Part shown: one piece after another, positions 1-64,000 of the stretch
How the letters are laid out: each line of letters starts with the position of its first letter
How positions within the stretch are numbered: the first letter of the stretch is position 1
NCBI RefSeq assembly: GCF_900166585.1
Contig: NZ_FVZC01000009.1
Span: 1,054,001-1,118,000, forward strand
DNA: 64,000 nucleotides
Direction of reading: 5' to 3'
Source: Mesobacillus jeotgali
GTDB taxonomy: Bacteria; Bacillota; Bacilli; Bacillales; Cytobacillaceae
Notes under the pieces: model-generated
Databases searched by the model: none
What the model was told of the DNA's origin: nothing
Seen by the model: only the letters and a program-made list of their open reading frames with translations
Position numbers and translations under genes: made by a program

Positions 1-1
1 A

Positions 2-388
2 TGGGTCAGGGAGCAATATCAGCTAGATGGTCAAGAGTTTACGTGGACCTCAGCTTACAAAGGGGACGAAATCCCTGTACTGAATGGTAAGCAAATCATC
101 GTTTTGGAAGGCATTGAAGTGTGGATTCGACAAGAGACTCGAAGTATTGCTGCTGATGAAAGCCGGGAAACATGGCAGTCGATCATTCGGCAGTGGCTGC
201 AATGGGAAAGTAAGGACCAGCAGCGGAAACTGGTGCTAATAGGGAGTGACATTTCTAAAGGCATTGTTCCCATTGCTACCGAAGATCGATCATGGCGTGA
301 TACGACAGGATGGGTTTATCAAGACCTTGTATCAGCTGCTGAACGGGTTGACGTGATTTGGTATGGAATCAGTCAAAAACTAAAATAA
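2..388 (+). CDS. cobU: Adenosylcobinamide kinase/guanylyltransferase, C-terminal part
   Basis: The 5' end lies outside the window, so the P-loop is not visible; 128 C-terminal residues remain in frame 2. The tail shows the CobU pattern: an IVP motif, then an R..RD..G segment (DRSWRDTTGWVYQ) and a hydrophobic VDVIWYGIS strand. CobU phosphorylates adenosylcobinamide and activates it with GTP to AdoCbi-GDP, the acceptor for the lower ligand. It is followed 12 bp later by the corrinoid adenosyltransferase and then by alpha-ribazole genes, which fits an operon for cobalamin salvage. A cobalamin riboswitch would be expected upstream, outside the window. Family assignment is firm; the boundary is only the window edge. 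Confidence 0.85.
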   Translation, partial: WVREQYQLDGQEFTWTSAYKGDEIPVLNGKQIIVLEGIEVWIRQETRSIAADESRETWQSIIRQWLQWESKDQQRKLVLIGSDISKGIVPIATEDRSWRDTTGWVYQDLVSAAERVDVIWYGISQKLK

Positions 389-400
389 AGGGGAATGGAC

Positions 401-997
401 ATGAGATTATATACAAGAACAGGCGATAAAGGAAAAACAAGCATTATCGGAGGCCGTGTTGAAAAAGATGATATTCGTGTAGAAGCATACGGAACCGTAG
501 ATGAAGTGAACTGCTTTGTAGGCCAGGCTGTTACCCAGCTGGATCCTGCAATTTTTTCAGATGTCCTTGAAGATCTGGAAAAAATCCAGCATGAGCTATT
601 TGACTGCGGCGGTGACTTAGCAAATGTAACGAAGAACCGGGAGCTAAAACTGACAAAGGAATCCGTTGAATACCTTGAAAAGAAAATTGACGAACTGATT
701 GTGGAAGCTCCGAAGCTTGAGAGATTCATATTACCGGGAGGAGCTCCTGCTGCCGCTTCGATTCATCTTGCCCGGACCGTCACAAGAAGGGCTGAAAGGC
801 TAGTAGTTTCATTGTTGAAGTCTGACCCGGAAGTTTCGGAAACCGCTCTGCAATTTTTAAATAGATTGTCTGATTACTTCTTTGCTCTTGCCAGGGTGAT
901 TAACTTCAGACTCAATCTGCAGGATGTTGAATACGTACGAAGTGCCAAGGTATTCAGGGAGGGAAAGCGCAAGGAGGAAAAGCAGGGTGAAGAATAG
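401..997 (+). CDS. Corrinoid adenosyltransferase, PduO type
   Basis: ATP:cob(I)alamin adenosyltransferase of the PduO family, 198 aa. The N-terminus TRTGDKGKTSIIGG is the family ATP-binding signature, followed by EAYGTVDEVN, and further on LPGG and RRAERLVV, the usual trimer and active-site segments. It attaches the upper 5'-deoxyadenosyl ligand to cob(I)inamide or cob(I)alamin in the cytoplasm. An ATG at 395 is only 1 nt from the GGGG of the ribosome binding site, whereas the ATG at 401 has 7 nt spacing, so 401 is preferred. The 3' end overlaps the following transporter gene by 11 bp, indicating translational coupling. Role in the salvage operon is clear from neighbours. Confidence 0.92.
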   Translation: MRLYTRTGDKGKTSIIGGRVEKDDIRVEAYGTVDEVNCFVGQAVTQLDPAIFSDVLEDLEKIQHELFDCGGDLANVTKNRELKLTKESVEYLEKKIDELIVEAPKLERFILPGGAPAAASIHLARTVTRRAERLVVSLLKSDPEVSETALQFLNRLSDYFFALARVINFRLNLQDVEYVRSAKVFREGKRKEEKQGEE

Positions 998-1478
998 AAA
1001 GTTATCCTGGTTGGCTATGTTCATCGCCCTTTCGGCGGCGGGCGCTTTCATTAAGATCCCGGCAGTGATTGGGAGTGTGGCATTAGATTCCTTGCCTGCC
1101 CTGATGGCAGCCGGACTTTTAGGAGGACCAGCAGGAGCAGCAGTTGGGGGAATCGGTCACCTGCTATCTGCAATTATTGCTGGAATGCCGCTCGGACCTT
1201 TTCATTTCCTGGTTGGCGGTGAAATGGTTCTTCTTGTTTATGTTTACGGCTTGTTATATAGAAATGGCAAACCCTGGTCTGCCGCCGCTTTATTTATCCT
1301 GGGCAACAGCTTTGCCGCCCCGCTGCCGTTTATCATGTTAATGGGTAAGTCCTTTTACTTAGCTATTGTGCCATCATTGTTTATCGGTTCGATTTTAAAT
1401 ACTGTCCTTGCTTATGTCGTTTTGCCGAAGGTCGCTAGAGTGCTTGGACACCTCCTTCCATTTTCTAGACAAGCATAA
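987..1478 (+). CDS. cblT: ECF transporter S component, probable alpha-ribazole transporter CblT
   Basis: Membrane protein of 163 aa with about five hydrophobic segments, rich in Gly/Ala (LLGGPAGAAVGGIGHLLSA), typical of ECF S components. The GTG at 987 is placed 9 nt after AAGGAGG (971-977); an upstream ATG at 924 would lie inside the adenosyltransferase gene. It sits immediately before a PurM-like kinase of the CblS type. In Listeria and Geobacillus the CblT/CblS pair takes up and phosphorylates alpha-ribazole, as established by work from the Escalante-Semerena group. The energising EcfA/EcfT module is not in the window and is presumably shared. Substrate is inferred from the pairing. Confidence 0.78.
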   Translation: MKNRKLSWLAMFIALSAAGAFIKIPAVIGSVALDSLPALMAAGLLGGPAGAAVGGIGHLLSAIIAGMPLGPFHFLVGGEMVLLVYVYGLLYRNGKPWSAAALFILGNSFAAPLPFIMLMGKSFYLAIVPSLFIGSILNTVLAYVVLPKVARVLGHLLPFSRQA

Positions 1479-1508
1479 ACGGATTTATAGCATAGAGGGA
1501 GAAAGCAA

Positions 1509-2228
1509 ATGAGAGATATATTAGTGATTCCTTTCAATGAAGAAGAAAACCTGGTGATAGCCAGTGATAACAGCGGCTGTATTGGGATGAAGGAGGGTGA
1601 CGCGGTTCATGTTTCTTATAAAACCGTCGCCTACTATTCATTCAGAGTGGCCGTCATGGAATGCATAAGTGCGGGTGCCGAACCTTTTGCGGCTATTGTT
1701 CAGAACTTCTGCGGTGAGAGAGCCTGGGATGAACTTTTACAAGGCATTGAACAGGGAGTTCGTGAGCTTGGAAAGGTAGACATCAGGATTAACGGGAGCA
1801 CGGAAAGCAATTTTTCATTGAATCAATCTGCTGTTGGGATGTCGGTTTTGGGAAAAAGAAAATCAACCGAAAATACCGATAAGCTGACATATAACGCTCA
1901 GACCTGCCTAACTGTGATTGGCTCTCCGCTGGTCGGGCAGGAGGTAGTGGAAAGGGAAGAACAGGTTGTTCCTTTGTCTGTTTTTGCGCAGGTTTGCAAT
2001 TTGGATGGTGTGGTCACGATTCCTGTGGGCTCCAAGGGAATTCTTCATGAACTTAATACTCTTTTTGGGAATGTCACATTCAATGAAGAAAATGTGGATA
2101 CAACCATCCAAGTATTAAAATCTTCCGGCCCATCGACATGCTTTGTGGCGGTCTTTCCGGAACAAATCAAGAATGAACTTATTTCGATATCTGGCGGCTA
2201 TTTTCATGAAATTAACTACTCGGGGTGA
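1509..2228 (+). CDS. cblS: Alpha-ribazole kinase CblS (AIR synthase-related)
   Basis: 239 aa protein of the PurM/AIR-synthase-related fold. The N-terminus has an acidic nucleotide site ASDNSGCIGMKEGD, followed by the helix AVMECISAGAEP and later INGSTESNF. In the known pathway the enzyme phosphorylates alpha-ribazole to alpha-ribazole 5'-phosphate, bypassing CobT and de novo dimethylbenzimidazole activation. ATG at 1509 follows GAGGGAGAAAGCAA. It stands between the transporter and a CobC-type phosphatase, 3 bp before the latter, so the cells can import the lower-ligand nucleoside, phosphorylate it and attach it to AdoCbi-GDP. Other PurM-like kinases (thiamine monophosphate or selenophosphate type) are unlikely in this setting. 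Confidence 0.78.
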   Translation: MRDILVIPFNEEENLVIASDNSGCIGMKEGDAVHVSYKTVAYYSFRVAVMECISAGAEPFAAIVQNFCGERAWDELLQGIEQGVRELGKVDIRINGSTESNFSLNQSAVGMSVLGKRKSTENTDKLTYNAQTCLTVIGSPLVGQEVVEREEQVVPLSVFAQVCNLDGVVTIPVGSKGILHELNTLFGNVTFNEENVDTTIQVLKSSGPSTCFVAVFPEQIKNELISISGGYFHEINYSG

Positions 2229-2231
2229 AAC

Positions 2232-2864
2232 ATGCTTCATTTATATGTAATCAGACATGGTGAAACAGAATGGAATAAAGAAAAAAGAAGCCAGGGCAGA
2301 CTGGACTCTTCACTTACTGATAAAGGAAAAAAAGATGCCCTCTCTCTGGGAGCAAGGCTTCGGGACACAGAATTCCGGCAGATCCTTTCATCTCCTAGCG
2401 GGAGAACTTTAGAAACAGCCAGGCTGGTAAAAGGAGAGCGGATGATTCCGTTGATCACCGAAGAAAGGTTGATGGAAATCGATCTGGGAGCGTGGCAGGG
2501 AAAAACAGAGGATGAAGTCAAATATCTATACCCCGAAGAGTTCGAGGCGTACTGGAACGAGCCTGAAATCTATAAAAGCGTTGGTGGTGAAACATTTTTA
2601 CAGGTTCAGCAAAGACTAATGGAGTTTTTGCAGGATTTGGAGAAAACCGCGACAGATGGTAATGTCCTGATTGTTACTCATGGCGTTGTCATTAAAACCT
2701 TATACTTGCTATGCCGGAATTCTTCTTTGAAACACTTATGGGAGCCGCCATTCATCCATGGTACAAGCTTAACGATTTTATCGCTTGATGCCGGAAAAAA
2801 AGAGCTCCTGCTTGAAGCATGTGTTTCACATTCGACAGATTCAGGTATGGAAATAGATAAATAG
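2232..2864 (+). CDS. cobC: Histidine phosphatase, probable alpha-ribazole-5'-phosphate phosphatase
   Basis: Histidine phosphatase superfamily, 210 aa. The catalytic motif VIRHGETEWN is at residues 5-14, SSPSGRTLETA near 55, the acidic residue in MEIDLGAWQG near 80, and the second histidine in VTHGVVIK near 150. CobC removes the 5'-phosphate from adenosylcobalamin-5'-phosphate or alpha-ribazole phosphate in the last steps of the nucleotide loop pathway. It is the last gene of the cobalamin operon and starts 3 bp after the kinase stop, with GGGGTGAAAC as binding site. The superfamily call is certain; the substrate is inferred from the operon. No clear terminator follows. Confidence 0.82.
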   Translation: MLHLYVIRHGETEWNKEKRSQGRLDSSLTDKGKKDALSLGARLRDTEFRQILSSPSGRTLETARLVKGERMIPLITEERLMEIDLGAWQGKTEDEVKYLYPEEFEAYWNEPEIYKSVGGETFLQVQQRLMEFLQDLEKTATDGNVLIVTHGVVIKTLYLLCRNSSLKHLWEPPFIHGTSLTILSLDAGKKELLLEACVSHSTDSGMEIDK

Positions 2865-2988
2865 TAACCTTCAACCATAAGCAATATAGGTAAAATGATC
2901 AATGCCAGCATTATCGCTTGGGAAAATTATATTTTACATGATTTTATGATTTTGGAAGCAAGAATCCGAAGTGGTTTTCATCCTTAAC

Positions 2989-3092
2989 AATGCCTAAGAA
3001 AGTAGATTTAATAGACATTTCAGCGAGGAACTCTTTTCAAAATGTCTAAGAAAGTGTATTTAATAGACATTCAGAGAAGAACCATGTTCAAA
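2989..3092. repeat. 52-bp direct repeat pair with inner dyad (array A)
   Basis: Two imperfect copies start at 2991 (TGCCTAAGAAAGT) and 3043 (TGTCTAAGAAAGT), exactly 52 bp apart; the segment ATTTAATAGACATT recurs at 3006 and 3058, again 52 bp apart. In the second copy AATGTCTA at 3041 pairs with TAGACATT ending at 3071 (8 bp, 15-nt loop). A separate small hairpin AGAACCA/TGGTTCT follows at about 3078-3103. The rest of the 382-bp gap between the phosphatase and the WGR-like gene shows no gene. This is the smallest of five arrays in the window with the same period. Confidence 0.7.
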
Positions 3093-3246
3093 GAGTGGTT
3101 CTCTTTAAGGAGAGGAGAGAACCCAAAAAATCAATACCAAAAGACAGACTTATCAGCACTTTTGGACGGTCTTTTTGATTGTTAAAATAAAGTTTGAGTT
3201 GAACCTTTTATTGCAATGCTAAAAAAAACGATATGGGGTGCTAATC

Positions 3247-3786
3247 TTGATTAAGATGATTAAAAAGACTGATGTTGAAGTTTTGTATTGGGAAATCTGG
3301 CAAGATGGTAAAACACTGGTCATTCATTACGGTACTATTGGAGATATTGGTGAGACTGATGAAAAGAAACTTTCACTATTCCAAAAGGCAGGAAAGTTAA
3401 TGAATGAATTAGCAGAAGAAAAAGCTAGTGAGGGATACGATTATCTAGATGAAGATGAACTATTCGAACTTGTAGTTCAGTACAGCTATGAAGAAGACCG
3501 GATGGAAGCAACTCTGGAAAAACGACATCATGTTGAGGATTTAATGAATGAATGTTTAGGCTGGACAGGCAACGGTTCTTGTGATGGCGGAGATATCGGC
3601 AGTGGTACAGCTAATATTTTCAACTATGTTGTCGATGTTAAGAAAGCAACACGAACAATCATAGAAGAATTAAAGAATAACAACCTGCTTGAAGGAGTAA
3701 AAATAGCTTATTTAAACCCTGAAGACGAGGAATACCTCGCTTTGTATCCGGAAGGTACAGAGTTGGCCTTATGTAAAAGGCATTGA
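3247..3786 (+). CDS. WGR-domain-like protein, function unknown
   Basis: 179 aa acidic protein. Residues 10-60 resemble a WGR domain: YWEIWQDGKTLVIHYGTIGD, then GET and an EEKASEGYDYL helix end, where WGR proteins have ...eK...GY. The C-terminal half (NECLGWTGNGSCDGGDIGSG) is a separate glycine-rich domain I do not recognise. The TTG at 3247 lies 6 nt after GGGGTG; the GTG at 3238 has no binding site of its own and ATG 3256 is too far. It stands alone between the cobalamin operon and a secreted protein gene. WGR domains bind DNA ends or nucleic acid in other proteins, but no activity is claimed here. Confidence 0.7.
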   Translation: MIKMIKKTDVEVLYWEIWQDGKTLVIHYGTIGDIGETDEKKLSLFQKAGKLMNELAEEKASEGYDYLDEDELFELVVQYSYEEDRMEATLEKRHHVEDLMNECLGWTGNGSCDGGDIGSGTANIFNYVVDVKKATRTIIEELKNNNLLEGVKIAYLNPEDEEYLALYPEGTELALCKRH

Positions 3787-3960
3787 GGCATCTGTCTGAA
3801 AACATTTTCCCAATAAAAATAAGACAAATAGGGTTTTAAGAAAATGTTTTTAGGAGCACCTTCCTATTTTTACAAAAAATAGAATTGGTTCTTTGTGAAC
3901 TTTTTCAGAATCTCCTTCTGCTGTATTCTTAGTAATTAACTAGGAAAAGGAGGTTTTTCA

Positions 3961-5358
3961 ATGTTAAAACTATCGTCAAAAGTACTTGCCGGAACTCTGG
4001 CTATTACTCTGGCAGGCACAAGTCTCGCCTGGGCCTGTGAGGATGGGCAAAAAAGTTATATTGAAGCTGGAGTTTCGACATTTGGCGGAATTCCACAAGT
4101 TAAGGGTTCTAAAAACTTTATGAATCTCCAGGAGACTGCCGCAGTGCCATTGAAGGAACTAAAAGGTTCGTCTGTAACTACTGCTGATGTGTTTGCCCAT
4201 AAAGGATATGCCTATCTGGGAACACATAGAGGAAAAATGACAAACGAGGGAGTCCGGATTTTTGACATGAAAGATCCTGCGAATCCTAAGGAAGTAGCTG
4301 TCATTGGGAATGATATTCCGGGAACTTGGCAGGAAAAAGTTATTGTTCAATCCGTGAGTACCCCGGCTTTCCAGGGCGATATCGCAGCGATTAGTGTACA
4401 AAGGGTTGATAAGGAACGATATGGCTATGAAGGAGAAACGTCTCCGAATGGCGGAGTTGTGCTTTATGATGTCACAAATCCTGCTTCACCAAAGAAATTA
4501 GGCTTTTGGAAAACCCCTTCAAACCTGCCAACTGGCACGCATGAATTCTGGCTGACTGAGCAAAACAATCGTTTGCTGCTGCTTGCAACTAACTACCAGG
4601 CAAAAAGATACAAAGACCAGGGAGTAACAGTGAATGATTTCTCCATTGTCGATGTGACAGATCCAACGCAGCCAAAAGATTTGTCCAATTGGGATCCAAC
4701 AGAAGTAGGCGGTGCTTTTGACGGTAATTATACATATAAGGATGAGACAGGAGCGTCAAGGACTGCATTCCTTCACAGTGTAATTGCCGACGAGACAGGT
4801 AAATATGCATATCTGTCCTACTGGGATCTCGGTACGATCATTTTAAATATTGAAGATCCGGAAAATCCAAAATTCGTAGGCCGCACTAAATTCGAACGTG
4901 ACGTTCAGGGAGCCGCGCATTCAGCCGCACTAGCTCATGGGGGAAATATCCTCATCGAAACAAGAGAAGTGTTCAATCCTGATCCACATGATCCAGAATT
5001 CGAAAGAGGATGGGGATATGTACGAGTCTATGATATTAAGGATAAGAGCAATCCAGTTTTGCTGAGCACCTTCCGAACTCTGAATTCCGCTGTCCAAATT
5101 AAAGCAGGGGAAAGACAGCCAGGAACCTATACTGTTCACGACCCGAAAGTTAGAGGAAACACTCTATATCTGTCACATTATTCAGATGGTATTCGAATGG
5201 TCGACCTGACAGATCCAAGCAACCCGGTTGAAGTCGGTTCCTATGTATCCGATAAAGCAAATGTGTGGGGAGTATTTGTTGATCGGAATTATATCCTTGC
5301 TTCGGATATGGGCCAGGGATTGAAGGTACTTCAGAAGGTTGGAACAGGGTTAAGATAA
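3961..5358 (+). CDS. Secreted LVIVD-repeat beta-propeller protein
   Basis: 465 aa. The N-terminus (MLKLSSKVLAGTLAITLAG then ACED) is a signal peptide cleaved about residue 25. The body has repeated strands of the LVIVD type: VRIFDMKDPANPKEVA, VVLYDVTNPASPKKLG, FSIVDVTDPTQPKDL, IILNIEDPENPKFVG, VRVYDIKDKSNPVLL and IRMVDLTDPSNPVEVG, about six blades. Such proteins are exported and thought to be protein-interaction propellers; no enzyme residues are evident. Start ATG follows AAAAGGAGGTTTTTCA. It is monocistronic, with a strong hairpin terminator after it. Specific function unknown. Confidence 0.85.
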   Translation: MLKLSSKVLAGTLAITLAGTSLAWACEDGQKSYIEAGVSTFGGIPQVKGSKNFMNLQETAAVPLKELKGSSVTTADVFAHKGYAYLGTHRGKMTNEGVRIFDMKDPANPKEVAVIGNDIPGTWQEKVIVQSVSTPAFQGDIAAISVQRVDKERYGYEGETSPNGGVVLYDVTNPASPKKLGFWKTPSNLPTGTHEFWLTEQNNRLLLLATNYQAKRYKDQGVTVNDFSIVDVTDPTQPKDLSNWDPTEVGGAFDGNYTYKDETGASRTAFLHSVIADETGKYAYLSYWDLGTIILNIEDPENPKFVGRTKFERDVQGAAHSAALAHGGNILIETREVFNPDPHDPEFERGWGYVRVYDIKDKSNPVLLSTFRTLNSAVQIKAGERQPGTYTVHDPKVRGNTLYLSHYSDGIRMVDLTDPSNPVEVGSYVSDKANVWGVFVDRNYILASDMGQGLKVLQKVGTGLR

Positions 5359-5433
5359 AGTTAGGTATAAAATATTGCAAAATTGTTTAAGCTTCTTAGA
5401 TTAAGAAGAACATTTAAAAAACTTGTTTACTTT

Positions 5434-5469
5434 AAAAAGATGATTCCTGAAACGGGGGGTCATCTTTTT
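5434..5469 (+). terminator. Terminator after the LVIVD gene
   Basis: Perfect 10-bp inverted repeat AAAAAGATGA (5434-5443) and TCATCTTTTT (5460-5469) with a 16-nt loop ending in GGGGGG. The arm ends in a T run, as in an intrinsic terminator; the A run on the other side lets it work in both directions. Confidence 0.8.
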
Positions 5470-5511
5470 GCTTGCGTATCGAGTGAGTGCAGTGGGTGCA
5501 GGTAACGTATT

Positions 5512-5557
5512 AAAAAGACCCTGTGAATCAGACTTTAACTTGTCTAATTCACAGGGT
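5512..5557 (-). terminator. Terminator of the acetamidase/formamidase gene
   Basis: ACCCTGTGAAT (5518-5528) pairs with ATTCACAGGGT (5547-5557), and AGAC/GTCT inside the loop extends the stem. On the minus strand it is followed by CTTTTTA, so it ends transcription of the gene that stops at 5581. Confidence 0.85.
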
Positions 5558-5580
5558 ACTGTATAACAGCTTTTATAAGA

Positions 5581-6891
5581 CTAGATTTCTAATAATTCAC
5601 GATAATGGTCTTTAACCAAATGCGTTAATCCTAATTGGTCAAGATAGCTCGTGGGAGCAAGGAAGGTGACGGTAACGACTCCTGGGTGACGGCCGATTTC
5701 AATAGAACCTGTAATGGTGGCTCTGTTCATCACCTCAGGCACTGAGATTCCAAAAGCCTCAGCTGCACGCTGTAAGCCATTTTCAGTTGCTTCGTTCAGG
5801 TTGGCTCCTGTTCCAATGAAGGAAATGGGCATTGATTCCTCCAGCTTGCGGACTCCCCATTGCTTAGCTATATTCTGTGCAGATTCTTTTTCTTTTTTTG
5901 TAATTGGTTTAGCCAGGTAAGGGAGGTCTTCGCCAACGGGGAGCAGGATAGGACCATTGATGTTCAATCCTTTAATGACGATTGTTTGAAGGGTGACAAT
6001 GCCGGATACATCTGTTGTATGGCCAGCTATTTCACCATCCCCCTGCATGGCATGCATATCCCCGATATATACACCGCCGCCTTTTACTTTTACCGGGCAG
6101 ATCAGGATTGCACCTTCACGAACCCTGTTAATATCCATATGGCCATCAGTACGGTCTGCAAGCTGCTCCAATGTTATGCCGTATTCGTGAGGGGCATTAA
6201 CAAGGAACTGGCCAAAGTCACCCGCATTATGAGAATCGGGCAAGGCTCTTCCAGGTGTTGTCCCCAGCTGGCCAAGGAAAGGACGAAGCCTTGCAACTGT
6301 TCCGACCAGATCATGAGGGGCAAATGCGACAATCGGGTTCTGCACAGAATTTTCCGGAGTGTTCATAAATGCGCGTCCTTGGTTAGCGGCTTCTTCGGCC
6401 GCTTCTTTATGTAATGTGACACCCACCTGTCTGTTGGAATCGAACGCGATTGTATAGCCATTTGTAAAAACAAAAGGGGTCACATCAGTATCGCATTTAG
6501 CGCATCGAACTGACTCCGGTCCAGTACCTACTACCTTTGTCTCTGGATAAAGCTCCCCGCAGCCCGGGCATTTAACAGCGACAAACGGATCGCCCACAAA
6601 CCTGCCCTCAACAGGTGAATCGTTCCCAGAGGAGGTGCCCATGGAGGTGACCTGTACAGACTTTATTCGAATAGCAATCGCGTCGCCGACTTCAGCCCCT
6701 TCTACAAATACCGGTTTAGTAACTTCATGTCCGCCGCGAATACACGGTGTAATCATTGGCCCCCAACACCCTGGCGTCGTATTGGCAATAATATGGCCGC
6801 CATTTTTGACTGGTCCCAGCATTTCCTGCTCGGGATCAAGGATTCCATTCGTAAATTCATTAACATACACTGTTTGCCGCGCTTCTCTCAC
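5581..6891 (-). CDS. Acetamidase/formamidase family protein
   Basis: 436 aa amidase of the FmdA/AmdA family, which releases ammonia from formamide or short aliphatic amides. Family segments are GHIIANTTPGCWGP near 33-45, the central HAMQGDGEIAGHTTD acidic/histidine stretch, and GRHPGVVTVTFLAPTSYLD near the C-terminus. Residues 108-133 carry C-x2-C-x18-C-x2-C (CPGC and CAKC), a zinc-ribbon-like insert. The GTG start has AAAGGGTGA 6 nt upstream. It is transcribed alone; a TATAAT on the minus strand lies at 6929-6934 with no good -35. No amide transporter is adjacent. Family call is firm; the preferred substrate cannot be told from sequence. Confidence 0.9.
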   Translation of the reverse strand: MREARQTVYVNEFTNGILDPEQEMLGPVKNGGHIIANTTPGCWGPMITPCIRGGHEVTKPVFVEGAEVGDAIAIRIKSVQVTSMGTSSGNDSPVEGRFVGDPFVAVKCPGCGELYPETKVVGTGPESVRCAKCDTDVTPFVFTNGYTIAFDSNRQVGVTLHKEAAEEAANQGRAFMNTPENSVQNPIVAFAPHDLVGTVARLRPFLGQLGTTPGRALPDSHNAGDFGQFLVNAPHEYGITLEQLADRTDGHMDINRVREGAILICPVKVKGGGVYIGDMHAMQGDGEIAGHTTDVSGIVTLQTIVIKGLNINGPILLPVGEDLPYLAKPITKKEKESAQNIAKQWGVRKLEESMPISFIGTGANLNEATENGLQRAAEAFGISVPEVMNRATITGSIEIGRHPGVVTVTFLAPTSYLDQLGLTHLVKDHYRELLEI

Positions 6892-7254
6892 TATAAGTCA
6901 CCCTTTCTGAATTTTCAGTCTCTACCTTATTATAGTGCTATTTATTGAGAGAGGCGAAAGAAAAGCATTACAGATACGAAACATGGGAATCCTTATTTAA
7001 GGAAGTGCTTTATACCCAGTTTATTAATATTTCAATGTAATACAAGTTAAACGTTAATTAGGTGGTAAAGGGAATTTGCCTCCACATAAATTAATAAATT
7101 CTTATCTTAAAATGTTATAAATGGAAATATGTTAATTTAAATTGCTTTTTGATGGAAACTACAGTTCACCTTAAAAGTTACCAGGCTTGCAACCAAATTA
7201 CCATTCAGTCAAAAAGGGAGAGGGACGCTGTTAATTTCCTTACTATCTCAACAT
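6892..7254. other. Intergenic region upstream of the amidase gene
   Basis: AT-rich, with no open frame supported by a binding site. The only signal seen is a minus-strand TATAAT at 6929-6934, 38 bp before the amidase start, without a convincing -35 box. An activator or alternative sigma factor may be needed, but no operator was recognised. Confidence 0.4.
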
Positions 7255-7286
7255 AAAAAGCCATCCACTATTGCAATTGGAAGGCT
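7255..7286 (-). terminator. Terminator of the MFS transporter gene
   Basis: Read on the minus strand, AGCCTTCC pairs with GGATGGCT with one internal mismatch across a short loop, followed by TTTTT. It lies 57 bp after the stop of the MFS gene at 7343. Confidence 0.65.
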
Positions 7287-7342
7287 AAGAAGTGTGCTAA
7301 TTTAGTTTTGTACGCGAAGAACCTTCGAGGGTTTTGTTATTT

Positions 7343-8557
7343 TTATGAAACTTTATGAGGGAAAACTTCAATTCTCTCATTTGAAATTGCCCCTAAGCGA
7401 ATCGAAATGATGAAGGCAATGATAGCAAGGGATGAAATCATCACAACGACACCCAACCAGCCAAAATGACTGTACAATGTTCCGCTGGCTGTTCCTCCGA
7501 TACTTCCCCCTGAATAATAGCAAAATAAATATAGAGAGGCTGCTTGAGCCTTATTGTTGGAAGCCAATTTACCCACCCAACTGCTTGCAATAGAATGACC
7601 GGCAAAATATCCAAAAGTAAAGACCGCAATGCCTATTATCTTGAGCCAAATATCATGAATTAAAGTGATGCAAACTCCTGAGAAAAAAATAATTAACGAG
7701 AGCTGCAGAATTTTCCCTCTGCCGTATTGATCAGATAACATTCCCATCCACGTAGAACTTAAAGTTCCAACAATATATACGATAAAAATGAATCCAACCA
7801 ATGTTTGACTAAGTGAATAAGGAGGTTTAATGAGATCAAATCCGATATAGTTATATAGGGAAACAAAGCCTCCAGATAATAAGAATCCTATTAAAAAGAT
7901 ATAAACAAGACCGGGTGATTTTAAATGACTGAGTAAATTGGTCGTAAATTGTTTTATTTTAAAGGATTGCGGTTCAAAATGAGATGAATTAGGGAGGAGT
8001 AACCAAAAAATAACCGTTCCAAGTAAACTGATCAATCCAATTCCCATTAATGCTACATGCCAGCTAAAGTAATCCGTTAATATTCCATTTAAAATACGTC
8101 CAGCCATTCCCCCTATAGAATTACCGCTAATGTATAATCCCATTGCCATCCCTAAACTTTTTGGTTCAATCTCTTCTCCTAAATAAGCCATTGCTACTGC
8201 TGGAAGCCCGGCAAGTGTGATTCCTTGTAATATCCTCGTGACAATCAGCAGATTGAAATTAGGGACAAACCCTATTAACACGGAAAGTAGAGATGATGCA
8301 ACCAGAGACATGGTCATTATTTTTTTGCGTCCATATATTTCCGATAAAGAACCAGCAAATAACAGGCTGAAAGCCAATGCTATTGTCGCAGATGTTTGAG
8401 TTAAACTTGATACGGCAGGGGAAACATGAAATTCATTTGCGATATCAGGGAGCAGTGGCTGAGTGCCCCAAAGCAGAGCAAAGGTACAGAAGCCGCCTGC
8501 AAACAAAGCAAAATTCACCATTTTAAATTCGCGTGTTCCACGTTTTATGTAAGTCAT
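7343..8557 (-). CDS. MFS transporter, DHA1/YybF-like
   Basis: 404 aa with about twelve membrane segments. The loop between helices 2 and 3, GSLSEIYGRKKIM, is the MFS signature (G-x3-D/E-x2-G-R-R/K), and TRILQGITLAGLPAVAMAYLGEE is the antiporter-type helix 4-5 region. The sequence resembles B. subtilis YybF and E. coli YgaY type drug/metabolite proton antiporters. AAGGAG precedes the ATG by 12 nt. The gene stands alone between an amidase and a DedA gene and has its own terminator. The exported compound cannot be inferred. Confidence 0.88.
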   Translation of the reverse strand: MTYIKRGTREFKMVNFALFAGGFCTFALLWGTQPLLPDIANEFHVSPAVSSLTQTSATIALAFSLLFAGSLSEIYGRKKIMTMSLVASSLLSVLIGFVPNFNLLIVTRILQGITLAGLPAVAMAYLGEEIEPKSLGMAMGLYISGNSIGGMAGRILNGILTDYFSWHVALMGIGLISLLGTVIFWLLLPNSSHFEPQSFKIKQFTTNLLSHLKSPGLVYIFLIGFLLSGGFVSLYNYIGFDLIKPPYSLSQTLVGFIFIVYIVGTLSSTWMGMLSDQYGRGKILQLSLIIFFSGVCITLIHDIWLKIIGIAVFTFGYFAGHSIASSWVGKLASNNKAQAASLYLFCYYSGGSIGGTASGTLYSHFGWLGVVVMISSLAIIAFIISIRLGAISNERIEVFPHKVS

Positions 8558-8856
8558 TGTTGGAATTATCTCCTTAGAAGTTTAGAAAAACCATTTCTCT
8601 AGTTCAAATAATATTAAATTAGCACTAATTCCTTTAGTTAAAGTGACCAAGCAACAAATTTACGACAAAATCCAGAAATTCCTCTCAACCTGCAAAACAT
8701 GAATATGCATGGAAAGAAAGATGGTCAAATGTTTAGGTACTCTAAAGATAATTTAATCATACTACAAAGGCAATTTGACAGTAAATTATAAAAGGACAGC
8801 TTATCGGGATACTTTCCATGCTTTCATTGACCAATTATTCTACGATGCAAGAAATA
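8558..8856. other. Intergenic region upstream of the MFS gene
   Basis: About 300 bp of AT-rich sequence between two minus-strand genes. No reading frame with a binding site and no obvious dyad was seen apart from the DedA terminator at its right edge; it presumably holds the MFS promoter. Confidence 0.4.
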
Positions 8857-8893
8857 GAAAAAAGACTGTCAAAATGATTGCTATTTGACAGCC
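8857..8893 (-). terminator. Terminator of the DedA gene
   Basis: On the minus strand GGCTGTCAAA (8893-8884) pairs with TTTGACAGTC (8873-8864) and is followed by TTTTTTC. It lies 20 bp after the DedA stop codon. Confidence 0.85.
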
Positions 8894-8912
8894 TCTCGCA
8901 GTTTTTTAAAAC

Positions 8913-9500
8913 TTAACGCTTATTTTTTTTCTTTAAAAGGAAATAAATGATTCCGGCAATTAATGCAATGATGGCAACTGGAATGATGTAAGGTTTGGCT
9001 GCATCCTTGATTCCAGCCCAGTTTTCACCAAGAACCATACCTAAGTATAGAAAGAACATTGTCCATGGAATGACTGCAGCGATGGTGTAAAGCGTAAATT
9101 TCACAAAGGACATTCTCGCAATTCCTGCTGGAATGGAGATGGCATGTCTGACAACCGGAATGAATCTGGCGGAAAAAATAACCCCTGGCCCATATTTTTT
9201 AAACCATTGTTCGGATAAGTCAATATGATGCTTGTTAATCAGGAGATATTTACCGTACTTCTCCAAAACTGGCCTGCCGCCGTAATAGCCTAGCCAATAT
9301 AAAAACAGTTGGGCGACTGTTCCTCCGATGGTACCCGCAATTACCGCACCGGCAAAGCCGATTGTACCCTCAGAAATCATATATCCGCCATACCCAAGGA
9401 CGATTTCACTCGGAATTACTTCAAGCATCAATCCGATGGCGATACCGAGATAGCCAAGTCCTGACAGCCAGTCCAACACATTCATAATAAAATCTTGCAC
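8913..9500 (-). CDS. DedA family membrane protein
   Basis: 195 aa DedA/SNARE-associated (VTT) membrane protein. The conserved FSARFIPVVRHAISIPAGIARM block (residues about 110-131) holds the arginine pair and proline of the family re-entrant loop, and an acidic E-x3-S-E segment lies in the first hairpin. DedA proteins flip phospholipid or undecaprenyl phosphate carriers across the membrane and are proton-motive-force dependent; UptA in B. subtilis is one example. GTG at 9500 has GGAG 6-10 nt upstream; a GTG at 9512 overlaps the binding site. Its lipid substrate is not evident from sequence. Confidence 0.88.
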   Translation of the reverse strand: MQDFIMNVLDWLSGLGYLGIAIGLMLEVIPSEIVLGYGGYMISEGTIGFAGAVIAGTIGGTVAQLFLYWLGYYGGRPVLEKYGKYLLINKHHIDLSEQWFKKYGPGVIFSARFIPVVRHAISIPAGIARMSFVKFTLYTIAAVIPWTMFFLYLGMVLGENWAGIKDAAKPYIIPVAIIALIAGIIYFLLKKKNKR

Positions 9501-9633
9501 GAAAATCTCCACTCCTATCTATATATCCAACTTTTTAATTATAGATGTTCTATGAAATTCATGTAAATAACATTATTTTTTCTAATGTTGAGAATCATAG
9601 TTTTTAGTGCTTTAACAAGGTAAAATTTTCTCT

Positions 9634-9663
9634 TTGACAACATGGTAGATTCTTATGTATGAT
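9634..9663 (+). promoter_or_regulatory. Sigma-A promoter of the amino acid permease
   Basis: A perfect -35 TTGACA (9634-9639) and a -10 TATGAT (9658-9663) are 18 bp apart. The permease starts at 9925, which leaves a leader of about 255 nt. No riboswitch fold or terminator hairpin was recognised in that leader, but its length is unusual for a simple promoter. Confidence 0.65.
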
Positions 9664-9924
9664 TACCTAGGCTTATGGATATTTATACTTAATTTCAACT
9701 AAGTTGAGACTGGGGGATTTTCTAAAACAGGAAAACAAAACATCACGTTTAGAGATTCATCTAAATGAAATAAACTGTTTTGAATTCGGATATATAAATT
9801 GTTTGTCTCTTTTTGTCTTACCAACAACTAATTCGCTATTGCATTGGTGTGTTTTTTATTTATCAGGGAATGCTGATAAATGAAATTTTGAATTAAATTT
9901 TAGAACTATAAGGAGTAGATCATC

Positions 9925-11340
9925 TTGGGTCAATCAAATAAATTAGGGGTTTGGATTCTGACAGCCCTGGTAGTTGGGAATATGGTAGGTTCGGGAATTT
10001 TCATGATTCCTCGTTCACTTTCTGAAGCAGCAAGCCCGCTCGGTGTTTTGCTTGGATGGCTTCTGACTGGATTTGGTGTTTTGATGACAGCCTTGGTCTT
10101 TGGCAATCTCGCATTAAGAAAGCCCCATCTTACGGGCGGACCGCAAATTTATGCAAAGGAATTGTTCCCCCGTGGTTCTCATGCTGGAACTCTTTCAGGA
10201 TTCATGGCGTCATGGGGCTACTGGATTGGAAACTTTGCAGGTAATATAGCAATCATCACTACATTTGCGAGTTATCTTTCAACATTTTTCCCTATTTTAA
10301 CTAGCCAGGCTGAACTATTTACTTTTGGAAATAATGTAGTTACAACAGGGAATTTAATGACCTTCATTGTTTGTACCATTTTATTATGGGGAACCCATTT
10401 CATCATTTTATCTGGAATGGAACATGCAGGTAAGCTGAATTTTGCTGCAACAGCTGCAAAGGTTATCGGATTCTTCTTATTTATCATTATTGGATTATTT
10501 GCTTTTCAAAAAGCGAATATTCTTCCGTTTTCAGCACCGCGCTTCGATGAAGCTGGAAATACAATTGGACTGTACGGGCAGATTAACAGCGCAGCCATCA
10601 CTACCCTCTGGGCATTTATCGGGGTTGAGTCTGCTATCGTTTTTGCTTCAAGGGCAAAACGCCCAGCAGATGTAAAACGTGCTACAGTTCTGGGATTATT
10701 GATCGCTCTGGCGATTTACATCGGGATCAGTATGCTGGTAATGGGGATGCTAGATCAAAAGACGCTGATTGCTTCTGAAAAACCGCTGATTGATGCAATT
10801 GAAACGGTAATGGGGCCAGTCGGAGGCCAAATCCTCGCGATTTTGGGACTGATCAGCCTTTTCGGTTCAACCATTGGATGGGTATGGTTAAGCGCAGAGG
10901 TGCCGTACCAGGCAGCTAGACAAGGTCTCTTCCTCCCTTCATTCCTAAAAGAGAATAAGAAGGGACTGCCAGTATACTCATTAGTTATAACGAATCTATT
11001 GGGACAGCTGTTTGTTTTCTCTACAATCTCTAATTCCATTTCTAATGCTTTTGATTTTATCATTTTCATTGCCACATTAGCCTATCTTGTTCCGTATTTT
11101 ATTTCTTCTGTTTTCCAGCTAAAGCTTGTGATTACTGGAGAGACTTATTCGAAGATGGCATCTAGGATTACTGACGGAATCATTGCATTGCTTTCAACTG
11201 TATATTCCATCTGGGTTATCATTGCTGGGACTGCGGATATCAAGACCTTCACCTTTGGAGTCATCCTTCTGGCGAGCGGAATAGTTTTTTACGGCAAAGT
11301 AGCACCTCTAAGATTAAAGACGGAAAAAGAATTATCATAA
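9925..11340 (+). CDS. Amino acid permease, APC/APA antiporter family
   Basis: 471 aa with about twelve membrane segments. The first helix holds VGNMVGSGIFMIP, the unwound substrate-binding GSGIF motif of APC transporters, and helix 6 region has AFIGVESAIVFASRAKRP, typical of basic amino acid/polyamine antiporters of the ArcD/APA group. The TTG start follows AAGGAG by 11 nt. No arginine deiminase or decarboxylase gene is adjacent, so arginine/ornithine exchange is only a possibility. The gene is transcribed alone from the promoter at 9634-9663 and ends at a strong terminator. Confidence 0.88.
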   Translation: MGQSNKLGVWILTALVVGNMVGSGIFMIPRSLSEAASPLGVLLGWLLTGFGVLMTALVFGNLALRKPHLTGGPQIYAKELFPRGSHAGTLSGFMASWGYWIGNFAGNIAIITTFASYLSTFFPILTSQAELFTFGNNVVTTGNLMTFIVCTILLWGTHFIILSGMEHAGKLNFAATAAKVIGFFLFIIIGLFAFQKANILPFSAPRFDEAGNTIGLYGQINSAAITTLWAFIGVESAIVFASRAKRPADVKRATVLGLLIALAIYIGISMLVMGMLDQKTLIASEKPLIDAIETVMGPVGGQILAILGLISLFGSTIGWVWLSAEVPYQAARQGLFLPSFLKENKKGLPVYSLVITNLLGQLFVFSTISNSISNAFDFIIFIATLAYLVPYFISSVFQLKLVITGETYSKMASRITDGIIALLSTVYSIWVIIAGTADIKTFTFGVILLASGIVFYGKVAPLRLKTEKELS

Positions 11341-11346
11341 AATCGT

Positions 11347-11376
11347 GAGCTTGCCAGTGTGGCAGGCTCTTTTTTA
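11347..11376 (+). terminator. Terminator of the amino acid permease
   Basis: GAGCTTGCCA (11347-11356) pairs with TGGCAGGCTC (11360-11369; one mismatch) around a 3-nt loop, followed by TTTTTT. Confidence 0.9.
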
Positions 11377-11400
11377 TGTAAAAAAGGACTGCCTTTTTAG

Positions 11401-11493
11401 GCGTACCCCTCAATTAGCCAGACTTACGTTTTTCGTGAAGAAGGAAAAACAGTTAATGTGTTGAATTTAAGTGAAGAGCCATATGTGGAATGA
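11401..11493 (+). pseudogene. Possible 3' remnant of a lost gene
   Basis: A 30-codon open segment without a start codon reads AYPSISQTYVFREEGKTVN and continues to a TGA at 11491. Its composition looks like the ordered C-terminal strand-turn of a real protein, and there is a stop just upstream of it in the same frame. I do not recognise the family. It may be chance. Confidence 0.25.
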
Positions 11494-11561
11494 TGGAGAC
11501 TTAAAACTTGGGATTCAAGGGGACAAGAAATAGTTTTTAAATTGTGAGGGATAAAAATAGA

Positions 11562-12095
11562 ATGTTTAGTTACAAAGTGAATGAATCAATAAGTCTGGAA
11601 ATATTGCAGCAACATCAATCAGAAGAAATCTTCAATTTGATTGATCTCAATCGGGAACATCTAAGAAAATGGTTATTATGGGTTGATAAAAGAAATACAT
11701 CGGCAGATATGGTGCCAGTGATCGAGTATTGGTTAGAAAACCTGGCTAATAATCAAGGATTTGATGTGGCAATCAGGTATAATGGCGATCTTGTTGGCAT
11801 GATTGGCGTCCAGTTTGAATGGGCAAATAGAGCCGCAAGCATTGGCTATTTTCTTTCAAAGAATTGTGAAGGAAAAGGAGTCATCACAACCAGTTTGAAG
11901 AGACTTATTAAAGAGCTATTCGAAACGTATGCTATTAATAGAATTGAAATCCAATGCGCCGCTAATAATACCAAAAGTCAGGGTGTTCCTGAGAGGTTAG
12001 GTTTTAAAAATGAAGGAATTAAGAGGGAAGGGCAATATCTTTACGATCATTATGAGGACTTGATTGTTTATAGCCTTCTAAAAAATGAGCAATAA
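11562..12095 (+). CDS. GNAT N-acetyltransferase, YdaF/RimL type
   Basis: 177 aa acetyltransferase of the ribosomal-protein-serine (RimL/YdaF) group. The start MFSYKVNESISLEILQ and the segment LIDLNREHLRKWLLWVD match the family N-terminus; GYFLSKNCEGKGVITTSLKRL is the acetyl-CoA loop, and NRIEIQCAANNTKSQGVPERLGFKNEG is the C-terminal signature. ATG 11562 is preferred because GTGAGGG at 11544-11550 looks like its binding site rather than the start itself. It probably acetylates a protein N-terminus or small amine; the substrate is unknown. Monocistronic, followed by a strong terminator. Confidence 0.88.
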   Translation: MFSYKVNESISLEILQQHQSEEIFNLIDLNREHLRKWLLWVDKRNTSADMVPVIEYWLENLANNQGFDVAIRYNGDLVGMIGVQFEWANRAASIGYFLSKNCEGKGVITTSLKRLIKELFETYAINRIEIQCAANNTKSQGVPERLGFKNEGIKREGQYLYDHYEDLIVYSLLKNEQ

Positions 12096-12115
12096 ATAGC
12101 CTTATCTTTTTCCTT

Positions 12116-12157
12116 GGAAACCTGCGGAATCTAATGCAGGTTTCCTATTATTTTTTT
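12116..12157 (+). terminator. Terminator of the GNAT gene
   Basis: Perfect 10-bp stem GGAAACCTGC (12116-12125) and GCAGGTTTCC (12136-12145), 10-nt loop, then TATTATTTTTTT. It has no T run on the minus strand. Confidence 0.9.
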
Positions 12158-12158
12158 A

Positions 12159-12678
12159 TCATAAAGCGCAGATGTCTTTTAACTGTTTTAATACATGGGT
12201 CTCACGCTTTAACCAGGTATTTTGCTCAAGTTTTTCAATGAGGATTTCATTTTGTCTGATTGCTTCCTCTATTGTGACCCACTTGGGTGTGAAATCCAGT
12301 ATCGCTTCATACTCATCCAATTGCTGCAAATCTTTTTCTTTTGTTGCCAGCTTACACATAATAATGTGATGTCATCTCAAATAATGCAAGTTCTTCATAT
12401 TCATCCGTTTTCCGTTCAATGACTTTGCCGAGCTTATCTTTGACAATGCAATGGGTATATCCGGTTTCTTCACTCACTTCACGCTTCAGGCATTCCTCTA
12501 GGCTTTCGTTAACATCCAGTCCACCACCAGGGAATTTATAATCTCCTTTATTGGATTGAACCAGAAGAATAAGATTGTTTTCGGTAATTACTGCCCTGAC
12601 CGCGACTCTCTTGATGATTTTCTCAGAGCTTTTTAAATTGGGTTCGTCTACTGTTAGAGTGAAATTCATATTTGACAC
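12159..12678 (-). pseudogene. Nudix hydrolase, broken by a frameshift
   Basis: The N-terminal 108 codons contain an intact Nudix box, GGGLDVNESLEECLKREVSE followed by ETGY, after a beta strand NLILLVQSNKGDYKFPG. The frame stops at TAA right after HYYV, while the next frame continues in register with CKLATKEKDLQQLDEYEAIL and FTPKWVTIEEAI to 12159. One reading restores the protein: GTGTGT reduced to GTGT, a 2-bp loss in the ACAC run near 12354-12357 (plus-strand view). Nudix enzymes cleave nucleoside diphosphates linked to other groups. It lies 30 bp after a hydrolase gene that is also frameshifted. A sequencing error is possible. Confidence 0.8.
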
Positions 12679-12707
12679 CTTTTCTAATTGAAAATTGTGG
12701 ATTGAGT

Positions 12708-13579
12708 TTAGCTTACAGACTTTTTAAGAATTTCATCCCAATAAGATAAATATAATAAGTGACCTGCGTCCTCAATAAAGTTATAGGTGGAATTAGCATA
12801 CTTTTTTCGAAGGTAATCTGAAGTTTCTGGAGTCCAGATTGTATCTGCGCCACCCTGCCATATATGTACATGGCCTTTAAAGCTTGGATTCTCCGATCTT
12901 GCGCTTTTTTTACACAATGCAAGAGCATCATAATATACACCATTCCCGCTATTACGGTAACCTTCTACAGTACCTTTAATAATAGCGGCTGTATGACGGG
13001 ATCATTTACGACTCTTTTATCCTCATCCACCATCTGTTGGATGGACTCTTGAATAACAGAATCCAGGTTTTTAGATACTTTCTTACTAAGACTTTTAAAA
13101 TAAAACTTTGTCATAAAAGGGATGTACCTATTCATATTCCTGATCATTTTCCAAGTACCGGGTAGAAGACTTTTTGTTTCATCACTATTTAGAGGAATAG
13201 CGCTGCTGACCAAGTTCAAGGATGCGACTTTCTCTGGATATTTGTCTGTGAAAACTTGGCTGTACAATCCGCCAGCCGACCAACCAATAAAAGTGGCCTT
13301 TTGAATACCTTTTGCGATAAGGAATTCATTTAACCAATCAGCGTAATCCTCCATTGAGTAATTCAACTCTATATCCGAGTCACCGTAACCAGGTCGGTTA
13401 ACTGCGAAAAAACGTATATTGTATTTATCCAATATGTTTGTATCAGGATGAATGGCATGAACAGAGGAACCAAATCCGTGAAAGAAGATCACTGTGTTTT
13501 GATTTGTATCCCCATAGCCTGTATATGATAGTTTTCGTTTATTTGATAGCGGAATAGTTGATTCATAGTAATTTTGCAT
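12708..13579 (-). pseudogene. Alpha/beta hydrolase, broken by a frameshift
   Basis: Residues 1-204 show an alpha/beta hydrolase: oxyanion HGFGSS near 35, NRPGYGDSD, and the nucleophile elbow GWSAGG near 100. That frame ends in PLLLKVL and a stop at 12965; the rest of the protein continues in another frame from GTVEGYRNSGNGVYYDALAL to the catalytic acid in IWQGGADTIW and the histidine in EDAGHLLYLS, ending at 12708. A single lost A in the AAA run near 12975-12977 explains it. All three catalytic residues survive across the break, so the damage is recent or a sequencing artefact. It is first in a two-gene unit with the Nudix pseudogene. Confidence 0.8.
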
Positions 13580-13872
13580 GAGCAGTTTACCTGTCTTTTC
13601 GTACTTTCCTAAAAGTATTCAACAAAGTCACTTATTTTCCTCTTTTTAGCGATACTGTCGTTATTTTCCTCTTTACACCGTGCTAGACTTTGAAGCAAAT
13701 TGAATGGATTTTCAGAGAAGCACAGTGACCTGAACTTTAATGATAACCAGGACCACAGTAATAATAAAAGAGTGGCGGTGATAAAAAAGCAATTCGAAAT
13801 CTTGAAAAATATACCAATCTTCCAGCGATTATATTATACTTTTAGAAATATAAATAAGCGGGGTGTTTTTTC

Positions 13873-14325
13873 GTGAACGATTGTTTTATTTGCAGTAAAC
13901 ACACTGGCAATATAGAAACTTCAGGGATAAAGATTTATGAGGACGATTTTGTTTATGTTGGTCATATTGACCGAAATGGGAACCCGAATTATTTAGGCCA
14001 TATTATGATTGATTTGAAGAGGCATGTTCCAACTCTCGGGGAAATGACCATGGAGGAGGCAAAAGCGTTTGGCATGATGATGGCTAGAGTAAGTGAAGCT
14101 CTCATGCAAAGCGAGAATGCAGAACATATCTATTCTTATGTGTTGGGGGATGCGGTTCCACACTTGCATATGCATCTGGTTCCTCGATACCCGAACACTC
14201 CTAAGGAATTCTGGGGTCCGAATGCAGTATACGAATGGGAAAATGCGCCAATGGGGGACAATGACGATGTTATAGCGCTTTGCAAACGAATCAAGTCTTA
14301 TCTGGAGAGCAAAACCTATGAGTAA
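13873..14325 (+). CDS. HIT family protein
   Basis: 150 aa histidine triad protein. The C-terminal PHLHMHLVPRYP (residues about 95-106) is the H-x-H-x-H-x-x signature whose central histidine attacks nucleoside phosphates; the N-terminus has the CFICSKH motif that often binds zinc. HIT enzymes hydrolyse adenosine phosphoramidates or dinucleotides. The GTG start follows GCGGGGTG. The 3' end overlaps the next gene, a PP2C-like phosphatase, by 8 bp, so the two are translationally coupled. Physiological substrate unknown. Confidence 0.9.
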   Translation: MNDCFICSKHTGNIETSGIKIYEDDFVYVGHIDRNGNPNYLGHIMIDLKRHVPTLGEMTMEEAKAFGMMMARVSEALMQSENAEHIYSYVLGDAVPHLHMHLVPRYPNTPKEFWGPNAVYEWENAPMGDNDDVIALCKRIKSYLESKTYE

Positions 14326-15133
14326 TGGAAAATATGACTTCAGCTGGGTAGGGAACCACGAGACTTTCATTGATCAGCCCCATACCCTTAAGCTTGGAAA
14401 AATTGTGATTGGGCGTTTTGGCGGCAATTCCAGCGCTGGACAATATAAGAATGAAGATGGATGTTTGGTATGGTTTAATGAGCAGCAAGATTGGGAGTTT
14501 GCGATTATCCTTGATGCCCATAAAACAGCGGAAAGTGCAGAACTGATCGTTGCACAGTTTGAAAAGGAGCAACATGATTTAAAACATCTATTATCTTTGG
14601 CGACAAATCAGCTAACTTTTAAAAGGATTGAAGAGAAGATATTAACCATGTTCCAATCTGAAGAATTCTTATCTTCTTGCCGAAATGTTTCCGGGGAGAC
14701 TGCTTGTTTAATTGTTGTCAGGAAGGATAAGTATGTTTGGTGGTTTTCAGTTGGAGATTGTGTGCTCTATTTATTTCACCAGGAGCTCGCTGCATTAGGC
14801 CAGTATCAGGCCAATCAAAGACAATTTTACGAATGGGTCGGACAGGTCAATACTTTTGAACAGCAAGTGCCCTGTTATAGTACTGGCATAAAGGAGTTAA
14901 GAAAGGGAGAGAATCGAATATTCATGACCACCGATGGTTTAATTGAATGTCCCAATGAACCATATACAAAGCCATCCAGCATTTATGATTCCTTTAATGA
15001 AGTCAGTGATCATGAATGGATTGTTGGTTCGATGTTGGAAAAGATTAAAAACAATAATGTAAGAGACAGTACAACAATCATTTCCTGGAGCATGGAGGTT
15101 TCAAAGGAATCTACCATACCGAGTGACCAGTAG
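14318..15133 (+). CDS. PP2C-like serine/threonine phosphatase
   Basis: 271 aa. PP2C metal-site motifs can be followed in order: GGNSSAGQYKNEDG near 30-45, ILDAHKTAES near 65 in place of the usual DGHGG, SGETACLIVV near 125, WFSVGDCVLYL near 145, TTDGLIECP near 205 and DSTTIISW near 250. The D-A-H variant at the second motif is odd, so activity may differ from classical PP2C enzymes. It begins inside the HIT gene. No partner kinase is nearby. Confidence 0.75.
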   Translation: MSNGKYDFSWVGNHETFIDQPHTLKLGKIVIGRFGGNSSAGQYKNEDGCLVWFNEQQDWEFAIILDAHKTAESAELIVAQFEKEQHDLKHLLSLATNQLTFKRIEEKILTMFQSEEFLSSCRNVSGETACLIVVRKDKYVWWFSVGDCVLYLFHQELAALGQYQANQRQFYEWVGQVNTFEQQVPCYSTGIKELRKGENRIFMTTDGLIECPNEPYTKPSSIYDSFNEVSDHEWIVGSMLEKIKNNNVRDSTTIISWSMEVSKESTIPSDQ

Positions 15134-15170
15134 ACCTTGAAAGAATTTATTGTAACGATTATTCAACGAA

Positions 15171-15197
15171 GCGCAGGGCATATAACCTGTGCTTTTT
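15171..15197 (+). terminator. Terminator of the HIT-PP2C pair
   Basis: GCGCAGG (15171-15177) pairs with CCTGTGC (15186-15192; one G-T), 8-nt loop, then TTTTT. Confidence 0.75.
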
Positions 15198-15213
15198 AGT
15201 TATGACCTTAACT

Positions 15214-15251
15214 TTGATTTATTTTTTAATATCTGGTACGATTTAATCGTA
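15214..15251 (+). promoter_or_regulatory. Sigma-A promoter with OhrR operator
   Basis: -35 TTGATT (15214-15219), 17-bp spacer, -10 TACGAT (15237-15242). The -10 lies inside a perfect 15-bp palindrome TACGATTTAATCGTA (15237-15251). The known B. subtilis OhrR operator is TACAATT-AATTGTA with the same layout, and an OhrR-like gene lies downstream. OhrR bound here would block RNA polymerase; organic peroxides would release it. Confidence 0.85.
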
Positions 15252-15283
15252 CACGATTTAAACTCTTTTGAGGAGGTTCAATA

Positions 15284-15760
15284 ATGGAAACTTTATATGA
15301 TCTTACTGTTAAAAAGACAAATGGAGATTCACAATCTTTAAGTGAATATCGAGGAAAACCAGTGCTGATTGTCAATACTGCTAGTAAATGCGGTTTGACT
15401 CCCCAATTTAAAGGCCTTCAGGAACTTTATGACCTGTACCGGGAACAAGGGTTGGAAATTCTGGGTTTCCCTTGTGGACAGTTCAACGACCAGGAGTATG
15501 ACAATATTGAGGAGACCACTCAGTTTTGCCAATTGAACTACGGTGTAACATTCCCAATGTTTGCAAAGATTGATGTTAATGGTCCGAATACAGATCCACT
15601 TTTTGCTTTTTTAAAAGAACAAAAAGGCGGGGTATTGACGAAGGATATAAAATGGAACTTCACTAAATTCCTTATTGACCGTAACGGGCAAGTGGTTAAA
15701 CGTTATGCTCCAACTACTGAGCCTGAAAAGATAAAGAACGATATTAAAGAATTACTTTAA
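15284..15760 (+). CDS. bsaA: Glutathione-peroxidase-family thiol peroxidase
   Basis: 158 aa BsaA/Gpx protein. The peroxidatic cysteine is in VNTASKCGLTPQ (about residue 37), the partner glutamine in GFPCGQFNDQE (with a second cysteine, about 66), and the tryptophan/asparagine in WNFTKFLID (about 126). Bacterial members reduce organic hydroperoxides using thioredoxin rather than glutathione. ATG follows GAGGAGGTTCAATA. It is first in an operon with the OhrR-like regulator 20 bp downstream and is driven by the promoter/operator at 15214-15251. In B. subtilis OhrR controls ohrA; here it appears wired to a Gpx gene. Confidence 0.9.
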   Translation: METLYDLTVKKTNGDSQSLSEYRGKPVLIVNTASKCGLTPQFKGLQELYDLYREQGLEILGFPCGQFNDQEYDNIEETTQFCQLNYGVTFPMFAKIDVNGPNTDPLFAFLKEQKGGVLTKDIKWNFTKFLIDRNGQVVKRYAPTTEPEKIKNDIKELL

Positions 15761-15780
15761 TTATAGGAAAGGTGAGTTAC

Positions 15781-16221
15781 TTGAAGGATTTACTAACATT
15801 GGAGAATCAGCTATGTTTTGCAGTTTACGAGGCAGGAAGCCAGTTTACAAAACTTTATACAAAAGCTCTGGATTCCTTCGGGCTCACCTATCCTCAATAT
15901 CTCGCTTTATTAGCACTCTGGGAGAAGGATGGGCTTAGTGCTAAAGAGCTGGGTGAAAGATTAAACCTCGGAACGGGCACATTGACACCTATGATTCAAA
16001 GGATGGAAGCCAATGGGTGGCTAAAGAGGGAGCGTTCGGCTGAGGATGAAAGGAAAGTATCAATCATCTTGCTCCAAAAAGCCATAAAACAAAAGGAAGA
16101 TATCGTGCAAAAAATAGCCGCAGAGCTGAAACTTTGCAATATTGAGTACGAAGAGTATGAACAGTTAATGAAACAGTTAAGCATATTGCGGGGAAAACTG
16201 AAAGTATACAATCGGTCATGA
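15781..16221 (+). CDS. ohrR: OhrR-type MarR family organic peroxide sensor
   Basis: 146 aa MarR-family repressor. The N-terminus LENQLCFAVYEA places a cysteine exactly where B. subtilis OhrR has its reactive Cys15 (LENQLCF). The winged helix follows: YPQYLALLALWEKDGLSAKE, GERLNLGTGTLTPMIQRMEA and the wing RSAEDERKV. The TTG at 15781 has AAAGGTG 7 nt upstream; a GTG at 15772 is part of that site. Extra cysteine near residue 119 (LKLCNIEY) could allow disulfide chemistry. Co-transcribed with the peroxidase and probably autoregulated through the 15237-15251 palindrome. Confidence 0.88.
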   Translation: MKDLLTLENQLCFAVYEAGSQFTKLYTKALDSFGLTYPQYLALLALWEKDGLSAKELGERLNLGTGTLTPMIQRMEANGWLKRERSAEDERKVSIILLQKAIKQKEDIVQKIAAELKLCNIEYEEYEQLMKQLSILRGKLKVYNRS

Positions 16222-16223
16222 GA

Positions 16224-16250
16224 AGCACAAGGTTAACTTGTGCTCTTTTT
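16224..16250 (+). terminator. Terminator of the bsaA-ohrR operon
   Basis: AGCACAAG (16224-16231) pairs with CTTGTGCT (16237-16244), 5-nt loop, then CTTTTT. Confidence 0.9.
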
Positions 16251-16343
16251 GTCATAAATGAGTCTAATTGGTTCGTCCACTGTGTTAGAAGATTGTTTTG
16301 ATACTTTTGAAAGCAAATAGAATATTTATTAAGAAATTTAATA

Positions 16344-16400
16344 TTGACAAAAAATTAGCAAAAGTATTATATTAAAAGTCCTGCCAACTATTTGTTGGCG
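16344..16400 (+). promoter_or_regulatory. Sigma-A promoter and leader hairpin of cdd
   Basis: TTGACA at 16344-16349 and TTATAT at 16367-16372 (17-bp spacer) precede the cytidine deaminase start by about 80 bp. Just downstream GCCAAC and GTTGGC (about 16383-16399) form a 6-bp hairpin at the 5' end of the transcript, which may stabilise the mRNA. Confidence 0.6.
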
Positions 16401-16449
16401 TATAGGGAACTGTTAAAAGTTCATTCTTGTGGGAAAGGGAATGATGAAA

Positions 16450-16848
16450 ATGAACAAAGAGCAATTAGTGGAAAGTGCACGTGAGACAAAAAAGAATGCT
16501 TATGTGCCTTATTCTAAATTTCCTGTTGGAGCAGCATTGCTTCTGAAAGACGGCAGTGTGATTAATGGAGTCAATGTTGAAAACGTTTCCTTCGGTGCCA
16601 CGAACTGCGCTGAGAGAACAGCTATTTTTACGGCCGTTGCCCAAGGTTACAAGAAAGGTGATTTCAAGGCAATCGCTGTGTCTGGAGATACGGTCGATTT
16701 TCTTCCGCCATGCAGTATCTGCAGACAGGTAATGGTAGAATTCTGTTCACCAGATATGCCGGTCTACTTAACCAATGACAAGCAAGAAATCCGAGAATTG
16801 GCTTTAAAAGAATTGCTGCCTTATGCATTCACTGACTTAGATATGTAA
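16450..16848 (+). CDS. cdd: Cytidine deaminase
   Basis: 132 aa homotetrameric-type cytidine/deoxycytidine deaminase of pyrimidine salvage. Zinc site: TNCAERTAIF (first Cys and catalytic Glu, about 53-58) and PPCSICRQVMVEFC (second and third Cys). YVPYSKFPVGAALL and NGVNVENVSFGATNCAER are the usual substrate loops. ATG 16450 has GGAAAGGGA 9 nt upstream; ATGs at 16441 and 16444 are too close to it. Monocistronic here, whereas in B. subtilis cdd lies near era. Confidence 0.93.
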   Translation: MNKEQLVESARETKKNAYVPYSKFPVGAALLLKDGSVINGVNVENVSFGATNCAERTAIFTAVAQGYKKGDFKAIAVSGDTVDFLPPCSICRQVMVEFCSPDMPVYLTNDKQEIRELALKELLPYAFTDLDM

Positions 16849-16870
16849 TCTCCTAATTATTTGAATAAGA

Positions 16871-16912
16871 AAAGAGCATGTTTTGATAAAATATCAGAAC
16901 ATGCTCTTTTTT
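16871..16912 (+). terminator. Terminator of cdd
   Basis: AAAGAGCATGTT (16871-16882) pairs with AACATGCTCTTT (16898-16909), 15-nt loop, followed by further T. The 280 bp after it, up to the next gene, show no gene or recognisable site. Confidence 0.9.
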
Positions 16913-17190
16913 ATTTAGGCTCTCTTCTCAAAATTTGTTGCTATTGCATACAAAATAGGATGGAATTACCAAATTTTCTTCACAAAATTTTCGCTTATTA
17001 AGAGAAAAGAGCTTGCCAACTTAATACCGACCTGCAAAATGCCTTTTATCACGTTAAAATCGGCTTTGGATTTTAACAACAATCTTTACGAAAACAGCCT
17101 TTATTTATATTGAAAAGATAGTTGAATACCCCGATTTATTATTATAAAATTCTTTAAAAAAACATACAGCTAATTACTGGAGGAAGTTAT

Positions 17191-17577
17191 ATGACATTAA
17201 AAGTTGGGGATATGATAACATTTCAACGGACTTTTACAGAAAGGGATGTAGAACTTTTTACAGAACTATCAGGCGATGAAGGAATTCACCACATTACACC
17301 TGATAAACAGGGAAGAGTTGTTGTCCAGGGATTATTAACAGCAACCCTGCCAACGAAAGTGGGTGGAGATAACAACGTTCTAGCGCGGAACATGGTCTTT
17401 GAGTTTCTAAGACCTGTTTTTACAGGAGATACAATCAGCTGTGAAGTGATAATTGAACAATATGAAAGCCAGGAGAAAAATCGGACAGCTATTTTGGCCA
17501 CATTTTCATGTAGGAACCAGAATGAAAAAGAAGTATTGAAAGGCAGTTTCTCAGGGGTCATACTTCAACAAAACTGA
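17191..17577 (+). CDS. MaoC-like hotdog-fold hydratase
   Basis: 128 aa single hotdog domain of the MaoC/(R)-specific enoyl-CoA hydratase type. The hydratase motif is FTERDVELFTELSGDEGIHH (residues about 12-31), where the Asp and the His five positions later match the catalytic pair. The usual HG of the next element reads QG (VVVQGLLTA). C-terminal RPVFTGDTISCEVIIEQYE is the normal edge strand. The enzyme would hydrate a short enoyl-thioester, but the lack of a fatty-acid gene context leaves the substrate open. ATG follows GGAGGAAGTTAT. Monocistronic. Confidence 0.8.
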   Translation: MTLKVGDMITFQRTFTERDVELFTELSGDEGIHHITPDKQGRVVVQGLLTATLPTKVGGDNNVLARNMVFEFLRPVFTGDTISCEVIIEQYESQEKNRTAILATFSCRNQNEKEVLKGSFSGVILQQN

Positions 17578-17748
17578 TTCCTTTAAGCACGGGAAGATTT
17601 CATGTGGTTAGACGATTTTTGCCCCATTCGATTGAAGACGTAGTATCGATTTCCCTATGGTGTTTTTCCGTTTCTCATGATGATGATAATGATCCTTCCA
17701 TAGATGCCATTAAGGGAGTAATCACATCCTTTCGTGGTGGTTTCCCAT

Positions 17749-18505
17749 TGCTTTAGGATTATTTTGGGGCGAGTCGTCACACCCTTATGTAGTGATTCTT
17801 CGTTCCATAAGACTCCCTTTAAGCTCTAATCACATCCTTATGTAAGGAGTTCAAGTTCCATAAGACTCCCTTTAGGTTCTAATCGCACCCTTATGTAGTG
17901 ATTCTTCGTTCCATAAGACTCCAATTAGGTTCTAATCGCACCCTTATGTAAGGAGTTCAAGTTCCATAAGACTCCTTTTAGGCTCTAATCACACCCTTAT
18001 GTGAGTAATTCAAGTTCCATAAGACTCCAATTAGGTTCTAATCGCACCCTTATGTAAGGAGTTCAAGTTCCATAAGACTCCTATTAGGCTCTAATCACAC
18101 CCTTATGTGAGGAATTCAAGTTCCATAAGACTCCATTTAAGCTCTAATTACGCCCTTATGTGAGTAATTCAAGTTCCATAAGACTCCCTTTAGTCTCTAA
18201 TCACACCCTTATGTGAGGAATTCAAGTTCCATAAGACTCCATTTAAGCTCTAATTACGCCCTTATGTGAGTAATTCAAGTTACATAAGACTCCATTTAAG
18301 CTTTAATCACACCCTTATGTAGTGATTCTTCGTTCCATAAGACTTCAATTAGGCTCTAATCACACCCTTATGTAAGGAGTTCAAGTTACATAAGACTCCA
18401 TTTAAGCTCTAATCACACCCTTATGTAAGTAATTCAAGTTCTATAAGGCTCCATTTAGCCACTATTTACACTTATATGCAATTCCATGTTCCATAAGAAT
18501 CCATG
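17749..18505. repeat. Tandem array, 53-bp unit, 13 clean copies (array B)
   Basis: Units begin with GTTCCATAAGACTCC at 17802, 17855, 17908, 17961, 18014, 18067, 18120, 18173, 18226, 18279, 18332, 18385 and 18438, each exactly 53 bp apart; a decayed copy precedes (17749) and a partial one follows (18488). Each unit contains CATAAG and CTTATG arms, giving alternating loops of 25 and 16 nt. Copies differ at few sites, notably AAGGAGTTCAA, GTGATTCTTC and GAGTAATTCAA variants of one segment, which recur out of order as after unequal exchange. It fills the 1.1-kb gap between the MaoC-like gene and padR; the flanks (17578-17748, 18506-18600) hold no gene. Confidence 0.95.
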
Positions 18506-18621
18506 ATAAGGATACTTTTTGAAGTTTGGTAGGGGCTATGAGCTCTATTTCCTTGTCTCCAGCCATAGCACGGGAAGAATCATGTGATTCTTTATATATA
18601 GTTTTTGGTATTTATAGTAAA

Positions 18622-18653
18622 ATTATGTTAGGCGATATATCGTTATACATAAT
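18622..18653 (+). promoter_or_regulatory. Long dyad, probable PadR operator
   Basis: A 32-bp dyad with arms ATTATGT (18622-18628) and ACATAAT (18647-18653) around a central palindrome CGATATATCG (18633-18642), with two unmatched 4-bp spacers. It lies 21 bp before the padR start codon. PadR-family repressors are known to bind such ATGT-N-ACAT dyads at their own promoters, so autoregulation is the natural reading. Confidence 0.75.
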
Positions 18654-18673
18654 AACGTGGAAGGGGTGTAACC

Positions 18674-18985
18674 ATGGCATTTTCCGGAGGTCCGATGACT
18701 GAAGCCATGTACTATGTGTTGCTGGCATTATTGAGGCCTAATCATGGATACCAGCTAATGCAGGCCATTGCTGAGGTTTCGAATGGCAGAGTCAATATGG
18801 GTCCCGGCACACTTTATGGTGTACTGACACGAATGCAAAAGGACGGACTGATTTCAATAGCTGAGAATGATGGCAGAAGAAAGACCTACCAAATTACCCG
18901 GGATGGCGAAAGAGCGTTGCGCACTGAGTACGGCCGGTTGAAAGCTTTGATTGAAGACAGCAAGGTACTTGAGGAGGAGAAGTGA
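18674..18985 (+). CDS. PadR family transcriptional regulator
   Basis: 103 aa, the short PadR-s2 form. The winged helix shows in MYYVLLALLRPNHGYQLMQA, GPGTLYGVLTRMQKDGLI (recognition helix) and a wing with DGRRKTYQITRDGERAL. Such proteins are dimeric repressors responding to phenolics, drugs or unknown ligands. ATG follows GGAAGGGGTGTAACC. The gene abuts a DUF2812 membrane-protein gene (TGA directly followed by ATG), a common pairing in which PadR controls the neighbour. The 32-bp dyad just upstream is the likely operator. Confidence 0.9.
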   Translation: MAFSGGPMTEAMYYVLLALLRPNHGYQLMQAIAEVSNGRVNMGPGTLYGVLTRMQKDGLISIAENDGRRKTYQITRDGERALRTEYGRLKALIEDSKVLEEEK

Positions 18986-20176
18986 ATGAGTAAAACCGTC
19001 TATAAGCTTCGTCCTCGTGATTTTTGGAGAATCGGTGAGCATGAAAGCTGGTTTGCAGACATGGCGGCTCAGGGGCTCCATCTGAAAAAGGTCGGGATTC
19101 ATTTTGCCAAGTTTGTAAAAGGTGAACCACAAAGCATGAGATATAGAATTGATGTTTCCAATAAAAAGAAGATTCCTGCTGAACAAGTTGAGATATATGC
19201 GGAAAATGGGTGGGATTACGTAACCAGCTATACCTATTTTCACGTTTTTTCTTCGCCTGTCGAGATGAATGCTCCGGAACTGCATACCGATCCAGCTGAG
19301 CAGTCCTATACATTAAAAGAGTTGGATGGAAAATTGGCACGGAATGCAGTTCTCGTTATTATATCGATGATTATGATAATTGGAATGTTGAGTTCCATAT
19401 GGTTTCTTGATGGTACGCCAACTCTGATGATGATAGAAGGCTCAGCCATTCAGCAGACAATCACAGCCGTTTTCTTGGGATATACTGCCTATCACTCATT
19501 GCAAGCAGCTTTATCTATTCGTCAACTGCGAAAAAACCTGGTTGAAGGAAATTCGATTGACCATCATGCTCCTTGGAAAAAGCATCACCGCATACATACA
19601 GCCGTTGCTTATCTTTTTACAGTGGTGGTGGGAATGAGTGCGATCATTCCCTTAACACAACTTGTAAAAATGGATACAAAAACTTTGCCTGAGGGTAGGT
19701 TAAACGTCCCAATTGTCAGATTAAACGATGTTGAGAAAAATCCAGATTTAGTTCGACCAGAACCTTCCTATATGAGTGATGATGTTGACTGGGGCAATCG
19801 ATACACTTTTAATTGGAGTCCGCTTGCACCTGTACAATATGTATCAGATGAAACTGGGATGGTGCCAGGTAAATTATGGGGAGATGGCAGCGGAGAATAT
19901 TCTCCAGCTATTCGCACGCATTACTATGAACTTTTGATTCCTGCGATGGCGGATGAACTGGTTTCGGACTTGATTAAAAGATACAGCTATGAAACCAGCC
20001 AGGACGAATATATAGAAAAAAAACATCCGGATTTAGATCGTTTAATAGTACATGTGGAAAAAGACAAGAATGAGGTTTTTGCTGCTAAGGGAGGAACAGT
20101 CATGTATGTCAGTTATCATGGGGATTCAAATATAACTTCATTGGTTGAGAATGTCGCTAAGAAGATTCGTGAATAA
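18986..20176 (+). CDS. DUF2812 membrane protein
   Basis: 396 aa. The N-terminal 90 residues are a DUF2812 domain (YKLRPRDFWRIGEHESWF, then MAAQGLHLKKVG and EIYAENGWDYV). Two or three membrane helices follow (ARNAVLVIISMIMIIGML near 120, TITAVFLGYTAY near 155, VAYLFTVVVGMSAIIPL near 210), then a C-terminal extracytoplasmic domain of about 170 residues. Function of the family is unknown; members are almost always encoded directly after a PadR regulator, as here, which suggests an envelope-stress or compound-sensing output. No binding-site gap: translation is probably coupled, with GAGGAGAAG before the ATG. Confidence 0.82.
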   Translation: MSKTVYKLRPRDFWRIGEHESWFADMAAQGLHLKKVGIHFAKFVKGEPQSMRYRIDVSNKKKIPAEQVEIYAENGWDYVTSYTYFHVFSSPVEMNAPELHTDPAEQSYTLKELDGKLARNAVLVIISMIMIIGMLSSIWFLDGTPTLMMIEGSAIQQTITAVFLGYTAYHSLQAALSIRQLRKNLVEGNSIDHHAPWKKHHRIHTAVAYLFTVVVGMSAIIPLTQLVKMDTKTLPEGRLNVPIVRLNDVEKNPDLVRPEPSYMSDDVDWGNRYTFNWSPLAPVQYVSDETGMVPGKLWGDGSGEYSPAIRTHYYELLIPAMADELVSDLIKRYSYETSQDEYIEKKHPDLDRLIVHVEKDKNEVFAAKGGTVMYVSYHGDSNITSLVENVAKKIRE

Positions 20177-20196
20177 AAGGGTTAGTCCCAAATCAA

Positions 20197-20226
20197 ACTG
20201 GCTGTTAGGAATTCCTAACAGCCAGT
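20197..20226. terminator. Perfect 30-bp palindrome between convergent genes
   Basis: ACTGGCTGTTAGGAA (20197-20211) is followed directly by its exact complement (20212-20226), then CATAGTTTTTCC. It separates the DUF2812 gene from the DUF3231 gene on the other strand and probably ends transcription from both sides. Confidence 0.75.
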
Positions 20227-20240
20227 CATAGTTTTTCCTA

Positions 20241-21239
20241 TTATTGTTGACGTCTTGACATTTGAGGAGGCTCTTCTGTCCATCCGTTTTTTATCATTAT
20301 TTTTGCTCCCTTATGGCCATATTCAAATACATCTTTAGTAAAGATGCTCATTTTTGCAGGGAGGTCGTTACGTAAACTAAAAGCTGTTCCAAGCGAGTTG
20401 CTTCCCAGAGAAAAACTGCAAAAAAGACTGATACAGTACATCATTAACTTATCAGAAAATGGGGCGGCAGTAGACTGAGTTGTATTTCCTCCGGGTGTCT
20501 GGGGTACCGGCAGGTTATCCTGGAGCATTAATTCACTTAATTCCTTAATAATCCCCTTAGCCAGCTCGGCTCCTTCGTATAAATATTGCTTAACCTCTTT
20601 ATTATTTGCACACTGGGCAAATCCTAAAATCATGTGAAGACCTGTAAGATTTGATTCAATGGCTTTATGAAGATGTGCCACCTCCACCGTGTTTAACGTC
20701 CTTTTCTGTGTCAATGGATTGAGGGCGCTAGAGCTTAAATAATCTTTATTTTTTACAAACTCAACTGAATTTGGCATAGACACATAAGGAGCCCTTACAA
20801 GAAGCCCCTTTTCAAGCAGATACTGTGAACAAATCCTAAAGTACTTCTGTGACAGAGAAGTTAGACCTTCAATCAGCAAATTTATATCTTCACGAAATGT
20901 CATAGTCATATTTAGGGCATGCAGCCCCATGCTTATTTCCTTAAATAATCTGACGAACATAATATCAAAACCGTTATCATATAACTTCGGCACATCCTTG
21001 ATTACGTCTTCCTCTGTAAAGCCGACTGGAATAACGGCCCCTTCCTGTTTGAAAATTTCAATGATTTTACTGACATACAGCTCAAGCTCCTTATGTAAAC
21101 TAGTCATAATATCCTTGGCTTGATCATCATCAGCCTTCTCTATTAAGTATTCCAGCATTCGCATTATCATCGTTTTTTCTTGATAGGTAAGCCATAAAAC
21201 CCCTAGTTCGGCAGAGGTTATGGAAGCTTTATCGGGCAT
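20241..21239 (-). CDS. DUF3231 family protein
   Basis: 332 aa, two tandem helical halves of the DUF3231 family (each like a ferritin-type CotF helix bundle): ITSAELGVLWLTYQEKTM begins the first, and TVEVAHLHKAIESNLTGLHM the second. The C-terminus has the family motif GAKIMIKNGWTEEPPQ. Such proteins are confined to spore formers and are often coat- or forespore-associated, but no biochemical role is established. ATG 21239 has GGAGG 7 nt upstream; a longer frame to 21308 lacks a binding site. It lies beside the germination operon in the same orientation and has a paralogue at 37620-38642. Confidence 0.87.
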   Translation of the reverse strand: MPDKASITSAELGVLWLTYQEKTMIMRMLEYLIEKADDDQAKDIMTSLHKELELYVSKIIEIFKQEGAVIPVGFTEEDVIKDVPKLYDNGFDIMFVRLFKEISMGLHALNMTMTFREDINLLIEGLTSLSQKYFRICSQYLLEKGLLVRAPYVSMPNSVEFVKNKDYLSSSALNPLTQKRTLNTVEVAHLHKAIESNLTGLHMILGFAQCANNKEVKQYLYEGAELAKGIIKELSELMLQDNLPVPQTPGGNTTQSTAAPFSDKLMMYCISLFCSFSLGSNSLGTAFSLRNDLPAKMSIFTKDVFEYGHKGAKIMIKNGWTEEPPQMSRRQQ

Positions 21240-21352
21240 GTGCAATCCTCCATGAAGTTTTTTATTTATAGAGTTCACTGAGATGAAGATTTTGATTCTG
21301 GTTTTCATTCGCTAAAATACTTAAAACACAAGTGTTGAACAATGAATAGGCA

Positions 21353-21458
21353 GGCAGTGTCCAACAGAAAAACAGTCCAAAGCAGGTCTTAAATATTTTG
21401 TTATACTTACTTCAAAAGAACAGTGGAAAAACAGAAAAAAATGATGGCGGACACTGCC
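21353..21458. repeat. Separated 10-bp inverted repeat with a fragment of array C
   Basis: GGCAGTGTCC (21353-21362) and GGACACTGCC (21449-21458) are exact complements 86 bp apart. Between them CAGTCCAAAGCAGG (21373-21386) is identical to 14 bp of the array C unit found 4 kb away. The stretch lies between the gerXC stop and the DUF3231 start and holds no gene. Confidence 0.6.
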
Positions 21459-21492
21459 CTTATTACGATAAAGAATAGGTAGATTCAACCCG

Positions 21493-22680
21493 TTAATTTG
21501 AGTAAATCGATTTTTTCTCCCAAATATTTGTGCGGGTTTTTAACTTATAATTATAGGTGGAATGCAAGTTGATTGTGACTTTTATATTACTGAGTGAGCT
21601 TTCATCCAGATAAAACGTATTAGGACCGTTTCTTTTAATAAAGTCCAAATATGAGCTTTTGTGATTTCTGAACCACTCTGTACCAAGGCGCAGCACATCA
21701 GAGTTTATTGTTAGTCCTTCCTTAAAACTCTGACTTATTTCTTCCCGAATGACTTTTTCTATATCTTCTTTTATTTTCACTTCCGATACATTCTTAATAC
21801 TTTCAAGGATATCTACGGTACCCTTTAAAGAAACCTCGAAGGCAGGACTTCCGTTACCCTGGATAAATCGAATGTCCATTTTGGAAGTTTTCACTTTTAC
21901 GACAGTATGGGGGTCTTCTTTTTCTCCAAGAATATAGGTATTCCTCATCGGTGCATTTTCACGCCATCTAATGCCTTTTATTTCATCAACGGATTTATAC
22001 CCTTGGTAAGTTTGATTTTCATAAAAATAACCGCCTATAAAGGTTAAGTTCTTATAGGATGTTTGATCTTGACTCCATTTATCCTCTATTCCTATTGCGG
22101 GTACATAGGTCGCAGCAACAGGTTCATAGTATTGAGCGATAAATTCCCGGTACGTGAAATGTTTTAGATAGATTTCATTTTCTTCTTTTCGTGGTTTCAA
22201 CAGAATGGTGTATAGGGGAGGGTAAAAGAATAACCCATGAGTCGTGAATATATCCTTTATAGGCTCCCTCGTACCCAGGATGAAATTTGTTTGACGAAAA
22301 AAATCCAGTCTTCCAATTTCCTGAGTTACGTCTAAAAACTTGGATTCAAGAACTTCTTCCGATAACAATATCGTCTTAAAATGGCGTAAGTATAGTTGAG
22401 GCTGTGAATTTCTCTGTAAGCTAGCGACTACCTCGCTTAATGTTTTGCCCGAGCTTTGGCCAATCCAAATTGGAGAGGGCTCTGCCGGCTTTGCACTTTC
22501 TGGTTTTGCTACTCCAGAAAAATCGAGTGCCATTGTATAAATGACGTATTCATTTTTCTCTTTATTAAAGTCGATTCCTATGGCTACTACATAGGTGAAA
22601 TCTTGAATATTTTGACTTGCTCCACAGCTGGTTAAAAAAGGGATAAACAGTACAAGTGAAACTTTCTTTAAAATTCGCAT
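21493..22680 (-). CDS. Spore germination lipoprotein, Ger(x)C
   Basis: 395 aa C subunit of a GerA-type germinant receptor. The N-terminus (MRILKKVSLVLFIPFLTSCG) is a lipoprotein signal with lipobox cysteine, then FTYVVAIGIDF, typical of the family. The protein sits on the outer face of the inner spore membrane with the A and B subunits. ATG 22680 has AGGAGG 6 nt upstream and begins 1 nt after the gerXA stop. Last gene of the operon B-A-C. The germinant cannot be read from sequence. Confidence 0.92.
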   Translation of the reverse strand: MRILKKVSLVLFIPFLTSCGASQNIQDFTYVVAIGIDFNKEKNEYVIYTMALDFSGVAKPESAKPAEPSPIWIGQSSGKTLSEVVASLQRNSQPQLYLRHFKTILLSEEVLESKFLDVTQEIGRLDFFRQTNFILGTREPIKDIFTTHGLFFYPPLYTILLKPRKEENEIYLKHFTYREFIAQYYEPVAATYVPAIGIEDKWSQDQTSYKNLTFIGGYFYENQTYQGYKSVDEIKGIRWRENAPMRNTYILGEKEDPHTVVKVKTSKMDIRFIQGNGSPAFEVSLKGTVDILESIKNVSEVKIKEDIEKVIREEISQSFKEGLTINSDVLRLGTEWFRNHKSSYLDFIKRNGPNTFYLDESSLSNIKVTINLHSTYNYKLKTRTNIWEKKSIYSN

Positions 22681-22681
22681 T

Positions 22682-24106
22682 CTAATCCTCCTGCCGGTTT
22701 GGATCATTTGGCCTCAAGGAAGCATCTCTTCTGGTCAGCATATTCCATGGCATTTTAAAAAAAGAAACACCCAGCTTTGATAATGAAAAAGGGTAGGAGA
22801 AGGACAAATAAGGAACACCGTGTGATGTTAAGGTTGAAAAATAAAAAATTACCAGAAGTGTTCCCACTACAATGCCAAAAATACCGAAAAATGTACCTAA
22901 TAAAAGGAGGACAATGCGGAGTAGCGTTGCAGCGCCTCCAAGAGTGGGATTCACCAGAGTATAACCACTCACAAAAACTATTCCCCCCACTACCAGCATC
23001 GATGGAGAAGTCAATCCCGAACGGATTGCGGCATCGCCAACAATTAAACCGCCAAGAACGGATACTGTTTGTCCAACAGAACGAGGCAGTCTCATTCCTG
23101 CCTCATGAAAAAGCTCGAAAAGAAACAGCATAATCACCATTTCCATGGATGTAGACAGTGGGATGCCTAACCGTGAAACACTAATGGTGGCAACCAATTG
23201 AAAAGGAATTTGATCAATATTATGAGTAGTCAAAGCAACCCAAAATCCAGGTAAAAGAATAGAAATAAATAACGAACTAAGACGAAGCATTCTTTCAAAG
23301 GAGACATATAAATAATTCTGATTTAAATCTTCTGGTGATTTTATTAAGTTTGCAAGATGAACTGGTGCGATGGAGGCCAAAGGCTGGCCATCGATCAAAA
23401 GTGCATACCTTCCTTGATTTAATGCTTCAAGAACATAATCAGGCCTGCCGCTGTTGTCGGAAGTTGACATCAAAGATCTTGGCTGATCTGCTAATAATTT
23501 CTCAATTTGCTGAAGACTTGTTACTACATCCAAATCAAGATTCATTATCTTATTTTTTAAAGAATCCAATAACTGTTTGTTTACAATGTCATCAATATAT
23601 ATAAGCGCCATGGTCACATTGCTTCTTTTGCCAATAATATATTTCTCCACTTTTAATTGATTAGATTTAAAGCGTTTTCGGATCAAGGCCAGGTTTGAAT
23701 TTAGGTCTTCGATAAAACCATCTCTTGGACCTTGAACTGATGGTTCGATGGAAGATTCCTCCGGAGTCCGGGCGGGGACCTTTGAGACATTCAAGGCAAA
23801 GATCGTTTTGTCTATAAAAATTAGAAGGCTTCCTGATAAAAGTTCCAGCTGCAATTCAGCAATGGATTCCTCAGAAACATCTTTGACAAGAAACTCCTCT
23901 CTTACGAACAAAGTAAAGTCACGTAAGCTGCCTTCAGCTTTTCTTAATCTTGATATAACGACTTGTTCAATAAAATTAACGTCAACCAGACTTGCAAAAT
24001 AAGAGAGTTCGATGGAGAAATGCTTGTAACTTCTTGAGGAAAAGATGACATCGTCACAATTATTAAATTCTGCTTTTAGCTTTTCAAATAGATTATGACC
24101 TTTCAA
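22682..24106 (-). CDS. Spore germination protein, GerA family
   Basis: 474 aa A subunit. The N-terminal half is the cytosolic domain; IGKRSNVTMALIYIDDIVNK near 175 and ARTPEESSIEPSVQGPRDGF near 130 are the family hallmark segments. Four to five membrane helices follow from about 285 (LFISILLPGFWVALTTHNID, LGGLIVGDAAIRSGLTSPSM). It starts 14 bp inside the end of gerXB, and gerXC follows after 1 nt, so the three are a tight operon. Receptors of this class form ion-conducting oligomers that trigger germination by amino acids or sugars. Confidence 0.93.
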   Translation of the reverse strand: MKGHNLFEKLKAEFNNCDDVIFSSRSYKHFSIELSYFASLVDVNFIEQVVISRLRKAEGSLRDFTLFVREEFLVKDVSEESIAELQLELLSGSLLIFIDKTIFALNVSKVPARTPEESSIEPSVQGPRDGFIEDLNSNLALIRKRFKSNQLKVEKYIIGKRSNVTMALIYIDDIVNKQLLDSLKNKIMNLDLDVVTSLQQIEKLLADQPRSLMSTSDNSGRPDYVLEALNQGRYALLIDGQPLASIAPVHLANLIKSPEDLNQNYLYVSFERMLRLSSLFISILLPGFWVALTTHNIDQIPFQLVATISVSRLGIPLSTSMEMVIMLFLFELFHEAGMRLPRSVGQTVSVLGGLIVGDAAIRSGLTSPSMLVVGGIVFVSGYTLVNPTLGGAATLLRIVLLLLGTFFGIFGIVVGTLLVIFYFSTLTSHGVPYLSFSYPFSLSKLGVSFFKMPWNMLTRRDASLRPNDPNRQED

Positions 24107-25181
24107 GAGGTGCCTTCTCCCTTCGTTTTGATAAGAGAACTAAAATAAATAATACCGTCGTAATAGATACAACAATGATTAAACTAAAGGGAAGGAAATA
24201 AAGGTACTGAAATTTATTAATGTCATAGGTGTCCAGTTTTAAAAAGGAAAAACCATATATTATTAAATATAAAAAAGGCAGAAATAACTTACTTTTTCTT
24301 TTATTAAAGTAATGATTGATAATATACATAAACAAACCTATACGAAAAAAAGCACCGCTTATCCATTGAAACATAGCCAGGAAATCTAAACGGGAGATAA
24401 ATTCACCTATTTTTAATAACTTCCATTCCTCATATGCCGGAAATGCAAAATTTCTTGCTTCAACAGGGCCAAATTCCATAATAGCCGCAGACAACGGGCC
24501 AAACGTTAACCCCAGTAAAACGACACCTAACCAAAATATTTGTTTGAATTGTATTTTTTGATTAAGTTTATGTTGAATTAAAATTATGACAAAAATCTCC
24601 GTTAGTCCTGATAATGAAAAGAAAATCCCTTTGAAAAAGGGAACATATCCATTAAGAAACAATGGAAACAAGTATTCAGGATCTTTCTCTGTAGTATTAA
24701 CACTCATGATAAAAAAACCAAGAAAAACGACCATAGGCAAAACAATAGTAGACATGATGGCCAGTATTTTTAATTTTCTGCTAGAAAGCAAGTAACAAGA
24801 TATAAGCAGAACTGATGAAATGAGAAAGCTCGGCGTAGTCGGCAGAAAATAGATCTCTGCCCAGTAAGATGTATTAATGAATGTAATGGAAGCATGGACA
24901 AAAAGAATCAATATTAAGGGTAACGCAATCAGAGCAGCCATTAACTTTCCATAACGTTTTTTAAGCCAATCCGATATGTTCTCCTGATTGGTATTTTTAT
25001 TAATGTAATAAATGATCCAGATAAAAAGCAAAAAAGGGAAAAACGCAGTTATAACACTTAACCATGCATCCCTTCCTGCAGCCTCCAGCAATAAAGGAAT
25101 GAGAATAACATGATTAAATAAACCCGTCGACAATGTTAATATAAAGAAAACTTCTTTTGCCCTCAGAAGATTGTAATTCAA
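24093..25181 (-). CDS. Germinant receptor permease subunit, GerB family
   Basis: 362 aa, about ten membrane segments of the APC-superfamily spore permease type. Family marks are STGLFNHVILIPLLLEAAGRDAW near the start, LNGYVPFFKGIFFSLSGLTE in the middle and the FGPVEARNFAFPAYEEWKLL loop, which differs least between receptors. A TTG at 25181 has GGTGGTGA about 10 nt upstream; an upstream TTG at 25229 has none. The B subunit binds the germinant. It is first in the operon, which is unusual relative to the classical A-B-C order, but the second operon in this window has the same order. Confidence 0.9.
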   Translation of the reverse strand: MNYNLLRAKEVFFILTLSTGLFNHVILIPLLLEAAGRDAWLSVITAFFPFLLFIWIIYYINKNTNQENISDWLKKRYGKLMAALIALPLILILFVHASITFINTSYWAEIYFLPTTPSFLISSVLLISCYLLSSRKLKILAIMSTIVLPMVVFLGFFIMSVNTTEKDPEYLFPLFLNGYVPFFKGIFFSLSGLTEIFVIILIQHKLNQKIQFKQIFWLGVVLLGLTFGPLSAAIMEFGPVEARNFAFPAYEEWKLLKIGEFISRLDFLAMFQWISGAFFRIGLFMYIINHYFNKRKSKLFLPFLYLIIYGFSFLKLDTYDINKFQYLYFLPFSLIIVVSITTVLFILVLLSKRREKAPLERS

Positions 25182-25276
25182 TCGAAATTCACCACCAGAT
25201 TCATTCCCAACAGAGAATATCCTTAGCAAAATGGAAAATTTTTATGCATGCAGGAAGGCGCCTACCAGGATCAACT

Positions 25277-26262
25277 TTGGACAGGTTCAGAGGAATATAG
25301 AGAAAAGCTGTCCAAAGCAGGAACAACTTCGGACAGGTTTGACGGAATATAGAGAAAAGCAGTCCAAACAAGGGGCAACTTTGGACAGGTTCAGAGGAAC
25401 ATAGAGAAAAGCTGTCCAAAGCAGGAAGAACTTTGGACAGGTTCGATGGAATATAGTGAAAAGCAGTCCAAACAAGGGGCAGCTTTGGACAGGTTTAGAG
25501 GAATATAGGGGAAAGCTGTCAAAACAAGGGGCGACTTTGGACAGGTTCAGAGGAATATAGTGAAAAGCTGTCAAAACAAGGGGCAACTTTGGACAGGTTC
25601 AGAGGAATATAGTGAAAAGCTGTCAAAACAAGGGGCAACTTTGGACAGGTTCAGAGGAATATAGAGAAAAGTTGTCCAAAGCAGGAAGAACTTTGGACAG
25701 GTTTGATGGAATATAGAGAAAAGCTGTCCAAAGCAGGAACAACTTCGGACAGGTTTGATGGAATATAGAGAAAAGCAGTCCAAAGCAGGAACAACTTTGG
25801 ACAGGTTTGATGGAATATAGAGAAAAGAAGTCCAAAGCAGGAAGAACTTTGGACAGGTTTGATGGAATATAGAGAAAAGCAGTCCAAAGCAGGAACAACT
25901 TCGGACAGGTTTTATGGAATATAGAGAAAAGCAGTCCCAAGCAGGAAGAACTTCGGACAGGTTTAAGGGATTATAGTGAAAAGCTGTCAAAACAAGGGGC
26001 AACTTTGGACAGGTTCAGAGGAATATAGAGAAAAGTTGTCCAAAGCAGGAAGAACTTTGGACAGGTTTGATGGAATATAGAGAAAAGCAGTCCAAAGCAG
26101 GAACAACTTTGGACAGGTTTGATGGGATATAGGGAAAAGCAGTCCAAAGCAGGAACCACTTCGGTCAGGTTTAATGGATTATAGAGGAAAGCTGTCAAAA
26201 CCTAGGTAAACTTGGACAGGTTCAGTGAGATATATCAAAAAGGTGTCCAAACATGGGGATCA
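25277..26262. repeat. Tandem array, 52-bp unit, about 19 copies (array C)
   Basis: Units begin TTGGACAGGTT at 25277 and recur every 52 bp to 26212, about 18 full copies and a terminal one. In each, CTGTCCAAAG and CTTTGGACAG are exact 10-bp complements around a 9-nt loop (CAGGAACAA or similar), so the array can form a row of tight hairpins on either strand. Variants are CAGGAAGAA, CAGGAACAA and ACAAGGGGCAA in the loop region. It fills the gap upstream of gerXB. Reading frames across it on the minus strand are a by-product of the repeat length. Confidence 0.96.
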
Positions 26263-26358
26263 TAATGCTGTTTAATTGAATTTTCTGTCTATCTTTAAAT
26301 TATCAGTGCGGATTCTATAATTTAAGTCTCGGCTATTTATCCATCACAGTTGGGAAGA

Positions 26359-26386
26359 GCCCTTTAAAGATTATATTTTAAAGGGC
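26359..26386 (-). terminator. Hairpin after the 41-aa gene
   Basis: GCCCTTTAAA (26359-26368) and TTTAAAGGGC (26377-26386) are exact complements with an 8-nt loop, followed on the minus strand by TCTTCC. It ends the small gene at 26402; the T run is weak. Confidence 0.55.
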
Positions 26387-26401
26387 ATGGTCTTTCTGTT
26401 G

Positions 26402-26527
26402 TTAACTTGTCTTTTCTTTTTCCAACTTTTCGATTAGTGATTCAACGGTTTTCATAATCGTTTCATTGCTCACATCCCGGCCTAATACTGCGCTGGCCCT
26501 CTTTACTAATTCTTCTTTGCTAATCAT
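26402..26527 (-). CDS. Small protein, 41 aa, unknown function
   Basis: Reads MISKEELVKRASAVLGRDVS and on through ETIMKTVESLIEKLEKEK. The ATG (26525-26527) follows GGAAGGTAAAAAA, and a hairpin follows the stop. The composition is charged and helix-forming, with a heptad-like C-terminus (IMKTVESLIEKLEKEK) that could be a short coiled coil. It lies between array C and a GNAT gene on the other strand. I do not recognise the family; start, stop and hairpin make it a plausible gene. Confidence 0.6.
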   Translation of the reverse strand: MISKEELVKRASAVLGRDVSNETIMKTVESLIEKLEKEKTS

Positions 26528-26645
26528 TTTTTTTACCTTCCTATTTACTTATTTCATTTTTCACCCAATGTTTATTATCGGTTGAATTATTTTAAATTAA
26601 ATAAGAACATAGAATAAATAACTGAAACGCTAAGGAGGCATTTTT

Positions 26646-27095
26646 GTGCCACAACATAATTTTAAAATAATTGAATATAACCGGTGTTATGCACGTCAAA
26701 CAGTGGAAATGTGGCGAAATAGTAAGGAACAAGCTATTGGACAGAAGGAAAAGCATAGCTTTGAAAATCATATACATTTTTTAAATCATCTTTTACCAGA
26801 ACAGTTTCAAATAGACATTGCGTTAAGTGAAGACGAAGTAGTCGGTTTGATTGCCTATAGCAATAATGAAATCAGTCAACTTTACATCCATATTGATTAC
26901 CAGGGATGTGGTATTGGACAAATCTTGCTGGATCGGGCGAAAAAACAATCATGTGGACGATTAACTTTATTTACGTTTGAAATTAATGAAAAAGCACATC
27001 GTTTTTATGAAAAGAATGGTTTCACGATAGTGGGGAGAGGTCATGAAAATGAAGAGGATCTGCCGGATATTGAGTATGAGTGGATATCCAAATGA
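26646..27095 (+). CDS. GNAT family N-acetyltransferase
   Basis: 149 aa. Acetyl-CoA site QLYIHIDYQGCGIGQILLDRAKKQ (about 80-103) with the Q/R-x2-G-x-G/A pattern, and the C-terminal FTFEINEKAHRFYEKNGFTIVG signature. It resembles general YncA/RimI-like acetyltransferases. GTG follows CTAAGGAGGCATTTTT. Divergent from the 41-aa gene. The acceptor substrate is unknown. Confidence 0.87.
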   Translation: MPQHNFKIIEYNRCYARQTVEMWRNSKEQAIGQKEKHSFENHIHFLNHLLPEQFQIDIALSEDEVVGLIAYSNNEISQLYIHIDYQGCGIGQILLDRAKKQSCGRLTLFTFEINEKAHRFYEKNGFTIVGRGHENEEDLPDIEYEWISK

Positions 27096-27282
27096 AGTTC
27101 TTAAGCAGATACTATAAGCCCAAATGAAACCAATATGAGTCGGTTTTTTATTTGTGAAAAATAAGATGTTGCAGGGCTGTCAGTTATATACCAGGAGAAG
27201 GTATAAGCGTATTAACTATCGAATATATTTATGGAATGTTAAAACGGAGGAATGCTGAGTCAATATTTTAAGGAGGAATCTA

Positions 27283-27840
27283 ATGAATCAAGCTTTATTG
27301 GTCATCGATGCTCAACAGGATTTAATAGAAGGAAATGAAGTGGAACAGGGAGTTATTGAAAAGGATAGATTATTGAACAACATCAATACTGTTGTAGATA
27401 ACGCTATTAAAGAAAGTGTTCCGGTAATTTTCATTAGAGATATAGATGTCGCAAATGGAGAGGGACCTGGCTTTCAAGTCCACCAGGATATTATAGTACC
27501 TTCCGATTCAGTGATATTTGATAAAGCGGCTACAAATTCTTTTTATGGAACTCCTTTAAAAGATTATCTAAATGAAAATAAGATCGGTCATTTGGTTATT
27601 ATGGGTTGTAAGACAGAATATTGTATTGATACAGCCGTAAGAACAGCTACAATTAATCAGCTTGATGTCACCTTAGTTGGGGACGGTCATTCGACTTCAG
27701 ACTCTAAAGTGTTATCCGCAAAAGATATCATTCTTCATCATAACGCCATTCTTCACGGTCACTATAATGTAGACAATTTTTCTATTGTGAGAAATTCTTC
27801 TGAAGATTTATTTACTCCTATTCACAATCAATATCGATAA
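27283..27840 (+). CDS. Isochorismatase-family cysteine hydrolase
   Basis: 185 aa. The family triad is visible: Asp in LLVIDAQQDLIEG (about 9), Lys in VIFDKAATNSFYGT (about 86) and the nucleophile Cys in MGCKTEYCIDTAVRTA (about 119), with the cis-peptide before it. Members hydrolyse small amides or vinyl ethers (nicotinamide, N-carbamoyl compounds, isochorismate). No siderophore gene is near, so an amidase-like role is more likely than isochorismate cleavage. ATG follows AAGGAGGAATCTA. Monocistronic with its own terminator. Confidence 0.88.
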   Translation: MNQALLVIDAQQDLIEGNEVEQGVIEKDRLLNNINTVVDNAIKESVPVIFIRDIDVANGEGPGFQVHQDIIVPSDSVIFDKAATNSFYGTPLKDYLNENKIGHLVIMGCKTEYCIDTAVRTATINQLDVTLVGDGHSTSDSKVLSAKDIILHHNAILHGHYNVDNFSIVRNSSEDLFTPIHNQYR

Positions 27841-27902
27841 GTCCTGATCAGTAAAGTAATTTAAATAGTTGTTAAGGGTGCAAGAATATTTAGAAACTTA
27901 GA

Positions 27903-27936
27903 GGCTTGGAGAATTTTAAATTCTCCGAGCTTTTTA
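27903..27936 (+). terminator. Terminator of the isochorismatase-family gene
   Basis: GCTTGGAGAATTT (27904-27916) pairs with AAATTCTCCGAGC (27918-27930; one mismatch), tiny loop, then TTTTT. Confidence 0.85.
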
Positions 27937-28042
27937 TTTTTAGGAAAGGCCAATTAATCTGAATAAAAGAGGGGCCGCCCAATTGCATAATTTCTTATTA
28001 ATGGCAAAAATTATTCCTATTAGTTATAGAATGGGGTTTGCC

Positions 28043-29128
28043 ATGAAATTCTCACGGCTGCAAATATCAAGCATGATTATATTATTTACAGGGATTTCTA
28101 ACCATGTCATGATCCTGCCGCATCTTTTAAGTGTTGCAAAACGTGATGCATGGGTGAGTATCGCCATATCGTATTCAATTCTTTTACTTTGGGGAATCTT
28201 CGTCATCTTTCTGCTCAAAAGGATGAATGGAGAGTATTTCTTTAGCTGGGTACAGAGCAGGGGAGGTGCTTTTGCTGTAAGGGGATTTACCCTGATTTTT
28301 GCTCTGTATTTTCTTGTATCGGGCATTTTATCATCATACGATTTCATTTTAATGATCAAGATTTACTTTCTTCCCAATACACCTGCCTGGATTGTCACTT
28401 TTTCCTTTATATTTCTTTGCGTATGGGCTGCTTATAAAGAGTTTAGGACTATTCTTTATGCATCGGTTTTGTTATTGCCCATTGTCTGGGCTTTTGGTTA
28501 TTTTGTTGCATTTTCTACGTTTAATAAGAAAGATTATTCCAATCTTTTTCCAGTGTTAGTTAATGGATTGCATCCGGTGCTGGAAGGGGTTGTCATTGTT
28601 CTCGGAGGGAGTATGGACTTGCTTATTATATTCCTGATTCAGGATAAGCTTAGCAAGCAATTTAGATTCAGGCATTTGGTCGTTTTATTTTCTGTCGTCA
28701 TCATGCTTGTTGCAGGTCCGACGACTGGGTCAATAGCTTCCTTTGGACCCCATGTAGCAGCAAATTTCCGTTTTCCTGCATTTGAGCAGTGGAGGCTTGT
28801 CCAATTGGGGAGACAGGTATCACACATGGACTTTTTAGCTGTATTTCAATTTTTGTCCGGTTCATTTATTAAAGTATCCTTGAGTTTGTTTTTGCTGATT
28901 GATTTATTTGGAATAAAATCCGAAGTGTTAAAAAGGAACTTATTAATAGCAGCTGGTGGCATATTTTCACTAGCTTCCATTGTTCCGCTAAGTGATTTAT
29001 TACTTCAAAAGATGGTAGGAAGTTTTTATTATCCTGTGATGTTCATCAGCGGACTTGCGACTTCTGCAATATTGCTCATCATTGGGATTTTGCCTAAGAG
29101 TAAAGGGGTGAACAATAATGGAACATGA
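28043..29128 (+). CDS. Germinant receptor permease subunit, GerB family
   Basis: 361 aa, about ten membrane helices, second GerB paralogue of the window. MKFSRLQISSMIILFTGISN and HVMILPHLLSVAKRDAW align with the start of the first one, and FGPHVAANFRFPAFEQWRLVQLG matches its conserved loop. The ATG at 28043 has GGGG 7 nt upstream and fits the usual GerB length; a TTG at 27983 after AGAGGGG would add 20 residues. The gene overlaps the following gerXA by 11 bp. Same subunit order as the minus-strand operon. Confidence 0.88.
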   Translation: MKFSRLQISSMIILFTGISNHVMILPHLLSVAKRDAWVSIAISYSILLLWGIFVIFLLKRMNGEYFFSWVQSRGGAFAVRGFTLIFALYFLVSGILSSYDFILMIKIYFLPNTPAWIVTFSFIFLCVWAAYKEFRTILYASVLLLPIVWAFGYFVAFSTFNKKDYSNLFPVLVNGLHPVLEGVVIVLGGSMDLLIIFLIQDKLSKQFRFRHLVVLFSVVIMLVAGPTTGSIASFGPHVAANFRFPAFEQWRLVQLGRQVSHMDFLAVFQFLSGSFIKVSLSLFLLIDLFGIKSEVLKRNLLIAAGGIFSLASIVPLSDLLLQKMVGSFYYPVMFISGLATSAILLIIGILPKSKGVNNNGT

Positions 29129-30577
29129 TCCGCATTTTTCTGAGAAAATCAGTCTTGCGCAAGAAGCTTTATCATCTGGGCGAATGGATAAAAATAAACT
29201 CCAGGAGTTTTTTAAAACTTATGCTGATGTTTCGGTAAAGAACTATAAACCATCAGGCGAATTAATCACTGTAATTTATAGTGAGGGAATGGTCGACGGA
29301 AGCCAGTTAAATGATTATTTTAATAGTGTGAATGCCTTTATATCAGCCAGGGGAAAAGCGGTGGAATATCAACACGATTTGCCGCCGGTGATGACTATTG
29401 ACAGTATTTTAACAATGATTGAAAAAGTTTTTTCAGGTTTCCTTGTTTTTTTTCAAAAAAATAGGAGTCATTTTTGGGCTATTGATATTGCCAATATACC
29501 AAAAAGAACCCCCGAAGAATCCAAAACGGAAACATCAATCAAGGGACCCAAAGATGCTTTTACAGAAGAAATAAATACGAATATTTCACTTATGAGAAAA
29601 AGAATTAAGAGTCCGATGCTTTATAATGAAATATTTTTGGTAGGCGGATTGACGAAAACAAAGGTGTCGCTTTTGTATTTGACCCATAAAGTAAACCATG
29701 ATGTGTTGCTTGAAGTAAGAGAACGTTTGAACAAGATTGACACTGAGAGTGTTCTAAGTGCGGGGCAGCTGGAGCAATGGCTATCGGACAGGACATTCGC
29801 TATATTTCCATTGATGGATTACATTACCCGCCCTGATTATGCAATTGAATCCATGTTAAGGGGGAGGTTCATCATTGCTGTTGATGGTTCTCCAATGGTA
29901 TTGATTGGACCGGCAAATTTAACGGAATTAACCAAATCACCCGAAGATATTCATTTCCTTATTATTTTGTGTTATTCCAGAGAGTTCTGCGTTTGATTGG
30001 CATCCTTATTGCCATTTTTTTGCCTGGCTTTTGGATTGCCATTGCTGGTGTAAATGTGGATCAACTTCCTTTTCCCCTTTTGGCAACAGTAGTTGTCTCC
30101 AGACAGGGATTGCCGCTGCCTATTGGATTGGAAGCCACCTTTATCCTGCTTTTATTTGAATTATTAAGAGAGGCGGGAGTGAGAATGCCTACGGCTGTGG
30201 GACAAACAATTACAATTGTTGGGGGTTTGATCATAGGGGATGCTTCCATAAGAGCTGGCCTTGCATCCCCAACCATCATTGTGGTCATTGCTTTAACAGC
30301 TGTAGCAACCTACACTCTAGTAAATCAATCCTTGTCAGGCACTGTAACGATTCTGAGGTTCTCGATATTAATGATATCTTCTTTCTTAGGAATTTTCGGG
30401 CTCTTTATCAGTTCTTTCGCTGTCCTGATTTACTTATGTCAGTTGGAATCTTTTAAATTAAATTATATGGAACCGCTTGTCTCTCTTAAACCAAGTGAAG
30501 TTCTATCCGCATTGCTGATAAACCCGTATAAAACAAGAAATTTTGCTGCTTCTATGCTTAAAAGAGGGAGAAAGTGA
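29118..30577 (+). pseudogene. GerA family germination protein, broken by a frameshift
   Basis: The first frame (29118-29996) encodes the cytosolic half with IPKRTPEESKTETSIKGPKD and ends prematurely after SPEDIHFLIILCY. The membrane half continues in another frame from VLFQRVLRLIGILIAIFLPG to 30577. Restoring one C in TTCC near 29957 gives SPEDIHFPYYFVLFQRVLRL, which aligns without gaps to SPEDLNQNYLYVSFERMLRL of the other GerA here. So a 1-bp deletion separates the halves. Start ATG follows AAAGGGGTG by 7 nt. If real, this receptor lacks a full A subunit and should be inactive. Confidence 0.85.
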
Positions 30578-31725
30578 TGAGGTACCTGTCGAGATTCAGT
30601 ATAGCAGTATTGGGTTGTCTACTAATTATAGTGCAATCAGGCTGTTCAGATATAAGAGAAACTCAGGATTTAAACTATGCAACAGCCATAGGTGTGGATT
30701 ATAGAGATGGGAAATACCATACCTATATCCAATTGGTGGATCTTATGAAGGTTGCAAAAACAGAGGGTGCAGATACTTCTCCCGCCAAGATGTGGGTATC
30801 AGAATCTGAGGGAGAGATATTTATTGACTCATTTTTTGATATATATAGAACAGCACAGGAAAGATTTGTGTGGGCACACGTAACTGCCATTGTACTGACA
30901 GAAGCAGCTTTGAAGCAAGGGTTTCAGGAAATCTTTGATGGACTGACCCGTTACCACGAATTCCGACTGACTCCTTGGGTTTATGGTACAACAGAACCAA
31001 TAGAAGATATATTGTCTGCAAAAGGTTTTTTTGGACAAACATCACTTAACACGATCCTCCACCATCCCGAATCAATATTCCAGCAAAGTTCCAAGCTAAA
31101 ACCGATACAGTTTTTTGAACTATCAAGACAGATATTCGAACCGGCCTATACAGCATATCTGCCTTCTCTATCTATCGATGAAAACGATTGGAAGGAAAGT
31201 GGAAAAAACGAACCTAAGTTATTTATGAATGGAGCTTTTTTCATCGAAAATGATAAATATAAAGGTTTTTTTCCTGGTGAGGAATTAAACGGCCTTAGGT
31301 GGACGATCTCTGATATGCAAAGAATTCAGGTGCTAATTCCAGATGCCAAGGGACCATCCTTTTTAACCGTTTTCGAGGACCCAAAAGTAAAGTATATAAG
31401 TAATGGACCGACTGTTGACATGATTATTCAAGTTAAAGGGAATCTGGCTAACCGCGATAAAAATAGGGATCTCGAACTTAATAAAATGAAACAGTTGTGT
31501 GAGGCTGTCATCAAAAAAGAAATCCATGAACTATTTGAGTTGGGATTAAAGGAAGATACAGATTTCTTGAATATAGAACACGTACTATATCGCGAAAACA
31601 CGAAGCTCTGGAAGAAAAACCATTCACTATCCCATTCGGTTTTGAATCAAGTGAAAGTAGATGTTGAAATCAATCATACCGGGGCATTGAAGAATCGGAT
31701 GATTGAAATGGATGATTTGGATTGA
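30577..31725 (+). CDS. Spore germination lipoprotein, Ger(x)C
   Basis: 382 aa C subunit. Lipoprotein signal MRYLSRFSIAVLGCLLIIVQ then SGC lipobox; next LNYATAIGVDYRDGKYHTYI, the family start of the mature protein. ATG 30577 overlaps the gerXA TGA and follows GAGGGAG by about 8 nt. It is intact even though the gerXA before it is frameshifted, and translation initiation would still work through its own binding site. Confidence 0.9.
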   Translation: MRYLSRFSIAVLGCLLIIVQSGCSDIRETQDLNYATAIGVDYRDGKYHTYIQLVDLMKVAKTEGADTSPAKMWVSESEGEIFIDSFFDIYRTAQERFVWAHVTAIVLTEAALKQGFQEIFDGLTRYHEFRLTPWVYGTTEPIEDILSAKGFFGQTSLNTILHHPESIFQQSSKLKPIQFFELSRQIFEPAYTAYLPSLSIDENDWKESGKNEPKLFMNGAFFIENDKYKGFFPGEELNGLRWTISDMQRIQVLIPDAKGPSFLTVFEDPKVKYISNGPTVDMIIQVKGNLANRDKNRDLELNKMKQLCEAVIKKEIHELFELGLKEDTDFLNIEHVLYRENTKLWKKNHSLSHSVLNQVKVDVEINHTGALKNRMIEMDDLD

Positions 31726-31848
31726 ATTTTAAGTGATGGAAGCAACGTCAGGAATTTTGTAAAATAGCATCCTTTATAACTTCACTATTCCGCCTTCCAC
31801 TATGTTAACATTAGAATATACGTTCGTTTGTTGGAAGGGGAAGCAAAT

Positions 31849-32439
31849 ATGTTAAAGAACAAAGATGATGTCATTAAAATAATCCAGTCTGATGATAAAA
31901 TGATGGAGATTTTACATGCTGCCAACACTCTGGATTTGCCTGACTGGTGGATCTGTGCTGGCTTTGTCCGGTCTAAAATATGGGACACCCTGCATTGCTT
32001 CGAGGAACGTACATTGACTCAGGATGTTGACGTCATTTATTTTGATTCAACAAATATTGATGAGGATCACGAAAAAACACTAGAGAATGAGTTGAAGACT
32101 CTTATGCCTGACATTCCCTGGTCTGTGAAAAACCAGGCAAGAATGCATATAGTCAATCAGATTCCACCCTATACCTCATGTGAAGATGCAATCTCAAAAT
32201 TCCCTGAAACGGCCACCGCACTAGGCGTAAAGCTGGGAAGGGACAATAGGTTCATCCTAACCGCGCCTTGTGGAATTGAGGATGTCATACAAATGATAGT
32301 AAAACCGACGAATTTTTTTGCAGAAAATAAAGAACGTGCGGCCATTTACGAGGAACGGCTGATTAAAAAGAACTGGAAAGCTACCTGGCATAAGATTAGA
32401 GTCCAACAGTTAGCTTTAACCTTCCAAGAAGAGTCATGA
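31849..32439 (+). CDS. Nucleotidyltransferase-like protein (NTP_transf_6/DUF925)
   Basis: 196 aa. ICAGFVRSKIWDTLHCFEE (about 30-48) resembles the G-x-R segment and TQDVDVIYFD (about 53-62) the D-x-D metal site of nucleotidyltransferases; the C-terminal KKNWKATWHKIRVQ is typical of this family in Bacillus. Function unproven; members are sometimes called YkoY- or antitoxin-like but no toxin partner is adjacent. ATG 31849 has GGAAGGGG about 9 nt upstream. Array D begins only 4 bp after its stop. Confidence 0.75.
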   Translation: MLKNKDDVIKIIQSDDKMMEILHAANTLDLPDWWICAGFVRSKIWDTLHCFEERTLTQDVDVIYFDSTNIDEDHEKTLENELKTLMPDIPWSVKNQARMHIVNQIPPYTSCEDAISKFPETATALGVKLGRDNRFILTAPCGIEDVIQMIVKPTNFFAENKERAAIYEERLIKKNWKATWHKIRVQQLALTFQEES

Positions 32440-32442
32440 TAA

Positions 32443-32700
32443 ATGACAGCTAAAGGTCGAAACTCCCAAAGCTGACAAGAAAGACTGGTAATCGTGACAA
32501 GTTAATGCTAGAACTCACGGAAGCTGTCAAGAAGAGCTCTTGATCGTGAGAGGTGAAGGCTCAGACTCACCAAACCTGTCAAGAAACTCCGGTAATCTTG
32601 ACAGGTTAAGGGTGAGACTCACGGAAGCTGTCAAGAAAATCCCGTAATCATGACAGATTAATAAAGAAAATCTCCAAAGCTGTCAATAAAACCCTTAGCC
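32443..32700. repeat. Tandem array, 52-bp unit, 4-5 copies (array D)
   Basis: Units begin GCTGTCAAG or near variants at 32471, 32523, 32575, 32627 and 32679, exactly 52 bp apart, with half a unit before the first. In the third copy CCTGTCAAG and CTTGACAGG are exact complements around 13 nt; the other copies are weaker. The array sits between two convergent genes, starting 4 bp after a stop codon. Confidence 0.92.
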
Positions 32701-32755
32701 CATCTTAATAGAAAGGAAATCCTCCTAACATGGTCTCAAAGTGATCTAAGTTCAT

Positions 32756-32944
32756 TTATTGCACCAACTTCTCTGGGTTTTTAACTTTAATCGAAACTAC
32801 TTCTCCGCAATCCAAACATACTGTATAGACTTTTTCAGACCCGATTGTCATTTTTTTATCCACTGGTCGAAGATTAATATATTCCATCGCTTGGACGAAT
32901 GAGTTTCCACCACAGCTAGAGCATTTTAATTCTATGTTCTTCAT
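32756..32944 (-). CDS. Small zinc-ribbon protein
   Basis: 62 aa with two CxxC knuckles, CSSCGG (residues 8-13) and CLDCGE (about 44-49), 32 residues apart, a classic zinc ribbon. The middle GSEKVYTV strand fits. It is probably a nucleic-acid or protein-binding ribbon of unknown role. ATG 32944 has AAAGGGG about 10 nt upstream; the ATG at 32953 touches that site. Confidence 0.8.
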   Translation of the reverse strand: MKNIELKCSSCGGNSFVQAMEYINLRPVDKKMTIGSEKVYTVCLDCGEVVSIKVKNPEKLVQ

Positions 32945-33085
32945 TAAGTTCATCCCCTTTCTCTATATTCCCTAATACGATTCTTTTGTGAATTGGTTTC
33001 AACCTACTGTAAAATATCATTCAAGAAGGATATTCAACATTTTCGTTGAATTAGTTTTTTATAGATTTTAAAGGAGACATTATCA

Positions 33086-33436
33086 ATGGAATTAAAGGAA
33101 CATATAAGACAATTAGAGGAGAAATTGCTAACGGCTGAAGTTCGAGCTTCCAGAACTGAGCTAAAAAAAATATTAGCTGATGAGTTTTTTGAGTTTGGCA
33201 GTTCGGGCAGAGTACTTTATAAGAATGATGAAATGGAGAGTGGAATTGGGATCATTAAAGCTAAACTAAGCGATTTTGATATCCATCCTTTATCTGATAA
33301 TATAGTGCTGGCCACCTATCGAACTTTTAATGAACGGACTAATCAGCATGCTTTAAGAAGTTCCATCTGGAAACAAGTTGAAGGTGATTGGAAAATGGTT
33401 TTTCATCAGGGAACTAAGACGGGTCCTTCTATTTAA
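33086..33436 (+). CDS. DUF4440 (NTF2-like) protein
   Basis: 116 aa. Opens with a helix ELKEHIRQLEEKLLTAEVRA, then LADEFFEFGSSGRVLYKNDEM and ends WKQVEGDWKMVFHQGTK, the SnoaL/DUF4440 cone-shaped fold. Members include ketosteroid-isomerase-like enzymes and regulatory proteins; no catalytic set is evident. ATG follows AAGGAGACATTATCA. Divergent from the zinc-ribbon gene. Confidence 0.85.
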   Translation: MELKEHIRQLEEKLLTAEVRASRTELKKILADEFFEFGSSGRVLYKNDEMESGIGIIKAKLSDFDIHPLSDNIVLATYRTFNERTNQHALRSSIWKQVEGDWKMVFHQGTKTGPSI

Positions 33437-33576
33437 TTTGCGACGAAGCGGTATCTCCTGTCTGTCACCTTTTTCAGCAGGCTAGTTAATTTAGCTTTTA
33501 GATTATTATTGAGCAAAGAGATATTATATGTGATAATAAAATGGAAATTTTTAACTTAGTGCAAAGGGGTGATAGA

Positions 33577-33726
33577 GTGGATTATATTACTAAAGAGCTG
33601 AAAAGAATAACGGAGAAGCATCCAGTCCTTACGACCGTATTCTTAACACTGTGGATTTGGTATGGGGCGTATCACCTGGGAGCAAATATGGGTGAGTTCT
33701 TGGCTAATATTCAGAATAACGGATAA
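33577..33726 (+). CDS. Small single-span membrane protein, 49 aa
   Basis: GTG 33577 has AAGGGGTGATAGA before it; a longer frame from ATG 33541 has no binding site. Reads MDYITKELKRITEKHPVLTT, then one membrane span LTLWIWYGAYHLG and an NMGEFLANIQNNG tail. I do not recognise the family. It lies just before the purine permease gene in the same orientation. Confidence 0.55.
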   Translation: MDYITKELKRITEKHPVLTTVFLTLWIWYGAYHLGANMGEFLANIQNNG

Positions 33727-33846
33727 GGAAAGTACCAACACCGAGGCAATCACCTTATTAACATCCTGAATATCTTATTAAAATCAGTGATATGATTGGA
33801 ACGATTGTTTCATAGACATTCAACATGATGACAGAAAGGTGAGAGC

Positions 33847-35169
33847 ATGAAGAATACATCATCGTTAAAAACAATCTTTGCTTCTCTGCAATGGTTGTTT
33901 TTTATTTTTGCTAATACAGTAGTTGTGCCGGTCTCGATTGGGACTGCTTTTGGGTTGGACAGTGCTGAAGTTGCTGCCATGTTGCGGAGCTCGCTGATTT
34001 TTACAGGCCTGGCTGGTGTACTCCAGGGTATAGTTGGGCATCGGTTTCCTTTAATGGAAGGGCATTCGGGTTTAATGTGGGGGTTAATTTTGAATTTGAG
34101 TCTGGCAGCTTCTTCGATGGGCATGAGTCTTCAAGAGGTTGGGGGAGGAATTGCATCGGGGATTTTGCTTGCAGGTACTGTCACCGTGGTCCTTGCTGTT
34201 TTCAGATTGGTTTCTTATATTCAAAAAGTATTTACCCCAATGGTTATGACTGTATATTTATTTCTCCTTACATTTCAGCTGATCCTAATATTTTTTAAAG
34301 GGATGTTAAAAGTATCGGAGGATGGGACAATTGATTTGCCGGTTACATTGTTTTCTTTCGCGGTGGTCATCCTTGTTAGTTTGATGAAAATAAAAGGGAG
34401 TGACACTATCGGCAACTTTTCAATTTTAATCGGAATGCTGTTTGGTTGGATTTTTTATGTGATTCTATTTTCTTCTGGACAAGTGATGGGAAGCCAAGCT
34501 TCAATTGATTTTTCTATCTTTCCACTTGGTGCACCAAATCTGAATTATGGAATCATCGCCATCACATTTATTGCAAGTGTTATCAATTTGAGTAACACGA
34601 TTGCTTCTGTTCAGGCAGCTGCCAAACTAACCGGACAAGAAGTCTCCCAGTCACCAATGGATAGGTCATATCTTTTGACAGGGATCTATTCAATTGGAGC
34701 AGCTTTTTTTGGCCTTGTCCCATATGCTCCGTTCACTTCGTCGGTGGGATTTTTGGAAAGTACCAGAATCTTTGACCGGAAACCTTTCCTGATTGGCGGG
34801 GGGTTAATGGTTATTCTTGGCATCGTTCCGTTTCTCGGGGCATTGCTGGCGACTATACCGATTACAGTAGGGAATGCTGTGCTCTTTGTTGCCTATCTTC
34901 AATTATTTGGAACATCCCTAAAAAGCTTGAATGGATATACCTTTGATTCCAGATCTATATTTCGACTGGCAGCTCCTGTATTGATGGGTTTAAGCATCAT
35001 GAATTTGGACACTGAGCTCTTTAACGTTTTTCCTGTGATCGTGCGGCCGCTTCTTTCGAATGGGTTTATCATGGGTGTCTTACTATCCTTATTACTGGAA
35101 ACCTTCGTTCGTTGGGATAAGGAAGAATACAAAGAGAGCAAAGACAAGGTGGTCACCGGAACTAAATAA
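33847..35169 (+). CDS. NCS2 purine/pyrimidine permease, YwdJ-like
   Basis: 440 aa, about 12-14 membrane segments. NCS2 features: the N-terminal FANTVVVPVSIGTAFGLD, GIVGHRFPLMEGHSGLMWG (signature around helix 3), the functional QAAAKLTGQEVSQ segment (about 258-270) and ITVGNAVLFVAYLQLF. It resembles B. subtilis YwdJ rather than PbuX or PyrP. Substrate (uracil, xanthine or uric acid) not determined by sequence. ATG follows GAAAGGTGAGAGC. No purine riboswitch was found in the 120 bp upstream. Confidence 0.88.
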   Translation: MKNTSSLKTIFASLQWLFFIFANTVVVPVSIGTAFGLDSAEVAAMLRSSLIFTGLAGVLQGIVGHRFPLMEGHSGLMWGLILNLSLAASSMGMSLQEVGGGIASGILLAGTVTVVLAVFRLVSYIQKVFTPMVMTVYLFLLTFQLILIFFKGMLKVSEDGTIDLPVTLFSFAVVILVSLMKIKGSDTIGNFSILIGMLFGWIFYVILFSSGQVMGSQASIDFSIFPLGAPNLNYGIIAITFIASVINLSNTIASVQAAAKLTGQEVSQSPMDRSYLLTGIYSIGAAFFGLVPYAPFTSSVGFLESTRIFDRKPFLIGGGLMVILGIVPFLGALLATIPITVGNAVLFVAYLQLFGTSLKSLNGYTFDSRSIFRLAAPVLMGLSIMNLDTELFNVFPVIVRPLLSNGFIMGVLLSLLLETFVRWDKEEYKESKDKVVTGTK

Positions 35170-35255
35170 AGCAGAACGGCAGATAGCACCTTGTCAGTCA
35201 GAAAGTAAGGCAATGAAGTGGAAATGAAAAAAATACACGGGGTGCTTGTAATTGG

Positions 35256-35414
35256 GTGAGTTGTTATTTGGGAACGAAGAAATTTATATTATTGTTTATG
35301 GCCTCATTTTTTTTGTGGATCAATATTGATTACATAAAAGATTATAAAAAGATTAAAAGCGGTCTTAGTGATCTATCATCTGACGAGGAGCTTGAAATAA
35401 ATCCAGAGGGTTGA
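35256..35414 (+). CDS. Small membrane protein, 52 aa, possibly frameshifted in a T8 run
   Basis: The frame from GTG 35256 encodes KKFILLFMASFFLWINIDYI and a charged tail SDLSSDEELEINPEG. A better placed start is TTG 35252 (GGGGTG 7 nt upstream, MGELLFGNEEIYIIVYGLIF), in a different frame that meets this one at the T8 run 35307-35314. With seven T the two join into a 54-residue protein with one membrane span and an acidic tail. So either frame is real, or the T run has slipped. The gene ends 14 bp before the IS3 element. Confidence 0.45.
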   Translation: MSCYLGTKKFILLFMASFFLWINIDYIKDYKKIKSGLSDLSSDEELEINPEG

Positions 35415-35451
35415 ACTTACCTAGCTAAATGAGACACACATAAAACACCCT

Positions 35452-36312
35452 TTAGGCTGCCTTTCTTCCATACTCTTTGGGAGTGAGGTAGCCTAATTTT
35501 TCTTGTATTCTTTCCTCGTTATAATGTTTTATAAAGTTATCAACTTTCTTTACTACTTCAATATTGGGCAAGGAATTAAATTTACAGTATTGAAATTCCT
35601 CACTCTTTAAATTTGAATGAAACGATTCAATCACCGCATTATCCCAACAGTTTCCCCGTCTAGACATACTGCTAACCAGATTGCGTTCTTTCACGAGATT
35701 CTGAAAGGCATAGGAAGTATAGACACTGCCTTGATCGCTGTGAATAATGACATCTTCTGGCTGGTTGCGCTTCTTCAATGCTTCCTTTAATGTATCGATC
35801 ACAAGGGGCGCCTGTTGGTGGTTATAAAGTTTATATGTAACAATCTCATTATTGTACAAATCCAAGATTGTAGAGAGATACAAAGTGATGCTTCCATACT
35901 GAATATAGGTAATGTCGGTTACCCACTTTTCATTCGGTTTCGAAGCGGAAAAATCCCTGTTAAGAAGGTTTGGGGCAATCACTTCACTTTCTCCCTGCGA
36001 CTTCCACTTTCTCTTTGGTTTCACTTTGCATTATAGATGATGCTTCTGCATGATTCTTTGGACTGTATTCCGGTTCAGATTAATCTTATGTTCATGTTTT
36101 AAGATGGCCTTTATTTTGCGGTGTCCATTTCTGTATTTCGTGTCTTTGCAGATCTGAATGATGAGGTCTTCATGTTCATTTTTATGTTCCCTTATACCTT
36201 TAAGCCAGCGATAGTAAGTAGAACGGGGAACGCCTAAAACGCCCAGAATTGCTTTAACAGTATATTTCTTACCCAATAGTTCAACCAGTTCAATTACTAC
36301 TCTTTTATCCAC
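35452..36312 (-). pseudogene. IS3 transposase OrfB, interrupted by a nonsense codon
   Basis: Frame 36312-35452 encodes an rve-type DDE transposase: first D in KWVTDITYIQY, second in IIHSDQGSVYTS, and NCWDNAVIESFHSNLKSEEF holding the glutamate, with the upstream HTH_21 region YRNGHRKIKAILKHEH. A TAA at 36031-36033 stands between QKHHL and CKVKPKRKWK, in the same frame; a CAA to TAA change is the simplest cause. Overlaps the end of OrfA, where an A6G run could permit -1 frameshifting. Confidence 0.85.
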
Positions 36313-36614
36313 TCCTTTTTCATCGCCAAATACTTTTTTAAAATTTCATTCTCCATTTTTAAATGGGTTAGCTGATTATTTAGTCGCTCGTCTTTAGTGG
36401 AAAACTCAGGCCCGTGTCCATATGAGTATTGCTTTCCGATTGGCTGGTCAAATCGATGCATCTGGCCATCTCGATACCATTTCATCCAAGTTTTGATCTG
36501 AGTGGTATTCTTAATTCCATACTTCTCCATAATCTCTTTGTTCGTTAATTTTCCTTCTATCTTTGCCTTAACTACCGCCCATTTGGTTTCTCCTGAATAT
36601 ACGTTTTTGCCCAC
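36297..36614 (-). CDS. IS3 transposase OrfA
   Basis: 105 aa helix-turn-helix and leucine-zipper protein of IS3 elements. KWAVVKAKIEGKLTNKEIME and YGIKNTTQIKTWMKWYRDGQ are the HTH, and the C-terminal NNQLTHLKMENEILKKYLAM is the zipper. GTG 36614 has AAGGTG 7 nt upstream. It binds the terminal repeats and normally fuses with OrfB by -1 frameshift. Confidence 0.88.
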   Translation of the reverse strand: MGKNVYSGETKWAVVKAKIEGKLTNKEIMEKYGIKNTTQIKTWMKWYRDGQMHRFDQPIGKQYSYGHGPEFSTKDERLNNQLTHLKMENEILKKYLAMKKEWIKE

Positions 36615-36708
36615 GCAAAAACACCTTCGATAAATGTTCTGTTTACAGTTTAACATTTAGGAGGTGTTTTATATTGTCTCATATGATTAGGTTAGTCCAG
36701 GTATTTCC

Positions 36709-36951
36709 ATGGTTTTTATTGATTTGGTATATAATTTTTTTCGAAGATGGTTATTATACATTCTTGCAGTTTTAATCACAGAAAGCGTGTTTGTTGTTAT
36801 TGTTTCCGTCATTTTATTTTCAATAAGTTTGTATGATGTCTTATTTAATTACAGTCTGGCTAAATTGAAAAAATCAAACCTTAAATTTTATCTCGCTGGT
36901 TTGGATACGATATATGTTTCCATTTTTGTTTTTTATCTATTTCTTTCTTAG
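36709..36951 (+). CDS. Small membrane protein, 80 aa
   Basis: Two or three membrane spans (LLYILAVLITESVFVVIVSV, YVSIFVFYLFLS). It begins 27 bp after the right end of the IS3 element with only a weak CCAGG binding site, so the element may have removed its promoter or 5' part. No family recognised. AT-rich and otherwise like its neighbours. Confidence 0.45.
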   Translation: MVFIDLVYNFFRRWLLYILAVLITESVFVVIVSVILFSISLYDVLFNYSLAKLKKSNLKFYLAGLDTIYVSIFVFYLFLS

Positions 36952-37016
36952 ATTCAAGATACAAATGAGAGAGCGTTAGTTTAGGATGTCTTATCTTTAA
37001 TATTTGGAGGGTTAAT

Positions 37017-37457
37017 GTGGACAATTCAACAGGGGAAACAGTACAAGAATTAATACATAAAGATCAGTTGTTAGAAGCATTTCCGATTATGAATCAGTTA
37101 CGAACAGATCTGACAGAAGAGACATATCTAGCTTTGCTTGAAGAGATGAGGGAAGACGGGTATTCGCTGTTTGCTTTATATAAGGATAACCAACTCGTAT
37201 CAGTAGCGGGTTTAAGTTGGAGAGTTAATTTTTATAATAAACGACACGTTTTCATTTATGATTTGGTAACAGATCATGCGTACCGTTCATATGGATTTGG
37301 AGAAAAGTTATTAAGTTATATACATAACTGGGCAAAAGAGAATGGGGCAGAATATGTTGCATTAGAATCAGGAATTCACCGATCAAATGCTCATCGTTTT
37401 TATGAGGAAAAATTTAATTATGAAAAATGGTGTTATTCATTCAGAAAAGAATTGTAA
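37017..37457 (+). CDS. GNAT family N-acetyltransferase
   Basis: 146 aa. IYDLVTDHAYRSYGFGEKLL (about 80-99) is the acetyl-CoA binding loop and EYVALESGIHRSNAHRFYEE the C-terminal signature of aminoglycoside-like GNAT enzymes. N-terminus ELIHKDQLLEAFPIMNQLRT is common in Bacillus acetyltransferases of unknown substrate. GTG follows TGGAGGGTTAAT. Confidence 0.87.
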   Translation: MDNSTGETVQELIHKDQLLEAFPIMNQLRTDLTEETYLALLEEMREDGYSLFALYKDNQLVSVAGLSWRVNFYNKRHVFIYDLVTDHAYRSYGFGEKLLSYIHNWAKENGAEYVALESGIHRSNAHRFYEEKFNYEKWCYSFRKEL

Positions 37458-37619
37458 ATATGTGTGGGTACAGTGCAGCCTTTAAAATATTATTAAAATT
37501 AAGAGTGTTAGCAGTAGTTCGGCTCATATCTCGACCGGTTGGTCTTTAATTTTTTTAATACATACCATAGGTAATTTATGGGGAAGGTATTTTTAGTATA
37601 TCTTTTTTGGAGGTTGCTT

Positions 37620-38642
37620 ATGGAGGGAAAGGGAAGCCAGATCAGGCTGACAGCAGGTGAGATTGCTCAACTTTGGGTTCAATATTTAAACGATAGTGCA
37701 AGTGTCTGCGTTCTTTCGTTTTTTTTAGAAAAAGCTGAGGATGAAGAAATTAGGCCTCTAATTAAATTTGCTTTAGAGCTATCTCAATCACACATTCAAA
37801 CAATTACAGCGATTTTAAAAGAAGAAAAAAATGTTACTCCACACGGTTTTAGTATAGAAGAGGATGTTGATTTAACTGCTCCCAGGCTTTATTCAGACGG
37901 TTTTGTCCTAAATTTTATAAACCAAATGTCTAAGGTGGGACTTACATCTTATGCGAGCAGTGTGTCAGCATCTGTAAGAGACGACATAAAAACCTATTAT
38001 ATGGACTGTCTTTCCGAAACAATGAATTTATATAAAAAATCAACTGATTTATTATTGTCAAAAGGATTGTTTATAAGATCACCCAGTTTGCCTAATTTGG
38101 AAAAGGTTGAATTTGTGAAAAAGCAATGGTTTATGCTAGATGTTTTTGGCGAGAAAAGACCACTAATAGCTGCTGAAGTAGATAATTTATTTTCTAATCT
38201 CCAACGGAATGCTTTGGGGGTTGCTACGCTAACCGGATTTAGTCAGGTTGCACAAAATAAGGATGTAAAACAATTCTTTTTAAAAGGATTGGAAATTGGT
38301 AATAAGCATGTAAAATTATTTAGAGCTAAGTTAGAGGAAAGTAAACTACCTGCACCAATGGGGTGGGATTCCGAGATTACAAATAGTACATCGAAAACAT
38401 TTTCAGATAAACTTATGATGTTTTTCACCTCAGGTTTGATTTCTTTGAGCATTGGTTATTATGGTACAGCCGTTAGTCAAAGTCCTAGAGGTGATATTAG
38501 TTCAATGTATAACAGGCTATCATTGGAAGTTCAGTTGTATTCTGAAGATGGAGCTAATATTATGATAAAAAATGGATGGTTGGAGCAGCCTCCAATGGCT
38601 AGCGATAGAGATGAATTGATTAGGAGAAAGAGTCAATTATAA
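37620..38642 (+). CDS. DUF3231 family protein
   Basis: 340 aa, second DUF3231 paralogue: LTAGEIAQLWVQYLNDSASV begins the first half and IAAEVDNLFSNLQRNALGVA the second; C-terminal GANIMIKNGWLEQPPMA matches GAKIMIKNGWTEEPPQ of the paralogue at 20241-21239. Start ATG 37620 has TTTTTTGGAGG 7 nt upstream. CATACCATA at 37561-37569 resembles a forespore sigma -10 element, but no -35 was identified. Role probably in spores; mechanism unknown. Confidence 0.87.
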   Translation: MEGKGSQIRLTAGEIAQLWVQYLNDSASVCVLSFFLEKAEDEEIRPLIKFALELSQSHIQTITAILKEEKNVTPHGFSIEEDVDLTAPRLYSDGFVLNFINQMSKVGLTSYASSVSASVRDDIKTYYMDCLSETMNLYKKSTDLLLSKGLFIRSPSLPNLEKVEFVKKQWFMLDVFGEKRPLIAAEVDNLFSNLQRNALGVATLTGFSQVAQNKDVKQFFLKGLEIGNKHVKLFRAKLEESKLPAPMGWDSEITNSTSKTFSDKLMMFFTSGLISLSIGYYGTAVSQSPRGDISSMYNRLSLEVQLYSEDGANIMIKNGWLEQPPMASDRDELIRRKSQL

Positions 38643-38742
38643 AGGAGATTATTCTTATCTTTGAAATCGTTGTATGGAGAAGACGAAGATGTTCAAACCG
38701 TCGGTAAATTATATGCAAAATCTATAACTATATATAAGACTA

Positions 38743-38786
38743 ATAAAAAAAATAGACCATTGGTTATTATATCCCAATGGTCTATT
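38743..38786 (-). terminator. Terminator of ggt
   Basis: AATAGACCATTGG (38751-38763) and CCAATGGTCTATT (38774-38786) are exact 13-bp complements with a 10-nt loop. On the minus strand the stem runs into TTTTTTTATTAG, a strong T tract. It also ends the preceding DUF3231 transcript, less strongly. Confidence 0.88.
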
Positions 38787-38841
38787 TGCTTTTCGTTATT
38801 TAAGTTTGTGTCTTAAAGAAAAATCGTAACTGTCTCTCAAT

Positions 38842-40611
38842 TTATTTTCGATTGCCCTTCAGGTTAATCCCAATCGCTGCTCCGTTCCGGCTTGAGTCGG
38901 CTACACCCTTAAAAGTTCCGTTTTCACGATCGATCAGAATGCTTTGGACATTGCCGATGGTAGTCGGGCTGTCCCAAAATTTATGACCCATGGCATTCAG
39001 TTGGGTTAATGTATCAGCGCTAATACCATCTTCATAACGGTAGGAATTCGGATTGTTGGTATAGATTCTTGGTTCTTCGACGGCTTTCTTTAATTCCATA
39101 TCGTACTCAATTGCATGTAAAATGGTTTGCAGCACCGAAGTTATTATCGTTGGGCCCCCAGGAGAGCCGACAGTCAAGACTGGTTCGCCATTATCGAAAA
39201 CAATGGTAGGAGTCATGCTGCTTAAAGGACGTTTGTTTGGCTGAACTTCATTCGCACCGCCAGGTACTGCGTCAAAGTCGGTCAATTCATTATTCAGCAT
39301 GAAACCATAACCAGGAACCATGATGCCTGTGCCAAAAACTTGTTCGATAGTAGTAGTGTAGGAGACAACATTTCCCCATCTGTCTGTGACGGAAAAATGG
39401 GTTGTTTCTCCATATTTTTTGTCATTCGGCTGGCTTGTAGGTGAATAGTTAGCTTCGGAATTCTCATATTTCCAAGGATCACCGGCTGTTGGATTCTGAT
39501 TTGCTGAATCCATTTTGATCAGCTCCTGACGTTCCTTGATGTATTCTGGATGAAGAAGACCTATAACTGGAACATTGACAAATTCAGGATCCCCAGCGTA
39601 TACAGCCCGGTCCGCATAGGCAAGATGCATAGCTTCTGCAAGGAGGTGATATTTTTCTGTGGATCTGACATCATATTGGGATAAATTGAAACCATCTAGT
39701 ATTTTTAACATTTGCAGCAGGAAGACACCTCCAGAGCTTGGTGGGGGCATACTGGCAATTTCGTAACCCTGATAGTCTCCCCAAACTGGCTGATCAACAG
39801 TTACATCATATTTTGCCAAGTCATCGGAAGTCATTGATCCTCCAAAGTCCTGGACAACTCCAGCAACCGCTTCTGCAATTTCTCCTTTATAAAAGGCATC
39901 AGTACCTTTTGATCGGATTAGCTTAAAGGTATTGGCCAAATCATCCTGAACGAGGATGTCTCCCTCCTGAAGAGGCTTTCCATCAGGGAGGAAAACTTCA
40001 CCTGCTGCTGATTTTGATAATTTGTCTTGACTTTCGGCAATGGCATCTGCCAGTACAGAATCTATAGGAAATCCCTTATCAGCCAGTTTAACGGCCGGGC
40101 CGATCAGCTGCTCAAGCGGGCGCGTTCCCCACATGTCAAGAGCAGTTTCAAGTCCTTTCAGCGTGCCAGGTACACCCACTGCAGTACCCCCAGTTGACCG
40201 AACAGAAAAAGGAATAGGTTTTCCATTTTCATCAAGGAACATGTCCGGAGTCGCCCCTTGAGGAGCCCGCTCTCGACTGTTTATAATTTTGGTTTCCTTT
40301 GTTTTTCCGTCATAGACCATCATGAATCCGCCGCCGCCAATTCCGGACATCATTGGCTCAACTACGGTTAGTGCAAACTGGATAGCAACAGCAGCATCAA
40401 TTGCATTACCGCCTTTTCGCAGGACTTCGGCGCCAATCTCGGATGCAAGAGGATGAGCTGTTGCAACCATTCCATCCTTGCCTACATCGACCTGGCTGTA
40501 CTGGTCGTAGCTGAATTCCGGTTTTTTTGCGAATCCAGCTGCAGGAATGGTACCGGCCAGCAACAAGAGACTTAGTATAGCCATGAAACTCATACGTAGG
40601 ATATTTTTCAA
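38842..40611 (-). CDS. ggt: Gamma-glutamyltransferase
   Basis: 589 aa secreted precursor. Signal peptide LKNILRMSFMAILSLLLLAG then PAAGFA. Self-cleavage to large and small subunits occurs before the threonine of GETTHFSVTDRWGN (near 400), which becomes the nucleophile; PGGPTIITSVLQTI and LSSMTPTIV lie in the small subunit, and SRERAP near 115 binds the gamma-glutamyl carboxylate. The enzyme hydrolyses or transfers gamma-glutamyl groups from glutathione, glutamine or poly-gamma-glutamate outside the cell. TTG 40611 has AGGAGG 7 nt upstream. Transcribed alone, with a dyad at its promoter. Confidence 0.95.
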   Translation of the reverse strand: MKNILRMSFMAILSLLLLAGTIPAAGFAKKPEFSYDQYSQVDVGKDGMVATAHPLASEIGAEVLRKGGNAIDAAVAIQFALTVVEPMMSGIGGGGFMMVYDGKTKETKIINSRERAPQGATPDMFLDENGKPIPFSVRSTGGTAVGVPGTLKGLETALDMWGTRPLEQLIGPAVKLADKGFPIDSVLADAIAESQDKLSKSAAGEVFLPDGKPLQEGDILVQDDLANTFKLIRSKGTDAFYKGEIAEAVAGVVQDFGGSMTSDDLAKYDVTVDQPVWGDYQGYEIASMPPPSSGGVFLLQMLKILDGFNLSQYDVRSTEKYHLLAEAMHLAYADRAVYAGDPEFVNVPVIGLLHPEYIKERQELIKMDSANQNPTAGDPWKYENSEANYSPTSQPNDKKYGETTHFSVTDRWGNVVSYTTTIEQVFGTGIMVPGYGFMLNNELTDFDAVPGGANEVQPNKRPLSSMTPTIVFDNGEPVLTVGSPGGPTIITSVLQTILHAIEYDMELKKAVEEPRIYTNNPNSYRYEDGISADTLTQLNAMGHKFWDSPTTIGNVQSILIDRENGTFKGVADSSRNGAAIGINLKGNRK

Positions 40612-40670
40612 ATTAATACCTCCTGTCAAAATTATTTTCAATATTATGGTAGGGGAAAAGAGAGTATAAT

Positions 40671-40685
40671 AGCAAACTATTTGCT
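40671..40685 (-). promoter_or_regulatory. Dyad at the ggt promoter region
   Basis: AGCAAACTATTTGCT is a perfect 6-bp inverted repeat with a 3-bp centre, next to TATACT on the minus strand (40662-40667) about 55 bp before the ggt start. It could be a repressor site. The factor is not known from sequence. Confidence 0.4.
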
Positions 40686-40777
40686 GAATTTTCCTAATTT
40701 TACATCTATTATACTAGTCTCATTAGTGATTATGATGAATAAAGCAGAAATCCCGCTAGGAAAAAAGGAGGGGTAGG

Positions 40778-40843
40778 ATGGAGTGGTTGAGTGGTTCAAT
40801 CCATTACATCAAGATTACTAAGGGCTTAATAAAGTTTAGGTAA
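40778..40843 (+). CDS. Possible 21-aa peptide
   Basis: A short frame MEWLSGSIHYIKITKGLIKF has a nearly ideal binding site AAAGGAGGGG 5 nt before its ATG. It lies in the 390-bp gap between ggt and the ProP-like gene, which otherwise holds no gene. It could be a leader peptide or chance; no conservation can be tested here. Confidence 0.35.
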   Translation: MEWLSGSIHYIKITKGLIKFR

Positions 40844-41002
40844 GGTCCCGATTAATTTCAGAATGAGAGGATTTCAACCCTTTGCTATTCTAAAAAAATA
40901 GTTACTTCCATAAATTTCATGTTTTTTATAGGTGTTAGTCAGGGAAAAGCTACTTATCAATTTATTATTTAGAAATACTAAATAAAGTTCAGGAGGGAAA
41001 AT

Positions 41003-42472
41003 GTGAATAAGCAACCAAGAGAAATTGCAAAAAAAGATATTTCAGTAGTAGACAGCGCTGAAGCAAAAAAATCAATGATGGGTACATCGATAGGGAATGC
41101 CATGGAGTGGTTTGATTTTGGTATTTATTCCTTCTTGGCCGTTACAATCGGAAAAGTGTTTTTTCCTGAAATTGACCCATCTTTCCAGTTGATTTATGCT
41201 TTTGCCACATTTGCCGTCGCCTTTATAGCGCGTCCAATAGGCGGCATGTTCTTTGGCATGATGGGTGACCGAATTGGCCGAAAGAATGTCTTGGCGATCA
41301 CAATGATCCTGATGTCGGTAGCTACTCTGAGTATAGGGTTAATACCTGGGTTCGCAACAATTGGAATTACTGCACAAGTCTTATTATTATTAGCAAGACT
41401 CGTTCAAGGTTTTTCTACCGGTGGTGAGTATGCGGGTGCAATGACATACATTGCCGAAACAACTCCCGATAAAAAAAGAAGCTTTATGGCAAGTGGTCTG
41501 GAAGTAGGAACGCTTGTAGGATTTATCGCAGGTGCTGGTCTTGTTACTGCTCTGACATACATCCTTGGTAGTGAAACGATGACTGCCTGGGGATGGAGGA
41601 TTCCATTCTTCATTGCTGCTCCTCTAGGCATAATCGGGTTCTATTTCCGTAATCATTTGGACGAAACGCCAGCATTTGAGGCGATGAATCAAACGATCGA
41701 AGAAAGAAAAGAAATTTCTTCCTTAAGAGAGATCTTTTCCGAGCATTGGAAAGCTCTTTTGATTTGTACAGCAATCGTAATTTTTTATAATGTTATGAGC
41801 TATACCGTTCTGACCTATATGCCATCTTATATGTCAGAAGAACTCGGGTACAGTGAAGAGAAGGGTTTGTTGCTTCTTGTCCTGGTCATGATTGCTATGA
41901 TCCCGCTAGTTTTGGCAATGGGGCATTTAAGTGATCGCTTTGGAAGAAATCGTATATTGAAAGCAGGTTTAATTGGAGCAATTATTCTTACCATACCTGC
42001 ATTTATGCTGGTCCGTTCAGGGAATATCTATTCTGCATTTTTTGGATTGCTGATACTTGGCGCACTGCTGTCGACATTCCAGGGCTCCCTGCCAGCAACT
42101 CTTCCATCATTATTTTTTACAAAAGTTCGTTATGGAGCACTCGCGATTACTTATAATACAGCGACCTCACTATTTGGCGGAACAACACCACTTCTTGTTG
42201 CATGGCTGGTGAGTGTAACGAATAATAAAATGGTCCCAGCCTATTATCTAATGGCGATGTGCGCATTCGGAATTATCATTGTCACCTTGTTTGTAAGAGA
42301 GACTGCAGGTAGATCACTTCGCGGATCCGCTCCAGTCGTTGAGCATGCAAGTGAAGTAAACGAAGTCCTTAAAAATCCGCAAAAAGCCTTCTGGTGGCAT
42401 GATGAATTAAAGTCAACCGGGAAAAACAGTCTTGGCAAAAGCTTATTGACGAATTTATTGCATAAGGATTGA
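41003..42472 (+). CDS. MFS metabolite:H+ symporter, ProP-like
   Basis: 489 aa, twelve membrane segments of the MHS family. The start MGTSIGNAMEWFDFGIYSFL is the family hallmark, the helix 2-3 loop is FGMMGDRIGRKNVL and helix 4-5 has LVQGFSTGGEYAGAMTYIAE. Members carry proline/betaine, citrate or other carboxylates with protons. Sequence resembles Bacillus proteins annotated ProP, but osmolyte transport is not proven and no osmosensory C-terminal coiled coil is seen. GTG follows TTCAGGAGGGAAAAT. Ends at a strong terminator. Confidence 0.85.
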   Translation: MNKQPREIAKKDISVVDSAEAKKSMMGTSIGNAMEWFDFGIYSFLAVTIGKVFFPEIDPSFQLIYAFATFAVAFIARPIGGMFFGMMGDRIGRKNVLAITMILMSVATLSIGLIPGFATIGITAQVLLLLARLVQGFSTGGEYAGAMTYIAETTPDKKRSFMASGLEVGTLVGFIAGAGLVTALTYILGSETMTAWGWRIPFFIAAPLGIIGFYFRNHLDETPAFEAMNQTIEERKEISSLREIFSEHWKALLICTAIVIFYNVMSYTVLTYMPSYMSEELGYSEEKGLLLLVLVMIAMIPLVLAMGHLSDRFGRNRILKAGLIGAIILTIPAFMLVRSGNIYSAFFGLLILGALLSTFQGSLPATLPSLFFTKVRYGALAITYNTATSLFGGTTPLLVAWLVSVTNNKMVPAYYLMAMCAFGIIIVTLFVRETAGRSLRGSAPVVEHASEVNEVLKNPQKAFWWHDELKSTGKNSLGKSLLTNLLHKD

Positions 42473-42480
42473 TCAATTAA

Positions 42481-42528
42481 AAAAACTTACTCAATGCCAA
42501 TGAAATGAGCATTTGAGTAAGTTTTTTT
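42481..42528. terminator. Terminator after the ProP-like gene
   Basis: AAAAACTTACTCAA (42481-42494) and TTGAGTAAGTTTTT (42513-42526) form a 14-bp perfect stem with A and T runs on both sides, so it can act in both directions. Confidence 0.92.
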
Positions 42529-42578
42529 ATTTATTCGGTACTATTATGTGGTTAGCTGAGGATCACCACCAGCCTATG

Positions 42579-42770
42579 TCTTGTCCGAACTTGCTTCTCC
42601 AACAGACAAAAAGCTTTTGTCTTATCAGAAGTTAGGGTTACTTCGAACATTTCAGGCGATCGCGACTGATCTTTTGTCCGAAGTAAGGGTTGCTTCGGAT
42701 ATTTCAGGCATTCGCGACTGTTCTTTTGTCCGAAGTTGGGGGGACTTCGGACATTCCGGGTGATCATGGA
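42579..42770. repeat. Short tandem array, 52-bp unit, 3-4 copies (array E)
   Basis: CTTTTGTCCGAAGT starts at 42671 and 42723, exactly 52 bp apart; a diverged copy begins at 42614 (57 bp away) and a fragment TTGTCCGAAC at 42581. In the last copy TGTCCGAAGT and ACTTCGGACA are exact 10-bp complements with a 7-nt loop. The array lies between convergent genes. Confidence 0.85.
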
Positions 42771-42833
42771 TTTTATTTAAAAAGGATGGTTTCTAACTCT
42801 AACAAAGGTTAGCCATAAGGCATCAGTTGAACC

Positions 42834-43787
42834 TTACTCATCATTCTTGGTGCCCCACCATCCCTTTTTACGAAAATACAAGGCAATGGATATTCCGATG
42901 ATAAGCATCAGGCTCAATGCATAAAAATAGCCAAAATCCCACTTTAATTCCGGGATGAATTCAAAGTTCATTCCATATAAACCAGCTAAAAAAGTCATTG
43001 GCAGAAAAATGACACTTACGAGAGTCAAAGTTTTCATGATCGTATTGGAATGATCGGCTTTGAGTGTCATCTGTAGATTGAAAATACTGTTTAAGCTTTC
43101 TTTAAATGTATCGAGTGCATTGATAACCCGGGCATAATTGTTGTTAAGGCTTTTTATAAAATAACCTGATTCTTCATTAGTGAAAGGGAAAGTATCAGAA
43201 CTGATAGTCTCCATTACATCTTCTTGTGCCTCAATGGTCTGCCTTAATTCATGCAGGGTTGCTTTCCACCGATATACATTCCTGGCAATTTTATTTTCGA
43301 ATGGATCTTTAAAAACCTTCTTCTCCAGACTTTGTATTTCATCTGAAATTTGATCAATCATTTCTAAATCCTGAGATATGATTTGATCAAGGAGGTGAAA
43401 CAGGATCATGCCTACATGGGACATTCTTACCGGATTTTCAATAAATGGTTTTTCTAAATTTTTAGCAAGAGAAAGATCTTTTTCAACCTTTGATACTACA
43501 TAATTGTGGCCAATCAATATCGTGACTTTAACACGACTGTAATCCTGTTGAATCGCAATTAAGGAAATGATTGCTTCATTTTTAAAGACATCAATCTTTG
43601 GAATATCACTAAATTCCTGCAGCCCTTTCAGCGCCAAGGGGTGGATGTTCAGATTATTTATAAAGTGTTCAAATTCCCCTGAATCAGTTGGAGGAAAGTG
43701 AATCCATGCAATTTCGTCATTGAAAGTTGGAAGGGAAATATTCTCTTTCTTAGAAACGGTTTTACTTTTTGCTGAATATATGAGCAT
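42834..43787 (-). CDS. corA: CorA-type magnesium/cobalt channel
   Basis: 317 aa. C-terminal two-helix pore with the selectivity motif YGMNFEF (about 276-282) after VSVIFLPMTFLAGL and before the second helix YFYALSLMLIIGISIALYF. The long N-terminal cytosolic domain with coiled helices (QISDEIQSLEKKVFKD) forms the funnel. Transports Mg2+ and related divalent ions into the cell as a pentamer. ATG follows AGGAG by about 9 nt. Monocistronic. Confidence 0.93.
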   Translation of the reverse strand: MLIYSAKSKTVSKKENISLPTFNDEIAWIHFPPTDSGEFEHFINNLNIHPLALKGLQEFSDIPKIDVFKNEAIISLIAIQQDYSRVKVTILIGHNYVVSKVEKDLSLAKNLEKPFIENPVRMSHVGMILFHLLDQIISQDLEMIDQISDEIQSLEKKVFKDPFENKIARNVYRWKATLHELRQTIEAQEDVMETISSDTFPFTNEESGYFIKSLNNNYARVINALDTFKESLNSIFNLQMTLKADHSNTIMKTLTLVSVIFLPMTFLAGLYGMNFEFIPELKWDFGYFYALSLMLIIGISIALYFRKKGWWGTKNDE

Positions 43788-43965
43788 TTCGATTTTTCTC
43801 CTAAGGTGTATTTACCTTTATTTTGTGTTTAAATGGAAACTTTTATTAAATAACAGTGATGGGTGCAAAGAATTGAAGTAATTGGTGTAATACATGTCAG
43901 GAAGGATTATCGGCTTTTTTGGTGAATAAGATATTACAGAAATTTGAAAAAGGCTGTGATTGATA

Positions 43966-44076
43966 ATGGGGAAAGGACAAAAATGGAGATACTTATGTGT
44001 CTTATTCATTGGTATTTTGATAGGTTATTTTGCAATTCCAATGCTCTTAATTTTAATTGATCGGATCGCCAAATAA
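43966..44076 (+). CDS. Small membrane peptide, 36 aa
   Basis: MGKGQKWRYLCVLFIGILIG and on to FAIPMLLILIDRIAK: one or two membrane spans flanked by basic residues. The ribosome site AAAAAGG lies 12 nt upstream, a bit far. Followed by another small membrane gene. Unrecognised. Confidence 0.45.
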   Translation: MGKGQKWRYLCVLFIGILIGYFAIPMLLILIDRIAK

Positions 44077-44130
44077 AATTGCAGAATAGCAGGAGAAGCA
44101 ATTACGCGATGGGAAAGTAGAGGGAATGTA

Positions 44131-44307
44131 ATGAAGGAACACTTTCAAAAACATATTAAATGGTACCTCTTGATCATACTTTTTTATAGAATTTACTATT
44201 TGGTTCTTTACGAATGGAAGGGTTTAAGCTGGGAAACGAACTGGGGAACGGTTATGCAAATCTCTACTCTTGCATTTCTGTTCTATTTATTACATAGCAA
44301 ACCTTGA
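44131..44307 (+). CDS. Small membrane protein, 58 aa
   Basis: ATG 44131 has GAGGG 7 nt upstream. Reads MKEHFQKHIKWYLLIILFYR, a short loop LYEWKGLSWETNWG, then a second span VMQISTLAFLFYLLHSK. Two-span topology, family unknown. A GGAGAAAA/TTTTCTCC hairpin at about 44333-44362 follows, without a T tract. Confidence 0.55.
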   Translation: MKEHFQKHIKWYLLIILFYRIYYLVLYEWKGLSWETNWGTVMQISTLAFLFYLLHSKP

Positions 44308-44475
44308 AAGCTTGTTTTCCTTTAGCTAACTAAGGAGAAAAGTTGAACCCTAATTTTCTCCGTTCGATCTCAATTTATTTGAGGAGAACGACCCTATTTA
44401 TTATGATGAATCGAGGATGGTTTAGGGGTAAGATGGATTTGAATTAAATCTTAGAACAAAAGAGGAGTGATTGAC

Positions 44476-44913
44476 ATGAAAGGTCGGTTTACGAGTGTAT
44501 ATGATATTCTGGATAATTACAAAACGGCCATTTATGAGAAAGATGTAAGGAAATTTATATCTACATACCATTCTGATATACATGTTTTTGATTGTTGGAA
44601 TTCTTGGGAATGCATCGGGATTAACCAATGGCAGATAATGGTCGAAGAATGGTTTAAAGGTTTATCTGAAGAAGATGTATTACTTAAAGTGGATTTTTAT
44701 AATTTAGTAATCGAGGAAAGTTCAAATCTTGCTTTTGTTCATTGTGCTGTTAAGTTTTCGGCTCATAACCAATCGGATGACAAACTTCGCCAGACGAGTA
44801 ATAGATTTACCTTCTGTTTAAAAAAAGTAAATGAATTTTGGACCATAATCCACGAACATTCATCCTTACCGATCAATATAGAGACAGGAAAAGGGCTTTT
44901 TAACTATAAGTAA
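44476..44913 (+). CDS. SnoaL/NTF2-like protein
   Basis: 145 aa. MKGRFTSVYDILDNYKTAIY helix, then VRKFISTYHSDIHVFDCW and the C-terminal FWTIIHEHSSLPI strand, the DUF4440/SnoaL-like fold. ATG 44476 has AGAGGAG about 9 nt upstream; the GTG at 44467 touches it. Unlike the DUF4440 gene at 33086 it has FDCWN and may bind a small ligand in the cone. Function not assigned. Confidence 0.78.
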   Translation: MKGRFTSVYDILDNYKTAIYEKDVRKFISTYHSDIHVFDCWNSWECIGINQWQIMVEEWFKGLSEEDVLLKVDFYNLVIEESSNLAFVHCAVKFSAHNQSDDKLRQTSNRFTFCLKKVNEFWTIIHEHSSLPINIETGKGLFNYK

Positions 44914-44925
44914 AGGGAGTTAACC

Positions 44926-45135
44926 ATGGAGATCATTTTAACAAGTATCTTCTCTGCAATCATCATATTTATTACTGTCTTTTTTATGGTAAAGGCATTC
45001 ATTATCGCCTTTAAAAAAAAAGAAATTTCATTTAGGAAATTGATTATTTTTTCATGTTCTTCGATTGTTATTGGGATATTAATAGCCATCTCATTACCCT
45101 TTGGTTATCATAAAATTATCGATTATATTTACTAG
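44926..45135 (+). CDS. Small two-span membrane protein, 69 aa
   Basis: Starts 12 bp after the SnoaL-like gene with AAAGGGAGTTAACC before the ATG, so co-transcribed. Two hydrophobic spans (IFSAIIIFITVFFMVKAFII and IIFSCSSIVIGILIAIS) joined by a basic loop FKKKEISFRK. Family unknown. Confidence 0.6.
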   Translation: MEIILTSIFSAIIIFITVFFMVKAFIIAFKKKEISFRKLIIFSCSSIVIGILIAISLPFGYHKIIDYIY

Positions 45136-45271
45136 CTTGCATGAATCTGAACATAAAACTCGTATAGCTTTTGTTAAAATGCTTTTTATCATATTCCATC
45201 GCAGTCTTCCCTGATGTGAGATTTTTTGAAGAATACCTGGTTCTTCTGGTCAGTCTCATTCAAATATAAAG

Positions 45272-45292
45272 AGTAGTGGAAAAACCACTACT
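45272..45292 (-). terminator. Terminator of the AtpE-like gene
   Basis: AGTAGTGG (45272-45279) pairs with CCACTACT (45285-45292), 5-nt A loop; on the minus strand CTTTATATTT follows. The stop codon of the AtpE-like gene (45288-45290) lies inside the stem. Confidence 0.7.
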
Positions 45293-45542
45293 CCCCAACT
45301 CTATCCTTATAATTTCCACAATTAAGGATCCGTAATGCAACATTAACTAATAAAAAAGCCAAGATCAATTCCGGAATTACCACTAAAAACAAAAGAACAT
45401 TAGCGATTCTGTCAAATGCCTCTGGCTGTCTTGCTATACCCTCCAGAGCAGCCGCGCCTGCAACCCCAAGGCCATAGCCTATCCCTATAAAACCCATTAA
45501 AGCCAATCCAGCTCCAATACAGCATTGGATGAAACTTTTCAT
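45288..45542 (-). CDS. Orphan F0 subunit c (AtpE)-like proteolipid
   Basis: 84 aa hairpin proteolipid. The polar loop ALEGIARQPEAF matches the RQPEA loop of ATP synthase subunit c, preceded by a glycine-rich first helix GLALMGFIGIGYGLGVAGAA. Glu58, in FLVVIPELILAFLL, falls exactly 16 residues after the alanine of RQPEA, the position of the ion-binding carboxylate (Glu54 in B. subtilis AtpE). So it could bind protons, but no other atp gene is in the window. ATG 45542 has AGAAGG 7 nt upstream. Its role beside a full atp operon elsewhere is unknown. Confidence 0.82.
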   Translation of the reverse strand: MKSFIQCCIGAGLALMGFIGIGYGLGVAGAAALEGIARQPEAFDRIANVLLFLVVIPELILAFLLVNVALRILNCGNYKDRVGE

Positions 45543-45876
45543 TAAATTACCTTCTCTCAAAATAGTGTTTTTAACAACATATTCAAGAGATCATCAGCCC
45601 GTTTGGACTAATGCTGAAGGGACAGTGTCCATCTTTAACTGCTTTAGCGTAACTCAATGAGTTTTTGTTCACTGAGTTTAAATATATAAAATTGACATTG
45701 ATATATCATTTAATTATCCTATCTAGGACTTAAGCCCATACTTTATTTTGTCTTTGTTGTCAAAATATTCATTCTTTTTACACTATTAATTAGTGGATAA
45801 CTTAATTTATCATTTATTTAGCGTCCCGAAAAGTTTGAATAATGGGGCGACGACAAAATAGAAAGGGGATACATAA
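45543..45876. other. Divergent intergenic region, no gene found
   Basis: 334 bp of AT-rich sequence between the AtpE-like gene and the carboxypeptidase gene. It must hold two divergent promoters; no strong match to TTGACA/TATAAT, operator or hairpin was seen. Confidence 0.4.
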
Positions 45877-47010
45877 TTGAAATCATTAAAAAGATTCATG
45901 AAAATTACGGTGGCTGCTCTTATCATCATGCTTTCCTTCAGCTCAGCATCCTTTGCAGCGCTCCAGCCTGGGGGTCCATCTACGAGCGGCAATACGAACA
46001 TTAACAGTACTCTATCTTACCAGGATGTAGTAAAAATCCTTCAGGACATTGAGAGAACCAGCAAAGGAAAAGTTGAAGTGTCTACTCTTGATCAGTATGG
46101 TAAGTCGGAACAGGGCCGAAGCATCTATGTCGCAAAAATTGGGACAGGCCCGCAAAAAATCTGGATTCAGGCACAGATTCATGGAAATGAGAAATTGGTG
46201 ACGGAGGCAGCACTTCAGCTTTTAAAGACCTACGCTAACAGCGGTGGGAAGGATGTCGAGCGGGTTCTGGAAGAGGCGACTCTTTACTTCATCCCAATGT
46301 ACAATCCAGATGGTGCTGAAATGAATATCCGCCATACTAAGCTAGCAAATAGCGGTAAATTAATCGATTTAAATCGTGACTGGACCGCAAATGGTTTTGA
46401 AGCAGTAGAATCTAAAGTTGTTTATGCTTACTGGGCAGACGTTAACCCTGATTTTGCCATCGATCTTCACCATCAAGGGCTGAAGCAAATCTATGGAACG
46501 AATGAATCTACTTCTTTCTCTCTGGGAGTATCGCTTTCTCCAGATGGACCAACTCTGTCTGGTACACGTTATAATGACGTTACCAAACAAATGATGTCAT
46601 ATGTCTATGACGAGTTGAAAGATTATGGTTACACTCATATTGACCGTTATCAAGTTGGTGTTAATCGAGAAGCAGGGACTGGCTATGATATCGATATCAA
46701 GGGTGGGGTGGTTTCAGCAATGATGTTGGGACTGAACTACAACAACTTGAATCCGGAAGGACATAGCCACCCAGCAGTATTCTTTGAAACAAAAGGGAAT
46801 ACCTCTGATGGAAGCCTTGGCCAAAAGTCAAACGGATACCTGACAAAGCAGAATTACCTTGCATTGAAGTCGCTGGTATACGGATATGTAACTGGAGAGG
46901 TCGATAATGTAAACCCTGATAACTGGTACAACATCCCTTATTATCCACTAGCAGGGTACTTTACTGATTATAATGGGATTGTACCAGTCGGATCAGACAG
47001 TGGCTATTAA
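45877..47010 (+). CDS. Secreted M14 zinc carboxypeptidase
   Basis: 377 aa. Signal peptide LKRFMKITVAALIIMLSFSS ending SFAA. Zinc ligands: QAQIHGNEKL (H and E, about 108-111) and IDLHHQG (second H); the C-terminal catalytic Glu is in AVFFETKGN. MYNPDGAEMNIRHTK carries the substrate-binding arginine and LNRDWT is the usual NR pair. It cleaves C-terminal residues or D-amino acid peptides outside the cell. TTG start after AAAGGGGATACATAA. Followed by a terminator. Confidence 0.9.
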   Translation: MKSLKRFMKITVAALIIMLSFSSASFAALQPGGPSTSGNTNINSTLSYQDVVKILQDIERTSKGKVEVSTLDQYGKSEQGRSIYVAKIGTGPQKIWIQAQIHGNEKLVTEAALQLLKTYANSGGKDVERVLEEATLYFIPMYNPDGAEMNIRHTKLANSGKLIDLNRDWTANGFEAVESKVVYAYWADVNPDFAIDLHHQGLKQIYGTNESTSFSLGVSLSPDGPTLSGTRYNDVTKQMMSYVYDELKDYGYTHIDRYQVGVNREAGTGYDIDIKGGVVSAMMLGLNYNNLNPEGHSHPAVFFETKGNTSDGSLGQKSNGYLTKQNYLALKSLVYGYVTGEVDNVNPDNWYNIPYYPLAGYFTDYNGIVPVGSDSGY

Positions 47011-47019
47011 TATGATTTT

Positions 47020-47051
47020 AAGAGAGTGTCGTAACTGACGCTCTCTTTTCT
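47020..47051 (+). terminator. Terminator of the carboxypeptidase
   Basis: AAGAGAGTGTC (47020-47030) pairs with GACGCTCTCTT (47037-47047; one G-T), 6-nt loop, then TTTT. Confidence 0.85.
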
Positions 47052-47191
47052 GTGAAAATAAATAATTCTGGCTGCTTGGAATAATAGTGATCCTATTCGG
47101 CAATCCTTAAAGTAACCTAAAAAAGCCAATAAGAAAGCGGGGCTACCTGTCGGAGGGTAACCGTGTATACATCTATTTGGTTTTGGTTATA

Positions 47192-48331
47192 CTAAATAAC
47201 TTGTCTTTCTTTAAATGGCTCCTTGTTTATAAGCATGGAGTAGATGATTCGAAGCATTCGATGCGATGTCGCAACGAGTGCTTTTTTCTTTCCTCTCCTA
47301 GCGGCAGTAGACCAGTATTTCGTGGCTAACCACCTATTTCGACTTCTTGAAACGGCCCAGGCTGCTTCACACATGGCTGATTTAATGTGCGGATTTCCTT
47401 TTGTTGTCCGAGTACTCTTTCGTTTTCCTGCACTTTCATGATTGCCAGGAGATACACCTGCCCACGAAGCTAAGTGTTGAGAGGTTGGGAATTGGTTCAT
47501 ATCCACTCCAATCTCGGCAATAATGATGGCTGCAGTATCTTTCTTTATTCCAGGAATGGTCAGAAGTAAATGAAGTTCTTCTTTATATTCCTCTAGAAGA
47601 TGGTCAATTCTTTTTTCCACCTCTACAATATGTCCCTCCAGCTGTTGAATATGAAGCCAAGACTGTTTGATTAGAAATCTTTGGTGGTCATTGATCGTGC
47701 CGAAGAGCGAGTCAGTAATTAATTGTTTTTTAGATGACATCTTTCCGTGTATCCGGCTTTCGACATCAACGGCATCTACATATCCCTGTTCCACCAGTCT
47801 CTCAAGCAGCTTTCTCCCTGAAACCCCAAAGACATCGGATATAACCGAACTCAGCTTTACATTTGAGCACTCCAGAACCTTCTGAATCCGGTTCTTCTCG
47901 GAAGTTAAATGACCTATCCACTTTTTTCGAAGACGTGTAAGGTCCCGTAGCTCCCGGATATCGGACGGAGGCACGAAACTCTTTTCGATGAGTCCGTGTC
48001 GCAATAATTTGGCAATCCACTCGGCATCGGAAACATCTGTTTTTCTTCCAGGGACGTTCTTGATCCTTTGGGCATTCGCAAGAGTAATATCAAAAAAGTC
48101 TTCAAGGATATTAAACACAGGCTTCCAATATACTCCCGTGCTTTCCATCGCAATATGGGTAACCCCATGGTCTTCCAGCCATTTTAAGAGACGGAAGAGA
48201 TCTTTCGTCAAGGTTGGAAAGGTTTCAGTTACCCTAATCAAATCTTCGTCCTGTTTGCCCGTCAGAACACAGGCAACGATTGTCTCCGAATGAACGTCAA
48301 GACCAGCACAACGTTCAATAAATACATCCAT
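47192..48331 (-). CDS. IS110 family transposase
   Basis: 379 aa with the two IS110 domains. The RuvC-like N-terminal DEDD domain starts CAGLDVHSETIVACVL and includes MESTGVYWKPVF and KTDVSDAEWIAKLL; the C-terminal Tnp domain includes LLTIPGIKKDTAAIIIAEIG and HLASWAGVSPGNHESAGKRK with the catalytic serine region. Uses a bridge RNA from its upstream DNA in related elements. Frame is intact. Confidence 0.95.
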   Translation of the reverse strand: MDVFIERCAGLDVHSETIVACVLTGKQDEDLIRVTETFPTLTKDLFRLLKWLEDHGVTHIAMESTGVYWKPVFNILEDFFDITLANAQRIKNVPGRKTDVSDAEWIAKLLRHGLIEKSFVPPSDIRELRDLTRLRKKWIGHLTSEKNRIQKVLECSNVKLSSVISDVFGVSGRKLLERLVEQGYVDAVDVESRIHGKMSSKKQLITDSLFGTINDHQRFLIKQSWLHIQQLEGHIVEVEKRIDHLLEEYKEELHLLLTIPGIKKDTAAIIIAEIGVDMNQFPTSQHLASWAGVSPGNHESAGKRKSTRTTKGNPHIKSAMCEAAWAVSRSRNRWLATKYWSTAARRGKKKALVATSHRMLRIIYSMLINKEPFKERQVI

Positions 48332-48349
48332 AATACCAATCCTCCGCGT

Positions 48350-48531
48350 GTTAGATCACAAACAGCGAGTGGATTTGAAAATAGGCATTTTTCTGTACGT
48401 GGTCATCCTTCCCATAGGGAATGAGCCAACAAAGGGTTGATCACCAAATCCACTCAAACAGTTTTTGTTACAGGGTCTTAGCCACCATAAAGAGCCACGT
48501 CCTCTAAACCGTTTGTGTCCTCAACATTATA
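48350..48531 (-). ncRNA. Candidate IS110 bridge RNA
   Basis: Region between the TATAAT and the transposase start. CAAATCCACTC (48445-48455) and GAGTGGATTTG (48367-48377) are exact 11-bp complements closing a loop of about 67 nt that itself holds a hairpin TTCCCATAGGGAA (48409-48421). Bridge RNAs of IS110 relatives have nested stem-loops in this position. Target- and donor-binding loops were not assigned. Confidence 0.45.
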
Positions 48532-48716
48532 GACATATGAGATTTATTTTCATGCATGGGTTGGGAGTCAAAGGAATCATGATAGTTTTTTATGAACAAA
48601 TTAGGGTAATGTCATAATAAAATTTATAATATATTATATATAAAATTCAGAAAACAATTATAATAGTGTCAGGGAAATTCTTGAAGTTGTTCATTTAGAT
48701 ATTTGGGGGAATTGCA

Positions 48717-49259
48717 GTGGAAACAGCTTTATTGCCAAAAGTTCAATTAAGGGAATTAACTCCAAATGATGCAGAAGACCGTTTCATATGGTCACTGGAT
48801 AAAGAAGTAACGAAACATCTAAATATGCCAGATAAATATCCCCCTTTCAGCAGGGATGAGACACAAAAGTGGATTGAGATGTGTATTGCCAAGTCAAATG
48901 GATATGAACAAAAAGCAATCATGACTGAAGATGGGGTACACATCGGTTGGGTTGACTTGAAGAATATCGACAGATTAAACAGGCATGCAGAATTAGGTAT
49001 TGCCATTGGGGATAAAAGATACTGGGGTAAAGGTTATGGGTTATCTGCGATGAAACAAATGCTTATTTGGGGATTTAAAGAACTAGAGTTAAATAAAATA
49101 TGGCTCAGAGTAGAGAGTGATAATCAGAAAGCAATTAAATCTTATAAGAAAATTGGCTACATAGAAGAGGGAATCTTAAGAGAAGACAGATTAAGAAATG
49201 GTGAGTTTGTAGATCGATTAAGGATGAGCATTCTTAAAAGTGAATTTTTCAGTAAATAG
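48717..49259 (+). CDS. GNAT acetyltransferase, RimJ/RimL type
   Basis: 180 aa. ELGIAIGDKRYWGKGYGLSA is the acetyl-CoA binding region, LNKIWLRVESDNQKAIKSYK the C-terminal signature and KIGYIEEGILREDRLRNGEF the closing strand of RimJ/RimL enzymes. Acceptor probably an N-terminal or spermidine-like amine; unknown. GTG follows GGGGGAATTGCA. AT-rich promoter region upstream next to the IS110 end. Confidence 0.88.
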   Translation: METALLPKVQLRELTPNDAEDRFIWSLDKEVTKHLNMPDKYPPFSRDETQKWIEMCIAKSNGYEQKAIMTEDGVHIGWVDLKNIDRLNRHAELGIAIGDKRYWGKGYGLSAMKQMLIWGFKELELNKIWLRVESDNQKAIKSYKKIGYIEEGILREDRLRNGEFVDRLRMSILKSEFFSK

Positions 49260-49330
49260 AAAATTAATTTAGCTTGAAACATTTTTACCCTGACATCGTA
49301 CTAAAGATATCAAGCTTGGAGGTGTATTAA

Positions 49331-49516
49331 ATGTATGAGTATCAATTTGTAGAAACTTCACTGGGTGGATTTTTTTCTTCGCCAACACATAGGGAAACCA
49401 TTAGTGAGTATGCTGCTCAAGGGTGGAGACTGGTCCAAGTTTTGCCTTTAGAATATAATGGCCATGGAAAACCCACGTCATATGAGATTATCTTTGAAAG
49501 ACCTATTCAGGAGTAA
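49331..49516 (+). CDS. DUF4177 protein
   Basis: 61 aa. MYEYQFVETSLGGFFSSPTH, EYAAQGWRLVQVLPLEYNGH and YEIIFERP are the conserved strands of DUF4177, a small family with no known function in Bacilli. ATG follows CTTGGAGGTGTATTAA. Single gene with a terminator. Confidence 0.85.
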   Translation: MYEYQFVETSLGGFFSSPTHRETISEYAAQGWRLVQVLPLEYNGHGKPTSYEIIFERPIQE

Positions 49517-49533
49517 GTTTTCTTGCAGATTAG

Positions 49534-49560
49534 TCGCGCTGATTCATTAGCGCGATTTTT
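49534..49560 (+). terminator. Terminator of the DUF4177 gene
   Basis: TCGCGCT (49534-49540) pairs with AGCGCGA (49549-49555), 8-nt loop, then TTTTT. Confidence 0.88.
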
Positions 49561-49661
49561 ATTGCCGTATACCATGAAAAATGTTCCGGTAGGATAGGGC
49601 AAAGATTGTGCAGTATGAGAACATTTATAAAATTTTGCAAAGAGAATGAAAACTTATGTAA

Positions 49662-50219
<558 letters not shown>

Positions 50220-50230
50220 TGCTAAGTAAA

Positions 50231-50257
50231 GAAATGCCGCGTGCATCGCGGCATTTC
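50231..50257. terminator. Palindromic terminator between paiA and the M28 gene
   Basis: GAAATGCCGCG (50231-50241) and CGCGGCATTTC (50247-50257) are exact complements with a 5-nt loop. It stands between convergent genes and can stop both, though T runs are short. Confidence 0.75.
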
Positions 50258-50269
50258 CTGTTAAAACGA

Positions 50270-51658
50270 TCATTTATTCAGCGAAGGTACATCCTTCCTT
50301 ACAACATCGAACAACCCGGCACCAATTATATCAAGAGCGGATTTCATCCTTTCAGCCGAGATGTTATCTTCAATAGTGTCCTGTGGTGTATGGTAAACTT
50401 TTTCGATATGATAGACAAGCGGGTCCCAGCTGTCGATTCCCATCCAGATGAACAGTGTTGCAGGAATACCTGCATTATGGAAAGGAACATGATCACTGGA
50501 ACTAAATTTACCTGGCAGGATATCGGAATTTCCAAGGCGGGCTCCGGCTGCGGCAGTAGAATCAGTGACAATATTTGTTGAGCCGTTCGGTGTCATCGCA
50601 TAAAGGTTCTTCGCTGGTCCATAGTTTGTTGCTACCATGTCAGGAACGAAGACCGCTTCGATATTATCACGTTGTTCCTGAGTTAATTGCTCTACATAGT
50701 ATCTTGCTCCAAGAAGGCCCCGCTCCTCGGAACCAAAGGCAATGAATTTGAGTTCCTTATCCGTATTGTAACCCTGGTAAACACGAGCCAGCTCTAGCAT
50801 TAAGCCAACACCCGAAGCATTATCATTTGCACCAGGTGCACCCACCACGCTGTCATGGTGTGCGCCTAAAATTACTTCTTTTGTATCTTTGTTCTTTCCT
50901 TTAGGAGCCTTTGTAGCGATTACATTTACTGATTCTAGATTGGAGAATCGTTCGGCAGTCAGGCTTAGTTCAACCGGGCCTTTCGCTAGACGTTCTTTGA
51001 GCCATTCTCCTTGAATGAAAGCTGCTCCATAAACTGGGATATCGACAGGAGTTGTCAAACTTGGATTAAATGTCTGTCCGTAGTTGCCGCGGCTTCCGAC
51101 AAGACTTTGAAGGATGACGCCGGCAGCTCCGGATTTTACTGCATTGTCAATTTGGGTACGATAGGCAGCAGTGGTGGAGGCTCTTGGCATGACCACAATC
51201 TTGCCTGCTGTATCATCAGGGAAATCTGCGAGGTTGGTTCCGCCATCTACAAAAAGAACCTCTCCAGTGACAGCTTCCTTGCTGACCTTTCCATTTGGAG
51301 CGGCAGCCATCTGCCACGAAGTTCCGTCAGCAAAGGCTACATCTGCTATGTATTGGTCTGCTACCGGGAAATACTGATATTCTACTTCGTACCCATAGCC
51401 CTTCAGGACATTGGCAATGTACTCAGCCGACTCTTTTTCTGCTTGTAATCCCCCAGGCCGAGGTCCAATTTCCTCTGATAAATAACGAACATGTTCAATT
51501 GCACGCTCAGCGTCTGCTCTGGCTACGACTTTCTGATCCTGTGAATAGTCTGACTTGCATTTGCTGGTGACATCATTTGCAAAACTGACCGTGCCAAATG
51601 TCATAGACAATGCCAAAAGTGAAACAGCTACTTTTAAACCTCGTTTCCGTAAAATCAT
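50270..51658 (-). CDS. Secreted M28 aminopeptidase with PA domain, YwaD-like
   Basis: 462 aa. Signal peptide VAVSLLALSMTFGTVSFA. A PA (protease-associated) domain lies in residues about 130-240 (GKIVVMPRASTTAAYRTQID). M28 zinc ligands: LGAHHDSVVG (H, about 270), PGANDNASGVGL (D), AFGSEERGLLGARYY (E-E), and FSSSDHVPFHNAGIPA (D and H). It resembles B. subtilis YwaD, an arginine/leucine/lysine aminopeptidase of the culture fluid. ATG follows AGGAGGGAAACT. Confidence 0.92.
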   Translation of the reverse strand: MILRKRGLKVAVSLLALSMTFGTVSFANDVTSKCKSDYSQDQKVVARADAERAIEHVRYLSEEIGPRPGGLQAEKESAEYIANVLKGYGYEVEYQYFPVADQYIADVAFADGTSWQMAAAPNGKVSKEAVTGEVLFVDGGTNLADFPDDTAGKIVVMPRASTTAAYRTQIDNAVKSGAAGVILQSLVGSRGNYGQTFNPSLTTPVDIPVYGAAFIQGEWLKERLAKGPVELSLTAERFSNLESVNVIATKAPKGKNKDTKEVILGAHHDSVVGAPGANDNASGVGLMLELARVYQGYNTDKELKFIAFGSEERGLLGARYYVEQLTQEQRDNIEAVFVPDMVATNYGPAKNLYAMTPNGSTNIVTDSTAAAGARLGNSDILPGKFSSSDHVPFHNAGIPATLFIWMGIDSWDPLVYHIEKVYHTPQDTIEDNISAERMKSALDIIGAGLFDVVRKDVPSLNK

Positions 51659-52022
51659 AGTTTCCCTCCTATCAATTTTATTCCAGGGATTTAAACCCAG
51701 AATCTTACATCTTTATCGTAGTTGACTTGAAAGAGTGGGTACAAGTTATAAAATTAATAATTTTCTGAAATTTTTACACTTGCAAAAGAACTATAATACA
51801 AATACTGACTTTCTTATAACAGGACTAAAGTTTTGGGGTCATTCAGGTCAGAAAGTTCATTGAAAAGGTGGGGGACTTAATGTAAGAGAAATAGCGGGTT
51901 GAATAAATCAGTGAGTTCATTTTTAAAACTACCTTTTTAATCAATGGTTTCTTTTAGTACTTTTACAAATGTACATCCATGTCCTTGTCCAAGTACTTAT
52001 TTCTTTTTCGGAGTTAAAGTTA
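51659..52022. other. Intergenic region upstream of the YeeE/YedE gene
   Basis: About 360 bp between divergent genes. Apart from the promoter and dyad at 52023-52065 nothing was recognised; no reading frame with a binding site. Confidence 0.4.
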
Positions 52023-52065
52023 TTTACATTTGCTTAAAAATCAATTATAATTACTTTTTGTAATT
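52023..52065 (+). promoter_or_regulatory. Sigma-A promoter with downstream dyad, YeeE/YedE gene
   Basis: TTTACA (52023-52028), a 17-bp spacer and TATAAT (52046-52051). An inverted repeat AATTAC-TTTTT-GTAATT (52049-52065) overlaps the -10 and transcription start, as a repressor site would. CsoR/CstR or ArsR-type sulfur regulators use such positions; none is in the window. Confidence 0.65.
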
Positions 52066-52098
52066 CCGACTAAACTAATAAGAAAAGGAGTGTTTAGT

Positions 52099-53373
52099 TT
52101 GGCTCAAACAGATATTAACAACAATGCAGCTAAACAATCTATATATTCTACTCTAGTCCCAACTACTGTAGTAACAAAGCTTAACCCTGTCCAGAAGCCT
52201 TTTGTCATGCTTGGCATTATGGCTGCTGTTATACTTTTGATCGCTATTTTAACTGTGGCATCCGGAACCCAGGGGGTACTCTTCATTATTGGTCTTGCCC
52301 TTGGAGCCACACTCCTGCATGCCCGTTTCGGTTTTACTTCTGCTTTTAGGAGATTTGCATCTGTAGGAAACGGTCAAGGTCTTCAGGCTCATATGCTGAT
52401 GCTTGCGGTGGCTTCCACACTGTTTGCCATCATTTTGAGCACTGGTTTTAGTTTTACTGGCATCGAACCAAAAGGTTACGTATCACCTGTAGGTGTTAGC
52501 GTCATCTTTGGAGCATTCATTTTTGGAATCGGGATGCAGCTTGGTAATGGCTGTGCATCTGGAACACTTTATTCCCTTGGTGGTGGTTCCTCTTCCATGA
52601 TTCTTACTCTGATTTCCTTTGTGGCAGGTTCCACATTAGGTGCTTACCATTTCTCATTCTGGATGGAAGATACACCAGCACTTCCGCCGATTTCACTAGC
52701 AACCTCAACAGGTCTAGGATACGGAGGTGCATTAGTACTTCAGCTTGTTCTCTTTGCGCTTATCTATTGGGGTACATTGCAAATTGCTAAAAGACGTAAG
52801 GCACCTGCGATGAAGGCTCTTCCAACCACTACTGGATGGAAAAAGATATTGCGCGGATCATGGCCTTTATTTGCAGCAGCGATTGTCCTCGCATTGTTGA
52901 ATGCCCTGACTCTTACTGTACGCGGAACGCCATGGGGCATAACATCTGCCTTTGCTCTTTGGGGAGGAAAAGCATTGATGGCCTTAGGTATTGATGTTAC
53001 GTCGTGGGGATATTTCTCAACAGATGTGAATTTGGCAGCTCTAAATAACACTGTGTTAGCAGACTCTACTAGTGTAATGAACTTTGGGATCATCCTTGGA
53101 GCCTTCATCTCAGCAGCTTCTCAGGGTAATTTCAAGCCACGTAAAATCAAGCCAGGTGTTGCCGGAGCTTCGATTATAGGCGGAATCCTGATGGGCTACG
53201 GCTCAAGACTTGCTTTTGGCTGCAACATCGGTGCCTATTTTGGCGGAATTGCAAGCTTTAGTCTTCACGGATGGGTGTGGGCTGTTATGGCAATGCTTGG
53301 AACTCTGGTCGCCTTGTTTATCCGTCCACTGTTTGGATTAAAAAATCCTAAACCAAACGATTCAGTTTGTTAA
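52099..53373 (+). CDS. YeeE/YedE family transporter, TsuA-like
   Basis: 424 aa, about nine membrane helices. The duplicated cysteine motifs of thiosulfate transporters are clear: GIGMQLGNGCASGTLYSLGG (about 150-169) and GYGSRLAFGCNIGAYFGGIA (about 376-395), each with a pore cysteine. Family members take up thiosulfate or selenium/sulfur compounds. TTG 52099 has AAAAGGAG 8 nt upstream; the GTG at 52090 belongs to the site. A rhodanese/TusA partner, often adjacent, is absent here. Confidence 0.88.
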   Translation: MAQTDINNNAAKQSIYSTLVPTTVVTKLNPVQKPFVMLGIMAAVILLIAILTVASGTQGVLFIIGLALGATLLHARFGFTSAFRRFASVGNGQGLQAHMLMLAVASTLFAIILSTGFSFTGIEPKGYVSPVGVSVIFGAFIFGIGMQLGNGCASGTLYSLGGGSSSMILTLISFVAGSTLGAYHFSFWMEDTPALPPISLATSTGLGYGGALVLQLVLFALIYWGTLQIAKRRKAPAMKALPTTTGWKKILRGSWPLFAAAIVLALLNALTLTVRGTPWGITSAFALWGGKALMALGIDVTSWGYFSTDVNLAALNNTVLADSTSVMNFGIILGAFISAASQGNFKPRKIKPGVAGASIIGGILMGYGSRLAFGCNIGAYFGGIASFSLHGWVWAVMAMLGTLVALFIRPLFGLKNPKPNDSVC

Positions 53374-53380
53374 TAACCAT

Positions 53381-53415
53381 AAAAAGTGCCTTTCTACTAT
53401 GAAAGGCACTTTTTT
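53381..53415 (+). terminator. Terminator of the YeeE/YedE gene
   Basis: AAAAAGTGCCTTTC (53381-53394) pairs with GAAAGGCACTTTTT (53401-53414), 6-nt loop, then T. Confidence 0.93.
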
Positions 53416-53561
53416 ATACATATTTACTGAACTTCAGCAACTTGATTTTGGTCAATTTGAATAACAATGCGTAATCCTTAATTGACTTTTCTCCGTTCTG
53501 CCATTCATACATTTATAGATAACAATGCACAAATGCGTAGCCGGTGAATTACCGCTGCTAT

Positions 53562-54032
53562 TTATAGCACAATTTTGTCTCCAGTTACATCAAATGCATG
53601 TTTAAAATCAAAGGCGAAAGGACCTGGTCCATGTTGAATGTAATTGTCGTACCTCTTGAAGGCCTCTTCCCACGATACATCCGTCACCTTATCCGTCCAC
53701 CACACCACATAATTTGGCTTTCTCTCCTTGAGAGGTCCAAACCATTTTTTTCTGTCTTGTAAAGCTTTTTTGTGGAGCCCTGAATAGGAGAAATCATATA
53801 AAGATGAAAGACTTTTCCATATTGTCAGTGTGAGGATAGGTGTCCCATTGCTTGTGTTTTCTTCTTTAGGCAATTTCACTCTATTAGGTAAAAATTCTTT
53901 TATAAGATTACCAGTTCTGGCAGCCTCCCGAATAATTTCTGTACCAACTTCAAAAAACTCACGTGATGCAGGGTGTTCATTCGAATGTTTTAGCATGCCC
54001 ACAGTATAAATAGCCACAAAAGCCAAATTCAT
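53562..54032 (-). CDS. DUF3291 protein
   Basis: 156 aa. Start MNLAFVAIYTVGMLKH, then REFFEVGTEIIREAARTGNL, LTIWKSLSSLYDFSYSGLH and YVVWWTDKVTDVSWEEAFKR, the regular segments of DUF3291, a ferredoxin-like fold related to antibiotic monooxygenases without known activity. Minus-strand single gene; no hairpin terminator was found after it. Confidence 0.85.
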   Translation of the reverse strand: MNLAFVAIYTVGMLKHSNEHPASREFFEVGTEIIREAARTGNLIKEFLPNRVKLPKEENTSNGTPILTLTIWKSLSSLYDFSYSGLHKKALQDRKKWFGPLKERKPNYVVWWTDKVTDVSWEEAFKRYDNYIQHGPGPFAFDFKHAFDVTGDKIVL

Positions 54033-54296
54033 CCCTCATTTGCAGTTTTACATAGATATATTCTTTAAAGAAATAACTGATTCTTATCTGTTTAATAAAT
54101 TATGGTTGTTTAATCATAACGCAGTATATGGCCAGCCAAAAGAAAACTGGAAAACCCACCACTTTAAAAATATGAGGGAGGATTAACCTTGGTATAATAT
54201 AATGATGATTCATATTTTTATAAATGCCAGCATACCAAGTTAGAATTGAACGAAGTTAAAACCTTTATCATTCTTAGTGAAGGGTCTGGTGAATTT

Positions 54297-54767
54297 ATGC
54301 TTAAGAAAAACTTGTATGTGTATGCTGGATTTGCCTGGTGTATTGCATTTTCGGTGCTGACTTTCTACTGGTCAAACGGAGGCATGCTTGGTGTGAGAAC
54401 GTTGGGCGGCATTATATATCGAAAGGCACTTGAGGGAGATGAAGAGTTCCTTTTGTTAGTTAGAATAACAGGTTTTTTAAAATTTGCCGCCGGCTTGTTC
54501 ATTTTACTTCTTCTCAGGGACTGGCAAGAACCGATGAAACGAATATTATACTTCCTTGCCCTCATTGGTGGTGTTTTTTTGTTTTTATATGGTTTTGCAA
54601 ACTTCAGCACACTTGTACTGAATACATTCAATATATTGAATCTGGAACTCGATGGATATTCTCTTAAGTGGAGGCTTTTTTTCTGGGAACCATTTTGGAT
54701 GGCAGGGGGACTTTTATTTATTCAGTCAGCGAGAAGGTTTAAGGACAAGGCTTTACTTCATCAGTAA
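54297..54767 (+). CDS. DUF3995 membrane protein
   Basis: 156 aa, four membrane helices: VYAGFAWCIAFSVLTFYW, ITGFLKFAAGLFILLLL, ILYFLALIGGVFLFLYGFAN and FFWEPFWMAGGLLFIQSA. Family DUF3995, function unknown. ATG 54297 has GGTG 6 nt upstream; a longer frame begins at 54246 without a site. Followed 42 bp later by a DHFR-like gene in the same orientation. Confidence 0.8.
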   Translation: MLKKNLYVYAGFAWCIAFSVLTFYWSNGGMLGVRTLGGIIYRKALEGDEEFLLLVRITGFLKFAAGLFILLLLRDWQEPMKRILYFLALIGGVFLFLYGFANFSTLVLNTFNILNLELDGYSLKWRLFFWEPFWMAGGLLFIQSARRFKDKALLHQ

Positions 54768-54809
54768 ATAAGTTATAAATTATAAAAAGTAGTTTAAGGA
54801 GGATGAACA

Positions 54810-55388
54810 GTGATCCAGCAAAAAAAATCAAGAAGAATCCTATTAGATTTAGCCGTAACTTTAGATGGTTATATCGAAGGTCCAAATGGGGAAACCGACT
54901 GGTGCATTATGGATCCCGATATGGACTTCAAGAAATTTTTAAACGACATCGATACCATTTTATATGGAAGAGTAAGTTATGATATGTGGGGTCAGTATCA
55001 TCCGGACATTGAAGTTTCTGATACAGAAAAAGAAATTTGGGATTTGGTCCATTCCAAAGAGAAATATGTGTTTTCCAGAACACATAAAAGGTCAGAAAAT
55101 CATGTTATTTTTATAAATGAAAATATCGAGGATGAAATAAACAGACTAAAAAATAAGCCTGGAAAAGATATTTGGCTATACGGTGGGGCAAGTCTCATTA
55201 CAACCTTTGTAAATTTGGGGCTTGTTGATGAATTTAGATTGTCTGTCCATCCTATTGTTTTGGGAGCAGGGAAACCTCTTTTTATTGATATCAAAAATAG
55301 GGTGGAATTAGAACTGGTTGATACGAAAAGGTTTTCCTCAGGTGTAATTCAGTTATGCTATCATTTGAAAAATAGTAGTGAATTCTAA
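54810..55388 (+). CDS. Dihydrofolate reductase/RibD C-terminal domain protein
   Basis: 192 aa. RRILLDLAVTLDGYIEGPNG, TILYGRVSYDMW and WLYGGASLITTFVNLGLVDE are the usual DHFR/RibD_C segments, followed by SVHPIVLGAGKPLF. NADPH-dependent reductases of this type act on unknown small molecules; true folate reduction is not expected. GTG follows AAGGAGGATGAACA. Confidence 0.88.
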   Translation: MIQQKKSRRILLDLAVTLDGYIEGPNGETDWCIMDPDMDFKKFLNDIDTILYGRVSYDMWGQYHPDIEVSDTEKEIWDLVHSKEKYVFSRTHKRSENHVIFINENIEDEINRLKNKPGKDIWLYGGASLITTFVNLGLVDEFRLSVHPIVLGAGKPLFIDIKNRVELELVDTKRFSSGVIQLCYHLKNSSEF

Positions 55389-55480
55389 TGTGATAAATAC
55401 CTTCGAATCTATTCAACATATTATAGAAAAAAGCATGGTATTAACTTTCCTTCCATTTACTTCTAATTTTCAATATAGAA

Positions 55481-55515
55481 AAAAAGGAAATGCAGGTCTC
55501 TAGCATTTCCTTTTT
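55481..55515 (+). terminator. Terminator of the DHFR-like gene
   Basis: AAAAAGGAAATGC (55481-55493) pairs with GCATTTCCTTTTT (55503-55515), 9-nt loop ending in a T run. Confidence 0.92.
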
Positions 55516-55593
55516 GTGTAGGAAGGTAATCTATGGACTTTGTAGAATTAATAAAGAATATCAATGAAAATGAAATAAAGGAGGGAGAAAGAG

Positions 55594-56514
55594 ATGCTCC
55601 AAAGACTGGGGAATGCACCGTACTTACTTTTGGCTGGAGCTGCTTTTTTCTGGGGCGGCAATGCGGTCGCTGGCAAATTTCTTGCTGGTTCGCTCCCGCC
55701 GGTGACCATTTCGTTTACACGTTTGGCGATTGGTGTTCTGATTATGTCTCCGGTAATCATCAGGCTTTTCAAGCATGAAAGAGATGCTTTGCGAGAGCAT
55801 TTTCGGTTGCTTCTATTCCTGGCGATAACAGGAGTTATTAGTTTTAATCTTTTAATCTACTGGGCAGTCAATTATACGACTGCAATTAATGCAACTTTGT
55901 TGAATAGCACGAGCCCATTGTTCATTTTTCTGCTTTCTGCACTTTTGCTTGGTGAGAAAATGGAGTTGAAATATTGGGTGTCGATGGCGATTTCATTGCT
56001 TGGGGTGCTTGTTGTAATCACTCATGGTTCTTTTGAAAGAATGCTGGGCTTGCACTTTAATATTGGCGACCTTATTATGGTGCTAGCAGTGATTTCATGG
56101 GCTTTATACTCTATTTATATTAAAAAAATTTCTGGGAAACTGCCTTCTCTGGCGATATTCGGTTTTACACTGGCGCTTGGTTTTCTTTTGATGATTCCAG
56201 CGGCCGCCATAGAGCTATCGGTGTTTTCCGTGGGTTCAGTGAATCTTGCTGAGTGGAGTGCGTTATTTTACATAGGGATCTTCCCCTCCATCTGTTCTTT
56301 TTTATTATGGAATCGCGGGGTTGCGATGATTGGGCCATCAAAGGCGTCGATATCCCTGAATCTGATACCAGTTTTCGGGACAGTTTTTGCTTTCTTTATT
56401 CTGGGTGAGGTCATTACAGTTCCTCAGGTTATTGGTGGATGCCTTGTATTTATCGGGGTATTCATCACTTCTTTTTCGAAAAAGAAATCAGTGCAGATAG
56501 CAGAGGAAGCATAG
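55594..56514 (+). CDS. EamA family (DMT) transporter
   Basis: 306 aa, ten membrane segments in two EamA halves (AAFFWGGNAVAGKFLAGSLP, SWALYSIYIKKISGK start each half). A proline in LPPVTISFTRLAIG and LLGEKMELKYW match the family. Exports or imports amino acids or other metabolites; substrate unknown. ATG follows AAAGGAGGGAGAAAGAG. It is followed after 14 bp by the aminopeptidase gene, so the two may be co-transcribed. Confidence 0.9.
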   Translation: MLQRLGNAPYLLLAGAAFFWGGNAVAGKFLAGSLPPVTISFTRLAIGVLIMSPVIIRLFKHERDALREHFRLLLFLAITGVISFNLLIYWAVNYTTAINATLLNSTSPLFIFLLSALLLGEKMELKYWVSMAISLLGVLVVITHGSFERMLGLHFNIGDLIMVLAVISWALYSIYIKKISGKLPSLAIFGFTLALGFLLMIPAAAIELSVFSVGSVNLAEWSALFYIGIFPSICSFLLWNRGVAMIGPSKASISLNLIPVFGTVFAFFILGEVITVPQVIGGCLVFIGVFITSFSKKKSVQIAEEA

Positions 56515-56528
56515 AGGGGGCAAACGAT

Positions 56529-57404
56529 ATGTATCAAGAAGGTTTTATTGAAGTTACCGGCGGGAGAGTCTGGTATGAGATTTATAATAAGGATGCGAAA
56601 GGCACACCAGTTGTAATTTTACATGGAGGGCCGGGGTCTTCGACATATTCATTGAAGGGTTTGAAGGCTCTTGCCAATGGCCGCCCGGTTGTCATGTATG
56701 ATCAGCTTGGCTGCGGAAAATCTGACCGGCCAGATGATGTTTCGTTATGGACGATTGAACGGTTCGTTGAAGAGTTGGGGCAGGTTCGAAAGGCATTGGA
56801 ACTCGTTGAATTACAGATACTTGGTCATTCTTGGGGAACAACTCTAGCCGCTGCTTATGTTCTTACAAAGCCAAGCGGAGTGAAAAGCGTTATTTTCTCT
56901 AGTCCGTGCTTGAGTGCCCCGATGTGGGAAGAGGATCAAAAGCGAAATATCGCCAAGCTGCCAGCTGAGGTGCAGGAAACCATTTTGCGCTGCGAAGAAA
57001 GTGGTGAGACCGATTCGGAAGAGTTTAAGGCAGCGATCAAGGAGTTCAACAAAGAATTCGTTTTTCGGGGTGAGCCTGACTTGGAGTGGCTTAAGGCTGG
57101 CACAGGCATGAAAAATCCGGTTGTGTATGAAACGATGTGGGGACCCTCTGAGTTTACGGTAAAGGGAAACCTTAAGACGTTTGATTGCACACGGCAATTG
57201 GGAGAAATCGATTGTCCTACTCTTTATACATGCGGCCGTTTTGACGAGGCGACTCCGGAATCAACCGAGTATTATGCGCAGTTGACGCCATCATCAGAGT
57301 TTCATGTTTTTGAAAAAAGTGCCCATATGCCGTACATGGAAGAGCCGGCAGAATATTTGCAGGTGAATGGTGATTTTCTTGCGAAAGTGGATCGCCAGGT
57401 GTGA
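56529..57404 (+). CDS. Proline iminopeptidase-family hydrolase
   Basis: 291 aa alpha/beta hydrolase. Oxyanion VILHGGPGSS (about 29-38), YDQLGCGKSDRP, nucleophile LGHSWGTTLAAAYV (Ser about 105) and C-terminal acid/His pair CGRFDEATPE and EKSAHMPYMEEP, the S33 signature. Releases N-terminal proline or acts as an esterase-like peptidase. ATG 56529 has GAGGGGG 8 nt upstream. Follows an EamA transporter. Confidence 0.88.
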   Translation: MYQEGFIEVTGGRVWYEIYNKDAKGTPVVILHGGPGSSTYSLKGLKALANGRPVVMYDQLGCGKSDRPDDVSLWTIERFVEELGQVRKALELVELQILGHSWGTTLAAAYVLTKPSGVKSVIFSSPCLSAPMWEEDQKRNIAKLPAEVQETILRCEESGETDSEEFKAAIKEFNKEFVFRGEPDLEWLKAGTGMKNPVVYETMWGPSEFTVKGNLKTFDCTRQLGEIDCPTLYTCGRFDEATPESTEYYAQLTPSSEFHVFEKSAHMPYMEEPAEYLQVNGDFLAKVDRQV

Positions 57405-57478
57405 CTTTTGCTATACCACCTAGAGAATCCTTTGTGCTACGGTTATAGTGTTAATCAAGCATAAAGGAGTTATCTAAT

Positions 57479-57718
57479 ATGAGTTGTGGATGTTCTAGAT
57501 TGGAAGATGGCAAGGCCATTGTCGATCATGTGAAAAGCAAAGGGAAAGAAAAAATCAAGCCGCGTGTAGCACACCAGATAGCATGCGAGTGCGGGGTAAT
57601 GTTCACGATGGAAACCGTGATCACAAACTGCCCAAGCTGTGGAATGACCTATGGAGTTACGCCCTGCAGTTCAGGTGACATCAACAAGGTTAAGGCTGCA
57701 GGAATCCATTATGCATAA
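57479..57718 (+). CDS. Small cysteine-rich zinc-ribbon protein
   Basis: 79 aa with CGC near the start, CECG (37-40) and CPSC (51-54), a zinc-ribbon spacing of 11, followed by a lone TPCSS cysteine. Resembles a short conserved Bacillus protein without known function. ATG follows AAAGGAGTTATCTAAT. Monocistronic with a terminator. Confidence 0.75.
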   Translation: MSCGCSRLEDGKAIVDHVKSKGKEKIKPRVAHQIACECGVMFTMETVITNCPSCGMTYGVTPCSSGDINKVKAAGIHYA

Positions 57719-57725
57719 CAGGAAA

Positions 57726-57752
57726 ATCTCTCGACATGTCGAGGGATTTTTT
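57726..57752 (+). terminator. Terminator of the cysteine-rich gene
   Basis: ATCTCTCGAC (57726-57735) pairs with GTCGAGGGAT (57738-57747; one G-T), 2-nt loop, then TTTTT. Confidence 0.85.
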
Positions 57753-57844
57753 TCATTTAGGAAGGCACGGATATTGTTATGTAAGTAATTGCTTAACGAT
57801 AGATATGATATCGATATACCATCCTTCCGTAAAGGTCAAAGTAT

Positions 57845-58024
57845 TTAATTTTTGTCCTCCGCATTTTCTGCAGGTTCAAAGTTTGTTTTAAAAACAGTAT
57901 GCTTTTTTCCGAGCCTGTTGGTTATGATATAGGTTGTTTCAAGTTCTTTATCAACCTCATATTCCTCTCCTTTGTTGAACTCTAGCTCTAATCCTTCGTT
58001 GTTGATGCAAATGACTTTTTTCAT
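57845..58024 (-). CDS. Small protein, 59 aa, unknown function
   Basis: ATG (58022-58024) has a GGAGG 6 nt upstream. Reads MKKVICINNEGLELEFNKGE and continues EYEVDKELETTYIITNRLGK to a TAA at 57845. It looks like a small beta-rich domain (strands VICINNE, LELEF, TYIITN, HTVFKTNF). Convergent with the cysteine-rich gene. Family not recognised; start, site and composition support a real gene. Confidence 0.7.
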   Translation of the reverse strand: MKKVICINNEGLELEFNKGEEYEVDKELETTYIITNRLGKKHTVFKTNFEPAENAEDKN

Positions 58025-58196
58025 GTTGAACCTCCGTAGTTAAATTATTATTTATAGGATTCGCAAAGAAATGAAATTTTACGACGTATTTTCTCATTTT
58101 GTATGGCAATCAGCCGGTTTGAAATTTAAGGTCAAGTCTATTAAAAAATGCTGAATATGATAGAATCAAATGAGACTAAAATCGGGGGACCATGAA

Positions 58197-59738
58197 ATGA
58201 ATCACAATACATATTTCTATCAATTTTTAGAGCCTTTTTCGAGGGAGCTTGCATTGCTTGCCAAGGAATTGGAGCATAGTATTTTTTCGAGCCCAAGAAC
58301 GATGCTTACTCATTCGAGAGTGTTCATTGAAAACATTTTGCAGCAGGTCGCTAAACATGAGGGAATGCCGGAGGATTCTCGAACAGGACTTAAAGAAAGA
58401 CTCGACTTGCTTAATGATCAAGGTTATTTGATTCCTGAGACACGTGATGCGCTGCATTTAGTTCGCAGATTGGGAAACCAGGCTGCGCATGATGCGAGGA
58501 TGTTCCGCTACTCTGAGGCTCTTTTATCCTGGGAGTCATTGTATAGCATCGTCAAATGGTATGTTGAGGTTTACGGTCCTGTTGAAGCGGCGGTGCCTGA
58601 ATATCAGGATCCAACCCCACAGTCAGAAAAGGTTTATGATATGACAGAGCTTGAAATCAGGTTAAAAGGATTAGAGGAGTTGTTGAAAAATCCACCAGCA
58701 CAACAAGTTGTCAATCAAGCAAGAGAGGAATCAGCAGCTGCTATTGCCGCGCCAGTCACTGTCGAGGCACAAGAGACACCGGGCTTTACTCCAATAAGGA
58801 CGATCGCTTATAAAGGACGATCGCTTGATATTCCTTATTTTCTGCGAGATGCGTTCCTGTTGCCTCAGCGTTTCGATAAATCCGAAACTTTTTTGATTCG
58901 GCTGGGCGCAGAGCAGGAAGCTCGCATCATGAGCGAGCTGCCAAGCAATCTTGAAGGTCTTCATAAAAATGTAAAGCGATACAGCGAAAAAAATGATGAG
59001 CAGTTTTTTGAAGAGCTTGCGATATTTATCGAAGAAGAAAAAGCGCGGAGGAATTTGACAATAAAGCGCCCGGGTGAACTGTTTTTCTTTTACAAGGCAA
59101 ATCATATTGTCGTTACTAATGAATTAAAAAAAGTCCCGTTGATTGCAGAAGAATTCACCGGAATCCCAAGTTTGATAAGGCAGTTAAATGAAGATCAGAT
59201 ATATAACGTCGGCCAGCTTCCAATGGAACTAGTCATTTTGGCTAAATATGCTAATGTCGGGACTGGCACTGTAGAGAAACTGTTTGAGCAGTTAAAAACA
59301 AAAGCGGTGGAAACAGCCGGGCAACAACATGAAGATGACTTTTACCCTGAGCGGAAGGCATATAAGAAGTGGGAGACATTATTTGTGAATGTGATGCTTG
59401 GCGGCAAGGCGTCCAGGATTGAGGGTAATAGTGTACCGTCTATTTGGAAGGATGCTTTAAATTGGATGGAAAACAACCATCTTCCACTGCATGACATGGT
59501 TAAACAGGGAATCATTCTAGGTTCGACAGATAACGGCAAGCGCTATGCAGTAGCATTGGAGCCTATTCATCCTGACAAGCGCCCGTTTACACAGCAGCAT
59601 ACTTATGTTTCAACTTTAACAGGAGAGGTCTATTATTTGGAGACGAAAATCAATCCAAAGTCCGGGCTAGAGACACTTGGTAAGATCCTTACCAGGTTAG
59701 GTGTTGAGATTGAGATTCCATTATTAGATGGTGAATAA
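58197..59738 (+). CDS. DUF4145-containing protein, unknown function
   Basis: 513 aa. N-terminal 120 residues form a DUF4145-like helix bundle: FYQFLEPFSRELALLAKELE, LTHSRVFIENILQQVAKHEG and LHLVRRLGNQAAHDARMFRY, the last being the family signature. Charged linker 165-205, then a basic/helical middle (ELFFFYKANHIVVTNELKKV) and a C-terminal domain (KRYAVALEPIHPDKRPFTQQ, YLETKINPKSGLETLGKIL). DUF4145 is common in restriction and defence proteins, but no nuclease motif or partner is here. ATG 58197 has GGGGG 8 nt upstream. Confidence 0.75.
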   Translation: MNHNTYFYQFLEPFSRELALLAKELEHSIFSSPRTMLTHSRVFIENILQQVAKHEGMPEDSRTGLKERLDLLNDQGYLIPETRDALHLVRRLGNQAAHDARMFRYSEALLSWESLYSIVKWYVEVYGPVEAAVPEYQDPTPQSEKVYDMTELEIRLKGLEELLKNPPAQQVVNQAREESAAAIAAPVTVEAQETPGFTPIRTIAYKGRSLDIPYFLRDAFLLPQRFDKSETFLIRLGAEQEARIMSELPSNLEGLHKNVKRYSEKNDEQFFEELAIFIEEEKARRNLTIKRPGELFFFYKANHIVVTNELKKVPLIAEEFTGIPSLIRQLNEDQIYNVGQLPMELVILAKYANVGTGTVEKLFEQLKTKAVETAGQQHEDDFYPERKAYKKWETLFVNVMLGGKASRIEGNSVPSIWKDALNWMENNHLPLHDMVKQGIILGSTDNGKRYAVALEPIHPDKRPFTQQHTYVSTLTGEVYYLETKINPKSGLETLGKILTRLGVEIEIPLLDGE

Positions 59739-59787
59739 AAAATTATCAAAAGCCGTGGTTTACGCCAAGGAATTTTTTGTTTAGGTT

Positions 59788-59913
59788 TTACTTCCTTTTT
59801 TGGGCTTTCAATTTGTTCATTTCAAGCTCTGCAGCATATTCCTCTTGAGTTTTGCCTTGCTTAAAACTTTCTGACTGGATCTTACGGAACTTGTTATCAT
59901 TTTGATTCGGCAT
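59788..59913 (-). CDS. Small hydrophilic protein, 41 aa
   Basis: MPNQNDNKFRKIQSESFKQG then KTQEEYAAELEMNKLKAQ: highly charged, Gln/Lys-rich, like many small spore or stress proteins, but no family assigned. ATG 59913 follows AAAGGAGGTG, an ideal binding site; a longer frame upstream has none. It lies close to the DUF4145 gene, convergent. Confidence 0.7.
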   Translation of the reverse strand: MPNQNDNKFRKIQSESFKQGKTQEEYAAELEMNKLKAQKRK

Positions 59914-60128
59914 GCCAGCACCTCCTTTAAACATCAGTATTTTGTTCAATACTTGGCGGATTATTCTGTATTTCCTTCCCATGGGCTTTAGAATGGTTAT
60001 GGAAATTTCTCATAATTCGCTATTATTTTGCTATTCCGGATATAGTGAAAGGGCTTTACATGTGAAACTATTCACAATTATAATCAGAGTGTAAATAAAA
60101 CATTATTCAATTTCCGGGAGGAATTACG

Positions 60129-60275
60129 ATGTTAGCTGACCTTATTTATGAATTCAAGAACTGGTGGGTGGGGGAAATACCAAAGGTCGGGCATGAAGAA
60201 TTTGACAGAGTCGAATCTAAGCATACTAGAGTTCATCACGATGTAGATATATATGAGATCATCCGTGTACATTAA
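60129..60275 (+). CDS. Small protein, 48 aa, unknown function
   Basis: MLADLIYEFKNWWVGEIPKV, then GHEEFDRVESKHTRVHHDVD and a IYEIIRVH end. ATG 60129 has GGGAGGAATTAC, an ideal binding site; TATAAT at 60079-60084 could be its -10. A strong terminator follows the stop by 7 bp. The WW pair and several histidines are unusual. Family not recognised. Confidence 0.65.
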   Translation: MLADLIYEFKNWWVGEIPKVGHEEFDRVESKHTRVHHDVDIYEIIRVH

Positions 60276-60281
60276 TACAAT

Positions 60282-60313
60282 GGGAGCCTTCTTATTAAAG
60301 GAGGCTCCTTTTT
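60282..60313 (+). terminator. Terminator of the 48-aa gene
   Basis: GGGAGCCT (60282-60289) pairs with AGGCTCCT (60302-60309), 12-nt loop, then TTTTT. Confidence 0.85.
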
Positions 60314-60429
60314 CATTTAATTACCGGCACGGATTAATAATCCAAAAAATAAGACCTTCTTAATTAGATCTTTATCTTATGGCTTGAAACGAAAGGGATG
60401 GAGAAAATACTAGCTTCCTTTCAATCGAA

Positions 60430-60990
60430 TTAGTTTTTTAAACTTTTAAAGCTTTCCATCTTCACTATGGTATATGCGGAATAGTAAAGGAAGAGGAAAA
60501 TAAAGAAATCATTAAATGAAGACCAATTTTTTGGATTATAAAAGTGAATTGCCTTAAAGAAGTTCATCCCTACAAAGGCGGAAATTGCAGAGAAAAGGAC
60601 ACCTTTTAATAAAGGATTCGCTTCAGGTTTAAATTGTAATATAAACATTATCCCTACTGGTGCTAGTGAAAAGTGATATGGTAAAAATAAAAAGGGAGCT
60701 AATGGAATGATGACGAAAGGGTAGGACCAATGGCCTGTGGTTAAAGCAGCAAGGTCAATCGTCAGGGATAGTATAATTGTTAATAATCCTCCCAGGAGCA
60801 GTCGACCTGTGCTTTCTTTATTTCTAAAAATAAACCATATGATCCAGGGGAGTACAAAGAGAGCAATACCAAACCACCACTGCCAAGTGAATAAAAATTC
60901 TTCTTTCACGATTTTTGCTAATACAGAACTAATATCAGTTAATTGGTTGTAAACTTTTTCAGTCTGTGCGGTTCCTGAATGAATGGACAT
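60430..60990 (-). CDS. CBO0543-family membrane protein
   Basis: 186 aa, five membrane spans; FTWQWWFGIALFVLPWIIWF near 33 and the central HWSYPFVIIPLAPFLFLPYH segment are the family marks. Function unknown; common in Clostridia and Bacilli spore formers. ATG with no strong site; the frame matches family length. Single gene. Confidence 0.8.
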   Translation of the reverse strand: MSIHSGTAQTEKVYNQLTDISSVLAKIVKEEFLFTWQWWFGIALFVLPWIIWFIFRNKESTGRLLLGGLLTIILSLTIDLAALTTGHWSYPFVIIPLAPFLFLPYHFSLAPVGIMFILQFKPEANPLLKGVLFSAISAFVGMNFFKAIHFYNPKNWSSFNDFFIFLFLYYSAYTIVKMESFKSLKN

Positions 60991-61536
60991 TTCTTATACT
61001 CCTCTAACAGTTATATGTGTATTTTTTTCAGTATAAGAAAAGTTTATGTATTTAAAATAACTGTTTAATGCTTGATCAGAACAGTTGTGAATTATTAACG
61101 TGGTCATTTATCTCAATTCGATAATCCATTTTGTTTAAAACATGATAAAAAGTGAAGGCATCTTAAAATATTTGCTGAAATAAGAACAGAATTATTTCTC
61201 GGGAAAGCGCAGGATTTGACTTTATTTTCTGCCTTTGTCGAGTTTTGGTGTTTTTAAGTTTAATGTCAATGAAATCTCTTAGTTCATTTACATATGAATT
61301 ATAACGAAGCAAGTGCTATATTGAACTGGTTCAGGTTTAAAACAAGGGAACAAGTGCCTTTATCATAAATAAAAGAATAACGAAGGACTACTGGGAGCTG
61401 ATTTACTCTCTCGAAAGTTAGGAATTTGGCTGTTTATGTCGATTGAAATATGAGTATTTTCCTAGACAGAAGGCAGAATTACTGATTAAATTTTCAGTAT
61501 AGAAAGATATTTCCGAAAAGAATAGGGGTTTGAGAC
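60991..61536. other. Long divergent intergenic region, no gene found
   Basis: 546 bp between two divergent genes. AT-rich; no frame with a binding site, no hairpin terminator and no repeat of the 52-bp type. It must contain promoters for both sides; none with a good -35/-10 pair was recognised. Confidence 0.4.
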
Positions 61537-63342
61537 TTGATTCAATTTAAAAAGCCAGATGTCGAGAATTTTTACCGTACTTTTAATATTCAAACTTTTA
61601 CAGTAAGCCCTGATGAAAATCAATTGGTGTTTAGTACGAATTTATCAGGTAAGTATAATCTGTGGGCAATGGACCTGCCTAACCAGTATCCATATCCTCT
61701 GACGTTCATTGATCAGACATGCCAGGCTTTACGCTATTCCAATGAAGGCAAGTTTTTGGTTGTCGGTTTTGATCAAGATGGAGATGAAAACGGCCAGTTA
61801 TATGCGCTCCTGCCTAAGGGCGGCAAGCTCGAACCACTTCGCTTCGCTGAGAAGGAGCGCCATATGCATCCGTTACTGTCAAAGGATGACAAGCGACTTT
61901 ATTATACTTCCACGAAAGGCAATCCTACCTTCCTTAATATTTACCGTTATGATATTGAAAATGATGTGGAAAATATCGTGGTCGAAGGGGAAGGTGCGGC
62001 CTGTTTCCTGGTGGCTGTTGATGAAGATGAGAATCATTTTGCTTATATCAAGCAATATGCAAATACATATGCTCCAGGCTTTATTTTTCAAAACGGCCGA
62101 TCCTATTCACTGACTCCCGAAACGAATGAGCAATTTACAGTGGGGGAGGGTGTATTCGTAGGGAACGAGTACTACTTTGTGACAACATTTGGGGAAGACT
62201 TTGATTATCTTGCAAAATACAATCTTGATACTCATGAATTTACGAAGGTACTTTCGATTGATAAAGAAGAATTTAGCGCAATCAGATTTGATAAAAGTTC
62301 AAATTGCCTCTATTTTGTAACGTCCAGGGGTGTGGAAGATCACCTATACAAATACAATCTTACTAGTGGATCATACAATAATTTGAATCTTCCTGCTTCT
62401 ATTATCCAGGGCGGGACGGTTGCAAAGAGCGGCAATGTATACGTTTTAGCCGGTTCCGCGACAAAACCGAATAATATTTTTAAAATGGATGCCCATAGTG
62501 GTGAGTGGATGCAGCTCACCAACCTGGCCGTTCCGGGTGTAAACGAACAAGAGCTTGTGAACCCGGATGTCATTACCTACCCTTCCTATGACGGACTCGC
62601 AATGGAAGCATTATTTTTCAGAGCTAAGGAAGACGTCAGCAATGGACATGTCATCCTATGGCCTCATGGCGGGCCCCAGGCTGCGGAACGGAAATTTTTC
62701 AGGGGGATGTTCCAGTTCCTCGCCAACCGTGGCTACAGCATCTTTGCACCTAATTTCCGTGGATCAACCGGCTATGGACTTGCGTTCACTAAAATGGTCG
62801 AAGGGAATTGGGGAGAAGGGCCTCGCCTGGATAATATCGCCGGTCTTGAATTCCTCTATGAAAAAGGATTGGCTGACAGAAATAAGACGTTGTTGATGGG
62901 TGGAAGTTTCGGCGGATATATGGCCCTACTTCTGCACGGACGCCATCCGGAATATTTCAAAGCAGTCGTTGATATCTTCGGGCCATCCAACCTGTTTTCG
63001 TTCATTGAGTCTGTTCCTGAACACTGGAAACCCATCATGAACCAGTGGGTGGGCGATCCAATCAAGGACTTTGATAAACTGACAGAGTATTCCCCGATTA
63101 CTTATCTGGATACAATGACAAAGCCGATGCTGATCATACAAGGCGCAAACGATCCACGAGTGGTAAAACAGGAATCTGACCAGATTGTCAAAGCTCTGCA
63201 AGAAAAAGGCCGGGATGTTAAATATCTCGTTCTTGAAGATGAAGGACATGGGTTCTCGAAAAAAGAAAATGAGATTCTGGTTAACCAGACAATCCTTGAA
63301 TTTTTTGATCAATTTGTCGAGATAAAGGTATTAGCGGATTAG
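61537..63342 (+). CDS. S9 family (prolyl oligopeptidase-type) peptidase
   Basis: 601 aa cytosolic enzyme: beta-propeller (1-345) and C-terminal hydrolase. Catalytic triad: Ser in LLMGGSFGGYMALL (about 458), Asp in QGANDPRVVKQ (about 540) and His in EDEGHGFSKKEN (about 571). HGGPQAAERKFF is the oxyanion segment. Acylaminoacyl-peptidase/dipeptidyl-peptidase-like; true substrate unknown. TTG start follows AATAGGGGTTTGAGAC. Single gene with terminator. Confidence 0.9.
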   Translation: MIQFKKPDVENFYRTFNIQTFTVSPDENQLVFSTNLSGKYNLWAMDLPNQYPYPLTFIDQTCQALRYSNEGKFLVVGFDQDGDENGQLYALLPKGGKLEPLRFAEKERHMHPLLSKDDKRLYYTSTKGNPTFLNIYRYDIENDVENIVVEGEGAACFLVAVDEDENHFAYIKQYANTYAPGFIFQNGRSYSLTPETNEQFTVGEGVFVGNEYYFVTTFGEDFDYLAKYNLDTHEFTKVLSIDKEEFSAIRFDKSSNCLYFVTSRGVEDHLYKYNLTSGSYNNLNLPASIIQGGTVAKSGNVYVLAGSATKPNNIFKMDAHSGEWMQLTNLAVPGVNEQELVNPDVITYPSYDGLAMEALFFRAKEDVSNGHVILWPHGGPQAAERKFFRGMFQFLANRGYSIFAPNFRGSTGYGLAFTKMVEGNWGEGPRLDNIAGLEFLYEKGLADRNKTLLMGGSFGGYMALLLHGRHPEYFKAVVDIFGPSNLFSFIESVPEHWKPIMNQWVGDPIKDFDKLTEYSPITYLDTMTKPMLIIQGANDPRVVKQESDQIVKALQEKGRDVKYLVLEDEGHGFSKKENEILVNQTILEFFDQFVEIKVLAD

Positions 63343-63345
63343 GTG

Positions 63346-63377
63346 GAAGTACAGGGACGTACCCTGTGCTTCTTTTT
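63346..63377 (+). terminator. Terminator of the S9 peptidase
   Basis: GAAGTACAGGGA (63346-63357) pairs with ACCCTGTGCTTC (63361-63372) with one mismatch and a tiny loop, then TTTTT. Confidence 0.8.
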
Positions 63378-63458
63378 TGTATATCTGAATTTTAATTGTA
63401 GTTCTCAGAAATATGTTAATATTGTATAAACTTTCCAAAAGAAATGAGGTATGTTAGT

Positions 63459-64000
63459 TTGTTTAGTATCAAAGATAGAAGAGATTATTTTTCCCGTACT
63501 ATCAAAGAAGTAGAGCATTTCAAACTTGTTGAAGGGATTGTCCAAATCGGTTCAGGGGTTAATGGCTATAACGATGAATACTCTGATATAGATCTAATGG
63601 TTGCTGTGTTTAATATTAAAAATGCGGAAATAACCAGAAACTATGTTGTCGAAATAATTCGCGGTTTTAATCCTAGTTATATAAAAGAAAAGCAATTTAC
63701 CAAAGATATTTTCCTGGTGATCGCCTTTTTACAGAATGGATTGGAATTTAACATCTCTATTGTTCCAACAGACTTTCTATCAGTGAAATCTCCATTGTGG
63801 AAAGTGATAGTGGATAAAACAGGGTTGGTTTCCGAAACAATGCATACCGAAAATGAACGTTTTTTGAGCAGGCCGTTGAAATATAATGTCGGAATTGATC
63901 TTGCTTTTGAATTCGTTTATTGCGCTCGTTCATTAGAAAAAGAGCTTAAACGGAAAAATTTAATTTATGCATTAAAAATGCTTGAGGAAATGAGAGACTA
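63459..64000 (+). CDS. Nucleotidyltransferase domain protein, 5' part
   Basis: Runs off the window end; 180 residues visible. TTG 63459 has GAGGT 8 nt upstream. IGSGVNGYNDEYSDIDLMVA (about residues 29-48) is the GS-x9-D-x-D metal-binding motif of MNT/pol-beta-like nucleotidyltransferases, as in lincosamide or aminoglycoside nucleotidyltransferases (ANT6 family). An NGLEFNISIVPTDFLS strand follows. Resistance role cannot be claimed. Confidence 0.8.
   Translation, partial: MFSIKDRRDYFSRTIKEVEHFKLVEGIVQIGSGVNGYNDEYSDIDLMVAVFNIKNAEITRNYVVEIIRGFNPSYIKEKQFTKDIFLVIAFLQNGLEFNISIVPTDFLSVKSPLWKVIVDKTGLVSETMHTENERFLSRPLKYNVGIDLAFEFVYCARSLEKELKRKNLIYALKMLEEMRD

Follow-up and report, generated by a model that had tools for sequence, protein, structure and literature searches.

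Intergenic 52-bp arrays of Mesobacillus jeotgali: a known repeat class with new, testable properties, among them orientation with the replication fork

Results

Five arrays in one window

We analysed a 64,000-nucleotide stretch of the Mesobacillus jeotgali genome (hereafter called the window). It carries five tandem arrays:

2989..3100, + strand: array A, two copies of 52 bp with arms AATGTCTA/TAGACATT; family A/G
2991 and 3043 (starts), + strand: the TGTC-N19-GACA-like dyads of array A
17749..18505, + strand: array B, about 13-14 copies of 53 bp, CTTATG-16-CATAAG
25266..26262, + strand: array C, about 18 copies of 52 bp; half-sites AAAGCTGTC..GACAGGTTT, 24/28 bp start to start
32443..32700, + strand: array D, about 4-5 copies of 52 bp; same family as array C
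42579..42770, + strand: array E, about 2.5-3 copies of 52 bp, TGTCCGAAGT-7-ACTTCGGACA

Array C lies between divergent genes, and array E between convergent ProP-like and CorA-like genes. Array D starts 4 bp past the stop of an NTP_transf_6 gene; the orthologous gene has no 52-bp array directly behind it in any of the 16 relatives examined. The window also holds two adjoining GerX-type spore germination gene groups (24093-31725), and a GerA-like gene (29118-30577) lies in two adjoining frames.

The original prediction gave arrays A to E periods of 52, 53, 52, 52 and 52 bp. Self-matching agrees with all five. The best shifts were 52 for A (69% identity), 53 and 106 for B (78% and 82%), 52 and 104 for C (83%), and 52 for both D (67%) and E (60%), and each of these peaks stands above the 99% level reached when the stretch in question is shuffled. 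TRF detects arrays B, C, D and E (12.9, 18.4, 4.4 and 2.5 copies) and does not report the two-copy array A. Membership of the 52-nt Bacillus tandem repeats requires at least four repeats (PMC8161180); B, C and D lie above this number, and A (2) and E (2.5) below it.

Inverted arms had been claimed for every unit. They are visible by sequence in all five arrays, but an excess over shuffled sequence is confined to some of them. Among the four arrays scored on their TRF consensus (B, C, D and E), the best dyad beats shuffles in C and E only; B (P = 0.255) and D (P = 0.485) show no excess. In the proposed comparison of arms with shuffled sequence, 11 of 32 arrays from the window and the sampled regions, nine of the 32 having been picked for array B, have a dyad with P < 0.05.

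The 52-bp period across the genome

The arrays had been proposed to share one rule, and in the M. jeotgali genome the rule is genome-wide. We ran TRF on 31 evenly spaced 20-kb regions (620 kb) and obtained 37 arrays, 20 of them with a period of at least 40 bp. In fourteen of these 20 the unit measures 51-53 bp or a multiple of that length; this is the 52-53-bp peak looked for in the unit-length histogram. These 14 arrays span 6,734 of 620,000 bp, so that 52-bp arrays occupy about 1% of the chromosome (about 14 arrays per 620 kb). Nine 20-kb stretches of genome G007 held no 52-bp arrays.

The histogram has an additional peak at 20-21 bp. This second intergenic repeat class (also seen at 41-43 and 86 bp) is built on TATATCGACCACATTTT and was found at L010, L040, L043 and L045 of the M. 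jeotgali genome and in G008, G010, G015, G016, G018 and G019. Intergenic repeats of 41-42 bp in Rossellomorea (L086, TTTGATAATA units) and Evansella (L105) may belong to a related class of other length.

Families and a core shared by most of them

Circular alignment of 33 unit consensi gave families B (11, plus one doubtful), C/D (10), A/G (4), F (3), H/I (3) and E. The description of the five arrays as unrelated in sequence has to be given up: C belongs with D in a single family, and TGTC-N19-GACA (allowing at most one mismatch in 8) recurs in A, C, D and E, for the most part at 52-bp steps. In array C this core occurs at 16 positions, each 52 bp apart. Array B, with its CTTATG dyad and 53-bp unit, is the sole outlier of the five. 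The core is absent from families B, F, G and I and from the indicus-like genome G211, which rules out a universal TGTC-N19-GACA core.

TGTC and GACA stand at a distance of 23 in 16 of 50 units from several genera, several of the 16 being from one genus, against a shuffle mean of 0.035; in 200 shuffles every word-distance pair stayed at or below 3. A search for two such dyads 52 bp apart picked out 9 of 398 Bacilli genomes, which belong to 6 of 145 genera. Three of them are same-genus genomes with 273, 506 and 346 matches; four others have 58, 48, 27 and 16, and the remaining two have a single match each. The backward control of this search gave zero in each row listed. Three of the nine genomes lie outside the order, so the core is present in more than one order. 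Many of the 398 genomes, G211 included, have zero paired dyads.

Locked spacing and compensatory stems

Half-site spacing is locked while spacer sequence drifts. Read in fork orientation, C/D half-sites run 24 bp from CTGTC to GACAG (455 of 476) and 28 bp from GACAG back to CTGTC (472 of 492), for a unit of 52 in 924 of 964. The corresponding spacings are 22 and 31 in family B (unit 53 in 206 of 219), 23 and 29 in F, and 9 and 42 in I. Outside the search motif, 48 C/D array consensi have 1.9-2.0 bits in the AAAG columns before CTGTC and 1.3-2.0 bits in the GTTT columns after GACAG; most spacer columns have 0.1-1.3 bits.

Covariation of the arms, which had been put forward as a check, is seen across families but scarcely among the copies of an array, where compensatory cells are few (34). 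Across 95 distinct 27-mer consensi, complementarity exceeds that of shuffled partners at each inner pair from 5-23 to 9-19 (P≤0.0025 each) and does not exceed it at pairs 10-18 and 11-17. Complementary cells number 116 of 181 in 26 representatives against 43-49 for slid partners, a comparison in which the shuffling ignores relatedness and some representatives are of one genus. Arm mismatches within arrays comprise 136 G.T and 145 A.C cells, counted with an automatic unit length that was often one short (51 for 52). There is no wobble bias, and this equality disfavours a folded RNA.

Arrays point with the replication fork

We located dnaA and a dif-like site in each of six complete same-genus genomes. 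Among the matches listed, 55 of 59 C/D arrays are oriented with the fork (G008 11/11, G010 9/11, G015 5/5, G016 10/10, G018 9/11, G019 11/11). With a wider query the counts among the matches listed are 34/35 in G008 and 30/31 in G018. Controls differ in this respect. DDE (rve) insertion sequences follow the fork in 26 of 50 cases, and the 20-21-bp arrays in 61 of 87, which is the orientation of genes and unlike that of the 52-bp class. IS200-like Y1 elements, a natural control for lagging-strand insertion, run with the fork in 9 of 9 cases (G008 and G010), as do 5 of 5 other Y1 genes. IS200-like elements in G000 are 4/4 with replication by reading.

In the M. jeotgali genome we compared orientation with local GC skew, the sign of each family being set by its reference array: C/D 10/10, A/G 4/4, F 3/3, H/I 3/3, B 9/11 and E, a doubtful family, 1/2. 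The sole B array of G008 is reversed relative to the fork. This laxity of the B arrays counts against a replication-polar reading.

Published consensi match at least 10 of 299 genomes of the order, with two candidates scored per genome. In the indicus-like G211, a second genus, all 15 loci listed follow the fork and change strand at dnaA, with 8 on the minus strand to its left and 7 on the plus strand to its right; two loci in G218 are both consistent with fork direction by reading. In the coagulans-like G235, 21 of 30 loci listed follow one sign, no better than genes. A universal polarity is unsupported there, and this too counts against a replication-polar reading. For G211 and G235, we placed ter opposite dnaA on the chromosome. 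Across 80 named loci, 15 of 17 near-52 TRF arrays are purine-rich on the strand of positive local GC skew, although a few of the 17 repeat every 102-105 or 155 bp and may represent different kinds of array.

Shared sites and turnover

At least 11 of 35 G008 array sites are shared with G018, with both flanks aligned and direction equal, so counts across genomes are not independent. Sites this old could reflect inheritance or selection just as readily as insertion bias. At one site (L207/L031), the D-type array of G018 has a B array as its counterpart in G000, and an apparent C/D remnant lies beside that B array (by eye). In four site comparisons with G000 we found no clean target site at the insertion junctions and no case of solo-unit mobility. 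The L163/L009 comparison leaves 94 bp, and apparent decayed units are kept in G000 at L180/L036 and L156/L041 (by eye). A 583-bp stretch that bears the second L156 array (L156 6843-7425) is missing from G000, and the flanks at the empty site (L041 8314-8320) overlap there by 7 bp.

Homogenised copies and turnover of arrays at sites are what neutral satellites would give: hairpin-prone units would vary by replication slippage and gene conversion, and purine bias and replication asymmetry alone would set orientation. The fork-directed strand is indeed purine-rich (about 0.65 in large C/D subsets). We nevertheless consider this explanation unlikely, given half-sites kept while spacers of fixed length drift, stems compensated across families and a core shared in more than one order.

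Orientation is independent of neighbouring genes

Array orientation tracks the fork and not the neighbouring gene. We examined 60 array loci of G008 and G018 with genes called by a longest-ORF script. Of 64 right-length arrays, 62 could be oriented and 59 of these follow the fork: 36/37 in G008 and 23/25 in G018, the latter from 25 of 32 loci listed, with both exceptions in and seven co-oriented loci left out. Genes in the same loci run with the fork in 340 of 470 cases (arrays versus genes, Fisher P = 1.7e-5). Fork direction is kept by 18 of 19 arrays whose upstream gene is opposed to it and by 5 of 6 whose two flanking genes both are; one B-type array accounts for the exception in either count.

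The upstream gene is co-oriented in 41 arrays; a terminator-like site separates its stop codon from the array in 32 of these and comes after the array in 5 of 41. Shuffled upstream regions have 3 in 123. Most of these arrays therefore lie outside the upstream transcript.

These results weigh on the proposal that transcribed arrays act as hairpin RNAs (small RNA or sponge), a role suggested in PMC8161180 and in PMC8625621, which also gives RNA-seq matches of arrays in B. coagulans. Folding favours the fork-directed strand in 73 of 95 arrays under RNA parameters and in 78 of 95 under DNA parameters, and for this reason we keep structured RNA as a rival; the strand difference is largely one of composition (excess over shuffles -7.0 versus -5.5 kcal/mol). 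As the main reading it is out, by the balance of wobble and non-wobble mismatches, the terminator position and the gene-independent orientation, and the window has no Rfam match at gathering thresholds. We regard it as quite improbable. The original prediction had inferred a shared mechanism, with a multimeric DNA-binding protein, a replication-slippage rule or structured RNA as examples. A DNA-level mechanism, whether a multimeric protein or one linked to replication, fits better, and the RNA option loses ground for want of wobble bias, with terminators usually before the arrays and orientation by the fork.

Discussion

The lock of period and spacing, the compensatory stems, fork polarity in two genera and the usual position behind terminators were all computed from the sequences. 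Our preferred reading, held tentatively, is that the arrays are DNA-level, replication-polar satellites that arise, multiply and move by way of single-stranded DNA on the lagging-strand template. IS200-like elements share the array polarity and DDE elements do not; we set this beside the view that copying probably proceeds through lagging-strand single-stranded DNA. The commonest unit is a 27-bp dyad (TGTC foot, five to six covarying stem pairs, central loop, GACA foot) that, together with a 25-bp purine-rich spacer, makes five helical turns. Exposed in single-stranded DNA, the dyad may fold or be bound by a candidate dimeric protein, and insertion would fix the direction of the array, as for IS200-type elements. 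Copies would then be homogenised within a site and families would replace one another, with side-by-side recognition keeping the 52-bp pitch.

Several observations count against this lagging-strand reading. The difference in strand folding is largely composition, and neither solo-unit mobility nor a clean insertion junction was seen. The Y1 profile (PF01797) has zero matches in G005 and G015, both of which have C/D arrays. This counts against a route through a single-stranded-DNA transposase, Y1 being the only family tested, and removes a Y1/RAYT transposase as present-day driver.

The main rival of the lagging-strand reading is a polar protein-DNA platform under selection. A dimeric or polymerising candidate protein, from nucleoid, translocase or repair machinery, would read dyads every five turns, and wrong-way arrays would be purged. 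Strict half-site spacing, the conserved asymmetry of AAAGCTGTC versus GACAGGTTT, arm mismatches free of wobble bias and polarity kept at shared sites across species divergence all point this way, and a polymerising protein was also proposed by the authors of PMC8161180. Different families would, however, need different specificities, polarity is weak in the coagulans-like genome and no candidate protein was found. Contrary to a KOPS-like expectation, the arrays of G008 and G018 are not denser towards dif (ori-proximal half: 26/35 and 16/31). We think such a platform rather less than likely.

Taking the lagging-strand reading further, a dedicated Bacilli system might write 52-bp satellites through lagging-strand single-stranded DNA, recognising the folded TGTC-stem-loop-GACA by shape and foot, inserting or amplifying in the fork direction only and keeping a five-turn pitch. 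Stems would be free to change if both arms change together. We offer this as an improbable conjecture; if true, Bacilli of more than one order would possess an equivalent of eukaryotic satellite DNA, complete with machinery of its own. Ever since their description the 52-nt arrays have posed a stated puzzle, with a length that stays constant, a sequence that changes and no function. Near-strict coupling to the fork, whatever the neighbouring genes, and a covarying dyad across genera open this puzzle to concrete tests, of the strand that is processed, of protein binding to TGTC-N19-GACA and of the stability of inverted arrays.

Comparison with known systems

The arrays belong to the described class of constant-length 52-nt Bacillus repeats, and the claim that no element with this rule had been described does not hold. 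Subirana and Messeguer (2021, PMC8161180) reported that about 30% of 176 Bacillus genomes contain repeats of 51-53 nt, which form several non-coding families per genome and have no known function. They noted short signals "and their reverse" inside one unit, and listed selenatarsenatis, boroniphilus and subterraneus, species now in Mesobacillus. The likeness is close: a unit of 51-53 nt and several families per genome of equal length and different sequence. Whereas the published repeats were called species-specific, without sequence conservation, here one core extends across genera, stems covary and the arrays have a replication polarity. "Orientation" occurs nowhere in that text and "replication" once, on 20-21-nt repeats; neither word occurs in the accessible part of PMC8625621. 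In the literature searched, the J Bacteriol 2020 paper aside, we found no paper on the replication direction of 52-nt arrays. Fork polarity, terminator position, the spacing lock, the cross-genus core with compensatory stems and the lack of G.T bias appear to be new. The 52-bp arrays are thus a known class with new testable properties.

CRISPR loci resemble the arrays in their regular pitch and in combining a dyad with a spacer. CRISPR spacers are unique, whereas the spacers within one of our arrays are homogeneous (0.76-0.99 conservation per column outside the imposed motif columns). KOPS, SRS and Chi-type sites are single octamers with strand polarity along the replichores. The polarity is alike, but the arrays are long tandem dyads, and we reject a KOPS-like function since their density in G008 and G018 does not rise towards dif.

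IS200/IS605 elements, like the arrays, have an orientation fixed by the fork, and IS200-type elements insert into the lagging-strand template (PMC6006769). REP/RAYT systems, according to the same source, comprise intergenic hairpins with a conserved foot in several families, and so do the arrays. The foot of REP/BIME with RAYT is GT[AG]G; that of the arrays is TGTC/GACA in most families and CTTATG in B. Unlike both IS200/IS605 and REP/RAYT, the arrays are locked at a period of 52.
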